DNA of 64,000 bases from Morchella semilibera. Its lineage: Eukaryota > Ascomycota > Pezizomycetes > Pezizales > Morchellaceae. Below the pieces are notes generated by a model. It was not told the origin of the DNA. It saw nothing but the letters and a program-made list of their open reading frames with translations, and ran no database searches. Positions 1 to 64,000 of this stretch are shown in pieces. The translations under genes and the position numbers were made by a program. The stretch lies in assembly GCA_009192285.1 (NCBI GenBank), contig CM018606.1, positions 1,664,081 through 1,728,080 of the forward strand, given 5' to 3'. Within the stretch, counting starts at the first letter, position 1, and each line of letters begins with the position of its first letter.

Positions 1-3000
1 TGCCTCCTCATAAATTTTCTGAGCCCGGGCCATTTCATCACGAAGGAACTCATAAACTTGTGCCATAGTCCAGGCCATACCATTCGCCTGGTCCTCATTG
101 ATTGTCTTTCCATGCTGTAGCGGGGCAAAGGACATGCGGGGACTCCTCCCGTAATTGGCCTGAAACGGAGACATTTTAATGGTCTCGGAGACATGATTAT
201 TGGTTGCAAACTCCGCCATTGAAAGATACTGAGTCCAATCGTCCTGTTGGTACGAAACATAGGCTCGGAGATATTGTTCCATGATGGCATTGATCCTCTC
301 GGTCTGCCCGTCTGTCTGTGGGTGAAATGCAGTACTATAGCGAGGGGCGATTTCAAGGCGGGCGCATAAAACTTTCCAAAATTCGGCCGTAAACTGTGTG
401 CCACGGTCCGAGACAATAGTTTCTGGGAGTCCATGAAGTTTCCAAACCGAGTCGAGGTACATAGTAGCAACATCCCTGGCATTTGCTTTCTCGGTGCAGG
501 GTATAAAGTGACGCATCTTCGTTAGACGGTCAACCACCACCAGGATCGCGTTGAAACCATTACTTTCTGGGAGTCCTGTGACAAAATCCATTGATACATC
601 GGTCCATGGGCCTTTGGGTACAGCGAGAGGCCGAAGAACACCTTGGAGGGCATTGCGGGAAGCCTTGCTACGGGAGCACACGTTACAATTCAGAACATAT
701 CGATCGACATACTTCCTCATATTTGGCCAGTAATAGTTCCGGCTGAGGAGTTCGAGAGTCTTAGCACGACCTGGGTGTCCAGCGGAGGGCTTATCATGGT
801 GATCTTGCAAGAGGCGAAGCTGAAGGTCCTTAAATTCGGGAACATAAATAGCTTGGCGATACAGAAGGAATCCGTCCTCTGTTTCGGTGCATTCGGCAAG
901 GGAAATCTTCTTGGAGTGTTTTGTGCCATTGCGGAGCATCGTCAGAACTTGATTTGGGAAACTGTCTTCTTGGTAAGCTTGGATCAACAACTCCTTCACG
1001 GTGGGCATTCCTTCAGCGGGTTCATTTGTCAAAGAACCCGCCAACAAACTTAGCTTAATCCTTGATTCCAAATTCTCCTGCTTCAAAACCACTTGCGACT
1101 GATGAGTCAACCGTTCGTCCCCTTCCTTTGGCAAATCCTTTGACCTCCGGGTAAGTGCATCCGGTTTCCCTCCTTGTTTCCCTGGCCTAAACTGAATAAC
1201 GAAATTAAATCGGGATAGGAATTCTGCCCAACGGGTCTGACGCCGATTTAACAACTTCGTGGACATAAAGTATTCCAGATTTCTGTGGTCACTTAATACT
1301 TTAATAGTAAAACGAGATCCTTCCAAATTCGCACGCCATTCCTCGAAACTCCTAACCACTGCCAGCAATTCCTTATCATAGATCTCGTAGTTACATTCCG
1401 CCGGGGAGTGTTTCTTGGAGAAGAACGCTACCGGGTGGAGAAGTCCATCATCACCGTACTGCGACATAATACCGGCGGAAACATAATCTGAAGCATCGGT
1501 TTCCACAATGACTTCTTTTTCAAAATCAAAGTGAGCGAGAATCGGGGCCGAAGTAAATGCATCCTTAAGCTTATGAAATGCCTCCTGCGCCTTCTGGGAC
1601 CATTCGAACTTTACATTCTTCTTGGTCAGAGCGGTAAGCGGGGACACAACTCGGGAGTAGGCATAGATAAACCGTCGGTAGAAATTTGCAAAGCCTAGAA
1701 ATTCCTGGACTTCCCGGAGTTTTGTGGGAGTTTCCCAATCCTTGATCGTTGATACCTTACTCGGGTCCATCTGAATACCTTCAGGAGTGACAATCAACCC
1801 CAAGTACTTAGTCTGTTGTACATAAAATTCGCACTTCTCTGGTTTGAGATGAACCCCATGAATTTGGAACACCTTCAGGATTTCCTGGACATGTTGCTTA
1901 TGTTCTTCCAAAGTCTCGGAGTAAATTAATACATCGTCGAGATAGGCCGTAGCGAAATTGTCGAGATAGGGACGCAGAAGATCATTAATCCAGTGTTGAA
2001 AAGCGGCAGGAGCATTGGTAAGTCCGAAAGGCATCACATTGTACTCGAAATGACCATATCGAGTCCTAAACGCCGTTTTCCACTCGTCGCCCTCCTGTAT
2101 CCTAATCTGGTGATATCCCCAGCGAAGGTCCAACTTAGTATAGTACTTCGCCTTGGAGAGACGGGACAGGGTTTCCGGAATCAATGGCAGAGGATGGCGG
2201 TTTTTAACCGTGATTTCGTTAAGCTTCCTATAATCCACACACAGTCGAAGAGAGCCGTCCGATTTCTTCACAAACAGGACAGGAGCGCCGGCGGGAGATT
2301 CGGAATAACGGATAAACCCTTTCGACAGGTTCTCCGTAATATAGTCCCTAAGGGCCTGCAGCTCCAAACGGGACATTCCATATAACGGGCCAAACGGGGG
2401 AACCTTTCCATCTTGTAAGACTATTTTCAAGTCGTGGGGACGGTGTGGTGGCAGAGCGGCGGCATCGGATTCCTTAAACAGTGATATAAACTCTCGAAGT
2501 TCCTGGGGGACGTGGGCGAGAGGGTCTATTATCTGCTTCCCCGTTAAGGCTTCATCTATTGCACGAATTGAGGCACAGAAGAGTTTATTCTGTCGGCGCC
2601 GAGCAAGACCTACAAAGGGGACGGCCCCAATGGCCGCAATCTGAATAGCCGGAGCCTCGGGGAACGAAATCGAAATACCTTTTACGGTAATCGGAGCGTG
2701 GGACCGAGAACAATTCCGAATACAGAAATCAGAATCAAAGATGATCTTATTCGTCTTTGGTCTGATAGCTAGGTCGTGGTGTCTCATCCAAGGGATACCC
2801 ATTACTATTGGGTAATGTCCTAGCTTGGTAACGAAGAACGGGGCAGTTTCCTGATGACCGTTGATATCCAGCGACAGTTTCACCATATGCGTAATCTTCC
2901 CTGACTCTACCAGCCTGCCGTCGATTACTTCGAGCAAGCGTGACTTCTTCAAGGGAACCGGAGACAGACCATGTTGCAAAACAAAACCTTGGTCAACGAA

Positions 3001-3176
3001 CGCATAGCCTGACGCGCCTGTATCTATTAGGGCGTGAGTGGCGACGGGGACGGAGGCATTTTGGGTAACGGAGCAAGAGACAACGAGGGATTCCTCAGAC
3101 ATCCTGTCTTCGGAAACAGCGGCGGTAGAAAGAACAAAAATAGGTGGCGGGACTAGCCCCTTTGGTGTGCCAATGT
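1..3176 (-). pseudogene. pol region of Ty3/gypsy copy A, decayed
   Basis: The minus strand carries recognisable pol segments in family order: an aspartic protease block (DTGASGYAF), reverse transcriptase (YLDD-type catalytic box), RNase H and integrase sequence near position 1-700. Nearly every block can be matched to the intact pol of copy D. The region is broken in several places and should be treated as a fossil. The overlapping plus-strand reading frames here are antisense shadows. Confidence 0.85.
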
Positions 3177-4154
3177 CTACCAAAGGGGCTGACCTTTTAA
3201 CTCTGGCTTGGGGATCGCCTGTTCAACTGGTGCTTTACGCCAATTGTCGGAGGTGCGGGATTCCTTAGTGCGGGGAGCGAGATAGCGGGACTTCGGGATT
3301 GGGACGGAGGGGCGAACTTGGTTCCGGACGGCAGAGACAAGACGGCGGCGAAGATTAGCAATAGTATCATCGGCGTCAGCGAGGGATTCCTGGTGTAGAG
3401 CCAGGCGGTAACGAAACTCCTCCTTCTCATGCTTGAGGGAGGCCGCTTCTTCTTGGAGGTCCTCAATGGCCTCAACGGATTCTTCTTGGGCTTCGCACAT
3501 GCGTTGCCAGAGATCAGCAGCCTTCCCTCTGGCCGCCTCGAGTTCTACTTCGAGGTTCTCAATGACCTCGTCGTGGGCCGTGCAGACGGCTGGTTCTTCG
3601 GTAACGGGGGCGGCGACATCGGTGGGGGCGGTCAGGGCAGCGAGGGCTTCTGCGATGAGGGTGTGGGCCTGAGTAAGCTCATACCCGAAGTCCTCCTCAA
3701 CGGGGCCAAAGGTTTCCAAGAACTCAGCGAGTCTCTCGGTCAGAGTATAAGGGACCGAAGAGGCAGGGGTCTCCAGGGGACGGCCGATGGTGTGTTGGGC
3801 AAGGACGGGGTTTCTGAGGCCACGAATGATAGCCTCAGCATCGTGGGCGGGGCAGGAGTCATCGATGATGGGAGCTCCGATATGGAGCTTCCCCGGAGTG
3901 GGTTGCGTAAAGGTGGCCTTAGCCCAGTGGGCATCGGCGCGCTTAAGACCATGGGAGAGGGCATACTGACGGAGGACGTGGACGTGGGGGTCCGAGCCGA
4001 GGCGATTGCCAAGGTCGAACCAGTGGGAGCGGGGAACGAGAGCAAGGTGACAATACCCCTTCCGTTCTGGGAAGAAGCATTCGAGGGGGCCGGGAGAAAA
4101 GAAGACAGGATTGGGGCAGTCCCCCATAGGGACATCCCAACTAAGGTCGGTCAT
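3177..4154 (-). CDS. gag-like ORF of Ty3/gypsy copy A (about 325 aa)
   Basis: The frame opens at an ATG reading MTDLSWDVPMGDCP, the same start as in copies C and D, and closes just before the pol frame. The N-terminal 100 residues carry conserved Cys/His positions but no CCHC zinc knuckle. Residues about 210-310 form a Glu/Ala/Leu-rich heptad region that should be a coiled coil (VIENLEVELEAARGKAADLW). The C-terminus is basic and Pro/Arg rich and ends KGQPLW. By position it is gag; by sequence alone I would not have recognised it. The stop lies in an 11-bp hairpin shared with the other copies. Confidence 0.75.
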   Translation of the reverse strand: MTDLSWDVPMGDCPNPVFFSPGPLECFFPERKGYCHLALVPRSHWFDLGNRLGSDPHVHVLRQYALSHGLKRADAHWAKATFTQPTPGKLHIGAPIIDDSCPAHDAEAIIRGLRNPVLAQHTIGRPLETPASSVPYTLTERLAEFLETFGPVEEDFGYELTQAHTLIAEALAALTAPTDVAAPVTEEPAVCTAHDEVIENLEVELEAARGKAADLWQRMCEAQEESVEAIEDLQEEAASLKHEKEEFRYRLALHQESLADADDTIANLRRRLVSAVRNQVRPSVPIPKSRYLAPRTKESRTSDNWRKAPVEQAIPKPELKGQPLW

Positions 4155-4216
4155 CACGACCGAGGCAAGACGAGACGGGGGCGTTGTGTAGGTCGGCGAA
4201 GGGGACGTGTTCTTAG

Positions 4217-4794
4217 TGTTACGGAGCAACACGGAGACGACCGACAAGAGGGCCGAGGTACACAACCGAGGCAGAAACGGGCACGAGGGCGAGAAACGAG
4301 GACGAGAGAACCTAACCAAGAAGCAGAGTTGTGGGGCAGAGGACCCAGATGGCCTCTCTGACGAAGACGTGGAGACGAAGGTACCAGTAGACGACACGGA
4401 CTACTGTCATGGGCTATGGAAGAGACGACGCGAGGCGAAGACGAGGACGAAGCGAAGCGAGGACGAGGCGAGATACTATGGAAGACCCTTCAGGTCTTGG
4501 CACGACTATGGTTATGACGTATTATATTCAAAACTAAAGACACGAGACGAGAAGAAACTAAACCGTAGGGTTGACAACAGGAAGAACACGTAAGGAAAGA
4601 AAAGAGAAAGAAAAGAACAAAGGGAAGATCCGTAGCAACATATATATACCCCTCCTAATCCCTGTACAATCATGACTCATCACACCGTGTAACGGAAACC
4701 CATAGAAACTCCAAAAACCAAAAAGAAACCTTACACCCGAAGACCTATACTCTGATATCCTCCTCCTCCGCGAAGCCCCTGGTACGCCGTGATA
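4217..4794 (-). repeat. LTR of Ty3/gypsy copy A (family 1, 578 bp)
   Basis: Ends TGTTACGG / CCGTGATA as read on the plus strand. It contains a TATATATA box (about 4640-4648), a TGACTCA site at 4673-4679 upstream of it in transcriptional sense, a variable GACGAG-type hexamer array, and a short AAGACC / GGTCTT hairpin. The matching LTR lies outside the window. Confidence 0.9.
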
Positions 4795-4937
4795 GTAGTA
4801 AAATCACGTTCTTTTTCTTAATTAATATAATAAATAGCCGGTCTATATGTTAGCATCAATACAATTAGTAAAACCTTAAAAGCCTATTGGATCCACAGAC
4901 GCAAACCTATAAAAAAGCTATTAATGAGCGATAAGCA

Positions 4938-5219
4938 TAAAGCAGCATGACTTGCTTTCTGTCTTCAACACCGCCAGCAAAAGTGGGAAGACATAATCTT
5001 CACCGAGGAATGTTATTTCGAAACTAGTAATCTACAGTAGAGGAGAGCTAGAAGTGTATTACGTCGAGCTGAAGAAGCATTTCTACCATATAATCTGGAC
5101 TGTCAGATTCATGGGAGAGCTACAGTCATGTTTTGATGTGCAATTTTATATGGATACTCAGGATCTCAGCTACCTTACCATGTTTACAAAACCCCAATGA
5201 AACAGCAGTTGAATGGTGA
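4938..5219 (+). pseudogene. Tc1/mariner-type transposase relic
   Basis: Translating the plus strand from about 4938 gives RLAF-like sequence, then QHRQQKWEDIIFTEECYFE and later TVMF.CAILYGYSG. This is the usual order in Tc1/mariner DDE transposases: the (S/T)DEC box with the second catalytic acid, then the VMVWGAI.YGYKG block. The frame carries stops at codons in LAF, after SNLQ and in the VMF block, and the DEC box reads EEC, so the gene is dead. AT-rich sequence (4800-4935) lies upstream. A solo LTR (5220-5716) interrupts it. The continuation at 5717-5788 includes FNPIE, reminiscent of the LNPIE motif. Only this internal third of a transposase is present. Confidence 0.6.
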
Positions 5220-5716
5220 TATCACGGAGCGAAGCGAGGACAAGGACGAGAGGTGCCAAGGTATACAAGCGAGGCGAGGCGAGGCGAGGCGGATGCGTAT
5301 AAGACTAAGCAAGGTAAAGGGCGAAGGGTACAGGGCAAGGGACGGAGCGAAACGGGACGGGGTACGAGACGAGAACTATAGGTTTCCTCCTACCTTCTAG
5401 AGAGTAGGAGTGGAAGGACTGAAGAGTAACTAGAGATCCTAAAGCTTTGTATTGGCTAAAGAACAGGAAGGTTGTGTAAAGAAGCAAGAAAGAAAAGAAA
5501 AACCCTACAAGCGAGGGAAAGAGCTTCCTATATGTAGCCTCAGAATCCTTTCACTGACTCATACCATAGAAACCCATAGAACCCCAAGGAAATCCCTCTA
5601 TTAGAAATACATGCGCAACATAGAATCCCTGCAACAAAAACTCATAGAACATTATAGAAAACCCCTAACTAATCCTTCTTCCCGCAATGTCACTAAGTAC
5701 GCTCCACGCCATGATA
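5220..5716 (-). repeat. solo LTR, diverged relative of family 1 (497 bp)
   Basis: Ends TATCACGGAG / CCATGATA resemble family 1 LTR ends. The flanks are GGTGA (5215-5219) and GATGA (5717-5721), a 5-bp target duplication with one mismatch. It contains a GAGGC array, a TGACTCA site (5555-5561) and a TATATG box (about 5529-5534). No coding sequence. It lies inside a Tc1/mariner relic. Confidence 0.7.
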
Positions 5717-5788
5717 GATGAGCTGCTTCAATTGCCCTCCAAACAGAATATAAAGCTGAGCTTTTTAATCCTATAGAACCTGGCTTGC

Positions 5789-6423
5789 TGTGACGGAGTG
5801 ACCCAACGCAAAGAAGAAGATGACAATGATGACGCAGAGGGACTCGAGGAGCACAGTGTACTCGACGAGGGGGCCGATGAAGACAGGGACAACGCCAGGC
5901 AGGCACAAGCACAGGCACCGGCGAAGACAAAGGCAAGAGCAAGGGCACAAGAGCGCAGAGCAGGGAGAGTGAGGACCGAAGGGACCTCAACGAGAACGAT
6001 GAGGGATACTATGGGTTTCCTCTTGTCAGAGGATCGAGTCTTTGGTACGAGAGGCTATGGCTTTTAGAAATAGGAGTAGATTCCTATGTACCGAGATAAC
6101 AGGAAGACGAGACAGAGAGAAAAGAAAGAAAGAACTAAGGAAAACATCTATCTCGACTATTTAACACACCTCCTCCACTAGTCCAATATGACTCACACCT
6201 CCGCTCATAGAACCTCATAGAAACCTGTTACTACCACACCCCGTAATCCTCCCCACCATCTCCGCTATTCCACATTACCAATCCATCACGCCATCGAACC
6301 TCCCAGAATCTAATGACGACAGCCTCCACCTCGCACTCCCCGCTCTCGCTTAACATTTCCCTAACAACCACAACCGTACATCGCCTACCGAACTGTCGGG
6401 ACAAGTGCCAAGACGCCGGGACA
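5789..6423 (-). repeat. LTR of family 2 (635 bp), 3' LTR of Ty3/gypsy copy B
   Basis: Reads TGTGACGGAG ... CGCCGGGACA on the plus strand (TGTCCCGGCG ... CCGTCACA in element sense). It directly abuts the polypurine stretch and the end of a chromodomain-bearing pol frame (6424 onward), which ties family 2 LTRs to element B. It contains TGACTCA at 6189-6195, a TTAAATA-type TATA box and a GGCAAA-type hexamer array. At least a dozen other copies lie at 41236-60022. Confidence 0.85.
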
Positions 6424-7445
6424 GATCAGGTCCCCTCCAAGGGCCTAGCTCCTGATAGGCGAAGGTTTCGAAGGATATTGGTCGTGGAATGCTTTCCTAA
6501 TATCAGGACTATGCTCCAAATCACCCGAAGGTTGCCAGGATGGTTCTTCATATCCCACATATCTAACCAAGTACTCCACCCTTCGCCCTCTCTTCCGCGA
6601 ATCCAATATCTCCGCTACTTCCCATTCAGTCTCTCCTTCAACTTCCACCGGTGGGGGTGGTTCAACAATTTGTCCGGGAACAGGATCTCCAACCGTCGGC
6701 GATAATAATGAAACATGGAATACCGGATGTATTTTCATAGAGGCAGGTAATTCCAACTCATAGGCATAAGGGCTCACAATTCGTTTGACCGGGTAGGGAC
6801 CAATTTGTTTCCAGTCAAGTTTCTTCGAGGGTCGTTTTGTTTCAATATTTCGAGTCGAGAGCCAGACAAAATCACCAACCGCATATCGAGGTGCCGGAGT
6901 CCGGTGTAAGTTGGCCATCTCCTCCTGTATCTTCTGCGCCCTGAACATTTCACTTTTCAGGAAATCAAACACCTGGGCCATCTCCCGTGCCAACCCATTA
7001 GCCTGGTCCTCATTCACCGTCTGTCCATGCCGTAAAGGTCCGAATGTCATCCTCGGGTGTCTCCCATAGTTAGCCTGAAAGGGGGACATATTAGTAGTTT
7101 CGGAAATGTGATTATTGGTAGCAAATTCAGCCAGAGGTAAAAAATCCACCCAGTTATCCTGTTGATATGATACATAACTTCGGAGGTACTGTTCCATAAT
7201 CGCATTGGTCCTTTCTGTTTGTCCATCGGTCTGAGGATGAAATGCTGTGGAATAACGGGGGGCAACTTCCAGCCGTTCACAGAGAACTTTCCAAAATTCA
7301 GCAGTAAACTGTGTCCCTCGATCGGAAACAATAGTCTCTGGTAGCCCATGTAACTTCCATACCTGTTCTAGGTATAGACGAGACAGATCCCTGGCGTTAA
7401 CATTCTCCGTCGTAGGAATCAAATGCTTCATCTTTGTCAACCGAT
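6424..7445 (-). mobile_element. Ty3/gypsy copy B, 3' part: integrase end and chromodomain (fossil)
   Basis: Minus-strand sequence encodes the second half of an integrase core ([14 protein letters not shown]), the GPY/F-like region (KLDWKQIGPYPVKRIV) and a C-terminal chromodomain with aromatic positions (EWEVAEILDSR, EPSWQP). It stops at 7445 where copy C begins. The other side of the same element resumes at 13446. Family 2, clearly diverged in sequence from family 1. Confidence 0.85.
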
Positions 7446-8016
7446 TGTTACGGAGCAACACGGAGACAACGAACAAGAGAGCCGAGGTACACAACCGAGG
7501 CAGAAGCGAGAACGAGGACGAGGGACGAGGACGAGGGAACTTAACCGAGAAGCAAGGTGGTTGGGCAGAGGGTCCAGATGGCCTCTCTGACAAAGACGTG
7601 GAGACGAAGATACCAGTAGACAACACGGACTACGGTCATGGGCTATGGACGGGGCGAAGCGAGACGAGGCGAAGCGAGACGAGGCGAGGCGAGATACTAT
7701 AGAAGACCCAAGGGGGTCTTGGCAGAGACTATGGTTATAACGTAATATATTCAGAACTAAAGACACAAGACGAAGCGAAACTAAACCGTAGGGTTGATAA
7801 CAGGAAGAACACGTAAGGAAAGAAAGAGAAAGAAAAGAACAAAGGGAAGATTCGTAACAACATATATATACCCCTCCTAATCCCTGTACAGTCATGACTC
7901 ATCATATCGTGTAACGGAAACCCATAGAAACTCCAAGAACCCAAAAGAAATCTTACACCCGAAAACCCATTCTCTAATATCCTCCTCCTCCGTAAAGTCC
8001 GTGGTACGCCGTGATA
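7446..8016 (-). repeat. 3' LTR of copy C (571 bp)
   Basis: TGTTACGG ... CCGTGATA on the plus strand. TATATATA about 7862-7870; TGACTCA at 7895-7901. The stem AAGACCC / GGGTCTT lies near 7710-7730. Differs from the 5' LTR at one position in the stretch following that stem. Confidence 0.95.
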
Positions 8017-11000
8017 GATTAGGCCCTCCTTCAGGCCTAACTCCTGGTAGGCTTAGGTTTGCGTGGATAACTATCATGGAAATCTCTAACCAAATCGGGG
8101 GCATGCTCCAAATCCTCGGGGGGTTGCCAGGATGGTTCGTCATAACCAAGATACCGATCCAAATACTCCAACTTCCCATAACGCCGACGAGAGTCTAAAA
8201 CTTGTTCCACTTCCCACTCCTGTTCGCCTTCGATTTCTATAGCTGGGGGCGGAGACTGTAGTTGACCCGGAACAGGATTGCATGGTGCGAGAGACAAAAG
8301 AGACACATGAAATACCGGATGAATCTTCATAGACGCCGGGAGATCGAGTTCATAAGCATAGGGACTACATCAGCAAGACTTCATTTGTCTCCTGATGTCT
8401 CCTGAGGCTCAGGAGACTCAAAAAATATCTGGCGGTCTCAGGAGACTCTCAGGAGATCCGGGAGACTGTTGGGAGACTCTAGTCACAAGTTGAGTTTGCT
8501 GATGTAACCATTCGCTTAATCACATAGGGACCGATGCGCTTCCAATCGAGTTTCTTCGAGGGTCGCTTGGTCTCAATATTCCGAGTCGAAAGAAAAACTT
8601 CATCTCCAATAGCATACCTGGGGGCGGGAATTCTATTCCGATTTGCTGCCTCCTCATAAATTTTCTGAGCCCGGGCCATCTCATCACGAAGGAACTCATA
8701 AACCTGTGCCATAGCCCTGGCCATACCATTCGCCTGGTCCTCATTGGTTGTCTTTCCATGCTGTAGCGGGGCGAAGGACATGCGGGGACTCCTCCCATAA
8801 TTGGCCTGAAACGGGGACATTTTGGTGGTCTCGGAGACATGATTGTTGGTTGCAAACTCCGCCATTGAAAGGTACTGGGTCCAATCGTCCTGTTGATACG
8901 AAACGTAGGCTCGGAGATATTGTTCCATAACGGCATTAATCCTCTCGGTCTGCCCGTCTGTCTGTGGATGAAATGCAGTACTATAGCGGGGGGCGATTTC
9001 AAGGCGGGAGCATAAAACTTTCCAGAATTCGGCCGTAAATTGTGTGCCACGGTCCGAGACAATAGTTTCTGGGAGTCCATGAAGTTTCCAAACCGAGTCG
9101 AGGTACATGGTGGCAACATCCTTGGCATTTGCTTCCTCGGTGCAGGGTATAAAGTGACGCATCTTCGTTAGGCGGTCAACCACCACCAGGATCGCATTGA
9201 AACCATTACTTTCCGGGAGTCCTGTGACAAAATCCATTGATACATCGGTCCATGGGCCTTTGGGTACAGCGAGAGGTCGAAGAACACCTTGGAGAGCATT
9301 ACGGGAAGCCTTGCTACGGGAGCACACGTTACAATTCAGGACGTATCGATCAACATACTTCCTCATATTTGGCCAGTAATAGTTCCGGCTGAGGAGTTCA
9401 AGAGTCTTGGCACGACCTGGGTGTCCAGCGGAGGGCTTATCATGGTGATCTTGCAAGAGGCGAAGCTGAAGGTCCTTAAATTCGGGAACATAAATAGCCT
9501 GGCGATACAGAAGGAATCCGTCCTCTGTTTCGGTGCATTCGGCAAGGGAGATCTTCTTGGAATATTTTGTGCCATTGCAAAGCATCGTCAGAACTTGATT
9601 TAGGAAACTATCTTCTTGGTAAGCTTGGATCAACAACTCCTTCACGGTGGACATTCTTTCAGCGGGTTCATTTGTCAAAGAACCCGCCAACAAACTTAGC
9701 TTAATCCTTGATTCCAAATTCTCCTGCTTCAAAACCACTTGCGACTGGTGAATCAACCGTTCGTCCCCTTCCTTTGGCAAATCCTTTGACCTCCGGGTAA
9801 GTGCATCCGGTTTCCCTCCTTGTTTCCCTGGCCTAAACTGGATAACAAAATTAAATCGGGACAGGAATTCTGCCCAACGGGTCTGACGCCGATTTAACAA
9901 CTTCGTGGACATAAAGTATTCCAGATTTCTGTGGTGGCTTAGCACCTTAATAGGGAAGCGGGACCCTTCAAGGTTCGCACGCCATTCCTCAAAACTTCTA
10001 ACAACTGCCAACAGCTCCTTATCATAGATCTCGTAATTACATTCCGCCGGGGAGTGCTTCTTGGAGAAAAATGCAACCGGATGAAGAAGTCCATCATCAC
10101 CGTACTGCGACATAATACCGGCGGAGACGTAATCTGAAGCATCAGTTTCCACGATAACTTCTTTTTCAAAGTCAAAGTGGGCGAGAATCGTGGCCGAGGT
10201 AAATGCCTCCTTAAGTTGCTGGAACGCCTCTTGTGCCTTCTGGGACCATTCAAACTTTACGTTTTTCTTGGTCAGGGCAGTAAGGGGTGAAACCACGCGG
10301 GAGTACGCATAAATAAATCGTCGATAAAAATTAGCAAAGCCTAGGAATTCTTGAACCTCCCGGAGTCTAGTGGGTGTCTCCCAATCTCTAACCGTCGAAA
10401 CCTTGCTGGGGTCCATCTGAATACCCTCCGGGGTCACGATCAATCCAAGATACTTGGTCTGCTGGACGTAGAACTCGCACTTCTCTGGCTTAAGGTGAAC
10501 ATCATGGAATTGGAACACCTTCAGAATTTTCCGAACATGTTGCTTATGTTCCTCGAGGGTCTCGGAGTAAATTAATACATCGTCGAGATAGGCCGTGGCA
10601 AAATTGTCCAAATAGGGACGCAGGAGGTCATTGATCCAATGTTGGAACGCAGCGGGGGCATTGGTCAGCCCAAAAGGCATCACGTTATACTCAAAGTGGC
10701 CATAGCGCGTCCTAAAAGCGGTCTTCCATTCGTCTCCTTCTTGGATCCGGATCTGATGATATCCCCAGCGAAGGTCCAACTTAGTATAGTACTTCGCCTT
10801 GGAGAGTCGGGAGAGAGTTTCTGGGATTAGCGGCAGAGGATGGCGATTTTTAACCGTGATCTCGTTAAGTTTCCTATAGTCCACGCAGAGTCGAAGAGAG
10901 CCATCAGATTTCTTCACGAACAAAACAGGAGCACCGGCGGGCGATTCGGAATAACGGATAAACCCTTTCGACAGGTTCTCCGTAATGTAATCCCTAAGGG

Positions 11001-11829
11001 CTTGCAGTTCCAAACGAGACATTCCATATAGCGGACCAAACGGCGGTGCCTTCCCATCCTGCAAGACTATTCTCAAGTCATGAGGGCGATGCGGGGGCAG
11101 AGCGGCGGCGTCGGATTCCTGAAACAGTGCTATAAATTCTCGGAGTTCCTGGGGGACGTGGGCGAGAGGATCCTGGGCGGTCTTTCCAGCAAGGGCTTCG
11201 TCAATCGCACGGATTGAGGCGCAGAAGAGTCTATTCTGTCGGCGTCGCGCAAGGCCTACGAAGGGTACCGCCCCAATTGCTGCAATCTGAATAGCTGGGG
11301 CATCGGGGAACGAAATCGAAATACCTTTTACGGTAATCGGGGCATGAGACCGAGAACAGCTCTGGATACAAAAATCAGAATCGAAGATGATCTTATTCGT
11401 CTTCGGTCTGATAGCTAGGTCATGGCGCCTCATCCAAGGGATACCCAGTACCAATGGGTGGTGTCCTAACTTTGTAACGAAAAACGGAGCCATTTCCTTG
11501 TGTCCATCGATATCCAGGGAGAGTTTAACCATATGCGTAATTTTTCCTGATTCCACCAGCCTGCCGTCGATTACCTCGAGCAAGCGTGATGTCTTCAGGG
11601 GAACCGGGACAAGACCATGCTGCAAAACAAACCCTTGATCCACAAAAGCATAGCCCGAGGCGCCTGTATCTATCAGGGCATGGGTAGCAATGGGGGCGGC
11701 GGCGTCTTGAGCAACAGAGCAGGAAACAACAAGAGACTCCTCAGACATCCTGTCTTCGGAAACGGCGGCGGCGGAGAGAACAAAAGTAAGTGGCGGGACT
11801 AGCCCCTTTGGTGTGCCAATTTCTACCAA
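8017..11829 (-). pseudogene. pol of copy C: protease, RT, RNase H, integrase, chromodomain
   Basis: The long frame (upstream of the inserted element at 8368-8504) encodes in order: aspartic protease (DTGASGYAF), reverse transcriptase with the YLDDVLIY catalytic box, RNase H ([11 protein letters not shown]), the integrase zinc-binding region ([17 protein letters not shown]), the integrase core ([22 protein letters not shown]) and the KLDWKRIGPY module. The chromodomain (EWEVEQVLDSR, EPSWQPPEDLEHAP) lies beyond the insertion, at 8030-8270. Family members make Gag and Pol from one RNA. Here pol opens in a different frame just at the gag stop, with a hairpin at the join. Broken once, by the insertion. 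Confidence 0.9.
8368..8504 (+). mobile_element. 137-bp palindromic MITE (CATCAGCAA family), in pol of copy C
   Basis: Ends CATCAGCAA / TTGCTGATG, flanked by TA at 8366-8367 and 8505-8506. Comparison with the uninterrupted pol of copy D shows one TA at the empty site, so the 2-bp duplication is real. The interior has repeated GTCTCCTGA / TCAGGAGAC motifs. No coding capacity. The plus sign marks the orientation that begins CATCAGCAAGACTTC. Confidence 0.9.
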
Positions 11830-12812
11830 AGGGGCTGACCTTTTAACGCCGGCTTGGGGGTCACTAGCTCAACTGGTGCTTTACGCCAGTTGTCGGAGGT
11901 ATTGAAATCCTGCGAGCGGGGGGCAAGGTAACGAGGCTTCGGGGTTTGGGCGGCGGGGCGAGGTAACTTCCTAGTAGCATTGGGGGCGACAAGAGTTAGA
12001 CGGCGGCGGAGGTCAGCAATAGTGGCGTCCGCGTCAGCGAGGGCTTCCTGGTGCAGGGCCAAGCGGTAGCGGAACTCCTCCTTCTCCGCGATAAGGGAGG
12101 CCACTTCTTCCTGAAGATCCTGGGCAGCCTCCACTGATTCTTCCTGGGCCTCGCACATACGGGACCAGAGGTCGGCAGCCTTCCCTTCGGCTGCCTCAAG
12201 TTCCACTTCGAGGTTCTCGATAACCTCATCGTGGGCCGTACATACGGCTGGTTCTTCGGGGGCGAGGGCGGGGACATCAGCGTGGGCGGTCAGGGCGGCA
12301 AGAGCTTCGGCGATGAGGGTATGAGCCTCGGTCAGCTCGTACCCGAAGTCTTCCTCGACGGGACCAAAGGTTTCCAAGAAGCTCGTGAGTCTCTCGGTCA
12401 GGGTACTGGGGGCGGAGGCAACGGGGATTTCCAGGGGACGGCCGATGGTGTGTTGAGCGAGGGCAGGATCTCTGAGGCCACGAATAATGGCTTCAGCATC
12501 GTGGGCGGGGTGGGCATCTTCATTGGAGGGGGCTCCGACATGGAGCTGACCGGGGACGGGTTGGGTAAAGGTGGCCTTAGCCCAGTGGGCATCGGCGCGC
12601 TTGAGACCATGGGCGAGGGCGTACTTGCGAAGCAGGTGGACGTGAGGGTCTGAACCCAAACGGCAGCCGAGGTCGAACCAGTGAGAGCGGGGGACAAGAG
12701 CGAGGTGACAGAATCCCTTTCGTTCAGGGAAGTAGCATTCGAGGGGACCGGGAGAGAGGAAGACGGGGTTGGGGCAGTCCCCCATGGGGACATCCCAGCT
12801 GAGGTCGGTCAT
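11823..12812 (-). CDS. gag-like ORF of copy C (about 329 aa)
   Basis: Starts MTDLSWDVPMGDCP and ends KGQPLW, as in copies A and D. Cys/His-bearing N-terminus, long heptad region (ENLEVELEAAEGKAADLWS), basic C-terminus with RKLPRPAAQ. No CCHC knuckle. The frame is open throughout. The gag stop sits at the start of the loop of an AGCCCCTTTGG / CCAAAGGGGCT hairpin (about 11807-11842), and pol continues in another frame. About 62 bp of leader separate the 5' LTR from the ATG. Confidence 0.8.
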   Translation of the reverse strand: MTDLSWDVPMGDCPNPVFLSPGPLECYFPERKGFCHLALVPRSHWFDLGCRLGSDPHVHLLRKYALAHGLKRADAHWAKATFTQPVPGQLHVGAPSNEDAHPAHDAEAIIRGLRDPALAQHTIGRPLEIPVASAPSTLTERLTSFLETFGPVEEDFGYELTEAHTLIAEALAALTAHADVPALAPEEPAVCTAHDEVIENLEVELEAAEGKAADLWSRMCEAQEESVEAAQDLQEEVASLIAEKEEFRYRLALHQEALADADATIADLRRRLTLVAPNATRKLPRPAAQTPKPRYLAPRSQDFNTSDNWRKAPVELVTPKPALKGQPLW

Positions 12813-12874
12813 TGCGACCGGAGCGAGGCGGAACGGGGGTGTTGTGTAGGTCGGTGGAGGGGACGTGTTCTTAG

Positions 12875-13445
12875 TGTTACGGAGCAACACGGAGACAACG
12901 AACAAGAGAGCCGAGGTACACAACCGAGGCAGAAGCGAGAACGAGGACGAGGGACGAGGACGAGGGAACTTAACCGAGAAGCAAGGTGGTTGGGCAGAGG
13001 GTCCAGATGGCCTCTCTGACAAAGACGTGGAGACGAAGATACCAGTAGACAACACGGACTACGGTCATGGGCTATGGACGGGGCGAAGCGAGACGAGGCG
13101 AAGCGAGACGAGGCGAGGCGAGATACTATAGAAGACCCAAGGGGGTCTTGGTAGAGACTATGGTTATAACGTAATATATTCAGAACTAAAGACACAAGAC
13201 GAAGCGAAACTAAACCGTAGGGTTGATAACAGGAAGAACACGTAAGGAAAGAAAGAGAAAGAAAAGAACAAAGGGAAGATTCGTAACAACATATATATAC
13301 CCCTCCTAATCCCTGTACAGTCATGACTCATCATATCGTGTAACGGAAACCCATAGAAACTCCAAGAACCCAAAAGAAATCTTACACCCGAAAACCCATT
13401 CTCTAATATCCTCCTCCTCCGTAAAGTCCGTGGTACGCCGTGATA
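12875..13445 (-). repeat. 5' LTR of copy C (571 bp)
   Basis: Same ends and motifs as the 3' LTR: TATATATA about 13290-13298, TGACTCA 13324-13330. Directly followed on the plus strand by the CCGAT duplication and element B. Confidence 0.95.
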
Positions 13446-15500
13446 CCGATCCACCACTACTAGAATGGCATTAAATCCATGACTCTCCGGAAGTCCCGTT
13501 ACAAAATCCATCGTGACGTCCGTCCAGGGTCCCTTGGGCACCGATAAGGGGCGCAGAACTCCTTGTAGGGGATTATGGTTCGTCTTACTTCGCCGACAGG
13601 TATGACAATTCTGGACATAGCGGTCTGTATATTTCCGCATGGTCGGTCAATAATATTCCCGGCTGAGAAGTTCCAAAGTCTTTGATCGTCCAGGATGTCC
13701 AGCAGAGGGTTTATCATGATACTCCCGTAGCAGGTAGAGCTTAAGTTCATCAAAATCAGGGACATAAAGAGTATTCCGGTAAAGCAATAGCCCCTCCTCG
13801 CTCTCCTTGCACTCAGCCAACGAAATCTCCTTCGATTGTTGAACGCCATTTCGGAGCATGGATAGAATTTTATTTGGAAAACTATCACTCTGGTAAGCTT
13901 TGTTAAACAAATCAAGTACGAGAGACGATCCTTCAGCGGGTTCATTTGGCAAAGAGCCCGCTAACAAACTTATCTTTGCATCTAAATTCTCCCTCTTTAA
14001 AACCACTCGACTTTGTTGTTCCAATCTCTCATCCCCTTCCTTTGGTAAATCCTTAGGCCTCCTGGTCAGAATATCAACCTTCCTTCCCTGCTTCCCGGGC
14101 CTATATTGAATAACGAAATTAAACCGAGACAAAAACTCCGCCCAACGGGTTTGACGTCTATTCAGCAATTTAGTCGACATAAAGTACTCAAGATTGTGAT
14201 GATCTGTAAGTACTTTGACTTGAAATTGAGCTGTCTCCAAATGAGGTCTCCATTCCTCGAAGCAACGAATAATGGCTAACAACTCCTTATCATAAATTTC
14301 GTAATTGCATTCTGCTGGCGAGTGTGTCTTGGAGAAAAAAGCAACCGGGTGCAGGACTCCTTCATCATCTCGTTGTGATAATATCCCTGCCGACACATAA
14401 TCTGACGCATCGGTTTCCACAATAAATTCTTTCTCGGGATCAGGGTGCATCAATATGGGAGCGGTGGTAAAAGCAGTCTTGAGTTTCTGAAAAGCTTGTT
14501 CAACTTTTTGGGTCCACTCAAATCGTACATGCTTTTTTGTCAGAGTAGTCAATGGCCGAGCCACTCGGGAATAAGCATAGATAAAACGTCGATAGAAATT
14601 GGCAAACCCTAGAAATTCCTGAACCTCCTTCACTGTCTTGGGCGCTTCCCAGTCCTCAATTGTCTGTACCTTAGCAGGGTCCATCTTCATCCCTCCAGGG
14701 GTCAAGATCATGCCCAAATATTTTGTCTCTTGTACGCTGAATTCGCATTTCTCTGGTTTTAAATGGACCTCATTAGCTTCCAAGGCTTCCAGTACTTGTT
14801 GCACATCCTGTTGGTGTTGTTCCAAGGTCTCTGAATAAATAAGAATATCATCCAGATAAGCAGTAGCGCAACGATCCAGAAAGGGGCGAAGGATATCGTT
14901 AATCCAACGCTGAAAGGTAGCAGGAGCATTAGTTAGACCAAAAGGCATCACCAAATATTCCCAATGTCCATAGCGTGTTCGAAAAGCCGTTTTCCACTCA
15001 TCCCCTTCTTTAATCCTAATCTGATTATATCCCCATCGTAGGTCCAGCTTGGTAAAATAATTAGCACGGGCTAAATTGGCCATCGTCTCTGGTGTAAGGG
15101 GGAGAGGGTATCGATCCTTGACCGTAATAGCATTTAGCTTTCGATAATCAACACACAAGCGTAAGGAACCATCAGCCTTTTTAACAAATAGCACCGGGGG
15201 AGCCGGCTGGAGAATTACTAGATCTAAGGAATCCTTTCTGCAAATTATCGGCCAAATAATCCCTCAACGCCTTCAACTCTTCCCGTGACATACTATACAT
15301 GGGACCAAAGGGTGGTACTGTTCCTTCCTGAAGTTTGATCTCATGGTCATAGGGACGATGTGGTGGTAGTCTAGAAGCATTGGTCTCATCAAACAGCTGT
15401 CGGAATCGCTGATAATCAATTGGAAATCGTTCCACATCAGGAAAAAATGTGGCTGCGTCTTGTGGCGCCCAGGCCCCACAATTGGCACAAGACGTCAAAG
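13446..15500 (-). mobile_element. Ty3/gypsy copy B, 5' part: RT, RNase H, integrase start (fossil, truncated)
   Basis: Minus-strand pol of a second Ty3/gypsy family: the start of RT ([20 protein letters not shown], then [19 protein letters not shown]), [10 protein letters not shown], RNase H ([15 protein letters not shown]), then the integrase zinc region ([16 protein letters not shown]). Gag, protease and the 5' LTR are missing; homology fades near 15450-15500. Broken in a few places besides the truncation and the insertion of copy C. Confidence 0.85.
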
Positions 15501-16048
15501 ACGTCAAAAACCAATTGCTTACCTGCATCCCCGCGCCCCGGCGCCGCAAGACGATCGGGGTCTCCCAAGGTGTAATCCGGGGGTATTCCGACGAAAACTC
15601 GTCTTTTGACGAAAATTAGTCGTTCGACCTCGTCGCCTGACTCGTCGTCTGACGCTTTTGCTTGGTGCTGTAGTTTAACTTTGTCGTCTGGCCTTGTCGA
15701 AAGACTATAGTACTTCGTTTCATTTCGTCGATAGCCTGTAGTTTCGTCTTTTTACTAATTTATGCCGTTTTTAACCACCTCTTTCCTCATCATTCACTCT
15801 CTAGTTTCCCCATGCTTTACTTGCGACGAACCCCGACGTTAAATGGCTCAAATTCCGACGATGTTCTGACGATATCTAACGGAAATCGTGCACGCACGAC
15901 GATCGGGTGTAGGTTCTTAGACAGGAGTTTTGCACGTCGAGAGGATATCCGACGTGTGTAGATGACCACAGACGGTTCTACATACATCACCTTTGAGTCG
16001 AGTGATCTCACATGAAGGACTCTAATGCATTCAAATATCTATGTACAT
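15500..16048. other. no gene seen; CGTC/GACGA-rich sequence
   Basis: From the truncated end of copy B to the acidic ORF. It is rich in TCGTC and GACGA words, comparable in flavour to 28200-28400, but I find no aligned repeat, RNA gene or coding frame. Confidence 0.5.
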
Positions 16049-16516
16049 TTATCGTCGAACGCGCTTTCTATTTGGCCTAACTAGGTTCCGTCTTTTACGT
16101 CCTCTTTTATTCATGATATCCCCTGTAGTCGACTCACCGTGTTCCTCCTCCTCATTGTCTTCCTCCTCCGTGACGTCCCTGGGTGCTTCGGATTCATTCA
16201 CTTCGTCCACCTGACTTTCTCCCTGATCACTTTCGTCGTAAGCTTCATTCATACAATAGTCACCTGCCTCGCCGTCGTCGTTCTCCGACTCTTTATTAGA
16301 ATCTAGAACCAGTTCTTCATCGTCTTCCAAGTCCTCGCCTATCTTTCGTCGGAGATCCGCCAACAAACTGTTCACCCCCGGGTCGATGATTGCCTCCCGA
16401 CTCTCTCTGCCGACGATTTTCGCGGTGGTCGTTCTATTGATCCGTTTTGTTATTTCACGGCGGATATTAGCTATCATCAAACCTGACGATTCTTCGTTGG
16501 GAAACGATCGTTCCAC
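16049..16516 (-). CDS. hypothetical acidic protein with C-terminal basic tail (155 aa)
   Basis: ATG-started frame of 155 codons. The first 60 residues are mixed (RREITKRINRTTTAKIVG). Residues 60-130 are strongly acidic, with runs of Glu and Asp (EEEDNEEEEHGE). The last 20 are very basic (RGRKRRNLVRPNRKRVRR), a likely nuclear localisation signal. I do not recognise the family. No intron is evident. Its neighbours are transposon debris, so it may be an accessory gene or relic of a mobile element rather than a host gene. A plus-strand frame (16386-16877) overlaps its 5' end and looks less protein-like. Confidence 0.4.
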   Translation of the reverse strand: MERSFPNEESSGLMIANIRREITKRINRTTTAKIVGRESREAIIDPGVNSLLADLRRKIGEDLEDDEELVLDSNKESENDDGEAGDYCMNEAYDESDQGESQVDEVNESEAPRDVTEEEDNEEEEHGESTTGDIMNKRGRKRRNLVRPNRKRVRR

Positions 16517-17974
16517 GTTCGCATATGTCTTTCAAAGATCACTAATTCGAGACGTCATTAGTTACTACGTTAGGAAAGGCTTTATTATGGAGTCACCTAC
16601 CGCCACAATAATCCCTATTAAAGACGCCGTTCCTCCAGTTGCTACCCATAGCCACTCGTCAACGTCGATCAACCGTTTACTTCTCCAAGACACAGCCAAT
16701 CACGTCGCATCACTACAACAAACCCCACCCCACCCCCAGTACAACGACAGCCCGAGAGAGACGGACTGTGATGCGGTCACATGCTCGGTAGATCGGCCTC
16801 AAGTAAGGAGCTTGACAGCCCACGTCGGCCATATATATATAGAGCCGCTGTCCCGAACATCCGTAGCAACATCATGATCAATCATGGTACCTCACGTGGA
16901 CCAATCTGGGATCTGCGCTGGTAAGTAAGCTGAGATCACCGCCTGCGCCCTACGTATCTAGCGCATCCCTCGCTCGTACGTGAGCAGCAAGCTCACGACG
17001 CGCACTCGCATGAGATTCGGCTGAGCGACGTTATAACTCTCGCTGACGCTGCGCGGCGCCAAAAGTGCCCATCCTCGAGCCCACGCCCCGCTGATTTCGT
17101 ATAACGTACTAGGAAACACTTACACCACGTTATGCATGTAAAACGCTGTATCCCTGTAAGTTTTGTGTAGGGGCACTCATTGAGGGTGTACACCCTCAAC
17201 AGTGTCCAGCTATCGGGATCCTACACGACACTTGGATACCCCCTGAAAAAAAGGTCGATTCTCCCACCCACTCCCCGTTGGCGCCCCATCGGCGCTCCTT
17301 TGGACGTGAACTAAGTGAGGTCAGTTAGGTGGGTCTGCGACGCAACGACCCGATTCTTTGAGGCCCTCTGTCTCGCTCTGCGTATTCCAGACCCTTCTAT
17401 ATCTGGTAGCTACTACGCAACTTTGATGAGTACTCTTTCGCACTCCTTGAGTAAATCCATCTGAGATGTGCCCAGCTTCGAACGCAAGCGCGGCACGGAG
17501 CGACAGGGGACGATTTGGATGGAAAAATCAGTCCACCTGACTCTCGAAAAGACCTGCTGTCCGCCGGCGCTCGCGGACAAGTTTGAATTCGCACCTCCTA
17601 GATTCCCTCCGCTGGACCTGGTTTGCCGCGACGACGACGTCCTCGCGCGGCGCCGCCGTTCTAGCCGTTCGACCATCGACATTTTGTGGGATCCATTCAT
17701 AGCTCTTTTGCTGCCGCTCAATGCTGGTTGTACGGAGAGGGAGTGGGGATTCTTTGGTGAACTAAGGCGGGGGGTAGGTTGGATTATGGAGGAAGTCCAG
17801 GAGCGCGCTTGTCTCCGACTTCAAGAGTATAAGTTCGCATTGGTTGTGTAGGGAGGAGTTAACCATGTGGCGAGTGCAGCTAGGATGGGAGTATCGCGGC
17901 TGGCGAGAGAGGGCGCGTATCTGGTCTCGTTACTACGTGGTGTTCTCAGCGAGCGTTCGTCTCTTCTCGGCTGT

Positions 17975-18420
17975 CACCCCACGCCCCCCCCCGCACGCCC
18001 CCGAAGAACAGCTCCACATCCCGACCCCGACTCTCCCCCTCCCCCTCCCTGACAAGCCCCCGCACTCTTCTCTCTTCGCGCTCATCCCCCGCTTACTCCC
18101 CCGACCTCCGCCCGCTCCCCTCCCTGCACCCGAGCGCAGTGTGTGTTCGCACACCTCACAGAGCGCACCGCCGGACGCTCAGCCTGCCCCCCCCCACTCC
18201 CGCACCCCTCCCCCCCACTCTTCGACCGCGCGGCCGCCACTCTAACACCTCCGCCCTGCTTCCGCCCCTGAACCCGGCTCGGGCCCCCGGCTCGCGCCTC
18301 GCTCACCCCCCCCCCCCGCGCGAAATGCCGCTCCCCCGGCGAACCCCCACTCCCTCCGTGCGCTTGCGGAAGATCTCTGGCCCACCCTCCCCCCACTGGC
18401 CCGACTAGCCGCGTCGCGGC
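17975..18420. other. C-rich, strand-asymmetric tract
   Basis: The plus strand is dominated by C and T with long C runs (CCCCCCCC at several places), and G is largely confined to CpG. The antisense frame at 18082-18438 is Gly/Arg rich only because of this composition. The minus strand would offer many G-runs. Function unknown. Confidence 0.6.
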
Positions 18421-20247
18421 CCCTCGGTGCACCGCCACACTCTCCGTCGTTTCGACAAACCCGGGCGCTGAGTTGAGAATGATCCCAAGGTCCTGGGGAC
18501 GGACGGCGGATAGGCGTAGGTATCGCGCGTTTTGACGCAGATGTCCTGAGATTGGAGGTATTGTCTGGTGGAGGAATTGAAAGTGGGGTGAGGGTGTTGG
18601 TTTGGTTTTTGCTTGTGTTTCGTTTTGTTTTTGATGTCTGTCCTGTATATCTGAAGAAACTAGTAGCTAAAGGACAGTGGAGAGCAAATTCAAATACGCT
18701 ATGTGAGGCACATTCCTTGGTGCCTTATCGAGACGAAGACTTTAGTCCTTTATCCGATTATGAGTATACATGTGGATTTTTAACATCTCACTATTTCCTC
18801 CTCTGTTCGAGGCTCTCTCGTCGATGCCAGGTGCCGCCGGCGAGGCATCGTGACGACGGCAATTCACGGAGAAAGTGTTGATTCGAATCCGTCGTTTCAC
18901 ACGCGGCGCCCAACATTCCTTTGATTTGGCCATCCCACGCGGAGGATTTTCAATAGGTACAGCAGGTATGTCCAATGGGGCTTTGCCAATGTACAGCATA
19001 CATACATGTATGTACATATAAAGGGACCGACCAATTTCAGCCGTGGGGCGGAGGCGATACAAATAAACCAACGTCTGCGATATCTTGGTCGAGTGAGAGG
19101 AGTAAGCTCGATAATGAGGTGCTCATCAATGGTGGCGGTAAGGTGGAGAGCACTAGAGGTCTGTGGGATTTTGTTAGCGGCTTACTTGGCTACTGGCGAT
19201 GGTAGATGGCTATAGGCGATGTCCTCTGCGAGGACAAGGTCCTGGAGCGTTCAACACTTCGTCGAGTCGGTGCTGTCTCCTCGTTGAAAAGTGCTTGGCG
19301 GGACAAACCCTGCCTGTGATGGAGTGAGCACTTGCTCTCTAGAGTGGGTGGCTGTGGGCACATTATCACACTCCTTTCACGTAATGGGGTATACTGTGTA
19401 TGTTGCGAGTGGTAGTTGGCTATAGTGTGCCTGTTGGACTGTGTAGGTCAGTACTAGGCGAGGAGTCTGGGAGAGAGAGAGAAGCAAGATTACAGAATTA
19501 AAGCTGTAATAGAGGTGATGTTAACCTATTCTGTAATGTGTATATATGCGGAGGGCCAGTTCGGGTGAGGCTGATAAGTTGGTGAGCTGCTCAGTGTCGC
19601 TTCTCCCGTTCGACAGAATCTGGTATTCGCGCGAGGACTGTTGGGCATATTATAGGGGAAGGAACTTGGATCGTACTGAACAAACGAGAATATGTGATCT
19701 GCTCAGCATTTATAGGACAGATTATTAGTACGGGCTGCTCTCGCTCGCCACTCACGATGTGGGAAATCGAGCGCTCGGCGGTGGCTGGGGTTTACGGTGG
19801 CGGGGGGGGGCCTTGGGGTATGAGAGTCTAGTAGGGTTGAAATAAAGGAGCAGGTTGGCGAGGGATGCTGGGATGGGGGTGGGGCGGAGTGACCTTTGTG
19901 AGTTCGGGAGGAGGGGAGACACGATCATAATTGCACGTTTATAAACTGTATAGGTTGTGCGACCGCGCCTTGATGCTATAATGATACGACATCGTAGGGA
20001 TCTAACGTAAGATATTGACCAGCAGATGGTAAAACGCCCCAAAACCATCCACTAAACGCCTAGTGTGGAATATAACTAAGCTATCCCCAACACAGACAAT
20101 AGTTGCAGAGCAAACTACGGTGCGTGCAACAGTTGTGAATTCTGGACGCACGGTTAGGATGTATAGTAAGGCTAGCAGTCGAATACATTCATCCATGTAA
20201 TATTCGACGTACGCCAAATCGATGTAATTATCTACCACTTCACATCA

Positions 20248-20532
20248 ATGCCACTCACATATAATCCTTTCTGGTGGATCAGACCAATGCGCGACCAATT
20301 CCACAAGACGACCAAAATCCAAATCCAAAAAAAAAAAGAAGCACGAACTAAGGAAAGCGATGAAGCAATATCAAAAAAAGAACTAAAGGCAAACAAAGGG
20401 TTGGCTACTGAAAAAAATGAGAACGTAGAGAATAGTCAACAGGAAGGACAAGAAATGAACTTGTACAAACGACGAGCTAGGCCGGGGGAAGATTTTAGTT
20501 CTACCGCTTCGTATGTTCCCTCGCCCCACTGA
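20248..20532 (+). CDS. small hypothetical ORF, Lys/Glu rich (94 aa)
   Basis: ATG-started frame with KKKEARTKESDEAISKKELK in the middle. The composition suggests a charged, partly helical or disordered peptide. There is no recognisable family and no supporting signal. It lies just outside the end of the Plavaka companion gene and may be chance. Confidence 0.2.
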   Translation: MPLTYNPFWWIRPMRDQFHKTTKIQIQKKKEARTKESDEAISKKELKANKGLATEKNENVENSQQEGQEMNLYKRRARPGEDFSSTASYVPSPH

Positions 20533-20711
20533 CTAGCTACTGACGAAGGCACAGGTGAATAAAACTTGAAATGCTTGAACAATCAATAGTGTGATACGGT
20601 AGGAGGGTGGAGGAGCGCCCCGGTGCACCGCAAATGACGACCCAGCTGCAAACTCCGGCTAGGCTAGGTCATTCGAACGACCAACCTGCACGACCGTCTG
20701 GGCAAGAAAGA

Positions 20712-22868
20712 CTAGGAGTCGATAGGGAGGATGTATGTTAGGGGTGGAGGAGGAAGGGGTGTCGGGCGTGATTTTGGTGTAGAAGAGGACGGGGGAGGGG
20801 CTATAGCTGTTAAGGGAATAGGTGCTGCAAAGCCGGGCTCTGGCGATTCGAATGTATCAATATCTCTATATACCGACGAAGCACCGGACTCTGGTAATTC
20901 GATAGGGTTATGCTCTGGTGAAGATGATGATAGGGATATAGTAGTAAGTTCCGACGACGGCGAAAGGGCCAGGTCAGGTGAAGTTATTGATTTAAGTCCT
21001 ATCTTAATTGGTGTTGAAGAAGGCCCTGCCCATTCGTGCAGTTCCGCTGACATGTAAGGATATGGATAGCCGTCTATCTTCTTTCTTTCCTTCGGTCGTC
21101 CGACTCACGTTGTAGCAGTCCCCCTCGTCCCCAGCGGCAGTGCCCTCCCCTTCCCCGTCCCACTCCTCCCGCCCGTGTTATTCCCCTTCCCCGGCGCCTT
21201 CCCCTTCCCCTTCCCCCTCCCCTTCCCCTTCCCTTTGCAGGTGCCTTTCCCTTTCCCTTGCTCTGGGGGTTCTTATCCCCCTCGTCATCCTCCGGGTCGT
21301 CATCCCCCGAATCGTCATCCTCCGGGTCTTTCTCCTTCGGGTGGTCGTCCTCCAGGTCGGCCTCCGGGTCGTCATCGTTCCGGTCGTCCTCCGGGTCGTC
21401 CTCGTCCTCCGGGTCGTCCTCGTCCTCCTCCTCCGGGATCTCATCCACGTCAGTTGCGGGGTCTGTCAGGGCTGGGCTGTTTCTGCCCGGACTCATGATC
21501 TTGGAGTTGAGTCGGTCGACAGTTAGTTGCTCCTTCATCATCTCGCTCCAACTTTCACGAAAGTAGGGAAATGATGGAGGTGGTGGGGTTTGCCTCCCCT
21601 GGTTGTCGGCTTCATGGTAAATTACCATTAGGCGTACTTTGGGCAACGCGGCGCAAGCCCGAAGCCACACCTCGACGTCCTTGTCGGTCTTTAGGAACAT
21701 ATAATTCTGCATGAGTGGATACCTCCTTACAGGTCTGGGTGGATTTTTGGGAGAACGAGCGAACTCCTCATCGAGGACGAAGGAGCCTATCAAGTGACGA
21801 ATCGGCGGGTATGAGCGCTGATACAGTATCTTATTCTGGCTTCTGAGATGGCGCCGCTCGGCTCTGATCATTCTGACGACTTCCGATATATACGGCCCGC
21901 GGAGCCTTGTGTGACTCAGGATGGGGGTGTCGTTATACGTTTTAGGGGTCCAGTTAGGCATCACCCACTGCGTGTTTCTAACAAAAGGAGCGACGGGAGT
22001 GGTCCGGAAAGCCCTTCCCGCAGCGACATCCGACGTTGACCTACGATACCGACTTGGAACGACTTGAGATATTCCAACAGGCCGGTCAAATAGGGCAGGG
22101 TCGAGGGTGGGTGGGGGCGGAGTTTTATCTGCCTCTTCATCGGTCTCCTCGGCATCGTCGTCCGCTCCATCTCTCCTACCCTTTTGTTTGCCGCCCTTGT
22201 GCTTGGTTTTTTTCCTTTGGCTGCTTCTCTTTTAATCGACGCGCCTTGTTCCTCTCCGCCTCAGCGAACTCTTCCTTTTCTGCCTTAGACTTTCGCTTGC
22301 AGAAGTCTTGAAGTATAGAGTTGAATGCCTTTCTGACGAGAGAGCCCTGATAGGTTGCTCGGTCGTCTGGCTGATTCAAGAGATGGGAATATGTGGGCCA
22401 TGGCGGATGCGCTTCAAGTCGTTGCTCTACTTTATCCCACTCGGCTTGCTCGGCCTGTGTCCTGCTTTTGATGACCTTGCGGAGTAAATAGTACGCATAT
22501 CGTTCATCATATGATGCCATTCAGCCGGAGTTATGCCCAGCATTGCTTTACAGTCGGAGGCAGTTAGCGCCTTCGCCCCCAGCATATCCTGACAAAACTT
22601 GTTAGCAACCCTTCGGCTTCCACAGTAGGAGCTCGGGGCAGGGTCCCTACAGCGTCCCGGCAATCTTCTAACGTCATGCGCAGTATCCAAGGTCTTCGAC
22701 CGGCTCGTTCTTGGCCCTTTGGCCACGTTTTTGTCGTGGTGGCGGCGGCGGCGTCGGCGTTGCAGAATCGCCGGGATTTCCACGAGTATTTGGACGTTTG
22801 CGTTGGGTCTTGGGATTGACCTCTGACTCAGGTAGGGGTCTTTTGTGACCTCTTCTGGGAATCGCCAT
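20712..22868 (-). pseudogene. companion gene (ORF2) of Plavaka copy 1, frameshifted
   Basis: Runs divergently from the transposase. It opens MAIPRRGHKRPLPESEV (basic, NLS-like). A middle part follows with SYDERYAYYLLRKVIKSR and an Arg/Lys/Glu-rich stretch, then YMFLKTDKDVEVWLRACAAL, a long Asp/Glu region, and an RGG-like Gly/Arg tail. An intron with GTGAGT donor and CAG acceptor (21047-21108, 62 nt) joins the tail to a Ser/Pro-rich last exon ending at 20712. At least two frame changes are visible, around 22500 to 22690 and at a seven-base homopolymer near 22210, so this copy is damaged. The YMFLKTD...VWLRA block recurs in copy 2 as YVPIGDDQELEGWLRA. Function unknown; basic ends suggest DNA or RNA binding. 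Confidence 0.6.
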
Positions 22869-23434
22869 TACGACTAATTTGAAGCGTCGGAGGTTTCGTC
22901 GGATGTTTGCAGGTTTCGTCGGAAGATGAGGAATGTGGTAAGAAGATGAAGAAGATATCCAAGCGAAGATGGGGCGTCCGACGAGATATATAGAGAGCCG
23001 AGATCCTCAAAAGAAGAATTATGGTGTGGGGCTCAATTGGGCAACTCCTGTCGAAGAACAAAGCAAACAAAGGAAACATAGTGAATATAAGGCATCTCTT
23101 CTCCGGATTTGGCAAAGAGCTTCGCCAACTTTGATGAATCGTCGGTTGTATATGAGGTTTGTCGGCGAGAGGTGGTGAGCTTAGGCGTCGTGATGAGGTT
23201 TGATATCAGATGATTCAGAGTCTTGGCACCTACCGATTAGGCGTCGTTTGATATCAGATGATTCAGAGTCTTGGCACCTACCGACTAGGCGTCGTTTGAC
23301 GAATGTCTTGGCTTACGCCTACCAACGTCGATAGGATATCACCGCCTGCTCCACCCCCCTTCGCCTAATCGCTCCACCATATAAGCTCTCTACCACGACC
23401 TCATGAACTCAATACCACCGAACCTATCAAGAAG
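22869..23434. promoter_or_regulatory. divergent promoter region between the two Plavaka genes
   Basis: 566 bp between the two start codons. A plus-facing TATAAG lies at about 23380-23385, some 50 bp before the transposase ATG. A minus-facing TATATA element lies at about 22985-22992, some 115 bp before the companion ATG. Two 48-bp tandem repeats lie between them. Confidence 0.5.
23199..23294 (+). repeat. 48-bp tandem repeat, two units
   Basis: Units 23199-23246 and 23247-23294 differ at one visible base. Each contains GATATCAGATGATTCAGAG and TAGGCGTCG. A third partial TTAGGCGTCG occurs just upstream. Position in the divergent promoter suggests possible regulatory or transposase-binding repeats. 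Confidence 0.8.
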
Positions 23435-26400
23435 ATGTTTTGCCCATACTGCCCCAGAACATACCGCCGCGTAGGGAATCTCACGAGGCACATTGCCTCC
23501 CTCCACGCAAACGAGGAGTCCGAGGACGAGAACGACCCGCATCAGGATCCAGAGGAAGGCGCAGGACCAGTGGAGATTGGGGCAATTGCCAATTCTGATG
23601 AGGAATGGACGGATTCTGAGGCCGACTCGGTACAGGAATCCGACTTCGATGCCTCCGACGATGAGGATGAAGTTGTTGGGGGGTTGGGCGATAACCAGCG
23701 ACCTCCCGAGTACCCACCCTGCGCGGGAGTACGGCTAGGGCAATCGGAGGGTTACCGGGACCATTTGAAGGACGACTGGGAACCTTGGGCCCCTTTCAAA
23801 GATGCCGCGGAATGGCGATTAGCCAGATTCTTCTTAGAGCACAAACTAACGTCGTCGTCAATTGACGACTACTTTAATGAGGGTCTACACAAGGCTAAGG
23901 CGGAGGAACGAACGTTCCAATCCGCCTACACCTTCCAAAAGAAGCTAGAGGAAATGGCCGGATCCCCACCAAGTTTCAAATACGGTACAGTCGGGGACGG
24001 GAATGGCAAAACGACCGAGTTCTATTACCGGGATCCCGTCGAGTGTGCCAGGTATCTACTAGCCCAACGATGCTATGCGGAGGAGATGGTGTATGTCCCA
24101 GTAAAGGTATACGACGAAAAAGGACTGCGGCTTTACTCGGAGATGCATACGGCGGATTGGTGGTGGGGGATGCAAGAAAGACTTGCACCTGGAGCTACCG
24201 TCGTTCCTATCATCTGTAGCTCTGATGTAACTCATCTGACCAACTTCTCGGGGGACAAGAAAAGCTGGCCCGTATATATGACGATAGGCAATATCCCAGG
24301 CAAGGTACGGTCGAAGGCCTCGAGCAAAGCGCATCTCCTCTTAGCCTTACTGCCAGTTCCGCCGAAGGTAATCGGAGATGCGGCGTCTAAGGAGAAAATG
24401 CGATTACGGGCGTCGGAAACATTGAGGATGGTTATGTCAGTTATCCTCGAGCCTCTAATCAACCTCAACCAGGACTCGGGGGTCATAATGGATTGCGCGG
24501 ACGGCTACCAAAGGCGGTGCTGGCCTGTGCTCGCGGCATGGTTGGCTGACCATATGGAGAACTGCAACATCTTGAGCACCAAATTCAACATGTGCCCCAA
24601 GTGCGAGGTTCCTGTTGATAGACTGGGAGAATACCGGACAGAGCCGACGGAGGCTTACCCCCGGAACCAGAATAACTATCGGCTGATGTACGATGATTAC
24701 ATCGCGCTGAAGTCGGTTGACCTGGCGACGAGGGATCAGAAGAGGCGGATAAAGGTGTTGAAACAGTGGTTCGACGCGCGTGGGATACGACCAACCTACA
24801 ATCCCTTCTGGGACCTACCCTACATTAACGCTTACGACCTTCACAGGCCGGATATGCTTCACGTCGTCTACCTGGAATTCTAAAACATTTGATGGAGTGG
24901 TTGGAGGACTTTCTGAACGAGCATAATCGTTTGGATGATTTCAATATGATCTGGACCCTCATGCCTCCATATCCCGGCTTTGTGCAACCGACGAAACCAT
25001 ATCAGGCGATTACTCAATGGCAAGGAAAGGAGATGCGAAACTTCCTGAAGATAGTCCTACCAGCTCTAGCATCAGCCCTCAGAAGGCCAAAGCCAAATCA
25101 GGTAGGGCCTTTAAGAGAGCCCTCAGATGCGTCAGATCCCTTGTCAACTGGGCGCTTGTAGCTCAGTACCGTTCCCATAACGATGCAACGATAGATATGT
25201 TGGAGGGATATCTTGAGGATTTTCACAGGACCAAGGGCGTATTCAGGAAATACCGAGCGAGCAGGAAACCGAGAAACTTGCGGCACAACGACGAAGGGAG
25301 CTCCTAGAGGAGTACGACATAGAATTAGCGAATCTCAACGGGTCATCCGTTGCTAGACAAAGACTTGTCAGTGATCAAAGGCTAAACATGCAGGCGGAAA
25401 TAGACGAAATTCTACGAACAGAATCGCACTTCAACTTTCCAAAGATTCATTTGATGAGCCACTTCACCGAACATATCCGGCAGTTTGGCAACATTCCCGA
25501 CTTTTCGACGGAATCTTGCGAGATGGCGCACAAGGACCAGATCAAAATACCATATCGTCGGAGCAATCGCGTGAATCCGACGATGCAGATATTGCGCACG
25601 TTCAATAGGGACTACACATTCGCCATGCGGGAGCTAAATCTGATACAGCTAGCTCGAGAGGGGTTTTCTACTGCAGAACTTATCGACAACCTTCGACTAG
25701 GGCCCCCAGCGTTGAGAAACAAACGACGAAAGGCCAGACAAAATTTGGAGGACCTCCGCGACGATCCAGATGTGGAGCTGGAGATGATAGCACCATTAAG
25801 CCTAAGATCGGAAGAGGCAGAGGTTGAAAGGAGGTCAGTTAGCAGCAGGGAGCAAACGACAACGGTGGGAAGGGTGGTTATACCGGGGGCAGAGGCAAGG
25901 CTCGGTTTCTATCTTGGTCGTTACTTCAGGAGGGAACTCAATGTCAGCGCTGAGTATATGCCAGGAAGAATTTGGGAGTGGCAGGTGGAGGTTTTCAGGC
26001 AACTCAACGTGCCAATACTGCTACATGGCGAAGGCGACGAAAGAGTAGTCCATGCACTTCGCACTACAGGTAGTTTAGACTACAGGGGGTCAGCGCCAAG
26101 AAAGGATTGGGTTTGGTTTCAACAGGGGCCACGAGGACTAAACGATCCACTACAGGGGCTTCGTCCAGCAACGCTCCTGAATGTGTTGAAGTTGAAAGAC
26201 CCGAGACGGAGGAGAGCTAGATTACTCGCGGTGATCCGACCTCTAAAACCGGACTTTCAGGGAGCCACAGATGAGAATCACGGCTTGGTGAGGGTATCAC
26301 CGAGAGCGGCATCATCCGACGATGTTTGGGTAGTTGGTATCAAGTGTATCGTTGGGGCCGCACATCTAGTGCCGGAAACACCGTCGGAGGGGACAAGGAG

Positions 26401-26452
26401 GTGGCTGGTCAATAGCACAATCGACCTGCGTACGTTCAACTTGATATACTAA
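23435..26452 (+). pseudogene. Plavaka-type transposase with N-terminal C2H2 finger, frameshifted
   Basis: The N-terminus is a C2H2 zinc finger (FCPYCPRTY ... LTRHIASLH), then an acidic linker (residues 25-85). The transposase body includes EMHTADWWWGMQE, SSDVTHLTNFSGDKKSWP, YMTIGNIPGKVR, MDCADGYQRRCWPVLAAW, NMCPKCEVP (a second Cys pair) and DMLHVVYL. After 24883 the homologous sequence continues in other frames: HLMEWLEDFL, then ALRCVRSLVNWALVAQYRSH, then HFNFPKIHLMSHFTEHIR and an extended C-terminus to 26452. I see about three frame changes (near 24873, 25085 and 25250-25390) and no plausible introns there. In the family this enzyme cuts and pastes the element in the nucleus. This copy should not make a full-length product. 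Confidence 0.8.
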
Positions 26453-27839
26453 TGTCGTATTTGGTAAGCTCCGTCCTCAATAGGTGATCTAGGATCGTCG
26501 GGTATTAATAGGTGAATAGGTGATGCAGGGGGTTAATCTTTCGTTGAATCAACTTGGTCTTTTAGGAGTGTGAAGGCGACGAGAATCTTAGGGTATTGAT
26601 TATTCGAATGCAACACTATTAATGTATTTTTAAAGTACAAACGACGAATGAATATACTACTCCTCTTTCGATAGTGCTAGAAACGATATGGCAGTGCGAG
26701 AAACGTCTATTTGATGCGCCGGCAATGTTTTTGTTCTGTTTCATTTCGCAGCGGCGCCAGTCATTATCCGCGTTTCCCCCAGATATGTACGTCTTTATCC
26801 ACGTGGGTAGTGATAGTAGTGTAATAAGACGTGGAATCTAGATGCTAGATGAAAGACGAGAATCAGAAGTCGTGAACCTAACGACGAAGGTCGGAAGAAG
26901 GAGCGAAGGGGCGAAGGGTCTTTAACGCCGGAACGGAAAGCTCTAAGCGGAAAGCAGGGCTAGGGTTTGAAAAGAGGGGTTGTAACCCCCATGTTTTCGC
27001 CTTCATCATCTCTACACGTCTTTATCACTACGGCTCCACCCCTACGGCTTCATCTACCCCCCACCCTCCGCCTTAATCTCCATCTTGAGTATCTTCCTAC
27101 GTCCTGCAATTCACATCTGTACTAACGTTTATATAGACTTCAATCCCCTAGAACTACGCTTAAAGAAAACGACGCTTAAAGGTGGGATAACCCCCACTTA
27201 GTCTTTTTTGGATTGATACACGTCCCGACGAGGAAGGGAAGGCAAACAGCAGTCCCTCAAATGACATCTAACGTGGGTACTATTAAACGCCGCTGTACGG
27301 GCAGCCGCGGGTACTAATACAGAGCACTGACATGTACACTGCTGGATGCTTTCCCGACCTTCTGAGGATGCGTGTATGCGTCTGTCGATTTGTGAAAGGT
27401 TTACCTTGAGGTCGGGGCCATGGGAGCACCCGTCTGAAAAGCTCAATGTCCCACGCCTAAGCAGCGAAAAGCACTGAGCCAGGATGCAGGATTAATCTAC
27501 TGGTCGGAAGACCAATGCCTGCCTATCATTCTCGTCTTTCGCGAGCTTGCTCGATAGCCAGACTCAGTCTTTGAGCGGTGCAACTCGACCTCCCCTGATC
27601 AATCCGCATCAAATGGTCCTCGCATGAGGGTCCAGAGAACGACACAAATCTGAATTAGGGAGTTCAATTTAGTCTAACGTCTTTTTTTTTTTTTAGATAT
27701 ATATCCCTACGGAAATCCATCACCGAGTCGAGCACGGCAGCGAGGAATCGAGCACGTAGCTAGGTAGGCTTCTACTAGTCGTCGTGGTATCCTATTGGGG
27801 GAGGTATCATCTTTGGGAAATCATTTTTACTATGGGTTC
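26453..27839. other. 1.4 kb without a recognised gene
   Basis: Right flank of Plavaka copy 1. Contains purine-rich stretches (26880-26960), a GGGGTTGTAACCCC inverted repeat near 26975, a T-run near 27683 and no convincing coding frame. The true transposon end may lie here. Confidence 0.5.
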
Positions 27840-27841
27840 TA

Positions 27842-27937
27842 AGAGCGTCGAAAAACCGATATGCCTTTGTTTCGAAAATTCGTTTCGTCGCGATCCCGAG
27901 GTTTCGAAACAAAGGCATATCGGTTTTTCGACGCTCT
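27842..27937. mobile_element. 96-bp foldback element flanked by TA
   Basis: Two perfectly complementary arms, each 38 nt when the flanking TA is included (27840-27877 and 27902-27939), around a 24-nt loop. The ends are AGAGCGTCG / CGACGCTCT and the TA on each side would fit the target duplication of a Tc1/mariner-type MITE. No mismatch is visible between the arms. No coding capacity. No second copy was seen in the window. Confidence 0.65.
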
Positions 27938-28228
27938 TAAATATAGATATAGAATACGGCGTTTCATAGAGATTTAATCCTTGAAAATATGGCAATATAG
28001 AATCAGAAGGGTTTTCAGTGTAACGACGCACCAGGAGCTTTAATCCAATAAACTTTATTCTCCAGAAGACTCATATGAGCATTATCGCGTGGTGAAAACA
28101 TGTAGGACCGTGAGGCCAAATGACGGAGTCAATCAAGAGGATCTCGACGAGATCAAACTACTATTCTGATATATCAAGGTGAAATAAAAAGACTGACTCT
28201 AACGACTAATCTAACGACGGAGCCAAGA

Positions 28229-28381
28229 GACGAGGAAAGACGACGAGTCAAAGGACGGGGTCGGGAGACGGGGTCGAAAGACGAGAAAGGACGACGAATC
28301 AAAGGACGGGGTCGAGAGACGGGGTCGAAAGACGATGAAAGACGACGAGTCAGAAGACGGGGTCGGACGACGAAGTAGAAC
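28229..28381. repeat. 51-bp minisatellite, three units
   Basis: Units at 28229-28279, 28280-28330 and 28331-28381 share GACGA, GACGACGA and GGACGGGGTCG words; the third is more diverged. On the minus strand the 17-codon unit reads RPRL.TPSFDSSSFLVF, so the repeat keeps frame within an open stretch (28211-28537), but I see no real gene there. It adjoins the truncated end of Plavaka copy 2. Confidence 0.8.
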
Positions 28382-28442
28382 GACGAACTGAGGTTGCAAG
28401 ACGAGTCGGGAACTAAAGTGTGTCATGAAACGCGGATTTGGT

Positions 28443-29745
28443 TCAAAAGATGTGATTTTTGGAGAAAAGACGAGATTTGCACCTTGGGAGAGCCTGTTGC
28501 GTCTTGACGAAACATATTTTTTCCTGATGAACTTCACACCTAGGGCAGGCCTGATCGTTGAGGTTTAGCAGCGAGGCATGTTCTCGTTGAACCGCAATCC
28601 ATGCACATAGTATCGGATAACATAGGCGCACATAGCCATCAGCGCATGTTATAAGCTCACCCCTTTCCGCAAGGCCCTGAAGGCCTTCGAGAACCTCAGA
28701 GAGGACCTGGTGAAGGACCATCTGGCTCTCCCAATGGCGTCCGTTCGTACGCACTCCAATCTTTGATGGCACTGGCAGTAGAGCTAGGAGTATGATCGTG
28801 TAATTAGAGATTTTATTTCATGTGTCCGAGGTGATATTGACAATTGTTAGCTATACTGGCTAAGCCTTCTTGTCACCACTGAAATTAGTGAGGTGTATTC
28901 CGTCTGATACACATATTACTGGCACCACCGTTCATCCTTCTGGAAGGTTATTCTATAACATTTGTGAGAGGTTAGCAGAGGCTCCCTGAGCCTTCTAAGT
29001 AAGTGTTGCAAACCTGTATCTCCCACTACCAGTCTGCCGTGTGCATCTCCCCATACATCCGCTCCCCCATTTTATTGTATTCTATAGTAGGTGAATACAC
29101 CAAAGACTCTCTAAATGCATGTTGTCCCAGAAGAAAACGCACTATATTCATAGGGTCCCTGTAAGAGTAAAGAATTTCTGCCCGCCCATTTCGATCTCTA
29201 AGTGTATCCAGCTCTTTTTTCCTAACCTCCCCCATAGACGACATCTCATCGAGGAGGCGTGTAAAGCCTCTACCAGTGCTGTAGAAGCCTTGTAGAGGGC
29301 ACACGGTGCGGAAGAAATTGTTCATCTGACCCCCAGACACATTCGACTACTACAGTGTAGGAAGCAGCGCGACAACCGAAATTCCTTTGCTGATTCGAAA
29401 GGCTGCCATAGGTTGATCAAAAGGCTTTCCGAGCCTTCATCATATCCCGTTGCGGTGAAAAGAGGCTTCCCTGCACCCTCGTATATGGTAGTTGCTAGAT
29501 TGAACCGCGTGGATCCCAAAGTATGTTCATCATTTGATTCAGTATCGGACTCGCTTTCATCTGGTATGTTCAAATGTCCACCCTCATGGGAACCGCCTGA
29601 GCCTTCAGGAAGGCTCTGCGAGCCCTCAACGGAAGTCCCTGAAAACTGCCTCTCGTACCATTCGTGGGTCCACTATGGGTGGACTTTTGAGAGATGTCGA
29701 TTGAAACTACCAGCATTGACGTAACTCCGAATGCAAAATACATCG
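28443..29745 (-). pseudogene. Plavaka-type transposase remnant of copy 2
   Basis: In gene order: a decayed zinc finger (YVNAGSFNRHLSKVH), an acidic linker (DESESDTESNDEH), the pre-catalytic region (FRLSRCFL; YSYRDPMNIVRFLLGQHAF), EMHTADW, VVPVICVSDGIHLTNFSGD, and the block ITCADGYVRLCYPILCAW ... ACPRCEVH. Each has a counterpart in copy 1. Stops and frame changes occur between blocks, and nothing homologous remains beyond the second Cys pair. Confidence 0.7.
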
Positions 29746-30741
29746 TAATCTCATTGCTGATAGTCAATTTTAGTGGAGGCTTCGGAGACTCTGGAGGATT
29801 TGGAGACTTTGGAGCCCATGAGGATTTCCTAATCTTCCTAGACTTAAAAGGTTTTGGGGAGGTTGGCACTCTAAATGGGCCCGTGCACCGATAGATCATA
29901 TCTTATCGCACTAACATTCTGATCACAATATTTGAGTGACATCATATGATTCAATATGACGTTCAATTGTTACTCCAATATATGACGTAGTGAAGTTTGA
30001 TCGAAGATATCTCGCGTTCCCCTATTCTCCTACTTCTATACCTATCCATCCCTAGGATCGATACACTGGCTCAAGCTTACTACAATATCTCCAAGTCCCT
30101 GGAAGCCTTCAAGAGTTTATAATACACGATATAAGATGGTATCCTATCCTCTCTATTGCTCTATATTCAAGCAATTGACATATAAACAGGAAGCTTTTTT
30201 TTCCTCTTGGTATAAGTTGGCATCCAAACCGCACACCTCATCAAACGCCCCCGACGACACCCTGGCAAGCCCTAAACAAGGCCAAAAACAAAGCTGCATA
30301 TCCTCCCATAGTGATAAAAACGCATCCAAAAAACAGGAGGTCGGACCATTAATCTCCAGGCAGTACATTGATAGTGAAAGCTCGGACTTCAGCCTTAGTT
30401 CAGCCTCTAGTAGTAGTGTTGCATCCTACATAGAGATTGAGTCAGAGAAAGAGATACCCCGGAGCACCCAGAAGGGAAAGTCGAGAATGTCTGAGGAGCC
30501 TCTGAAAAGCCTCATTCTACACCCTCCAGGATATGGGCCTTCAGGATCCAGGGCTCCTAAGGGCTTCTCAATGGCCCCTGGCGCCTATAACAGAGCCATA
30601 CCAACGGTTATGAGAATAGTTCTCACTGGGCCTGTTATAGGCTCAGAGTTATTGATAGAATCCAGCAGTTACAGTGATAGGAAAAGTACCTGCAGTGAGG
30701 ACCGCAACCTGCTACAAGTGTACCTACCTTCTGACCGCTAG

Positions 30742-31021
30742 GGTGGAAATCTATTCATGAAAGGGTAGGCTGACGAGTCTAGGCCTTGTCAGTGAATAGA
30801 GGACTGGCTAGAGAGAGGTCTCTAAGTGCCGGGCATTTCCAGCATCCCTCTGTACATGAATAGCCCTCCTGCAAGCGGTAGTGGCTATGCCCGGGAATAA
30901 TCTACAATAAGTTACAGCTCCGTAGCCATCTTGGGTAGATCATCTGAGCGGAGACTCATTTAATACAGGCTCGGGGCTGTGTGACAGCCAGACTGCAGAT
31001 GATCCTTGACCCTGGTTAAGG
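30742..31021. other. non-coding stretch with inverted repeats inside the companion gene
   Basis: Contains CTATTCA ... TGAATAG near 30751-30801 and GATCATCTG ... CAGATGATC between about 30938 and 31003. It could be an intron, a decayed small insertion or structured RNA; I cannot decide. Confidence 0.3.
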
Positions 31022-31519
31022 GTGCTTACTCTAGGACCGGAAACACCCCTAGCGTTTAAGGAGAAGCGGGGTAGCGGAGGAATTGTTTCCGCCCCGAAAG
31101 AGAGTTTTCACCAGAACTTAGTGAGAGCGGTGGAATACAGGAAAAAGAGAGATTTGGAGTATAAGTACTCATCTCCGTTTTCGCCCACTTGTTCTCGTTT
31201 TTCTCATCATCAGTTGTAACAAGCGGAAGAAGACCCTTAAGATTATTCTAAGTCTACCAGAAGAATCTTTACTCTCTAAACCTAACTTCTATCTTCTACT
31301 GGCCCTCTTGTCTCCTACACTCTTGTTAGTAGAGGCAGAGCCCCGTTACAGCGCCCCCCCAATAACACCTACCCCTCAGACTCGATGTTCCCTACCCAAG
31401 TCAGACCCACAAATCAGGAAGCGGGTCCAAAGGACTAAGGAAGACCCTGAAGTGGCACCACGATACAAATTACCCGTCAAGTACATTTGCCAGACCACAT
31501 ACAACTGCCGGAGAATCTT

Positions 31520-31656
31520 CATCAGCAAGACTTCATTTGTCTCCTGATGTCTCCTGAGCCTCAGGAGACTCAAAAAATCTCCAGGAGTCTCAGGAGACTC
31601 TCAGGAGACCCGAGAGACTGTTGGAAGACTGCAGTGATAAGTTTAGTTTGCTGATG
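31520..31656 (+). mobile_element. 137-bp palindromic MITE, in Plavaka companion gene
   Basis: Ends CATCAGCAA / TTGCTGATG, flanked by TT (31518-31519, 31657-31658). A few substitutions relative to the other copies. Confidence 0.9.
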
Positions 31657-32785
31657 TTTACTTAGATAAAGATGATATCTATAAAGCTCTATGCAAAGAG
31701 CTCGCCGATGAAATGACAAAGACAGCGTGTGTGAATAAATCCAGCTGGGGCGATTCTTCATTCAATCATTTGTGCGAATATGCCATGGATCACAAGGCCC
31801 TAATGAATTTGAAGCTCAAGTGGTTAGAAAAGACTTCAGAGGACTCTATAAAGATCCAAGCAGCCCTAGCCCATCTCATTGTAGATCTATCACAGAAGAG
31901 AAAAAGGATAGACAAACGATATGACGAAGCTTTGGAAAGTGTGGTGGATAACGAGAGATATTACAAAATGGTATTCAAGTCCTGGGAGAATTTAGGAATA
32001 CCTCCCAGGCCCGCAATAACCGTACATATTATTGACCCAGACAAGGCTACTGCCATCCCAAGCGATACGCACCGTCCATACGACTGGTATGGGATTGCGT
32101 CGCTTATGTCATTTACCGGCATTCTCGAAGTGATGTCTATGTATAATTTAGCCAACGAGTCCCACTGGCCGCTCCAAGGGGCTCTAAGAGGGCTGTTCAA
32201 GCCTTCTACAGGGCGATGTCCAATTCGGTACCCCGGGGGCAGGCAGCTTATCCCCCAGATCTGGAATATGTGCCAATCGGAGATGATCAAGAGCTGGAAG
32301 GTTGGCTCAGGGCCACAGAGGCAAAACCCTTAAGGCTGTGTGCGGTGCTTCATAGGCCTTCGGCAATTGTAACTGGGCCTACCCAAAGGCCCCAAATGCC
32401 TTCACTAGAAGGATGAGATTGCCTGACTGAGGACGATATTAATGATATAGAGCTTTTGGATTAGGAACTTGAAGGTCTGAACATACCCTATCCATGAACT
32501 TATCGGGGTGGGCATTATAGAATGCTCTTCCTGAATGGCATTTATATGAATCTTATTATTCTGACTGAGAGAAACCACCTGTAAGTGCAGAGGATAAAAC
32601 CAGCGATGACGGTGATAGGCTCCCAAACCTCTGTAGGCAGTTTAGAAGGCTTGAGGAACCTTCATTTGGGAATTGGAGCTTTTTGTTTTTGCACATGCAG
32701 TTCTTAATTTTAGCCCGGTTACCTCTTTGGTTCTTAGCAATAATTATATGATTTATCTTTTGTCTTGGCAAGCCATCCAGGCTCC

Positions 32786-32987
32786 GGAGACTACCGACGA
32801 TTAAGCGAAACCCCCTCAGCTCTCCCGTGATCCCTGCCAATCTCCTGTGCTCTCCTGAGGGCTCGTCAAGCCCTCCTGATATCTCTGGAGACTAGTGATG
32901 ATTAAGCGAAACCTCCCAAGCTCTCCCGTGATCGCTACCAATCTCCTGTACTCTCCTGAGGGCTCGCCAAGCCCTCCTGATATCTCC
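32786..32987. repeat. 101-bp tandem duplication, two units
   Basis: Units 32786-32886 and 32887-32987 begin GGAGACTA / GGAGACTA and share GATTAAGCGAAACC and CTCTCCTGAGGGCTCG, with about ten differences. The GGAGACT and CTCCTGAG words resemble those of the 137-bp MITE. Confidence 0.8.
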
Positions 32988-33957
32988 GGAGACTTGTTGT
33001 TTAACTAAACACCTCAGGTGTTTACTAAATAATATATATGGGCGTTTAGTTAAACACTTAGAGTGTTTAACTTGGGGTGTTTAAACTAAATACTCGAAAT
33101 ATGTACTACCGGGCTTCTCGTCGCCTTTATTCGTTTTCCTTTGCACCCACCTAACCACCACCCCGGACTCCTCCTCTAGCGGGCTGGCTAGCATGTAACA
33201 ACAGTCAAAACTTACATGTAATGAATGTACTGACCATGTAGGTTAACCAACAAGCCACGAAAAACTAACATAACTCAATGTCTCATTCCCCCAAACATCA
33301 TGAACCTATTTTTGAGATTCTCAGAAGACACTGTACCCTAAGAATATTATCACGGGCTATCCTCATCCTGTTCATCCCCAAGACCTTCAAATATATACAT
33401 AGCATACAAAGTTCTATCTTGACCACTAATATGAGCCAATGAGGTTACCAATGGGGAGTGTAAAGAATCTTTGAGCAAGCGAATAATATACCAATATTCG
33501 GCGCCCCAGAAGCTAATCCTCTATAAGAGAAATTATGAAAATACTAAACCAGAGTGTAAGAACGAGAATACAAGCAATAAAAAAGCAAAAATGTACACCG
33601 AATCATAGGTATGGAGTTGAAAAAATAAAACAATCATAAGAGATCATAATAGACAAGGAAAAGGCTAACCCAACCCAAAGGCATAAAACCTATGAAGTGT
33701 ATAAAATGCCTAAGCCAAAAAAAGTACCTCAAAATAGAAGGAAGTAAAAGATACCGGGTAAAGCTCCAATATAGTGTGAAAGGCAGCGAGAATAATAAAG
33801 GGCCCAGGTATTACTACAGCCTTTTTGTCGAGATACCATGCAGACCACGCAGAAAATCAACAGCTCCACAGTTCCACTCCACTCTTCTTTACCAAACGAT
33901 GATTATATATCCCGATCTACCACATACGAGAATCCAGAAGACAAATCAGGAATGGGA
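32988..33957. other. AT-rich region downstream of the Ras-GEF gene
   Basis: Contains short inverted repeats of the type TAAACACCTCAGGTGTTTA (about 33006-33024) and GTTTAGTTAAACAC, possibly terminators or a small decayed MITE. The plus-strand frame at 33692-34198 overlaps the last Ras-GEF exon antisense and is not a gene. Probably the 3' UTR and intergenic sequence. Confidence 0.5.
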
Positions 33958-36900
33958 TTACTCCAAGCCCTTACTTAAGTCCCGTATCTCTTCATCTGAT
34001 AGAGAGGCGATCCAGAGGCACCGTTCACAGACGCCATCAACGGCCTTGAAATCATACTTGTGTGAGGCCTCTATTAGGCGAAGAAGTCTCTTAACAATCG
34101 CGGCTGTAGTTCGGTGCCGTTCGAAATTTACAAGTGATTCAGTTGTTGGGGATGTAGCGATAAATAGAGCACGTTGGGCGTTGAGAATCAAGTCGTGAGT
34201 GAAGATGCCTACATGTATATATAAAATTAGCAAAGGTGTCCGTTAGTGCTGGAGCGAATCCCGTACCAACAAACGGTATGCAACCCGATTCTCCAGTAAC
34301 CTTATCCATTTCTGTACGGAGATTGTGAAAATTCCGTACAGGCTGAACCAGAGCCTCCATCTCTTTAAAAGTGCTCATGTCCGCAGCAGAAATGACACTC
34401 CAGGTTTTCCGCAAACGAGCTACATCTGCGGTTAAAAGCGCGATTGTTAATTGGTACATCGTAGCAAAGTTCTGAAGTCTTCGAGCATGAGCAGCCACAT
34501 GGATTATTTTGACAATTGTCTTCGCTCGCTCGTAGATGTCTTTCGTCATGACAATCTCAGATCTTGCCCATTTGCACATCTATTCGCAGTTAGTAACATT
34601 GACTCCACAATATGCCAGAGGCACACCAACCAGATTGAATCTCGCAATAACCACTTCAACTCCCCGAATATCTTTAGAATTCAAGAACTCAACCCAGTCC
34701 CTGACGTTAGAGCTTGTTTGGCTCCATCTCAATTCTACAAGCTCCTTCCAATCAACCTCCATCAAGGCATCTTTTTCTATTAATGTAAACTGCTTTGCGA
34801 GAAGCTCTGAATCATAGGCAAGGATAAATGGCAAATGGATTGAAGAAGGCTGGATCGTTGGGTCTGGAGCAGTATTTCTCCTATCCTTAACCCTGTTTAA
34901 AGAGATATCCCCTGAAGACATCATATATTGAAACGTTTCTGTTCGAGCTCCCGAAGCAACCAGCCCTTGCGTTGGTTGAATACTCTGGGAGAGACTCGGC
35001 GGTATAGTCGATTCAGCATTAGGTGCAGGCGACGGAGGATGTCTGAGGGGATGCGAAGGTATTCCAAGCTCTGAAATGATCGTACCAGGTTGTATTGGCG
35101 GAAATGTTGAAGGGACAGGTTGTTCGGGCTGTGCCGGCTGGAATGACATTTCTGATGAGATTTCGCTGATGTCATCCGTAACTGACTCTTTAGACTTGGC
35201 TAGATGCTTCTCCAGTCCTAAATCTATACGTCTTAAGGCGATATCATTAGAGGAAGGATGCTGCAACAATGTACGATATGTGATTGGTGTTGAATCAAGA
35301 GACAGCTCGGCACCATCATCAATAGCGGCAAGTGGTTGATGTGACGCTCCTTTCTCGGGAGCGTAAGATATATCAGGTATTAGACTCGGTTCAAGCGCAG
35401 GTTTAATCTCCTCCAATCTTTCGCTAGTTATTGCGATCCCCACCGAGCCGCTATTTACTTGTTCCAAGACTGGGCTTCCTTCTCCAAAAGCCACGGTTTT
35501 TGGCGAGGCTTGGTCGAAAACCTGCCTTTGCCTTCGCTTCATTCTTCTTAACTGATCTTCCTCGTCTTTACCATCCAGTCGAAGTGCGCACTCCGATACA
35601 TATTCTTCGGCTGTTATCATGGACGAATCTCGGGATTCATGCGGACTTTGTTCAGAGTACGTCAAAGTTTTCTTGTCCTCTATGGGGGAAGTATCGGATG
35701 ACTTCTTCTTCTGATACGTGCCTTCTAGCTTCATCAATGCAACCTCAACACCACCGTCGTCACTTTCGGTATCTGGAAGATCTCGGAGTTTCTGAACGCC
35801 GACTTCAAATGAAAGTCTAGGATCCAATGAGCGAGCAACCGTATGGCGCCTCAAATTACGAGAAGATCTTGGTAATGAGACGCCTTGCGCCACTGCCCCG
35901 AGCGAGATCACGCCAGCCAAAAATTGGTGGTGAGGCGACTCGGCTCTTGATGTTGCTATTGTAGACGCTGGCCTGTGGTATAATGATATCCCAAATGTGT
36001 CTGCTATAGAAAATGTTGCGGTATCAACAGAGCCTGTGGATCTTGGTCTAGGCATATCCACGTCACCTAGAGTTGCTGCAGCTCTCAGGTCCCCCCCCGG
36101 CCTACGCCGTAACATCCTTGAAGGTTGAAGGTCTAGTCTTCTCCTACCCCCGAAAAACCAGAATTGGCACCAAAGGTCTCAGAAATATCGTCCATACCAG
36201 CACTATATTGACTTCGACCCGAGTTGAAGCGTTTTAATGAGAAAGACCTTGCAGAGCGTGTAGACTTATCAACTCCAGCAACTTGTGACAGGTAGGGTTT
36301 TTTTTGAAGGCTCTCGAAAGAAAACGATTTACTTCTTCGAGGTAACCGAGAGGTCCTAGAGAAAGCGATTGAGTTGGTTTCGGCATAGGAAGATCTGCCC
36401 TGATCCTGCCTGATTTCCTCGTCCAGCTCATTCCGCTGAGGCCTTCTTACTTGTAAAGATACGAAGCTGCGGCGCGACTGTTCATCTGCACACATACTGC
36501 ATTGCCTCTTTGTCGGTTTTGATGAAGGGATATCTGTGATATCCGGTGATGCGCTCCCATCTTGACTAACATTACTCCCCACCTCTATCATTTCATCTGC
36601 TTGCCCGTCCATTACCTCATCTAACTGCAAACTGCTATGTAAAATAGCTTTATCATCATTATCATCAAAATCTCCTTTTTCCAATTGAGTTTCCACCGGG
36701 GTTGCCTCTTCTTGCATTGCCCTCTCAAAGGCCTCGACCACACCCGCCCCCAATAGGTCGATCCTCGCAGCCCTCGAATCACCTGACATTCCCCTATTCG
36801 CCTCTTGAGCATTGGCGGTCATAAATCTTGCTACAGATGAGCCATGTGGTGAGTTTTCGCCCGGAGACCTTTTTTGATGTGAACTTCTATATCCGACAGG

Positions 36901-39413
36901 CGGCGAGTGTATTGTGCCACCCGCAAAATTCCCACCTACCTTCCCGCTTAGTGCTCTCCTAACACTACCCAGAAATTTTTTCATTCCAGGACTATTAGCA
37001 TTTTTATTACTTGGTCCTAGATATTGTTCATGTTGGGTTTTTTGAATGTTTCGCCTTCCAACTGTACCATTATTTGATGAATTTAGTGTCGTGAGCGCAG
37101 TAAAATTTGGCAATTCAGGTGCCGGCGTTGATGGAGCCATTACCTCCACATATGCTTGCGTTGGAGGAAACAAGTTGCCTCGGACCAGTGATCCAGCATA
37201 CGGGAAGGCCATGAGTAAGTGAGTAGACCGTGCGAGAGACTTTGGTAGCGGTAAAGGTTGTCTTGTATCTCTCAGTGCGTCCGAAAACGATCCGGATCGC
37301 TTATGAGGCGATGGCCGTAATTTTCTGGTTAACTCCTCGGTACTGATTGTACCTACTGGGGTAAGTGTCCTGGCCGATCTTGACTTAACGGGGAATTGAG
37401 CTGGCTGAGCTGCTGGGGCATATCGGCCCGAAATCGATGTACATTCCGGGGCGAAACATGGGAGAGAAGGCGTTTTTACTTGATCGTCGCTGGAATTACT
37501 GGATGGTCTGGGCGTGAAGGGTTGAGTTTTTTCTCTCCCACCTCTACACCCCGTCGGTGCCTCCACGACTTGCCTGATAAACGCATCAGTCCCAGAGCTA
37601 TGATCGGGCAGTAATGACTCTAGTCTAGGTGCTGCTGTTCGCGGCCTTAATGCGGACTCAGATCTCTCGCTTCTCACCCCAGGCAAACCCCCAGCAACAA
37701 TATCTTGGTCAATGCTCATTTCCGGGCATATTGAACTGTCCCAGTATAGGGCACAGGTCCTTCTCCAGCATCTTTTCAGTTCTCGAATAATCTTCATATC
37801 CGACGGATTCGCATCACTGCGGATGTCATCCGACAGGTCATTCAATACTTTGACAAACTGTTCTCTCAAAGGTAATGAGGGAACAAAATCATCAGCGAAG
37901 TAGTTCAACAACCAATGCCTAATGGCAACAAATGTCCGTACTCGCACGACTCTCCCAATATCATCATCTCGATTAAAAGCCCAGCGTAATCTTGTAACTA
38001 GATAAGCGACCAGATCTGATGGTGGCATAAAGAGGCGGAATGTGAGGAAGAAATCGGACAGAAGATGGTAATCTACAAATTTCGCGGATGTTATTTGCGA
38101 GATTATCCGTGCTGGGATGGCCGCACTGATTTCTTGGCGCGAATCATATCGCACTATCAATGGGTCCTCTGAGCTTGGTGGAAAGGAAAGGTCGTCATAA
38201 ATATCAGGATTGATCCGTCGGCGTGGAGTAGACGGCATAAAAGAGGACAAGGACATGAGAGGGGTTTGAACATCGGATGTTGGCGACGATATAAGGGAGG
38301 GCGAAGGTATGGGGCTTGGAATGGCGGAGGCTAAGAGTGATGTCGGATCAGCACCTGGCCAAAGCCACCGGACATCTGCATGGTGAGAAACGGTTGATGC
38401 CGTGCCCAGTTCACCTTGGATCGACGGTATATGCAGACTCGATGCACCGTAAAGAAACGGCGTGCCGTTGGGCGAGAAATGGGGAGATCCCAAATTATAA
38501 TGCGGAATCTGAACATCAAGCGTCTGAAAGGACTTTGGGTGGCCAGCTGTTCTTGGCCTCATCCGCTCTCCACTGGGGCCATCCATTTGATCCACCTTCA
38601 TTCGAAACCCCCCCAGATCTGGTGGCTTGAAAGATTGACAGTTGTCATTGAGAGTACTATAAGAATGTGCCCGGTTGTTTCTAGTGCGTGGTATTGGCGG
38701 AGAAGATTTAATGAGTGAATTAGACACATCTTCCCCATTTCTCGTCCCCGGAGGTGTTTTGGGGGGGGGTGTTGGGGGTAGTTGCTTCCTAACTTGTCGA
38801 TCGCCCACATCTACGTGGTCTTGTTGCCAACTCTTGCCGTCTCTCTCTTCGGCAGAGTTTGGTGGAGTGTTTGGGGGTAGTACGAATTGCTGCTGCTGCA
38901 GTTCGTGCGCTGGTCGATTAACAGGTCTATCAAGAAAAATAGAATTATACGAATCAGCAAGAAATGTATTTTGGACAGCCTCCATTATATCTTTTGATTT
39001 TACAGGTGCTCGTTCCAAACCACGGTTAACAGATGATGATTTATTGATATCTCCATATGCTGCCTGACCAAAGAAAGAGATATGGATAATAGAAATGTAG
39101 AATGATACCTAAGGTATATCATACCACCACTGACACCTCCTACAGTAAACTGCTGTCCACGGTTCGCATGCGTCTGAACACTTGATTTCGACATATAACA
39201 CTTGTCTCTCACCCGCGGCTCGAAACTTGACTGTCCCCCATCAACCATAGCATTATGTCGTTTTCGTCCTAGGCTTTCCACGGGGGTAGCGGCCGAAGTA
39301 GGAAATTTACGATCAGCTCTTCGCCGAGGATCGTGGGTGTGGTTCCGTTGCGACAATGCCGGGGATGGAGAAGGTTGAATGCAAAGTTCGGAGAGAGGCT
39401 CTTCCATCGCCAA
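33958..39413 (-). CDS. lte1: Ras-type guanine nucleotide exchange factor, Lte1-like
   Basis: Exons read on the minus strand: 39413-39135, 39063 to about 36150, about 36150 to 34631, 34579-34267 and 34208-33958. Introns of 71, 51 and 58 nt have GT-AG ends, and the 51-nt one holds TACTAAC. The protein is about 1740 aa. It has a RasGEF N-terminal domain near residues 395-545 (VDYHLLSDFFLTFRLFMPPS; TFVAIRHWLLNYFADDFVP), a long Ser/Pro-rich disordered middle, and a C-terminal Cdc25-type catalytic domain over exons 3-5 (VVIARFNL; SLVNFERHRTTAAIVKRLL). This layout is that of fungal Lte1, a mitotic-exit and polarity regulator. Exons 2 and 3 do not join in frame: no usable splice pair is present, and a one-base shift occurs at a GGTTTTTCGGGGG run (36147-36157 region). 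It is either a recent lesion or a sequence error. Confidence 0.85.
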
Positions 39414-41235
39414 GTTTGCTCCAAACGACGAGCACCCTTTCTCGGAGTCGAATTAAGACACAGAGAATCGGTTATCGATGTCGAGTTTTGTGGTCCTAAC
39501 AAATGATGGAGAATGACTCCAAAAGGGATAGCAGAGGCAGAGAGTGGCCTCGGCGAAGAGGTCACCTCTCTGGGCACTGCGAAAGCTAAAAGGTTAATTA
39601 AGAAGCTGGGACCGAAATGGCTACCGAGAATTTTGACAAAAAAGCATAACTGTCCACAAGGAAAGGGCGATCAAACAGAGGTTGGAGTAGATAGACCGAT
39701 AGGCAGTTCTGTGGGGAAGACCTTCGACTTGCGGACTAAGAGGGCGAGTGCGAGTACTCCAGGAACAAATGTGAGTATGTTCGTGAGTAGCTAGCTTGAT
39801 TTGAAGCGGCGGTGGTTAGAATAGTTGTGTAAACAACTTTACCAGTAGATGTGGGTTGAGGTTGAGTTTGCTTTTTTGTTTGCCTTTAGTTTCCGTGTTT
39901 TCGGTGCTGATTTCTTGTTTTGTATATTTTTGTTTTGTTTTCGGCCTGTCCAACTACTGATCCGGTCTACCAATTACCGGTTGGCTAGAAACGGGGAGCG
40001 AGAAAGAGCAGGACTCATCCAAAGGAGGAGCGAGCGATGAACCGAGATGCTGGGATGAACCGTTTTACTCTTCACCTATGTAGTGGAGTAAACTAATTTC
40101 TCAATGACCTCCGTTCAGAAATTTCAACAGGGCAGGTTGTGCAGCAACGCCCAACTTTTACACCCACGCGCCTCCGAAGATGAGGAACGATGGATGTGCG
40201 GGTTTGCTTGCCTAGCACAGCCCAGACATACTATCTGAAATTCCGAGATTCTGGTTCACCCAATAACGCCCTGCCCAACAGTGTACACGCGTTGCTCCAT
40301 TTAGCTAGCTGACGTTTAGCCCCCTGCAGAGCCCAATCGCCCTATAAGGGTATGGGTTCTCAGGCACAAACTCTCCCTATATAAGGTAAGGGTACGGCTT
40401 CACGTCACTTTTGTACCGTTATAGAGCGATTTGACTGTACAAGCATCTAGGTTAGGGGACATAGAGTAGATACCAATCCAACATGCGTGCAGCTTGCGGC
40501 GGGAGACTTCTCAGGAAGATGTGAACGCCAGAGCTGTTTACGATATAGCGGAAGAGCTAGTAGGAAAAGGTTATGAACTGTGCCAGTACTTGCTATAACG
40601 TATATGTAACGACGACCAACTTGACCTATCATACAACCGTCAGAAACAGACAGCAAACTAACATTTTTGTTTAAGAACTAGATACAGGTAAGTTCAGAAT
40701 GCTCAACACGGGTCGCCAAACCTAAACTTGCCAACCTCGCTGGCCTCTCTACATTATCCTAGGAGCAGCTTGCTGCTCGCCGTAGAAGCTAGAGATACAT
40801 GTATGCTTCTACCAAATATCGTTATACAGAGAGTCTACAGCAGCAAAAAATGGGATAATTACATGACTGCATAAAGTGTGGCGCTATGATGCTGCTGTAG
40901 TCAATATTAAACAATATCTTAATGAAGATATTTTTTTGTATAATAAAAGCCTCCCCGTGGTTAATCTGAAGGTGCTCAAACTAGATCTTGCATAGAAAGG
41001 GCCCTCTAATAGGACGGGGTCGGGGTTCGGAAGCGGAAGCCACAAAGACTGGGACTGGGACGGGTTGGACTCGGGATACGGTGGAGTTGGAATGGGCTCA
41101 GACCCAGGTTCAGAGTCGGGGGAAAACTGCGAGCTAGGTGGTTTTGGAACAGAATGTCAGAACTAAAAATATATATTGCTAACAGGAAGGCATTTTCAAT
41201 ACCGCCGAGACTTGAGAATTGGGGGATTACACTAT
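39414..41235. other. upstream region of the Ras-GEF gene; no other gene seen
   Basis: The plus-strand frame 39513-39794 overlaps the presumed Ras-GEF leader and has no recognisable domain. There is a TATATAAGG near 40378 on the plus strand without a following gene. At 41000-41130 a GGxTCxGG-rich stretch resembles the 3' part of the LTR-like sequence at 55260-55400, suggesting a decayed LTR fragment. Confidence 0.5.
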
Positions 41236-41601
41236 TGTGACGGAGGAACCCGACGCAAAGTAGAAGATGACAATGATGACGCAGGAGGACTCGAAGAGCA
41301 CAGCCAGCCTAAGCACGATGAGAAAACCGACAAAGACAGAGGCAGCACCGGGCAGGCACAGGCACAGGCACTGGCAACGGCAGACTCGGAGGCAAAGGTA
41401 GAGGCAAAGGCAAAGGGGCACAGGACAGAGAAAGTGAGGACCAGATGGACTTCAACTAGAATGATGAGAGGTACTATAGCTTTCATCTGAAGGGAACAAG
41501 GTTTTGAGTGCGAGGAACTATGGCTTGAGAATAGGAGTATATTCCTAAGTACCGACATAACAGGAAAACAAGACCAAGAGAAAAGAAAGAAAGAACTAAG
41601 G
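41236..41601 (-). repeat. family 2 solo LTR, first part
   Basis: Begins TGTGACGGAG and runs to the TAAGG target site of copy D. The second part resumes at 47662. Together about 648 bp, full length. Confidence 0.85.
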
Positions 41602-42201
41602 TATCACGGCGTACCACGGACTTCGCGGAAGGAAGAGGATATTGGTGAATAGGTTTTCGGGTATAAGGTTTCTTTCGGGTTCTTGGGGTTTCTATGGGTT
41701 TCGGTTACACGATGTGATGAGTCATGATTGTACAGGGATTAGGAGGAGTATATATACGTTGCTACGGATCTTCCCTTTGTTCTATTCTTTCTCTTTCTTT
41801 TCCTACGTGTTCTTCCTGTTATCAACTCTACGGTTTAGATTCGTTTCCGTCTTGTGTCTTTAGCTCTGAATATAATACGTCATAACCATAGTCGTGCCAA
41901 GACCTGAAGGGTCTTCCATAGTACCTCGCTTCGTCCTCGCTTCGCTTCGTCCTTGTCTTCGCCTTGCCTCGTCCTCGCCTCGCCTCGTCTCGTCTCGTCC
42001 ATAGTCCATGACCGTAGTACGTATCGTCTACTGGTATCTTCGTCTCCACGTCTTTGTTAGAGAGGCCATCTGGACCCTCTGCCCTACAACCCTGCTCCTC
42101 GGTTAAGTTCTCTCGTCCTCGTCCCTCGTCCTCGTCCCCTTTCCTGCCTCGGTTGTGTACCTCGGCCCTCTTGCCTGTTGTCTCCGTGTTGCTCCGTAAC
42201 A
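41602..42201 (+). repeat. 5' LTR of copy D (600 bp)
   Basis: TATCACGG ... CCGTAACA. TGAGTCA at 41718-41724, TATATATA about 41749-41756, AAGACC / GGTCTT hairpin about 41900-41918, then a CTCGCCTCG-type hexamer array that makes this LTR longer than those of copies A and C. Confidence 0.95.
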
Positions 42202-42263
42202 CTAAGAACACGTCCCCTCCGCCGACCTACACAACGCCTCCGTTTCGCCTCGCTCCGGTCATA

Positions 42264-43389
42264 ATGACCGACCTTAGTTGGGATGTCCCTATGGGGGACT
42301 GCCCCAACCCTGTCTTCTTCTCCCCCGGCCCCCTCGACTGCTACTTTCCCGAAAGGAAAGGGTTTTGCCACCTTGCTCTCGTCCCCCGCTCCCACTGGTT
42401 CGACCTTGGCTGTCGCCTTGGTTCGGACCCCCACGTCTATCTCCTCCGCCAGTACGCTCGCTCTCACGGTCTCAAGCGCGCCGATGCCCATTGGGCTAAA
42501 GCAACTTTTACCCTCTCGGCCCCGGGCAAGCTCCATGTTGGAGCCCCTGCCACCAATGACTCCTACCCCGCCCATGATTCCGAAGCCATTATTCGTGGCC
42601 TTAGGGACCCCGCCCTTGCCAACCACACTATTGGCCGCCCCATGGAAATCGCTGCCCCTGTTCCAAGTACGCTGCCCGAGAGACTCGCCCGTTTCTTGGA
42701 AACTTTCGGCCCCGTGGAAGAGGACTTCGGGTATGAACTCACTGAGGCCCACCACCTCATTGCCGAAGCCCTTGCCGCCCTGACCGCCCCCACTGATGCT
42801 TCTATTCCCGTCCCCGAAGAACCGGCCGTATGCACGGCCCACGACGAGGTCATTGAAAACCTCGAACTCGAACTCGACGCAGCCGAAGAAAAAGCTGCTG
42901 ACCTCTGGTCCCGCATGTGCGAGGCCCAGGAAGGAACAGTGGAGAGTATCATCAGCAAACTCAACTTGTGACTGGAGTCTCCCAACAGTCTCCCAGGTCT
43001 CCTGAGAGTCTCCTGAGACTCCTGGATATTTTTTGAGTCTCCTGAGGCTCAGGAGACATCAGGAGACAAATGAAGTCTTGCTGATGATCGAGAATCTCCA
43101 GGAAGAAGTGGCCTCCCTCGTAGCCGAGAAGGAGGAGTTCCGTTATCGTTTGGCCCTGCACCAGGAAGCCCTTGCTGACGCGGATGCCACTATTGCCGAC
43201 CTTCGCCGCCGCCTCCCTCTTGCCGCCCCCAATACTACCAGGAAACCAACCCACCCCGTCGCCCAGGCCCCGAAACCTCGCTACCTCGCCCCTCGCTCCC
43301 AGGACTCCCGTACCTCTGACAACTGGCGTAAAGCACCAGTTGAGTCGGTGACTCCCAAGCCGGCGTTAAAAGGTCAGCCCCTTTGGTAA
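42264..43389 (+). pseudogene. gag-like ORF of copy D, interrupted by a MITE
   Basis: Starts MTDLSWDVPMGDCP, as in copies A and C, and shows the same Cys/His N-terminus, heptad region (ENLELELDAAEEKAADLW) and basic tail ending KGQPLW. A 137-bp palindromic element at 42950-43086 interrupts the heptad region. The gag stop lies in the AGCCCCTTTGG / CCAAAGGGGCT hairpin (43375-43410), where pol takes over in another frame. Confidence 0.8.
42950..43086 (-). mobile_element. 137-bp palindromic MITE, in gag of copy D
   Basis: Ends CATCAGCAA / TTGCTGATG, flanked by AT (42948-42949 and 43087-43088). The uninterrupted gag sequences of A and C show the empty site. It is one of the most canonical copies and sits in the youngest retrotransposon, so the family moved recently. 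Confidence 0.92.
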
Positions 43390-46300
43390 ATATTGGCAAA
43401 CCAAAGGGGCTAGTCCCGCCACCCACCTTTAGTCTCTCCGCCGCCGCCGTTTCCGAAGACAGGATGTCTGAGGAGTCTCTTGTTGTTTCCTGCTCCGTCG
43501 CTCAAGATGCTGCCGCCCCTATTGCTACTCACGCCTTGATTGATACAGGCGCTTCGGGCTATGCTTTTATTGACCAAGGATTTGCTCAGCAACATGGCCT
43601 TATCCTGATTCCCCTGAAGACATCACGCTTGCTTGAAGTAATCGACGGCAGGATGGTAGAGTCAGGGAAGATTACGCATATGGTCAAGCTGTCCCTGAAG
43701 ATTAATGAGCACCAAGAAACCGCCCCTTTTTTCGTCACCCAATTAGGACACTACCCAATAGTACTGGGTATCCCTTGGATGAGGTATCACGACCTGGCTA
43801 TCAGACCAAAGATGAATAAGATCATCTTTGATTCTGATTTCTGCGTTCGAAATTGTTCTCAGTCTCATGCTACGGTAACCGCCAAAGGAATCTCTGTCTC
43901 GCTCCCGGATGCCCCCGCTATTCAGATCGCGGCCATTGGGGCTGCACCTTTTGTGGGTCTCGCTCGGCGCCAGCAGAATAAACTCTTCTGCGCCTCACTT
44001 CGAGCCATCGATGAAGCCCTCGCTGAAAAGACGAACCAGGACTCTTTAGCCCATGTACCCAAGGATCTTCAGGGGTTTAGGTCATTGTTCCAGGAAAGCC
44101 AAGCCACCGCCTTGCCGCCACACCGCCCTCATGATTTGAAAATAGTCTTGCAGGATGGAAAGGTCCCTCCGTTTGGTCCGCTATATGGTATGTCTCGTTT
44201 GGAGCTACAGGCCCTTAGGGACTATATTACGGAAAACCTGTCAAAAGGGTTTATCCGTTACTCCGAATCCCCCGCCGGCGCCCCAGTCCTATTTGTAAAG
44301 AAATCCGACGGCTCCCTCCGGCTATGTGTGGACTATCGGAAGCTTAACGAGATTACGGTTAAGAACCGACATCCTCTGCCGCTGATCCCGGAAACCTTGT
44401 CTCGCCTCTCCAAAGCGAAGTATTACACCAAGCTGGACCTTCGTTGGGGATACCATCAGATCAGGATACAAGAGGGCGATGAGTGGAAAACGGCATTTCG
44501 AACCCGCTATGGACACTTTGAGTATAACGTTATGCCTTTCGGACTGACTAATGCCCCTGCTGCGTTTCAACACTGGATCAATGATCTTCTGCGCCCCTTT
44601 TTGGATGATTTCGCCACGGCTTATCTCGACGATGTATTAATTTGCTCCGAGACATTGGAAGAACATAAGCAACATGTTCGAGAAATTCTGAAGGTGTTCC
44701 AAATTCATGGTGTCCATCTTAAACCTGAGAAATGCGAGTTCTATGTGCAACAGACCAAGTATCTCGGATTGATTATTACTCCCGAAGGTATTCAGATGGA
44801 TCCTAGTAAGGTATCCACGATTAAGGATTGGGAAACTCCCACGAGACTCCGGGAAGTCCAGGAATTTTTAGGCTTTGCGAATTTCTATCGGCGATTTATC
44901 TATGCGTATTCTCGAGTTGTTGCCCCTCTTACTGCTTTGACCAAGAAAAACGTAAGGTTTGAATGGTCTTCACAGGCAGAAGCAGCGTTTCAGAAGCTTA
45001 AGGATGCATTTACTTCGGCCCCGATCCTCGCCCACTTCGACTTTGAAAAAGAAGTTATTGTGGAAACCGATGCCTCAGACTATGTTTCTGCCGGGATCAT
45101 GTCGCAGTATAGTGACGATGGACTTCTCCACCCAGTGGCATTCTTCTCTAAGAAACACTCTCCAGCCGAATGCAATTATGAGATTTATGATAAGGAACTG
45201 TTGGCAGTGATTAGGAGCTTCGAAGAATGGCGTCCACACTTGGAAGGATCCCGGTATCCTGTTAAGGTATTAAGCGATCATAGGAATCTGGAATATTTTA
45301 TGTCGACCAAGTTGTTGAATCGTCGTCAAACACGATGGGCCGAATTCTTGTCTCGATTCAATTTTGTCATTCAGTTTAGACCAGGGAAGCAAGGGGGAAA
45401 GCCGGATGCACTTACTCGGAGGTTAAGAGATTTACCAAAGGAGGGGGATGAACGGTTGACGCATCAGTCGCAGGTGATATTGAAACAGGAGAATCTGGGA
45501 ACAAGGATTAAGCTAAGTTTGTTGGCGGGTTCTTTGACAAATGAACCCGCTGAAGGAATGCCCACTGTGAAGGAGTTGTTGATCCAAGCTTACCAAGAAG
45601 ATAGTTTCCCCGAACAAGTTTTGACGATGCTTCGTAATGGTATCAAACAGTCCAAGAAAATTTCCCTTGCCGAATGCACCGAAACGGAAGATGGATTCCT
45701 CCTGTATCGCCAGGCCATTTATGTCCCCGAGTTCAATGATCTTCAACTTCGTCTATTGCAGGACCATCATGATAAGCCTTCTGCCGGACACCCGGGTCGT
45801 GCCAAGACCCTCGAACTCCTCAGCCGTAACTATTACTGGCCAAATATGAGAAAGTACGTTGATCGTTATGTTTTAAATTGCAACGTCTGCTCCCGCAGCA
45901 AGGCCTCTCGTAGTAGGTTGCAGGGTGTTCTTCGACCTCTTGCCGTCCCTAAGGGCCCGTGGACCGATGTATCAATGGATTTTGTTACAGGGCTCTCCAA
46001 GAGCAATGGTTTCGATGCAATTTTGGTTGTGGTGGACCGTCTAACGAAGATGCGTCACTTTATTCCCTGTACCGAGGAGGCAGATGCTAGAAAAGTCGCT
46101 GCTATGTATCTTGATTCAGTTTGGAAACTCCATGGACTCCCGGAAACCATTATCTCGGACCGTGGCACACAGTTTACAGCTGAGTTTTGGAAGGCCCTCT
46201 GCTCTCGCCTCGAAATTGCCCCCCGCTACAGTACCGCTTTTCATCCACAGACAGATGGGCAAACCGAAAGGATCAATGCAATCATGGAACAATATCTTCG

Positions 46301-47036
46301 AGCCTATGTTTCGTATCAACAGGATGATTGGACTCAGTATCTTCCTATGGCAGAGTTCGTGACTAATAATCATGTTTCCGAGACTACCAAGATGTCCCCG
46401 TTCCAGGCTAATTATGGGAGGAGTCCACGCATGTCTTTTGCCCCGCTACAGCATGGAAAGACTACCAACGAAGACCAGGCCAATAGTATGGCTAGGACCA
46501 TGGCACAGATTTATGAATTTCTCCGTGACGAAATGACTCGGGCTCAGAAAATCCATGAAGATGCAGCAAATCGGAATAGGATCCCTGCTCCCAGGTATGC
46601 CATTGGAGATGAAGTCTTTCTCTCCACCCGGAATATTGAGACCAAGCGACCCTCGAAGAAACTCGACTGGAAACGCATCGGCCCCTATGTGATTAAGCGG
46701 ATGGTTAGCCCCTATGCTTATGAACTCGACCTCCCGGCCTCTATGAAGATCTACCCGGTGTTTCATGTGTCCCTTCTGTCTCTCGCGCCCAGTAACCCGG
46801 TCCCCGGTCAATTACAGTCTCCGCCCCCAACCATAGAAATTGAAGGGGAACAGGAATGGGAAGTGGAACAAGTTTTAGATTCCCGATGGCGTTATGGAAA
46901 ATTGGAGTATTTGGTTCGGTATCTTGGTTACGATGAACCATCCTGGCAACCCCCCGAGGATCTGGAACATGCCCCCGATTTGGTTAACGAGTTTCATGAT
47001 ATTTATCCACGCAAACCTAGGCCTACCAGGAGTTAG
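43383..47036 (+). CDS. pol of copy D: protease, RT, RNase H, integrase, chromodomain (1217 codons open)
   Basis: Domains in order with rough residues: aspartic protease (DTGASGYAF, 54-62), reverse transcriptase ([14 protein letters not shown] about 310; YLDDVLI about 420), RNase H ([11 protein letters not shown] about 560), integrase zinc region ([17 protein letters not shown] about 800), integrase core (SMDFVTGL about 870; [14 protein letters not shown] about 925), KLDWKRIGPYVIKRMV about 1090, chromodomain (EWEVEQVLDSR; EPSWQPPEDLEHAP about 1150-1205). Chromodomain Ty3/gypsy elements target heterochromatin in other fungi. The frame overlaps the gag end, and the first codons are not ATG, so expression must rely on recoding or re-initiation as known for this family. 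Confidence 0.93.
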   Translation: MVNIGKPKGLVPPPTFSLSAAAVSEDRMSEESLVVSCSVAQDAAAPIATHALIDTGASGYAFIDQGFAQQHGLILIPLKTSRLLEVIDGRMVESGKITHMVKLSLKINEHQETAPFFVTQLGHYPIVLGIPWMRYHDLAIRPKMNKIIFDSDFCVRNCSQSHATVTAKGISVSLPDAPAIQIAAIGAAPFVGLARRQQNKLFCASLRAIDEALAEKTNQDSLAHVPKDLQGFRSLFQESQATALPPHRPHDLKIVLQDGKVPPFGPLYGMSRLELQALRDYITENLSKGFIRYSESPAGAPVLFVKKSDGSLRLCVDYRKLNEITVKNRHPLPLIPETLSRLSKAKYYTKLDLRWGYHQIRIQEGDEWKTAFRTRYGHFEYNVMPFGLTNAPAAFQHWINDLLRPFLDDFATAYLDDVLICSETLEEHKQHVREILKVFQIHGVHLKPEKCEFYVQQTKYLGLIITPEGIQMDPSKVSTIKDWETPTRLREVQEFLGFANFYRRFIYAYSRVVAPLTALTKKNVRFEWSSQAEAAFQKLKDAFTSAPILAHFDFEKEVIVETDASDYVSAGIMSQYSDDGLLHPVAFFSKKHSPAECNYEIYDKELLAVIRSFEEWRPHLEGSRYPVKVLSDHRNLEYFMSTKLLNRRQTRWAEFLSRFNFVIQFRPGKQGGKPDALTRRLRDLPKEGDERLTHQSQVILKQENLGTRIKLSLLAGSLTNEPAEGMPTVKELLIQAYQEDSFPEQVLTMLRNGIKQSKKISLAECTETEDGFLLYRQAIYVPEFNDLQLRLLQDHHDKPSAGHPGRAKTLELLSRNYYWPNMRKYVDRYVLNCNVCSRSKASRSRLQGVLRPLAVPKGPWTDVSMDFVTGLSKSNGFDAILVVVDRLTKMRHFIPCTEEADARKVAAMYLDSVWKLHGLPETIISDRGTQFTAEFWKALCSRLEIAPRYSTAFHPQTDGQTERINAIMEQYLRAYVSYQQDDWTQYLPMAEFVTNNHVSETTKMSPFQANYGRSPRMSFAPLQHGKTTNEDQANSMARTMAQIYEFLRDEMTRAQKIHEDAANRNRIPAPRYAIGDEVFLSTRNIETKRPSKKLDWKRIGPYVIKRMVSPYAYELDLPASMKIYPVFHVSLLSLAPSNPVPGQLQSPPPTIEIEGEQEWEVEQVLDSRWRYGKLEYLVRYLGYDEPSWQPPEDLEHAPDLVNEFHDIYPRKPRPTRS

Positions 47037-47056
47037 GCCTGAAGGAGGGCCTAATC

Positions 47057-47656
47057 TATCACGGCGTACCACGGACTTCGCGGAAGGAAGAGGATATTGG
47101 TGAATAGGTTTTCGGGTATAAGGTTTCTTTCGGGTTCTTGGGGTTTCTATGGGTTTCGGTTACACGATGTGATGAGTCATGATTGTACAGGGATTAGGAG
47201 GAGTATATATACGTTGCTACGGATCTTCCCTTTGTTCTATTCTTTCTCTTTCTTTTCCTACGTGTTCTTCCTGTTATCAACTCTACGGTTTAGATTCGTT
47301 TCCGTCTTGTGTCTTTAGCTCTGAATATAATACGTCATAACCATAGTCGTGCCAAGACCTGAAGGGTCTTCCATAGTACCTCGCTTCGTCCTCGCTTCGC
47401 TTCGTCCTTGTCTTCGCCTTGCCTCGTCCTCGCCTCGCCTCGTCTCGTCTCGTCCATAGTCCATGACCGTAGTACGTATCGTCTACTGGTATCTTCGTCT
47501 CCACGTCTTTGTTAGAGAGGCCATCTGGACCCTCTGCCCTACAACCCTGCTCCTCGGTTAAGTTCTCTCGTCCTCGTCCCTCGTCCTCGTCCCCTTTCCT
47601 GCCTCGGTTGTGTACCTCGGCCCTCTTGCCTGTTGTCTCCGTGTTGCTCCGTAACA
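47057..47656 (+). repeat. 3' LTR of copy D (600 bp)
   Basis: Appears identical to the 5' LTR. Preceded by the polypurine stretch within a TTAGGCC ... GGCCTAA inverted repeat (about 47033-47055). TGAGTCA 47173-47179. Confidence 0.95.
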
Positions 47657-47661
47657 TAAGG

Positions 47662-47943
47662 GAAACATCTATGTCTGCTATTTAATACTTCTCCCCCACT
47701 GGTCCAATATGACTCACACATTCCCTAATAGAATCCCATGAAAATCCATCGCTACCACACCTTGTATTCTTCCCCACCATCTCGGCACTTTCCATTACCA
47801 ATTCCTCCTGCAACTGAACCTCATAGAACCTAGTGATGACAACCTCACTCCATTTCACTGAATTCTCGCTTAACATAACTCTATCCATCGCAACAGCGTC
47901 ACATCCACCGAACCATCAGGGCCGATACCAAGACGCCGGGACA
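47662..47943 (-). repeat. family 2 solo LTR, second part (after copy D)
   Basis: Continues the LTR of 41236-41601 and ends CGCCGGGACA. TGACTCA at 47710-47716. Followed by a 14-bp scrap similar to the MITE (ACTTCATTTGT) and then a family 2 LTR in the opposite orientation. Confidence 0.85.
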
Positions 47944-47957
47944 AAGACTTCATTTGT

Positions 47958-48372
47958 TGTCCTGGCGTCTTGGCATCGGTCGCGATAGTTCGGTAGTCGT
48001 AGCGCTGTCGCGACGGATGGAGTTATACTAAGCGAGGGTGGGAAGAGATGAGTGTCCCAGCATTTTGGCATCGGTCCCGAGGGTTTGGTAGTCGAAGCGC
48101 TCTTGTGGCTGTTTAGGAATGTTTAAGCGAGGAAGGGGTGTATTCAAGAAGGTTGTCGTCATTGGGTTACAGGAGGTTTAATGGCGTGATAGATTTGTAA
48201 TGTAAATAGCGGAGATGGTGGGGAGGAATACGAGGTATGGATGCGACGGGTTTCTATGGGTTTCTATGAACTGATGTATGAGTCATAGCGGATTAGTGGA
48301 GGGGAAGTGTTAAATAGCGGGATTACATGTTTTCCTTAGTTCTTTCTTTCTTTTCTCTCTATCTCGTCTTCC
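47958..48372 (+). repeat. two truncated family 2 LTRs in tandem
   Basis: 47958-48052 begins TGTCCTGGCGTC and is cut by a second start (TGTCCCAGC at 48053). That second copy runs to 48372, with TGAGTCA at 48279-48285, and is in turn cut by the next LTR. Confidence 0.75.
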
Positions 48373-49003
48373 TGTCCCGGCGTCTTGGCATCAGTCCCGA
48401 GGGATCGGTAGTCGAAACGCTGTTGTGGTTGTTTGGGTAATGTTTAGCGAAGAGGAGGTATGCTGAGGAGGGGGGTGTCGTCACTAGGTTCTAGGTGGTT
48501 CGATGGCGTTATGGATTGGTAATATGAATAGCGAAGATGGTGGGGACGAATACGAGGTGTGGTAGCGATGGGTTTCTATGGGGTACTATGAGCGAAAGTA
48601 TGAGTCATATCGGACTGGTGGAGGAGGTATGTTAAATAGCGGGGATAGAAGTTTTCCTTAGTTCTTTCTTTCTTTTCTCTCTGTCTCGTCTTCCTATTAT
48701 CTCGGTACATAGGAATCTACTCCTATTTTCAAGCGATAGCCTCTCGTACCCAAGATTCCGTCCTCTGAAGAGGAAAACTATAGTGACTCTCATCGTTCTC
48801 GTTGAAATCCATTCGGTCCTTACTTCCTCTGCCCTGTGCTCTTGTGCCCTTGCTCTTGCCTTTGCCTTCGCCGGTGCCTGTACTTATGCCTGCCCGGTGT
48901 TGCCTTTGTCTTCGTCGGTCCCCTCATTGTGTAGACTGTGCTCCTGCAGCCCTTCTGCGTCATCATTGTCATCTTCTTCTTTGCGTCGTATTACTCTGTC
49001 ACA
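48373..49003 (+). repeat. full-length family 2 LTR (631 bp)
   Basis: TGTCCCGGCG ... CTGTCACA. TGAGTCA 48601-48607. The last 250 bp form a near-perfect inverted repeat with the LTR fragment that follows directly. Confidence 0.85.
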
Positions 49004-49335
49004 GGAACCCGACGCAAAGTAGAAGATGACAATGATGATACAGAAGGACTCGAGGAACACAGTCAGCACAACGAGGACACCGACGAAGACAGGACAATGC
49101 CTGTCAGGCACTAGCACAGGAACCAGCGAATGCAAATGCAAAGGCAGAGGCAAAAGAGCGCAGGGGGGGAGAGTGGGGACTGGATGGACTTCAACGAGAA
49201 TGATGAGGGATGCTATAGGTTTCCTCTTAAAGAGGACAAGGTCTTCGGTGCGAGGAGCTATAGTGTGACGGAGTAACCCGACACAAAGTAGAAGTTGACA
49301 ATGATGACACAGAAGGACTCGAGGAGCTCAGTCAA
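49004..49335 (-). repeat. two inverted, truncated family 2 LTR fragments
   Basis: 49004-49263 lacks the first bases of the LTR and abuts the preceding LTR end to end. A further start (TGTGACGG, 49264) opens a second fragment that reaches the MITE at 49336. Confidence 0.75.
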
Positions 49336-50107
49336 CATCAGCGAACTCAACATGTGACTGGAGTCTCCCAACAGTCCTTCAGGGCTTTGTCCCGGCGTCT
49401 TGGCATCAGTCCCGGGGATTTGGTAGTCGAAGCGCTGATGTAACTAATGAGGAAGAGTTAAGCGAGGAAGAGGTGTGTTGAGAGGGGGGTGTCGTCATGG
49501 GGTTCTAGGAGGTTCAATGGCATGATGGATTTGTAATGGAAATAAAGGAGATGGTGGCGAGGAATACGAAGTGTGTTAGTAATAGGTTCTATGAGGTTTT
49601 ATGAGTAAAAGTATGAGTCATAGCGGACTGGTGGAGGAGATGTGTTAAATAGCGGGGATAGAAATTTTCCTTAGTTCTTTCTTTCTTTTCTCTCTGTCTC
49701 GTCTTCCTGTTATTTCGGTACATAGGAATCTACTCCTATTTCCAAGGCATAGCCTCTCGTACCAAAGACTCTGTCCTCTACAAAAGAGGAAACCCATAGT
49801 ACCTCTCATCGTTCTCGTTGAGGTTCATTCAGTCCTCACTCTCCTGCCCTGTGCCCTTGTACCTTTGCCCTTGCCTTTGCCTTTGCCGGTGCCTATGCTT
49901 GGGCCTGCCCAATATTGCCTTTGTCTTCGTCGGTCTTCTCATCGCTGAGGCTGTGCTCCTCCGGTCCTTCTGCCTCATCATTGTCATCTTCTTCTTTGCG
50001 TCGGGTTATTCTGTCACAGTCTTCTGAGAGTCCCCTGAGATTCCTGGATATTTTTTGAGTCTCCTGAGGCTCAGGAAACATCAGGAGACAAATGAAGTCT
50101 TGCTGAT
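49336..50107 (-). mobile_element. MITE split by a family 2 LTR
   Basis: Left piece 49336-49387, right piece 50019-50107. Together, less a 5-bp duplication, they make about 136 bp, the normal MITE length. The duplication is GGCTT / GTCTT (one mismatch) around the LTR at 49388-50018. Confidence 0.8.
49388..50018 (+). repeat. full-length family 2 solo LTR (631 bp), inserted in a MITE
   Basis: TGTCCCGGCG ... CTGTCACA, TGAGTCA 49614-49620. Flanked by the two halves of a 137-bp-family MITE. Confidence 0.85.
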
Positions 50108-50385
50108 ACACGCGACGAGGTAGCTGACGAAGACAAGAACAACATCAGCAAGTATTACCATTTGTGACTGTATGTGACGGAGTAACCCGACGCAAAGTAG
50201 AAGATGACAATAATGACGCAGAAAGATTCGAAGAGCACAGCCAAAGCGACAAGGAGGCCAATGAAGACAAGGACAATGCTGGGCAGGTACAAGCACTGGC
50301 ACTGGCAAAGGCAAAGGCAACGGCAAAGGCATAAGGCCACAGGGCAGAGAGAGTGAGGGCCGGATGGACCTCAACGAGAATATTA
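50108..50385 (-). repeat. family 2 LTR fragments with a MITE scrap
   Basis: 50108-50142 continues the LTR hit by the MITE at 49336. 50143-50170 is a scrap of the short MITE subfamily (CATCAGCAAGTATTACC). 50173-50385 begins TGTGACGGAG and is truncated. Confidence 0.65.
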
Positions 50386-51088
50386 CAGGGCGGGATTGAG
50401 GGAATAGGACGAGGGGTCATCAGCAAACTCAACTTGTGATTGGAGGCCCCCAACAGTCTCTCAGGTCTCCTGAGAGTCTCCTGAGACTCCCAGATATTTT
50501 TTGAGTCTCCTGAGACTCAGGAGACGTCAAGAGACAAATGCAGTCTTGCTGATGGTTCTAGAGCAGGAGCAGGGTCGGGCAGAGGATCCACAGGAAGTCT
50601 TTGATTTCAACATAGACGCGGAGGCACCAGTAGATGGCTTGGATCATGGTCATAGGCAGGAGCGGGGTGCGACAGAAGGCCAAAGGGTTAACCGAGGCAA
50701 GCGTGTTCAGAACATGTTGTTAACAAGGAACACAACCGAGGACAGAAGACAAGAGTAAAGAGTATAACCAAGTATATTTTTCTAAACGAGTTCAAGAAGA
50801 GAAACCAGAAAGAACCAGGAACAGAAACTCAAAGAGAAGGGTTGATAACAGGAGGTTGCGTAAGGAAAGAAGAAAGAAATGACAAAGGAAATCCCAGCCT
50901 ATATATATATCGTTTTCCTACTATTAATTACTAATCCATACCACAGAACCCCATAGAAACCCAAAAAAATACTATCGCTTCCCACAACCGATCTTCCATA
51001 CTAACTCCCAATCAATCTAACCCGAAGAATCCCGATACAATTACCAATCACTCCTCTCATTCCCTAATACCTAGAATATGCCGTGACA
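50386..51088 (-). repeat. LTR of a third Ty3/gypsy family (approximate left end), with MITE
   Basis: Ends CCGTGACA at 51088, directly next to the polypurine stretch and chromodomain end of the element at 51089. TATATATATA near 50900. Only distantly similar to family 1. A MITE lies at 50418-50554. No TGAGTCA seen. Confidence 0.6.
50418..50554 (-). mobile_element. 137-bp palindromic MITE
   Basis: Flanked by GT (50416-50417 and 50555-50556). Confidence 0.9.
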
Positions 51089-51621
51089 GATTAACTCCTT
51101 CTCCAGTGCCTAGCTCCTGCTAGGCTGAGGCTTGCGTGGGTATCGAGTATGAAACTCCCGGATCTTAGTGGGGGCATGCTCCAAATCCTCAACTGGTTGC
51201 CAAAATGGCTCAGCGTATCCGACATAAGGGGTTAGATACCACAGTCGCCCATTACGGTATTGAGAGTACAAGACTGATTCTACTTCCCATTCTTCCTCGC
51301 CCTCGATCCCAACTGGCGGGGGTGGCAGTTGAGCCCGGCCAGGGACCGGGTCAGATGCGGCAAGGGAGAGAAGCGAGACGTGTAATACCAGTTGGACTTT
51401 CATCGAGACGGGGAGGGCCAGTTCATAGGCATAGGGACTAACTATTCTCTTAATCTCATAGGGGCCAATCTGTTTCCAGTCCAGTTTCTTGTAGGGGCGA
51501 ATAGTATGGAAGTTCTTTGTAGACAACCAGACACGGTCCCCAATGGCATACTTGGGACTTGGAGTGCGATGAGCGTTGGCTGATTCTTCCTGGATGACTT
51601 GCGATCTCTTCATTTCGGTGC
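51089..51621 (-). mobile_element. third-family Ty3/gypsy fossil: integrase tail and chromodomain
   Basis: Minus strand shows KLDWKQIGPYEIKRIV and a chromodomain-like end (EWEVESVLYSQ, EPFWQPVEDLEHAP). Interrupted at 51617-51621 by a family 2 solo LTR and resuming at 52394. Truncated fossil, broken in a few places. Confidence 0.8.
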
Positions 51622-52393
51622 TAAGACGGAGTAATTCGACGCAAAGAAAAAGATGACAATGATGACGCAGAAGGACCTAAGGAGCACAGCGTAAGCGACG
51701 AGGAGACCGACGAAGACAAGGGCAACACCGTACAGGCACAAGCACAGGCATCGGCAAAGGCAAAGGCAAGGGCAAAGGCACAAGAGCACAGAGCAGGGAG
51801 AATGAGGACCGGATGGACCTCAACAAGAACAATGAGAGGTACTATGGATTTCCTCTTTCTAGAGGACAGAGTCTTTAGTACGAGAGACTATGGCTTGGAA
51901 ATAGGAGTAGATTCCTCTGTACTGAAATAACAGGAAGATGAGACAGAGAGGAAAGAAAGAAAGAACTAAGAAAAATATCTACACCTGCTATTTAACATCT
52001 CTCCTCCACCAGTCCGCTATGACTCACACATTCGCTCACAGAAACCCATAGAAATTCATCGTAACTACACCTTGTATTCCTCCCCACCATATCGCTAATT
52101 CCTATTACCAATCCATCACGCCATCGAACCCTATAGAATCTAATGACGACATCCCCCACCTTGTCTCGCCCCATCCTCGCTTAATCTAACTTCATCTATC
52201 GCAACCATCAGCAAGACTTCATTTGTCTCCTGATGTCTCCTGAGTCTCATGAGACTCAAAAAATATCCGGGAGTCTCAGGAGACTCTCAGGAGACCTGGG
52301 AGACTGTTGGGAGACTCCAGTCACAAGTTGAGTTTGCTGATGACAGCGCTACGACTACCAAACTATCGGGACCGATGCCAAGATGCCGGGACA
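51622..52393 (-). repeat. family 2 solo LTR, target duplication GGTGC, carrying a MITE
   Basis: About 632 bp without the MITE. GGTGC at 51617-51621 and 52394-52398. TGACTCA at 52020-52026. Confidence 0.88.
52206..52342 (+). mobile_element. 137-bp palindromic MITE, in a solo LTR
   Basis: Flanked by AC (52204-52205 and 52343-52344). Other LTR copies show the empty site. Confidence 0.92.
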
Positions 52394-52827
52394 GGTGCGG
52401 AGGAATTCAAAGACCTGAGACATATCGCGGGCTAGACTATTGGCTCTGTCTTCAGCAGTAGTAGTACCATGTACTAATGTGCCAAAATACATGCGAGGAT
52501 GCTTTCCCAAATCAGCTTGGAAGGGAGACATATTGGTAGTTTGTGAAACGTGGTTATTGGCGGCGAACTCAGCAAGAGACAGATATCGGCTCCAGTCGTC
52601 CTGTTGATAGAAAACGTAAGCCCTTAAAAATTGTTCTATGATGGCATTCATTCGTTCAGTCTATCCGTCTGTCTGAGGGTGAAAGGCCATTGAGTATCGG
52701 GGGAAAATTTCGAGGCGAGAGCAGAGCGATTTCCAAAAGTCCGATGTAAATTGCGTTCCACGATCCGAGACGATAGTTTTGGGCACCCCGTGCAGTTTTC
52801 AAACGTAGTCCACGAACAGGTCAACTA
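52394..52827 (-). mobile_element. third-family Ty3/gypsy fossil: integrase core
   Basis: Minus strand encodes integrase sequence with AIIEQFLRAYVFYQQDDWSR and SLAEFAANNHVS. Fossil fragment of the same element as 51089-51621. Its upstream part ends abruptly at the MITE at 52828. Confidence 0.8.
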
Positions 52828-52963
52828 CATCAGCAAACTCAACTTGTGACTGGAGTCTCCCAACAGTCTCCCAAGTCTCATGAGAGTCTCCTGAGACTCC
52901 AGGATATTTTTAAGTCTCCTGAGGCTCAGGAGACATCAGGAGACAAATGAAGTCTTGCTGATG
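52828..52963 (-). mobile_element. 137-bp-family MITE at a chimeric junction
   Basis: Ends intact, but flanks are TA and AC, not a duplication, and the two sides come from different elements (integrase versus LTR). Confidence 0.88.
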
Positions 52964-53388
52964 ACTCAACGAGAATGACGAGAGGTACTATGAGTCTTCC
53001 TCTTAAAGAGGACAAGATTTTGGAAGCGAGGAACTATAGCTTTTGAGAGTAGGAGTATATTCCTATGTGCCAAGATAACAGGAAGACGAGATAGAGAAAA
53101 AAGCAAGAAAGAAATAAGGAAAACATTCATGTTCCCTATTTAACACCTCTCCTCTGACAGTCCGCTATGACTCATACATCAGCCCATAGAAATCCATAGA
53201 AATCCGTCACAACTACACCTTGCATCTCTGCTATTTACATTACAAATCAATCACACCATCGAACCTTCTAGAACTCAATGACGACACCCCCTCCCTAGCA
53301 CACCCCTACCTCGCTTAACTATACCGTATTAATCACAACATCGCTTCGACCACCGAACCCTCCAGACCGATGCCAAGACGCCGGGACA
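52964..53388 (-). repeat. truncated family 2 LTR
   Basis: Begins within the LTR (CTCAACGAGAATGACG) and runs to the usual end CGCCGGGACA. TGACTCA 53168-53174. Confidence 0.8.
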
Positions 53389-53510
53389 TGATTGGAGGTG
53401 CAAATAAACACTCTTTTTCAGTAGAATATCTTCCAATAGCTTACAATGCCCACCCTCTTCTATTCTAATTGACTGAACTCAGCAGTGCAAAAAACTCAAC
53501 AGAAACCATA

Positions 53511-54281
53511 TGTCCCGGCGTCTTGGCATCGGTCCCGAAGATTTGGTAGTCAAAGCGTTGTTGCGATTGTTTAGAAATAGTTAAGCGAGGGAGGGGTTTG
53601 CTAAGGCGGGTTGTCGTCATGGGTTTCCATGAGGTTCGATGGCGTGATAGATTTGTAATGTAAATAGCGAAGATGGTGTGGAGGAATGGGAGGTGTGGTA
53701 GCGATGGGTTTCCATGGGATTCGGTGAGCAACAGGGTGAGTCATAGCGGATTAGTGGGGGGGGTGTGTTAAATAGCGGGGATAGATGTTTTCCTTAGTTC
53801 TTTCTTCATCAGCAAGCTCAACTTCTGACTGGAGTCTCCCAACAGTCTCCCGGGTCTCCTGAGAGTCTCCTGAGACTCCTGGCTATTTTCTGAGTCCCAT
53901 GAGGCTCAGGAGACATCAGGAGACAAATGAAGTCTTGTTGATGTTTCTTTTCTCTCTGTCTCGTCTTCCTGTTATCTCAGTACATAGGAATCTACTCATA
54001 TTTCTAAGCTATAGCCTCTCGTACCAAAGACTCTGTCCTCCGAGAAAGAGGAAACTCATAGTATTCATCATCGTTCTCGTTGAGGTCCATTCGGTCCTCA
54101 CTCTCCCTGCTCTGTGCTCTTGTGCCACTGGCCTTGCCTTTGCCTTCGCCAGTGCCTGTGCCTGTACCTGCCCGGTGTTGCCCCTGTCTTCGTCGGTCTC
54201 CTCGTCGTGTAGACTATGCTGCTCGAGTCCTTCTGCGTCATCATTGTCATCTTCTTCTTTGCATCGGGTTACTCCGTCACA
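53511..54281 (+). repeat. family 2 solo LTR, target duplication CCATA, carrying a MITE
   Basis: 631 bp without the MITE. CCATA at 53506-53510 and 54282-54286. TGAGTCA at 53737-53743. Confidence 0.92.
53807..53943 (-). mobile_element. 137-bp palindromic MITE, in a solo LTR
   Basis: Flanked by TT on both sides. Confidence 0.9.
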
Positions 54282-54484
54282 CCATATTTCTGAAAATTTC
54301 AGTTAGTATACTTTCAATCCTTGTAATTGGGGGCGCAAAAAAATTCTCTTATTTAGTGGAATAACATCGTTTCACCATGCTTTAGTATGTCTAAACCCAA
54401 TAGTGCAAAAAACCCAGCAGGAATCATATTCTGCCAAGAATTTACTGATATAACTTCAACCATTTATGGCCGGTAACGTTAACC

Positions 54485-54964
54485 CTAGGTTACCAGTTCA
54501 TAATATTTAAGTTCTACTCACTTCAACTTTTTTATAAAATCATATTTACCTACAAACAAACATATGTATATTATTCTAATATCTCTATGATAGTCATTAA
54601 ACTAACTGAAATAGGATATGAATATTACTTCGAGTACACCTCAAGATACTACAGATGATAAATTAATTGGCAACAGATGAGCTGATTACTTTTATGCATT
54701 CTATGGAAGAAGATATCGAGAGAAGAAGATTATTGTCAATCGTCCTATGTGTGAACCTTATAGGACCGTGTTGAAGGGTAAGAGTAGAGGCTTCTATGTG
54801 CAGAAACTCAATTATGGAGGCTCTATAGTTTTATTACCAATTGGAGCATACTTAATAACATTGTGGAAAGAAGAATCAGTGAGGATTTTCTATAAGTCAA
54901 TAGCTATTACGGCTCTGCCTCCTGCACCTCGTCTTCCGCCAAGGCGCCTACAGAACAGAGTTGT
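54485..54964 (+). other. AT-rich region with an unidentified open stretch
   Basis: About 54676-54920 reads without stops on the plus strand (ADYFYAFYGRRYREKKIIV ... GGSIVLLPIGAYLITLW). It looks protein-derived, but I cannot assign a family; it has no clear start and is likely a relic. Confidence 0.3.
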
Positions 54965-55580
54965 TGGATAGTATCGGTCGATGTCGGAAGCAGAATGAGG
55001 GATTAGGAAGGAGCTCGGGAATGGAATGTAAGCGCTAGGAAAGATTGGGTAGTAACGGGATAGAATGGGGGTTATTGGGAATAGTATGGGTGGTACGGGA
55101 GTGTAGGAAGTTCTATGAGATTCTATGGTATGAGTCATTAGTGTGAAGGGAAAGCTGTATATATAGTGTTCGTTCTTTCCTATGCTTCTGCCTCTTCAGG
55201 CAACGTCTTCTTTCTGTTACCAATCTATTACTTTGGCTTCAGCCCTTCTGTATACGCCTCGTCCCTGAACCTGAACCTGAACCAGCCCCACCTCGGGTGT
55301 ATCCTGAGCCGACCCCGTCCTGCACCTGTTCCTGGAAGTCTACTTCGCCTCGCCTCTGAACCTCATCCCGCCTCGTTCCTGAAGTCCACCCCGCCCCATT
55401 AAAATAGCATGTATTTATTTCTAATAAAAAGAATTTTCTTTGGGTTCTACGGGTTCCTATAGAATGAGTCAGCAAGGGAATCTTAGGGTAGATATATAGG
55501 GAACTCTCTCTCTCGCTTGTAGAACTTCCCTTTTTCTTCTTTCCTCTTTACGCAATCTTCCTAACCTTTTAGTTAATATG
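54965..55580 (+). repeat. LTR-like sequences of a fourth family (approximate limits)
   Basis: Two promoter-like units: TGAGTCA 55132-55138 with TATATATAG about 55154-55162, and TGAGTCA 55465-55471 with GATATATAGG about 55487-55496. Each is followed by a CT-rich leader, as in the other LTRs. No internal region or target duplication was identified. Confidence 0.45.
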
Positions 55581-55667
55581 AACTTTAAGACCTTTAATAA
55601 TTACCAAGACGTTTTTTCTGCCCCCCAGAGGACGGCAAAGATATCTCCAGTCCTTGCCTGGTCTGTA

Positions 55668-55813
55668 CATCAGCAAGACTTCATTTAACTCCTGGTGTCT
55701 CCTGGGTCTCAGGAGACTCAAAAAATATGATCCAGCCTGAGGGGTATCAGGAGACTCTCAGGAGACCCAGGAGACTGTTGGCAGACCCCAGTCACAAGTT
55801 GAGTTTGCTGAGG
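55668..55813 (+). mobile_element. palindromic MITE, 146-bp variant
   Basis: Flanked by TA. About 9 bp longer in the centre than the standard 137-bp form. Faces the next copy at 55869. Confidence 0.88.
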
Positions 55814-55868
55814 TAGTTCTCACGATCTGCCCCGCTTTGTTCCTCACCTCTGGATTATCTTATTACTT

Positions 55869-56005
55869 CATCAGCAAACTCAACTTGTGACTGGAATCTC
55901 CCAACAGTCTCCCAGGTCTCCTGAGAGTCTCTTGAGACCCCTGGATATTTTCTGAGTCTCCTGAGGCTCAGGAGACATCAGGAGACAAATGAAGTCTTGC
56001 TGATG
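55869..56005 (-). mobile_element. 137-bp palindromic MITE
   Basis: Flanked by TT. Lies 55 bp from an inverted copy at 55668-55813. Confidence 0.9.
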
Positions 56006-56056
56006 TTCTTGCCCCGTTCTGCCTCGCTCCACCTCGTCTCGTTCTGCCTTGTTTGT

Positions 56057-56692
56057 TGTGACGGAGTAGCCCGACGCAAAGAAGAAGATGACAATGATGA
56101 CGCAGAAGAACCCGAGGAGCACAATCTAGGGACGAGGAGACTGACGAAGACAAAGGCAACACCGGGCAGGCACAAGCACAGGCACCGGCAAAGGCAAAGG
56201 CAAGGGCAAAGGCACAAGGACACAGAGCAGGGAAAGCGAGGACCAGATGGACCTCAACAAGAACGATGAGAGATGCTATGAGTTTCCCCTGGTCAGAGAA
56301 TCAAGTATTGGGTACGAGAGGCTATGGCTTGGAAATAGGAGTAGATTCCTATGTACTGAGATAACAGGAAGACGAGACAGAGAGAAAAGAAAGAAAGAAA
56401 GAACTAAGGAAAACATCTATCCCCGCTATTTAACACACCTCCTCCACTAGTCCGTTATGACTCACACTTTCACTAATAGAACCTCATAGAAATCCATTGC
56501 TACCACACTTCGTAATCCTCCCCACCATCTCCGCTATTCTACATCACCAATCCATCACGCCATCGAACCTCCCAGAACCCAATGACGACAACCTTCGCCT
56601 CGCGCTCCCCACCCTCGCTTAACATTACCCTAACAACCACAACCATATATCACCTACCGAACTGTCGGGACAAATGCCAACACGCCGGGACA
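56057..56692 (-). repeat. full-length family 2 solo LTR, target duplication TTTGT
   Basis: 636 bp, TGTGACGG ... CGCCGGGACA. TTTGT at 56052-56056 and 56693-56697. TGACTCA 56458-56464. Confidence 0.92.
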
Positions 56693-56838
56693 TTTGTGTA
56701 CTTGACTTGATCAATCTCTATCTTCACTTCGCTTCATGATAGATTTTATTGTGCAACTATTTGTCCTAGCGTCTTTCCATTGATCCCAAATGGTTCAATA
56801 TTTGTAGCGCTGTTGTAGTTAATAGAGTATAGCTAAAT

Positions 56839-57466
56839 TGTGATAGAGTAACCCGACGCAAATGAGAAGATGACAATGATGATGCAGGGGGACTCGAGGA
56901 GCACCACTTATGCGATGAGGAGACCGACGAAGACAGGAACACCGCTGAGCTGGCACAAGCACAGGCACCGGCAAAGGCAAAGGCAAGAGCAAAGGCACAA
57001 GAGCACAGGACAGAGAGAGTGAGGACTGGAAGGACCTCAACGTGAATGATGAAAGGTACTATAGCATTCCTCTTTAGAGAACAGAATCTTGGGTTCGAGA
57101 AACTATGGCTTGAGAATAGGGGTATATTCCTATTTACCGAGATAACAGGAAGCCGAGACAGAGAGAAAAGAAAGAAAGAACTAAGAAAACATCTATCTCC
57201 GCTATTTAACACCTCTCATCCACCAGTCCGCTATTACTCACACATTCGCTTATAGAAACCCATAGAAATTCATCGCAACCACACCTCGTATTCCTCCCCA
57301 CCATCTCGTTAATTCCTAATAACAATCTATCACGCCATAAAACCTCATAGAACCTAATGACGACATCCCCACCTCATCTCTCCTCATCCTCGTTTAACCT
57401 AACTACCTCTGTCGCAACAACGCTACGACTACCGAACCATCGGGACCGATGCTAAAACGCCAGGAC
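56839..57466 (-). repeat. family 2 LTR nested in an older LTR (628 bp)
   Basis: Full length; both flanks belong to the older LTR. The flanks TAAAT / TAAGC agree at three of five bases. The usual TGACTCA has become TTACTCA. Confidence 0.8.
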
Positions 57467-57545
57467 ATAAGCGAGGAGGATATGAAGTGGGGTAAAGCTG
57501 TCATAATCGGATTCTACAAGGTTTACTTGCAGGAAGCATTGGTAA

Positions 57546-57587
57546 CATCACTAAACTCAACTTGTGACTGGAGTCTCTCAACAGTCC
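57546..57587 (-). mobile_element. MITE fragment, one end only
   Basis: Begins CATCACTAAACTCAACTTG and stops after about 42 bp of standard MITE sequence. Confidence 0.7.
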
Positions 57588-57620
57588 GGCAATAAAATTT
57601 AGTATAAGGGTTAGGAAAAA

Positions 57621-57729
57621 CATCAGCAAAATTTCATAAGTCTCAAGAGATTATTCGGGCCTCAAGAGATTCAGGAGACTGTCAGGAGACTCCGGAGACT
57701 CCAGTCACAAATGGTAAAGCTTGCTGATA
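57621..57729 (+). mobile_element. 109-bp MITE subfamily member
   Basis: Starts CATCAGCAAAATTTC, ends AAGCTTGCTGATA. AA on both sides. Same subfamily as 58805-58913. Confidence 0.75.
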
Positions 57730-57809
57730 AATACCTGGTATAGTTATACTAGGTTTCTATGAGTTTCTATGAGCTGATGTATGAGCTATACCAGACTGGC
57801 AGAGAAGGG

Positions 57810-58448
57810 TGTAACGGAGTAACCCGATGCAAAGAAGAAGATGACAATGATGACACAGAAGGACCCGAGGAGCACAGTCTACGCGACGAGGCAACTGACG
57901 AAGACAGAGGCGACACCGGCCAGGCACAAGCACAGGCACAGGCACAGGCGAAGACAAGGACAAGAGCAAGGGCACAAGAGCGCAGAGCAGAGAAGGTGAG
58001 GACCGAATGGACCTCAACGAGAACGATGAGGGGTACTATGAGTTTCCTCTTGTCAGAGGATCAAGGCTTTGGTACGAGAGGCTATGGCTTGGAAACAAGA
58101 GTAGATTCCTATGTACCAGGATAACAGGAAGACGAGACAGAGAGAGAAGAAAGAAAGAACAAAGGAAAACATCTATCCCCGCTATTTAACACACCTGCTC
58201 CACTAATCCGCTATGACGTACACTTTCGCTCATAGAACCTCATAGAAACCCGTCGCTACCACACCTCATAATCCTCTCCACCATCTCCGCTATTCTACAT
58301 TACCAATCCATCACGCCATCGAACCTCCCAGAACCCAATGACGACAACCTCCACCTCGCACTCCCCACTCTCGCTTATCATTACCCTAACAATCACAACC
58401 ATGCATCGCCTACCGGGCTGTCGGAACAAATGCCAAAACACCGGGATA
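57810..58448 (-). repeat. family 2 LTR nested in an older LTR (639 bp)
   Basis: TGTAACGG ... CCGGGATA, full length. The usual TGACTCA reads TGACGTA here. Flanks are the older LTR. Confidence 0.8.
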
Positions 58449-58617
58449 GTGTTAAATAATAGGCACAGATATTTTTCTTGGTTTTTTCTTTTTTTTCTCT
58501 CTGCCTCGTCTTTTTGTTATCTTGATATATAGAAATATACTACTCTCTATAGCTATAGCCCATATGACTTCGAAATTTGACTTCAGAATACCAATAGCAT
58601 CTCTCATCATTCATGTT

Positions 58618-58754
58618 CATCAGCAAGATTTCATTTGTCTCCTAATGTCTCCTGAGGCTCAGGAGACTCAGAAAATATCCAGGGGTCTCAGGAGACTCTC
58701 AGGAGACCTGGGAGACTGTTGGGAGACTACAGTCACAAGTTGAGTTTGCTGATG
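58618..58754 (+). mobile_element. 137-bp palindromic MITE
   Basis: Flanked by TT on both sides, inside the old LTR. Confidence 0.9.
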
Positions 58755-58804
58755 TTGAGGTTCAGCTGATCATGACTTTCTCTGTCTCGCCCCTCTTTTG
58801 CCTC

Positions 58805-58913
58805 CATCAGCAAGCTTTACTATTTGTGACTGGAGTTTCCTGAGTTTCCTGACAGTCTCCTAAGTCTCCTGATACCCAAAAAATCTCAGGAGACAAGTGA
58901 AATCCTGCTGATG
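58805..58913 (-). mobile_element. 109-bp MITE subfamily member
   Basis: Same ends as the 137-bp form, shorter and different interior, flanked by TC on both sides. Confidence 0.85.
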
Positions 58914-59490
58914 TCTGCCCTTGCCTTTGTTATTGCCGGTATATGTGCTTGTATCTGCCCTGCGCCTCTGCAGCTCCTGACTGTACACCTCGAATCCTTT
59001 TGCGTTACGATTGTCATCTATCATACTGCTTCTCTAGTACTCCGTCACATGATTACTTGAGACATAATCATCGATGTTTTCTTAATCCTAATAACAGAAA
59101 GAAAATTATTAATTTTATCAAAGTTGATGAAGAGGAGGAGATCTCTATTATGACAGAGTAACCCGACGTAAAGTAAAAGATGACAATGATGACGCAGAAA
59201 GACTCAAAGGGCACAGCCAACGCGACAAGGAGACCAAGAAGACAGGGACAACGCCGGGCAGGCACAAGTACAGGCACCGACGAAGACAAAGGCAAAGGTA
59301 AGGGCAAACTGACACAGGGCAGAGAGAGTGAGGACCGGATAGACCTCAACGAGAACAATAATAGGTACTATAAGTTTCCTCGTAAGGAGGATAAAGTTTT
59401 GGAGGCGAGAAACTATGGCTTAAGAATAGGAGTATATTCCTATGTACAAAGATAACAGGAAGACGAGACAGAGAGAAAAGAGAGAAAGAA

Positions 59491-59626
59491 CATCAGCAAG
59501 ACTTCATTTGTCTCCTGATGTCTCCTGAGCCTCAGGAGACTCAAAAAATATCGAGGAGTCTCAAGAGACTCTCAGGAGACCTGAGAGACTACTGGGAGAC
59601 TCCAGTCGCAAGTTGAGTTTGCTAAT
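59491..59626 (+). mobile_element. 137-bp-family MITE
   Basis: Flanked by AA on both sides; 136 bp. Confidence 0.9.
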
Positions 59627-59672
59627 GAACTAAGAAAAATATCTACACTCGCTATTTAACACTTCTCCTCTA

Positions 59673-59769
59673 TATCAGCAAGCTCAACTTGTGACTGGAG
59701 TATCCCAACAGTCTCCCGGGTCTCCTGAGGCTCAGGAGACATCAGGAGACAAATGAGGTCTTGCTGATG
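59673..59769 (-). mobile_element. MITE with 40-bp internal deletion
   Basis: 97 bp, flanked by TA on both sides. The missing part lies between two TCTCCTGAG repeats of the standard form. Confidence 0.85.
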
Positions 59770-60025
59770 TACCAGTCTGCTATGACTCACACATTCGCTC
59801 ACAGAAACCCATAGAAATCCGTCGCAGCCACACCTTATATTCCTCGCCACCATCTCGCCAATTCCTATTACCAATCCATCACGCCATCAAACCTCATAGA
59901 ACCTAATGACGACATCCCCACTGGCACCTCATCTCACCCCATCCTCGCTTAATCTAACTTCATCCATCACAACAGCGCTATGACTACTGAACCATCGGGA
60001 CCGATACCAAGACGCCGGGACATCT

Positions 60026-60289
60026 ATGCTACTAAGAAAAGAACCAACTACCCCTTGTACTAGTATCAAGGAATTTCCAAAGATATCTGAAGAGTCACGA
60101 TCAATTTCAAAACCGACAGAGTTGGAGAAATTAGAGAAGGAGAGGAGAACAGAATCAGAGCAAAGGATGGAATTATTGGAAATGTGGCAAGAACTTATGA
60201 AAACAAAGAACAGTCTGATGTTTGAAACTGTTGGGGTTGACAAGTTTATTGTTAATGTAACTAAAAAGCTCATGGAACTTGAAAATTAA
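60026..60289 (+). CDS. charged coiled-coil-like ORF fragment (87 codons)
   Basis: Rich in Glu/Lys (TELEKLEKERRTESEQRMEL), ending NVTKKLMELEN, likely helical. The family is not recognised. The LTR with duplication TCTAT lies immediately upstream, and sequence on the far side (59068-59148, ending KVDEEEEIS) is similarly charged. So this may be the 3' part of an ORF hit by the LTR. Whether it is a host gene or a transposon product is unknown. Confidence 0.35.
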   Translation: MLLRKEPTTPCTSIKEFPKISEESRSISKPTELEKLEKERRTESEQRMELLEMWQELMKTKNSLMFETVGVDKFIVNVTKKLMELEN

Positions 60290-60404
60290 TTACCTATAAC
60301 TGATCCGTACCTACTCGTGCTTCCCTCCTCCCTCCTCGAACCGCTCCCCGCACCCGTGCCTGCACCCTAGTTTAACATCAAAGAAAACTCGTACTTAAAT
60401 CGCT

Positions 60405-60740
60405 CCCCCCAGCTGTGGTGAAGCTGAGGCCAAAGCCATGCTTGCTGATCAAGTCAAACGGACCCAACCTAGTAAAGTGGTTGCCCCCAAAGGGGGAAAT
60501 GTGGGCGAAATGTGGGTGATCCTCGCTGTAAGCCACAAAGTACCCAAGGTCTCGATACAAGGGATAGAGATGGGGATCCATTCTGAAGCATACCAAACTT
60601 CTTGTGCCAAGATGTGTTATTCCTCTAGCAGCTATCACAGCTGCGGAGTCTCTTCATGTTAGGCCAAAAGAAGTTATTTTTCACCCGCTCCAGTGTCTTG
60701 CATGGTGGTGGTTGCAACCAAGTAATTTTGCTGTTACCCT
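60405..60740 (-). mobile_element. Ty3/gypsy integrase fossil, another lineage
   Basis: Minus strand shows an integrase zinc-binding region, with RVKNNFFWPNMKRLRSCDSC followed by a basic stretch. Diverged from all three families above. Short, broken, old. Confidence 0.6.
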
Positions 60741-60928
60741 CACTTCAACCCTCGACTGACACGAGAACACCAAACATGTAAGCATCCTCCCGTGGCCCTC
60801 CTTCCCCGCCTGCTAACTGTCATTAAGCTATACGCCACATAGCTACCCCAACTCATCTATTCAGCCCCATACAATTCCTCTTGTCGTAAATCACCTCACC
60901 GTCTATTGTAATACATCAGTCACATAGC

Positions 60929-62488
60929 ATGTCTTTCCTTTTTAGCAGAAACCGTCAAAAAACCCCACAGGATCTTGTTCGTGCCGTTCGGGAGTCCATA
61001 TCGCGCATGGATGTCCCGCTGGAGAGACGGCGTGTGAGCTAACCCGATTTCCTCTCCCATTACCCTCGCGGTCTTTGTAAATACTAAATATACTTTTTGT
61101 AGGCATCTGAAGAGGCATCGCGGCTATTGGCTCAAATGAAGGTTGTCCTACAAGGAAATGCAGGTTTGTTGCTTTTTCATTTCTTCTCAGTCCCCCGCTG
61201 CGAGTGGTACCCGGAGATATCTTACTAGAGTTTCGCTGTTGATGGCCTTTTGGATAGAAACCGATCCCATTCCCGATCAGGTACAAGTTCTTGCTCAAGA
61301 GGTTTATGCAATCGATTTATTGCCCCTACTTGCGAACAATCTACATAGGCTAGACTTTGAGGTGGGCACCCTGTATATTTTAATTAGCCCTCCAAGACTC
61401 CCACCAAGCCTTTTCGTGAGCTTCAAAAGCATTGTGCTAACTGAAGTTCGCCCAAATAGGCTAAGAAAGATGTTACTGCTCTTTTCAACGGCCTTCTTCG
61501 ATATTGCCCTCAGCCCATAAACAGATTCCCCACCGTCGAATACTTACATAGTAGTCGGCCCGACACACTCATTACGCTTGTTAAAGGTTATGAAAATAAA
61601 GATGTTGCCAACAACTGTGGAACTATTCTGCGAGAGAGTTTTAAACACCAAGCATTAGCACAGGTGGTACTCTGCGATGAGAGGTTTTGGAGGTTTTTCG
61701 ATTATGTACAAGGCGGAAGCTTTGACATCGCCAGTGATGCTTTTGGCACTTTTCGTGTTTGATTCCCAGGTTGATTGTACACCTTCAAAAAGCTCGTGTG
61801 CTAACATATCATTCTAGGAACTCTTAACTAAACATAAGCCGATGGTTGCACAATTCCTCAACCAAAACTATGCCCGAGTATGTGTGGTCCCTCCTCTTCT
61901 CTATTTTCCAGATACATCACTATGCTATAGCTCGAAGTTACTAACCACTACTATCAGTTTTTTCAAAAATACAATACGCTCCTGATCTCGTCTAATTATG
62001 TTACAAAACGACAATCAATCAAACTTCTTGGAGAGATATTGTTGGACAGAGCCAATTACAACATAATGCTCGCATATGTTGACTCACCGGACCATTTGAA
62101 ACTAACAATGAACTTATTGAGAGACAAGAGCAAAAATATCCAATATGAAGCGTTCCACGTCTTCAAGGTATTCGCCTCTATGTATGATCACTTTGGGATT
62201 TCTGCTAAACAGATCAAAAGGTTTTTGTTGCAAACCCCAAAAAGTCAAAGCCTGTCCAGGATATTCTTTTAAAAAATCGCGAGAAATTACTCGCATTTTT
62301 GCCAAAGTTTCATGATGATCGAAGAGGTACGGCTGCCCTGGTTGCATATTCCAAAGTATGTTCTAATCGAATATTTTACAGAGGACGAACAATTCATCGA
62401 TGAGAAGGGGTTTTTGATGAAACAAATCCTCGAGTTGGGCAGCTACCCGCCTCAACAACAAATGCAACCAGGTGTTGTCTCTGCTTAG
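60929..62488 (+). CDS. hymA: Mo25 / HymA family scaffold protein (349 aa, 8 exons)
   Basis: Exons 60929-61033, 61103-61163, 61258-61361, 61460-61756, 61818-61877, 61958-62167, 62221-62326 and 62382-62488. The seven introns (53-98 nt) all have GT-AG ends. Reading them out gives one frame of 349 codons, the usual size for Mo25 (about 340). It begins [20 protein letters not shown]; family blocks include [103 protein letters not shown] and [20 protein letters not shown]. Mo25 is an all-helical, armadillo-like scaffold that activates STE20/GCK-type kinases. Fungal HymA/Hym1 acts in the RAM/MOR polarity pathway. The gene appears intact and is the cleanest host gene here. Confidence 0.95.
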
Positions 62489-62907
62489 ATATGGAACCAC
62501 CTGATTCTATCGCAAGACTTATCACTTGATAAGTTTCAGTTTATGATATTCGGGGTGTGGCGAGAGCTAGGTTACGGGGTCCGGTGCAGTTATCGATGGG
62601 ATAGAGGAATATCAGGGGCCCCTACCGGTACGCGTTGATAATGACGAAAATTTTCACGACGAAAATGATGACAATGATGAGATAAGGAGTTTAAGGGACC
62701 GGAGTTCTTTTCATCACTCATTTCTGCGTTTTGGATTGCTTTAGTATCTGCCGGTGTTCAGTCTTAATTCTAATTCTTCTTAAAACTGATGATCTCTCTT
62801 CTCCAAAACTATCATAGCTTTTTTGTTCGGTCTGATCTCGTCCCGGCCAATTGGGGAACTGGCCTTCCCAATCGCAAGCCGTATTCTTGGTTTACGCAAC
62901 ATATTAA
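62489..62907 (+). other. downstream of the Mo25 gene; acidic open stretch
   Basis: Includes about 62565-62748, open and acidic (VDNDENFHDENDDNDEIRS). No start or family recognised; it may be 3' UTR or a relic. Confidence 0.3.
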
Positions 62908-63117
62908 TAGGAGTCAGACTGGGCCAGAAACGGGCCGGAGCCATAGTTAGAACGATTTGATTGGTTGGCGACAAAGCGTTTGCAGCTCCATCCCAACCCT
63001 CCATCCAGCAAAAAGTGGGTTGGAAAGCTGGGATCGAGCCAGAACAACCTTGAGTGGCCAAAAAAAAAATACCTTGGCTCCGGCCCCGGCTCTGGCTCTG
63101 GCCCAGTCTGACTACCA
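62908..63117. mobile_element. 210-bp MITE with TTAA flanks
   Basis: Inverted ends of about 21 bp with two mismatches share AGTCAGACTGGGCCAGA, and the similarity extends inward past CCGGAGCCA with a small gap. TTAA at 62904-62907 and 63118-63121 fits the target duplication of piggyBac- or Kolobok-type elements. No coding capacity. Only one copy in the window. Confidence 0.6.
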
Positions 63118-64000
63118 TTAAGAAATAGAAGTTTCCATGCATCCATGCAGTCAATTTTCGATGTCAAGGGTATCAATTACTACATGCAGCATTACCTTTG
63201 CTGATACCAACCACAAGTCTCCAGCATTCGCTCTATGCACCTTATTAGTACCTAACTAACCTGTATCGGCACCTGTTTGTCAAAATCTAACCGCACCCTT
63301 ATCTATTTATATTAGAGACTTTACACAGAGGGATCCAGATCCATTCCAGCCACAGTTGGCATTAATTAGCCAAGGAATTATAGATTCAGCCTTTTATTTG
63401 ATTCCAGGAGAGAGGGCAAATCGCTAAATTAGACCTCCTTCTAACATTTGTAGAATCACCAAATGGAGATCTTTTTTCATGGGAACTTTTTTATACTCAC
63501 ATTCAGACACAAATATACCTTGTATAAAATCCTCAAGAATTTAGCAACAGCATATATGGTAAAAATAATTCTTTTCTCACTAAAAACTGGGTAATGCCGA
63601 TCAGTGGCAAGCAACATCTGGCTCCCCAAATCAACGAAAAGTCATATAATGCCAAGCTACAAGGAAGCTGGATGCATCCAGCGCAAAGTCTCTATTCCTG
63701 CTCTGGGTGCACAAATACCTCAAAGGGGTAGTCTATAGGCCATTATTAGTGCATGTGCATAGATGCATGGTGATAGAGTACATACATGTATCTACATGTA
63801 ACTGTCCCATACAGTGTTATTATAAAGCTGCCAATCTTGCCAAATCTCTTTTTTCCCTGGTGTTATATGATGTCTCATATTGGCAGCACTTGAGTAGAAG
63901 TAAGACCCTGGCATTAAGTGAGTGAACAAAATTGGGCGTTGACAGGTGAGAATCCGTTCACTCACCAAATCTCAGACCCTTGTACTACTACATACCAGCT
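63118..64000. other. AT-rich end of window, no gene assigned
   Basis: About 63315-63530 shows two adjoining open stretches in different frames (RDFTQRDPDPFQPQLALISQ; KLDLLLTFVESPNGDLFSWE) that look protein-derived but broken. Nothing else supported. Confidence 0.4.

Follow-up and report, generated by a model that had tools for sequence, protein, structure and literature searches.

A 137-bp palindromic MITE family of Morchella semilibera very probably belongs to the PlavakaB group of DNA transposons

The palindromic repeat found throughout this 64-kb window (the whole 64,000-nucleotide stretch of DNA analysed) is very probably a non-autonomous (MITE) family within PlavakaB, a group of DNA transposons related to CACTA/EnSpm. 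It is presumably mobilised by Plavaka transposase and probably has no existing name. The element is 137 bp long and non-coding, with terminal inverted repeats and a target-site duplication (TSD). Copies with both ends exact (CATCAGCAA..TTGCTGATG) number 612 in the 56.8-Mb genome, compared with 0 for the reversed control. Its earlier description as a palindromic 137-bp MITE is supported. According to section 3.2.2 of PMC12730594, PlavakaB is recognised by CATCA..TGATG termini and a TSD of 2 or 3 bp. The 612 copies carry these termini, and a 2-bp TSD is borne out by both the flanks and the empty sites. The sequence-only reading had not recognised the family, a statement now largely superseded by this fit. 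The text of the papers searched gave no description of the 137-bp MITE.

Within the window, CATCAGCAA occurs 23 times on both strands against 0.51 expected, and the GTCTCCTGA word 54 times against 0.83 expected. We counted 14 paired copies and 3 pieces with CATCAGCAA ends, in agreement with the at least 17 copies or pieces claimed before. They were not all of one family as had been supposed, since most of the listed copies belong to family 1 while those at 57621 and 58805 form a second MITE family. Strands are given as + where the A end, CATCAGCAARCTC, lies at the left. Full family-1 copies lie at 8368..8504 (−, TSD TA), 31520..31656 (−, TT), 42950..43086 (+, AT), 50418..50554 (+, GT), 52206..52342 (−, AC), 55869..56005 (+, TT) and 58618..58754 (−, TT). 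One end has a single mismatch in the family-1 copies at 53807..53943 (+, right end, TT), 55668..55813 (−, right end, 146 bp, TA), 59491..59627 (−, right end, AA) and 59673..59769 (+, left end, 97 bp, TA). An empty-site paralogue is present for the copies starting at 8368, 42950, 52206, 53807, 58618, 59491 and 59673. The copy at 52828..52963 (+), absent from the earlier list, is exact at both ends and has flanks TA/AC without a duplication; it is probably a recombinant because its flanks resemble two different repeats. Family 2 is represented by 109-bp copies at 57621..57729 (−, AA, degenerate) and 58805..58913 (+, TC). The pieces are a truncated family-1 copy with GTCTCCTGA-type words that lacks its A side (50019..50108, +, left edge estimated by eye), a family-1 A-end piece (57546..57586, +, edges by eye) and a truncated family-2-like A end followed by LTR-like sequence (50143..50170, +, right edge by eye).

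The MITE encodes no transposase, and transposase genes with the same termini are present in its genome. PF18759, the Plavaka transposase domain, gave 128 matches in this genome and none in any of 14 control genomes. Plavaka groups were defined by DNA comparison and by their ends, and groups B, B', C and D terminate in CATCAGCAAG. A 3' terminus of this type lay downstream in 10 of 16 further, hand-picked Plavaka loci (L090, L091, L093, L095 and L099-L104) and was absent downstream at L092, L094, L096, L097, L098 and L105. Pieces of two Plavaka elements lie inside the window. The group-A element (23435..26452, +) consists of a PF18759 transposase ORF (23435-24883), which also has a weak N-terminal C2H2 finger match, and a second ORF (25388-26452). 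Its ends were looked for and not found; an apparent edge at 21192 was rejected, as the other copy has a stretch of N there. The second is a family-C remnant (28512..33004, −) with transposase pieces at 28512-28964 and 29005-29193, and it carries the MITE at 31520.

The family-C element C2:1736376-1748077 is 11,702 bp long, contains no N and has the TSD TA. Its joined flanks match window positions 56304-56383 at 74 of 80 bases, and it holds a transposase gene, 101-bp tandem arrays and subterminal words including TCTCCGGAG and CTCCAGAGG. The C3 copy has a run of N inside. Among 12 long family-C elements hand-picked from 5'/3' pairs, 5 had no matching TSD. Five short family-C forms (152, 294, 305, 326 and 1,097 bp between ends) were considered as MITE births by internal deletion, and this was rejected. 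All five had a single N at the junction, so they were treated as collapsed assembly gaps and only their flanks were used; four had a 2-bp TSD, and the 1,097-bp form had none (CA/AA).

At one end, similarity between the MITE and the long elements appears to continue beyond the shared termini. Over nt 11-30, the MITE B end was identical to the group B 3' end at 13 of 20 positions (shuffle 0.0002) and to the group C 3' end at 12 of 20 (shuffle 0.0004), with a weak likeness to group D (9 of 20, shuffle 0.07); these are single-comparison values from 24 comparisons in all. TCTCC at nt 21-25 is common to the MITE B end and the Plavaka 3' ends. The MITE A end showed no significant similarity to the two known Plavaka 5' ends (C and D); the group B 5' end was looked for and not reached in the sequence covered. 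We propose that long elements at other places in the genome supply a Plavaka transposase. This enzyme would recognise the CATCAGCAA(R) ends and probably also the subterminal TCTCC and GTCTCCTGA words, which may serve as binding sites. Acting in trans, it would cut the element out and paste it in at a 2-bp staggered cut with a preference for A/T and TA. The MITE itself may descend from a longer PlavakaB element through internal deletion, the long form being either lost or unsampled.

A variant of this explanation is a serious contender, though we lean somewhat against it. It holds that the MITE arose by internal deletion from a single PlavakaB parent that is extinct or unsampled and on which alone it relied, and that the long families present here do not move it. 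In its favour, past nt 10 only the surroundings of the TCTCC box make the MITE ends resemble groups B, C and D, and group B' shares TCTCCTGATG at nt 21-30 with the MITE B end. The GTCTCCTGA word also occurs in just 5 of 30 Plavaka loci, although these extend no more than 1.5 kb past the domain and in most cases do not reach the ends. Against it, all 14 unpaired MITE B ends tested as markers of a parent (contig C1, first 2.9 Mb) were damaged, truncated or shortened MITEs. Moreover, MITEs and family-C elements are each found inside the other, in both orders, and their active periods therefore overlapped. Triple direct GTCTCCTGA words, tried as a pointer to a long parent, gave 8 matches and were rejected, as the two places inspected were MITE family 2. 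The unpaired B ends and triple-word places examined thus yielded no long element bounded by the extended ends of the MITE itself. The earlier remark that no autonomous partner was obvious is nevertheless largely superseded, as long Plavaka elements with CATCAGCAAG ends exist in the genome.

Returning to mobilisation by the resident Plavaka transposases, a broader proposal is possible but rather unlikely as a whole. PlavakaB transposases might read a bipartite 3' end composed of CATCAGCAAG, exactly 10 bp and TCTCC. With such a minimal signal, two MITE families that otherwise have little sequence in common with Plavaka could be cross-mobilised by several diverged lineages of it, and MITEs and Plavaka elements would preferentially land in one another.

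Mirage is a CMCT group with a 2-bp TSD. It is very unlikely that the MITE is a non-autonomous member of this or another such CMCT group (PlavakaA or ESTA). Two-base TSDs are also made by PlavakaA and ESTA, but the portion of PMC12730594 on these groups gives TGT..ACA as the ends of PlavakaA and TA as the duplication of ESTA, whereas the MITE has CATCA..TGATG ends (CATCAGCAA) and mixed targets.

Duplication of the target was measured in 52 copies with intact ends, 44 from contig C1 and 8 from the window, and applies to these two sources. The C1 copies comprise 43 in 40 regions hand-picked among the matches listed and one in L039, and a filter against identical 15-base flanks was active during sampling. 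A 2-bp TSD was present in 48 of the 52 copies, compared with a mean of 6.1 and a maximum of 14 after flank shuffling, and other offsets gave 3-7 copies. One of the 48 extends to 3 bp. The copies without a TSD were L046, L074, L078 and the window copy at 52828. All 13 two-base duplications listed by the sequence-only reading were present at the positions it gave. Six extra window copies, chosen for having a TSD, brought the set to 58, so the rate to quote remains 48/52.

Paralogous empty sites spanned the junction for 34 of the 58 copies when exactly 2 bp were removed, and removal of 0, 1, 2, 3, 4, 5 and 6 bp gave 7, 10, 34, 10, 4, 2 and 3 sites, respectively. All 34 copies with an empty site have a 2-bp TSD. 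The alignment of flanks with empty sites proposed earlier confirmed the duplication. Homology of the window to L037 stops at 31519 and 31660, around the MITE at 31520; as an empty site L037 is inexact, about 1 base off at the junction, and the copy at 31520 is not counted in the 34. These results make it highly improbable that the copies are passengers of LTR retrotransposons or of segmental duplication without transposition of their own. Several copies do lie within LTR-like repeats, and L068 and L069 occupy the same position of paralogous repeats. However, these two are in opposite orientation, the 54 sampled copies with a TSD have 54 different flank pairs, and the empty paralogues show the 2-bp step; we rejected the passenger explanation on flanks and empty sites.

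The duplicated bases comprise 14 of the 16 possible dinucleotides, which agrees with the mixed targets reported before. The target was also called sequence-independent, which overstates the case: of 54 duplications, 32 consist of A/T only (background 26%, binomial 3e-7) and 12 are TA (binomial 2e-5, from 5.4% in the window background). A Tc1/mariner-type MITE with a TA target has practically no chance of being correct and was rejected, as the sequence-only reading had also concluded, since TA is the commonest duplication but 42 of 54 are not TA and many non-TA copies have empty sites.

Folded as single-stranded DNA, the copy at 31520-31656 reached −32.1 kcal/mol, whereas its shuffled versions averaged −17.4 (z −5.3), so the claim that a whole copy can fold on itself is supported for this one copy. 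Recent activity, as claimed, is partly supported by a median divergence from consensus of 3.6% among the 52 copies, by the window copy at 42950, which is identical to their consensus, and by 117 copies that match consensus bases 1-73 with at most one mismatch. Insertion polymorphism between the similar contigs C9 and C10 did not add to this: none was seen at the one place tested, where both carry the insertion at 89% identity.

Our findings add to a little-studied group of fungal transposons a MITE family that has been measured well, its 2-bp step being proven and its target bias quantified. At 137 bp, the MITE offers a compact substrate on which the end sequences required by a Plavaka transposase could be tested. 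In annotation, such repeats can be placed under Plavaka instead of unknown.

Among known systems, the MITE has the same CATCA..TGATG termini and 2-bp TSD as PlavakaB as described in the relevant part of Kojima 2025 (PMC12730594; CMCT, CACTA-EnSpm), and PF18759 transposase genes with CATCAGCAAG termini share its genome. It differs from PlavakaB in its length of 137 bp, its lack of coding sequence, its own GTCTCCTGA words and its extended ends, which equal those of no long element seen; the target bias toward A/T and TA measured here has no counterpart in that part of PMC12730594. In Marasmius oreades, the section of PMC8290104 on these repeats sorts non-autonomous elements according to their end motif and the length of their TSD, alongside autonomous Plavaka elements. 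Those elements are, as far as known, from another genome, and one of them may be the same family as this MITE. Family-C Plavaka of this genome (C2:1736376-1748077) shares with the MITE the first 9-10 end bases, TCTCC at 3' nt 21-25 and a 2-bp TSD, but is unlike it in its 11.7-kb length, transposase gene, 101-bp tandem arrays and subterminal words of its own.

The window, at C4:1664081-1728080 in a genome of 56,756,124 bases on 23 contigs, held a short palindromic element as 14 paired copies and three pieces, with the end CATCAGCAA occurring 23 times against 0.51 expected and the word GTCTCCTGA 54 times against 0.83 expected. Genome-wide, both exact ends of this MITE, with 100 to 130 bases required between them, were found at 612 places, compared with 0 for the reversed control. 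A set of 52 copies gave a majority consensus of 137 bp, from which they diverged by a median of 3.6%; copy 42950 in the window matched it exactly. The first 73 consensus bases recurred with at most one mismatch in 117 copies. The position of the GTCTCCTGA words and the example of CACTA elements suggest that these words may be binding sites. Copies 57621 and 58805 were members of a second MITE family (ends CATCAGCAAGCTTTACCATTTGTGACTGG / CATCAGCAAGATTTTACAAGTCTC), which probably also includes the piece at 50143. The A end of this second family was found at 82 genome places at up to 3 mismatches, and its copies in L080 and L081, two regions outside the window, carried target site duplications (TSDs) of CA and AA, respectively.

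All 13 two-base duplications named in the sequence-only reading were present in the window. Of the 52 copies, all with intact ends, 43 lay in 40 hand-picked regions of contig C1, one in L039 and eight in the window; identical 2-bp flanks bordered 48 of them, and identity reached 3 bp in one of these 48. Random reassignment of flanks in 1,000 trials produced on average 6.1 matching pairs and never more than 14, and offsets other than the true one gave 3 to 7 matching pairs. Empty sites were sought for 58 copies, comprising the 52 and six imperfect window copies chosen for having a TSD, by joining the two flanks and searching sampled genome DNA for an ungapped paralogue across the junction. With 2 bp removed, such sites were found for 34 of the 58; removal of 0, 1, 3, 4, 5 and 6 bp gave 7, 10, 10, 4, 2 and 3, respectively. 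The earlier description of the target as two bases of any kind held in that 14 of the 16 pairs occurred, but the target is biased: TA made up 12 of 54 duplications, and A/T-only pairs 32 of 54 versus a window background of 26%. The symmetrised preference was for T followed by A. In L068 and L069, MITEs of opposite orientation occupied one position of paralogous repeats (GACAGG|GGGACAACG), reflecting either separate insertions into one site or an inversion.

The Plavaka transposase (PF18759) matched this genome 128 times, whereas 14 control genomes gave no match. When the DNA was followed outward from transposase genes, a CATCAGCAAG 3′ terminus appeared in Plavaka groups B (L036, L039), B′ (L103), C (L037 and five further copies with differing flanks) and D (L038, L091, L095, L099). 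Among 16 hand-picked downstream stretches, 10 held a terminus of this type; none was found in L092, L094, L096, L097, L098 and L105, the last of which includes a run of N. L082 supplied the group C 5′ end; at up to 2 mismatches, this end had 38 genome matches and the 3′ end 44. C2:1736376-1748077 was a complete group C element of 11,702 bp without N and with TA on either side, and its flanks, once joined, agreed with window 56304-56383 in 74 of 80 positions. A 2-bp TSD was present in 7 and absent in 5 of 12 long C elements, and present in 4 of 5 gapped copies. Two C copies shared 99.8-99.9% identity with L037 across 3.2-3.6 kb, so recent movement of this group is probable.

Seemingly short family-C elements (L132-L135, L142) carried a single N mid-way and are probably collapsed assembly gaps, which automatic annotation would take for short elements. 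A 101-bp tandem array lay near the family-C 5′ side (L037:918-1447, window 32782-32994); its units in L037 hold the terminus-like word CATCAGTAGTCTCCGGAG and could be transposase-binding sites. The stretch at window 31668-31918 (L037:137-436) recurred in or beside family-C Plavaka and is a possible accessory gene; the ORF that it overlaps, 31713-32333, had no Pfam match. In window 23435-26452, one ORF encoded a Plavaka transposase (PF18759, 8e-74) whose N terminus gave a weak C2H2 finger match, and the ORF downstream of it matched no Pfam family; this region was 99.4-99.6% identical to stretches on contigs C1 and C17. Contig pairs C9/C10, C12/C13 and C21/C22 held the same elements at near-equal coordinates, with 89% identity in one stretch compared, and are possibly two haplotypes in one assembly.

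The MITE B end was compared with the Plavaka 3′ ends over nt 11-30, past the common CATCAGCAAG. It matched group B at 13 of 20 bases (shuffle value 0.0002), C at 12 (0.0004), B′ at 11 (0.015) and D at 9 (0.07), these values being uncorrected for 24 comparisons and a common composition bias lying outside the shuffle model. Positions 21-25 read TCTCC in the MITE and groups B, B′ and C, TCCCC in group D and TCTCA in the second MITE family. The pattern CATCAGCAAG-N10-TCTCC had 734 genome matches (control 0), and among the matches listed, all on contig C1, the sequences were MITE, C or B ends. The MITE A end showed no resemblance to the 5′ ends of groups C and D. Common ends and equal step length suggest that a Plavaka transposase may move the MITE. 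No parent element bearing the extended ends of the MITE itself turned up; the 14 unpaired B ends tested, from the first 2.9 Mb of C1, were all damaged, truncated or shortened MITEs.

The MITE at 31520 lay inside a family-C remnant, with L037 homology breaking at 31519 and 31660; L037 offered no exact empty site for it. Conversely, the C element C1:1925528-1936188 sat within a MITE with the TSD TC, and at C1:2163245 and C8:545007 one end of each C element adjoined MITE sequence (32 flanks compared). MITEs and C elements were nested in both orders, and their active periods therefore overlapped. MITE flanks at these three C insertions exceeded expectation from the MITE genome share, and one of the 52 MITEs lay inside another (L059). 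Mutual nesting may reflect preference or crowding in repeat-rich regions; the numbers fit both.

The literature searched, which did not extend to repeat libraries or supplements, held no description of this MITE. The kind of element is already known and the family itself is probably new; the features that merit follow-up are its bipartite 3′ end and its nesting with Plavaka elements in both orders. Tc1/mariner was rejected, as TA formed only 12 of the 54 duplications. In PMC12730594, PlavakaA has a 2-bp TSD and ends TGT..ACA; it was rejected because the MITE's ends differ. PlavakaB families are described there with TSDs of 2 or 3 bp and ends CATCA..TGATG. The MITE agrees with PlavakaB in the two features tested, termini and TSD length, and is classed here as a non-autonomous family within PlavakaB.
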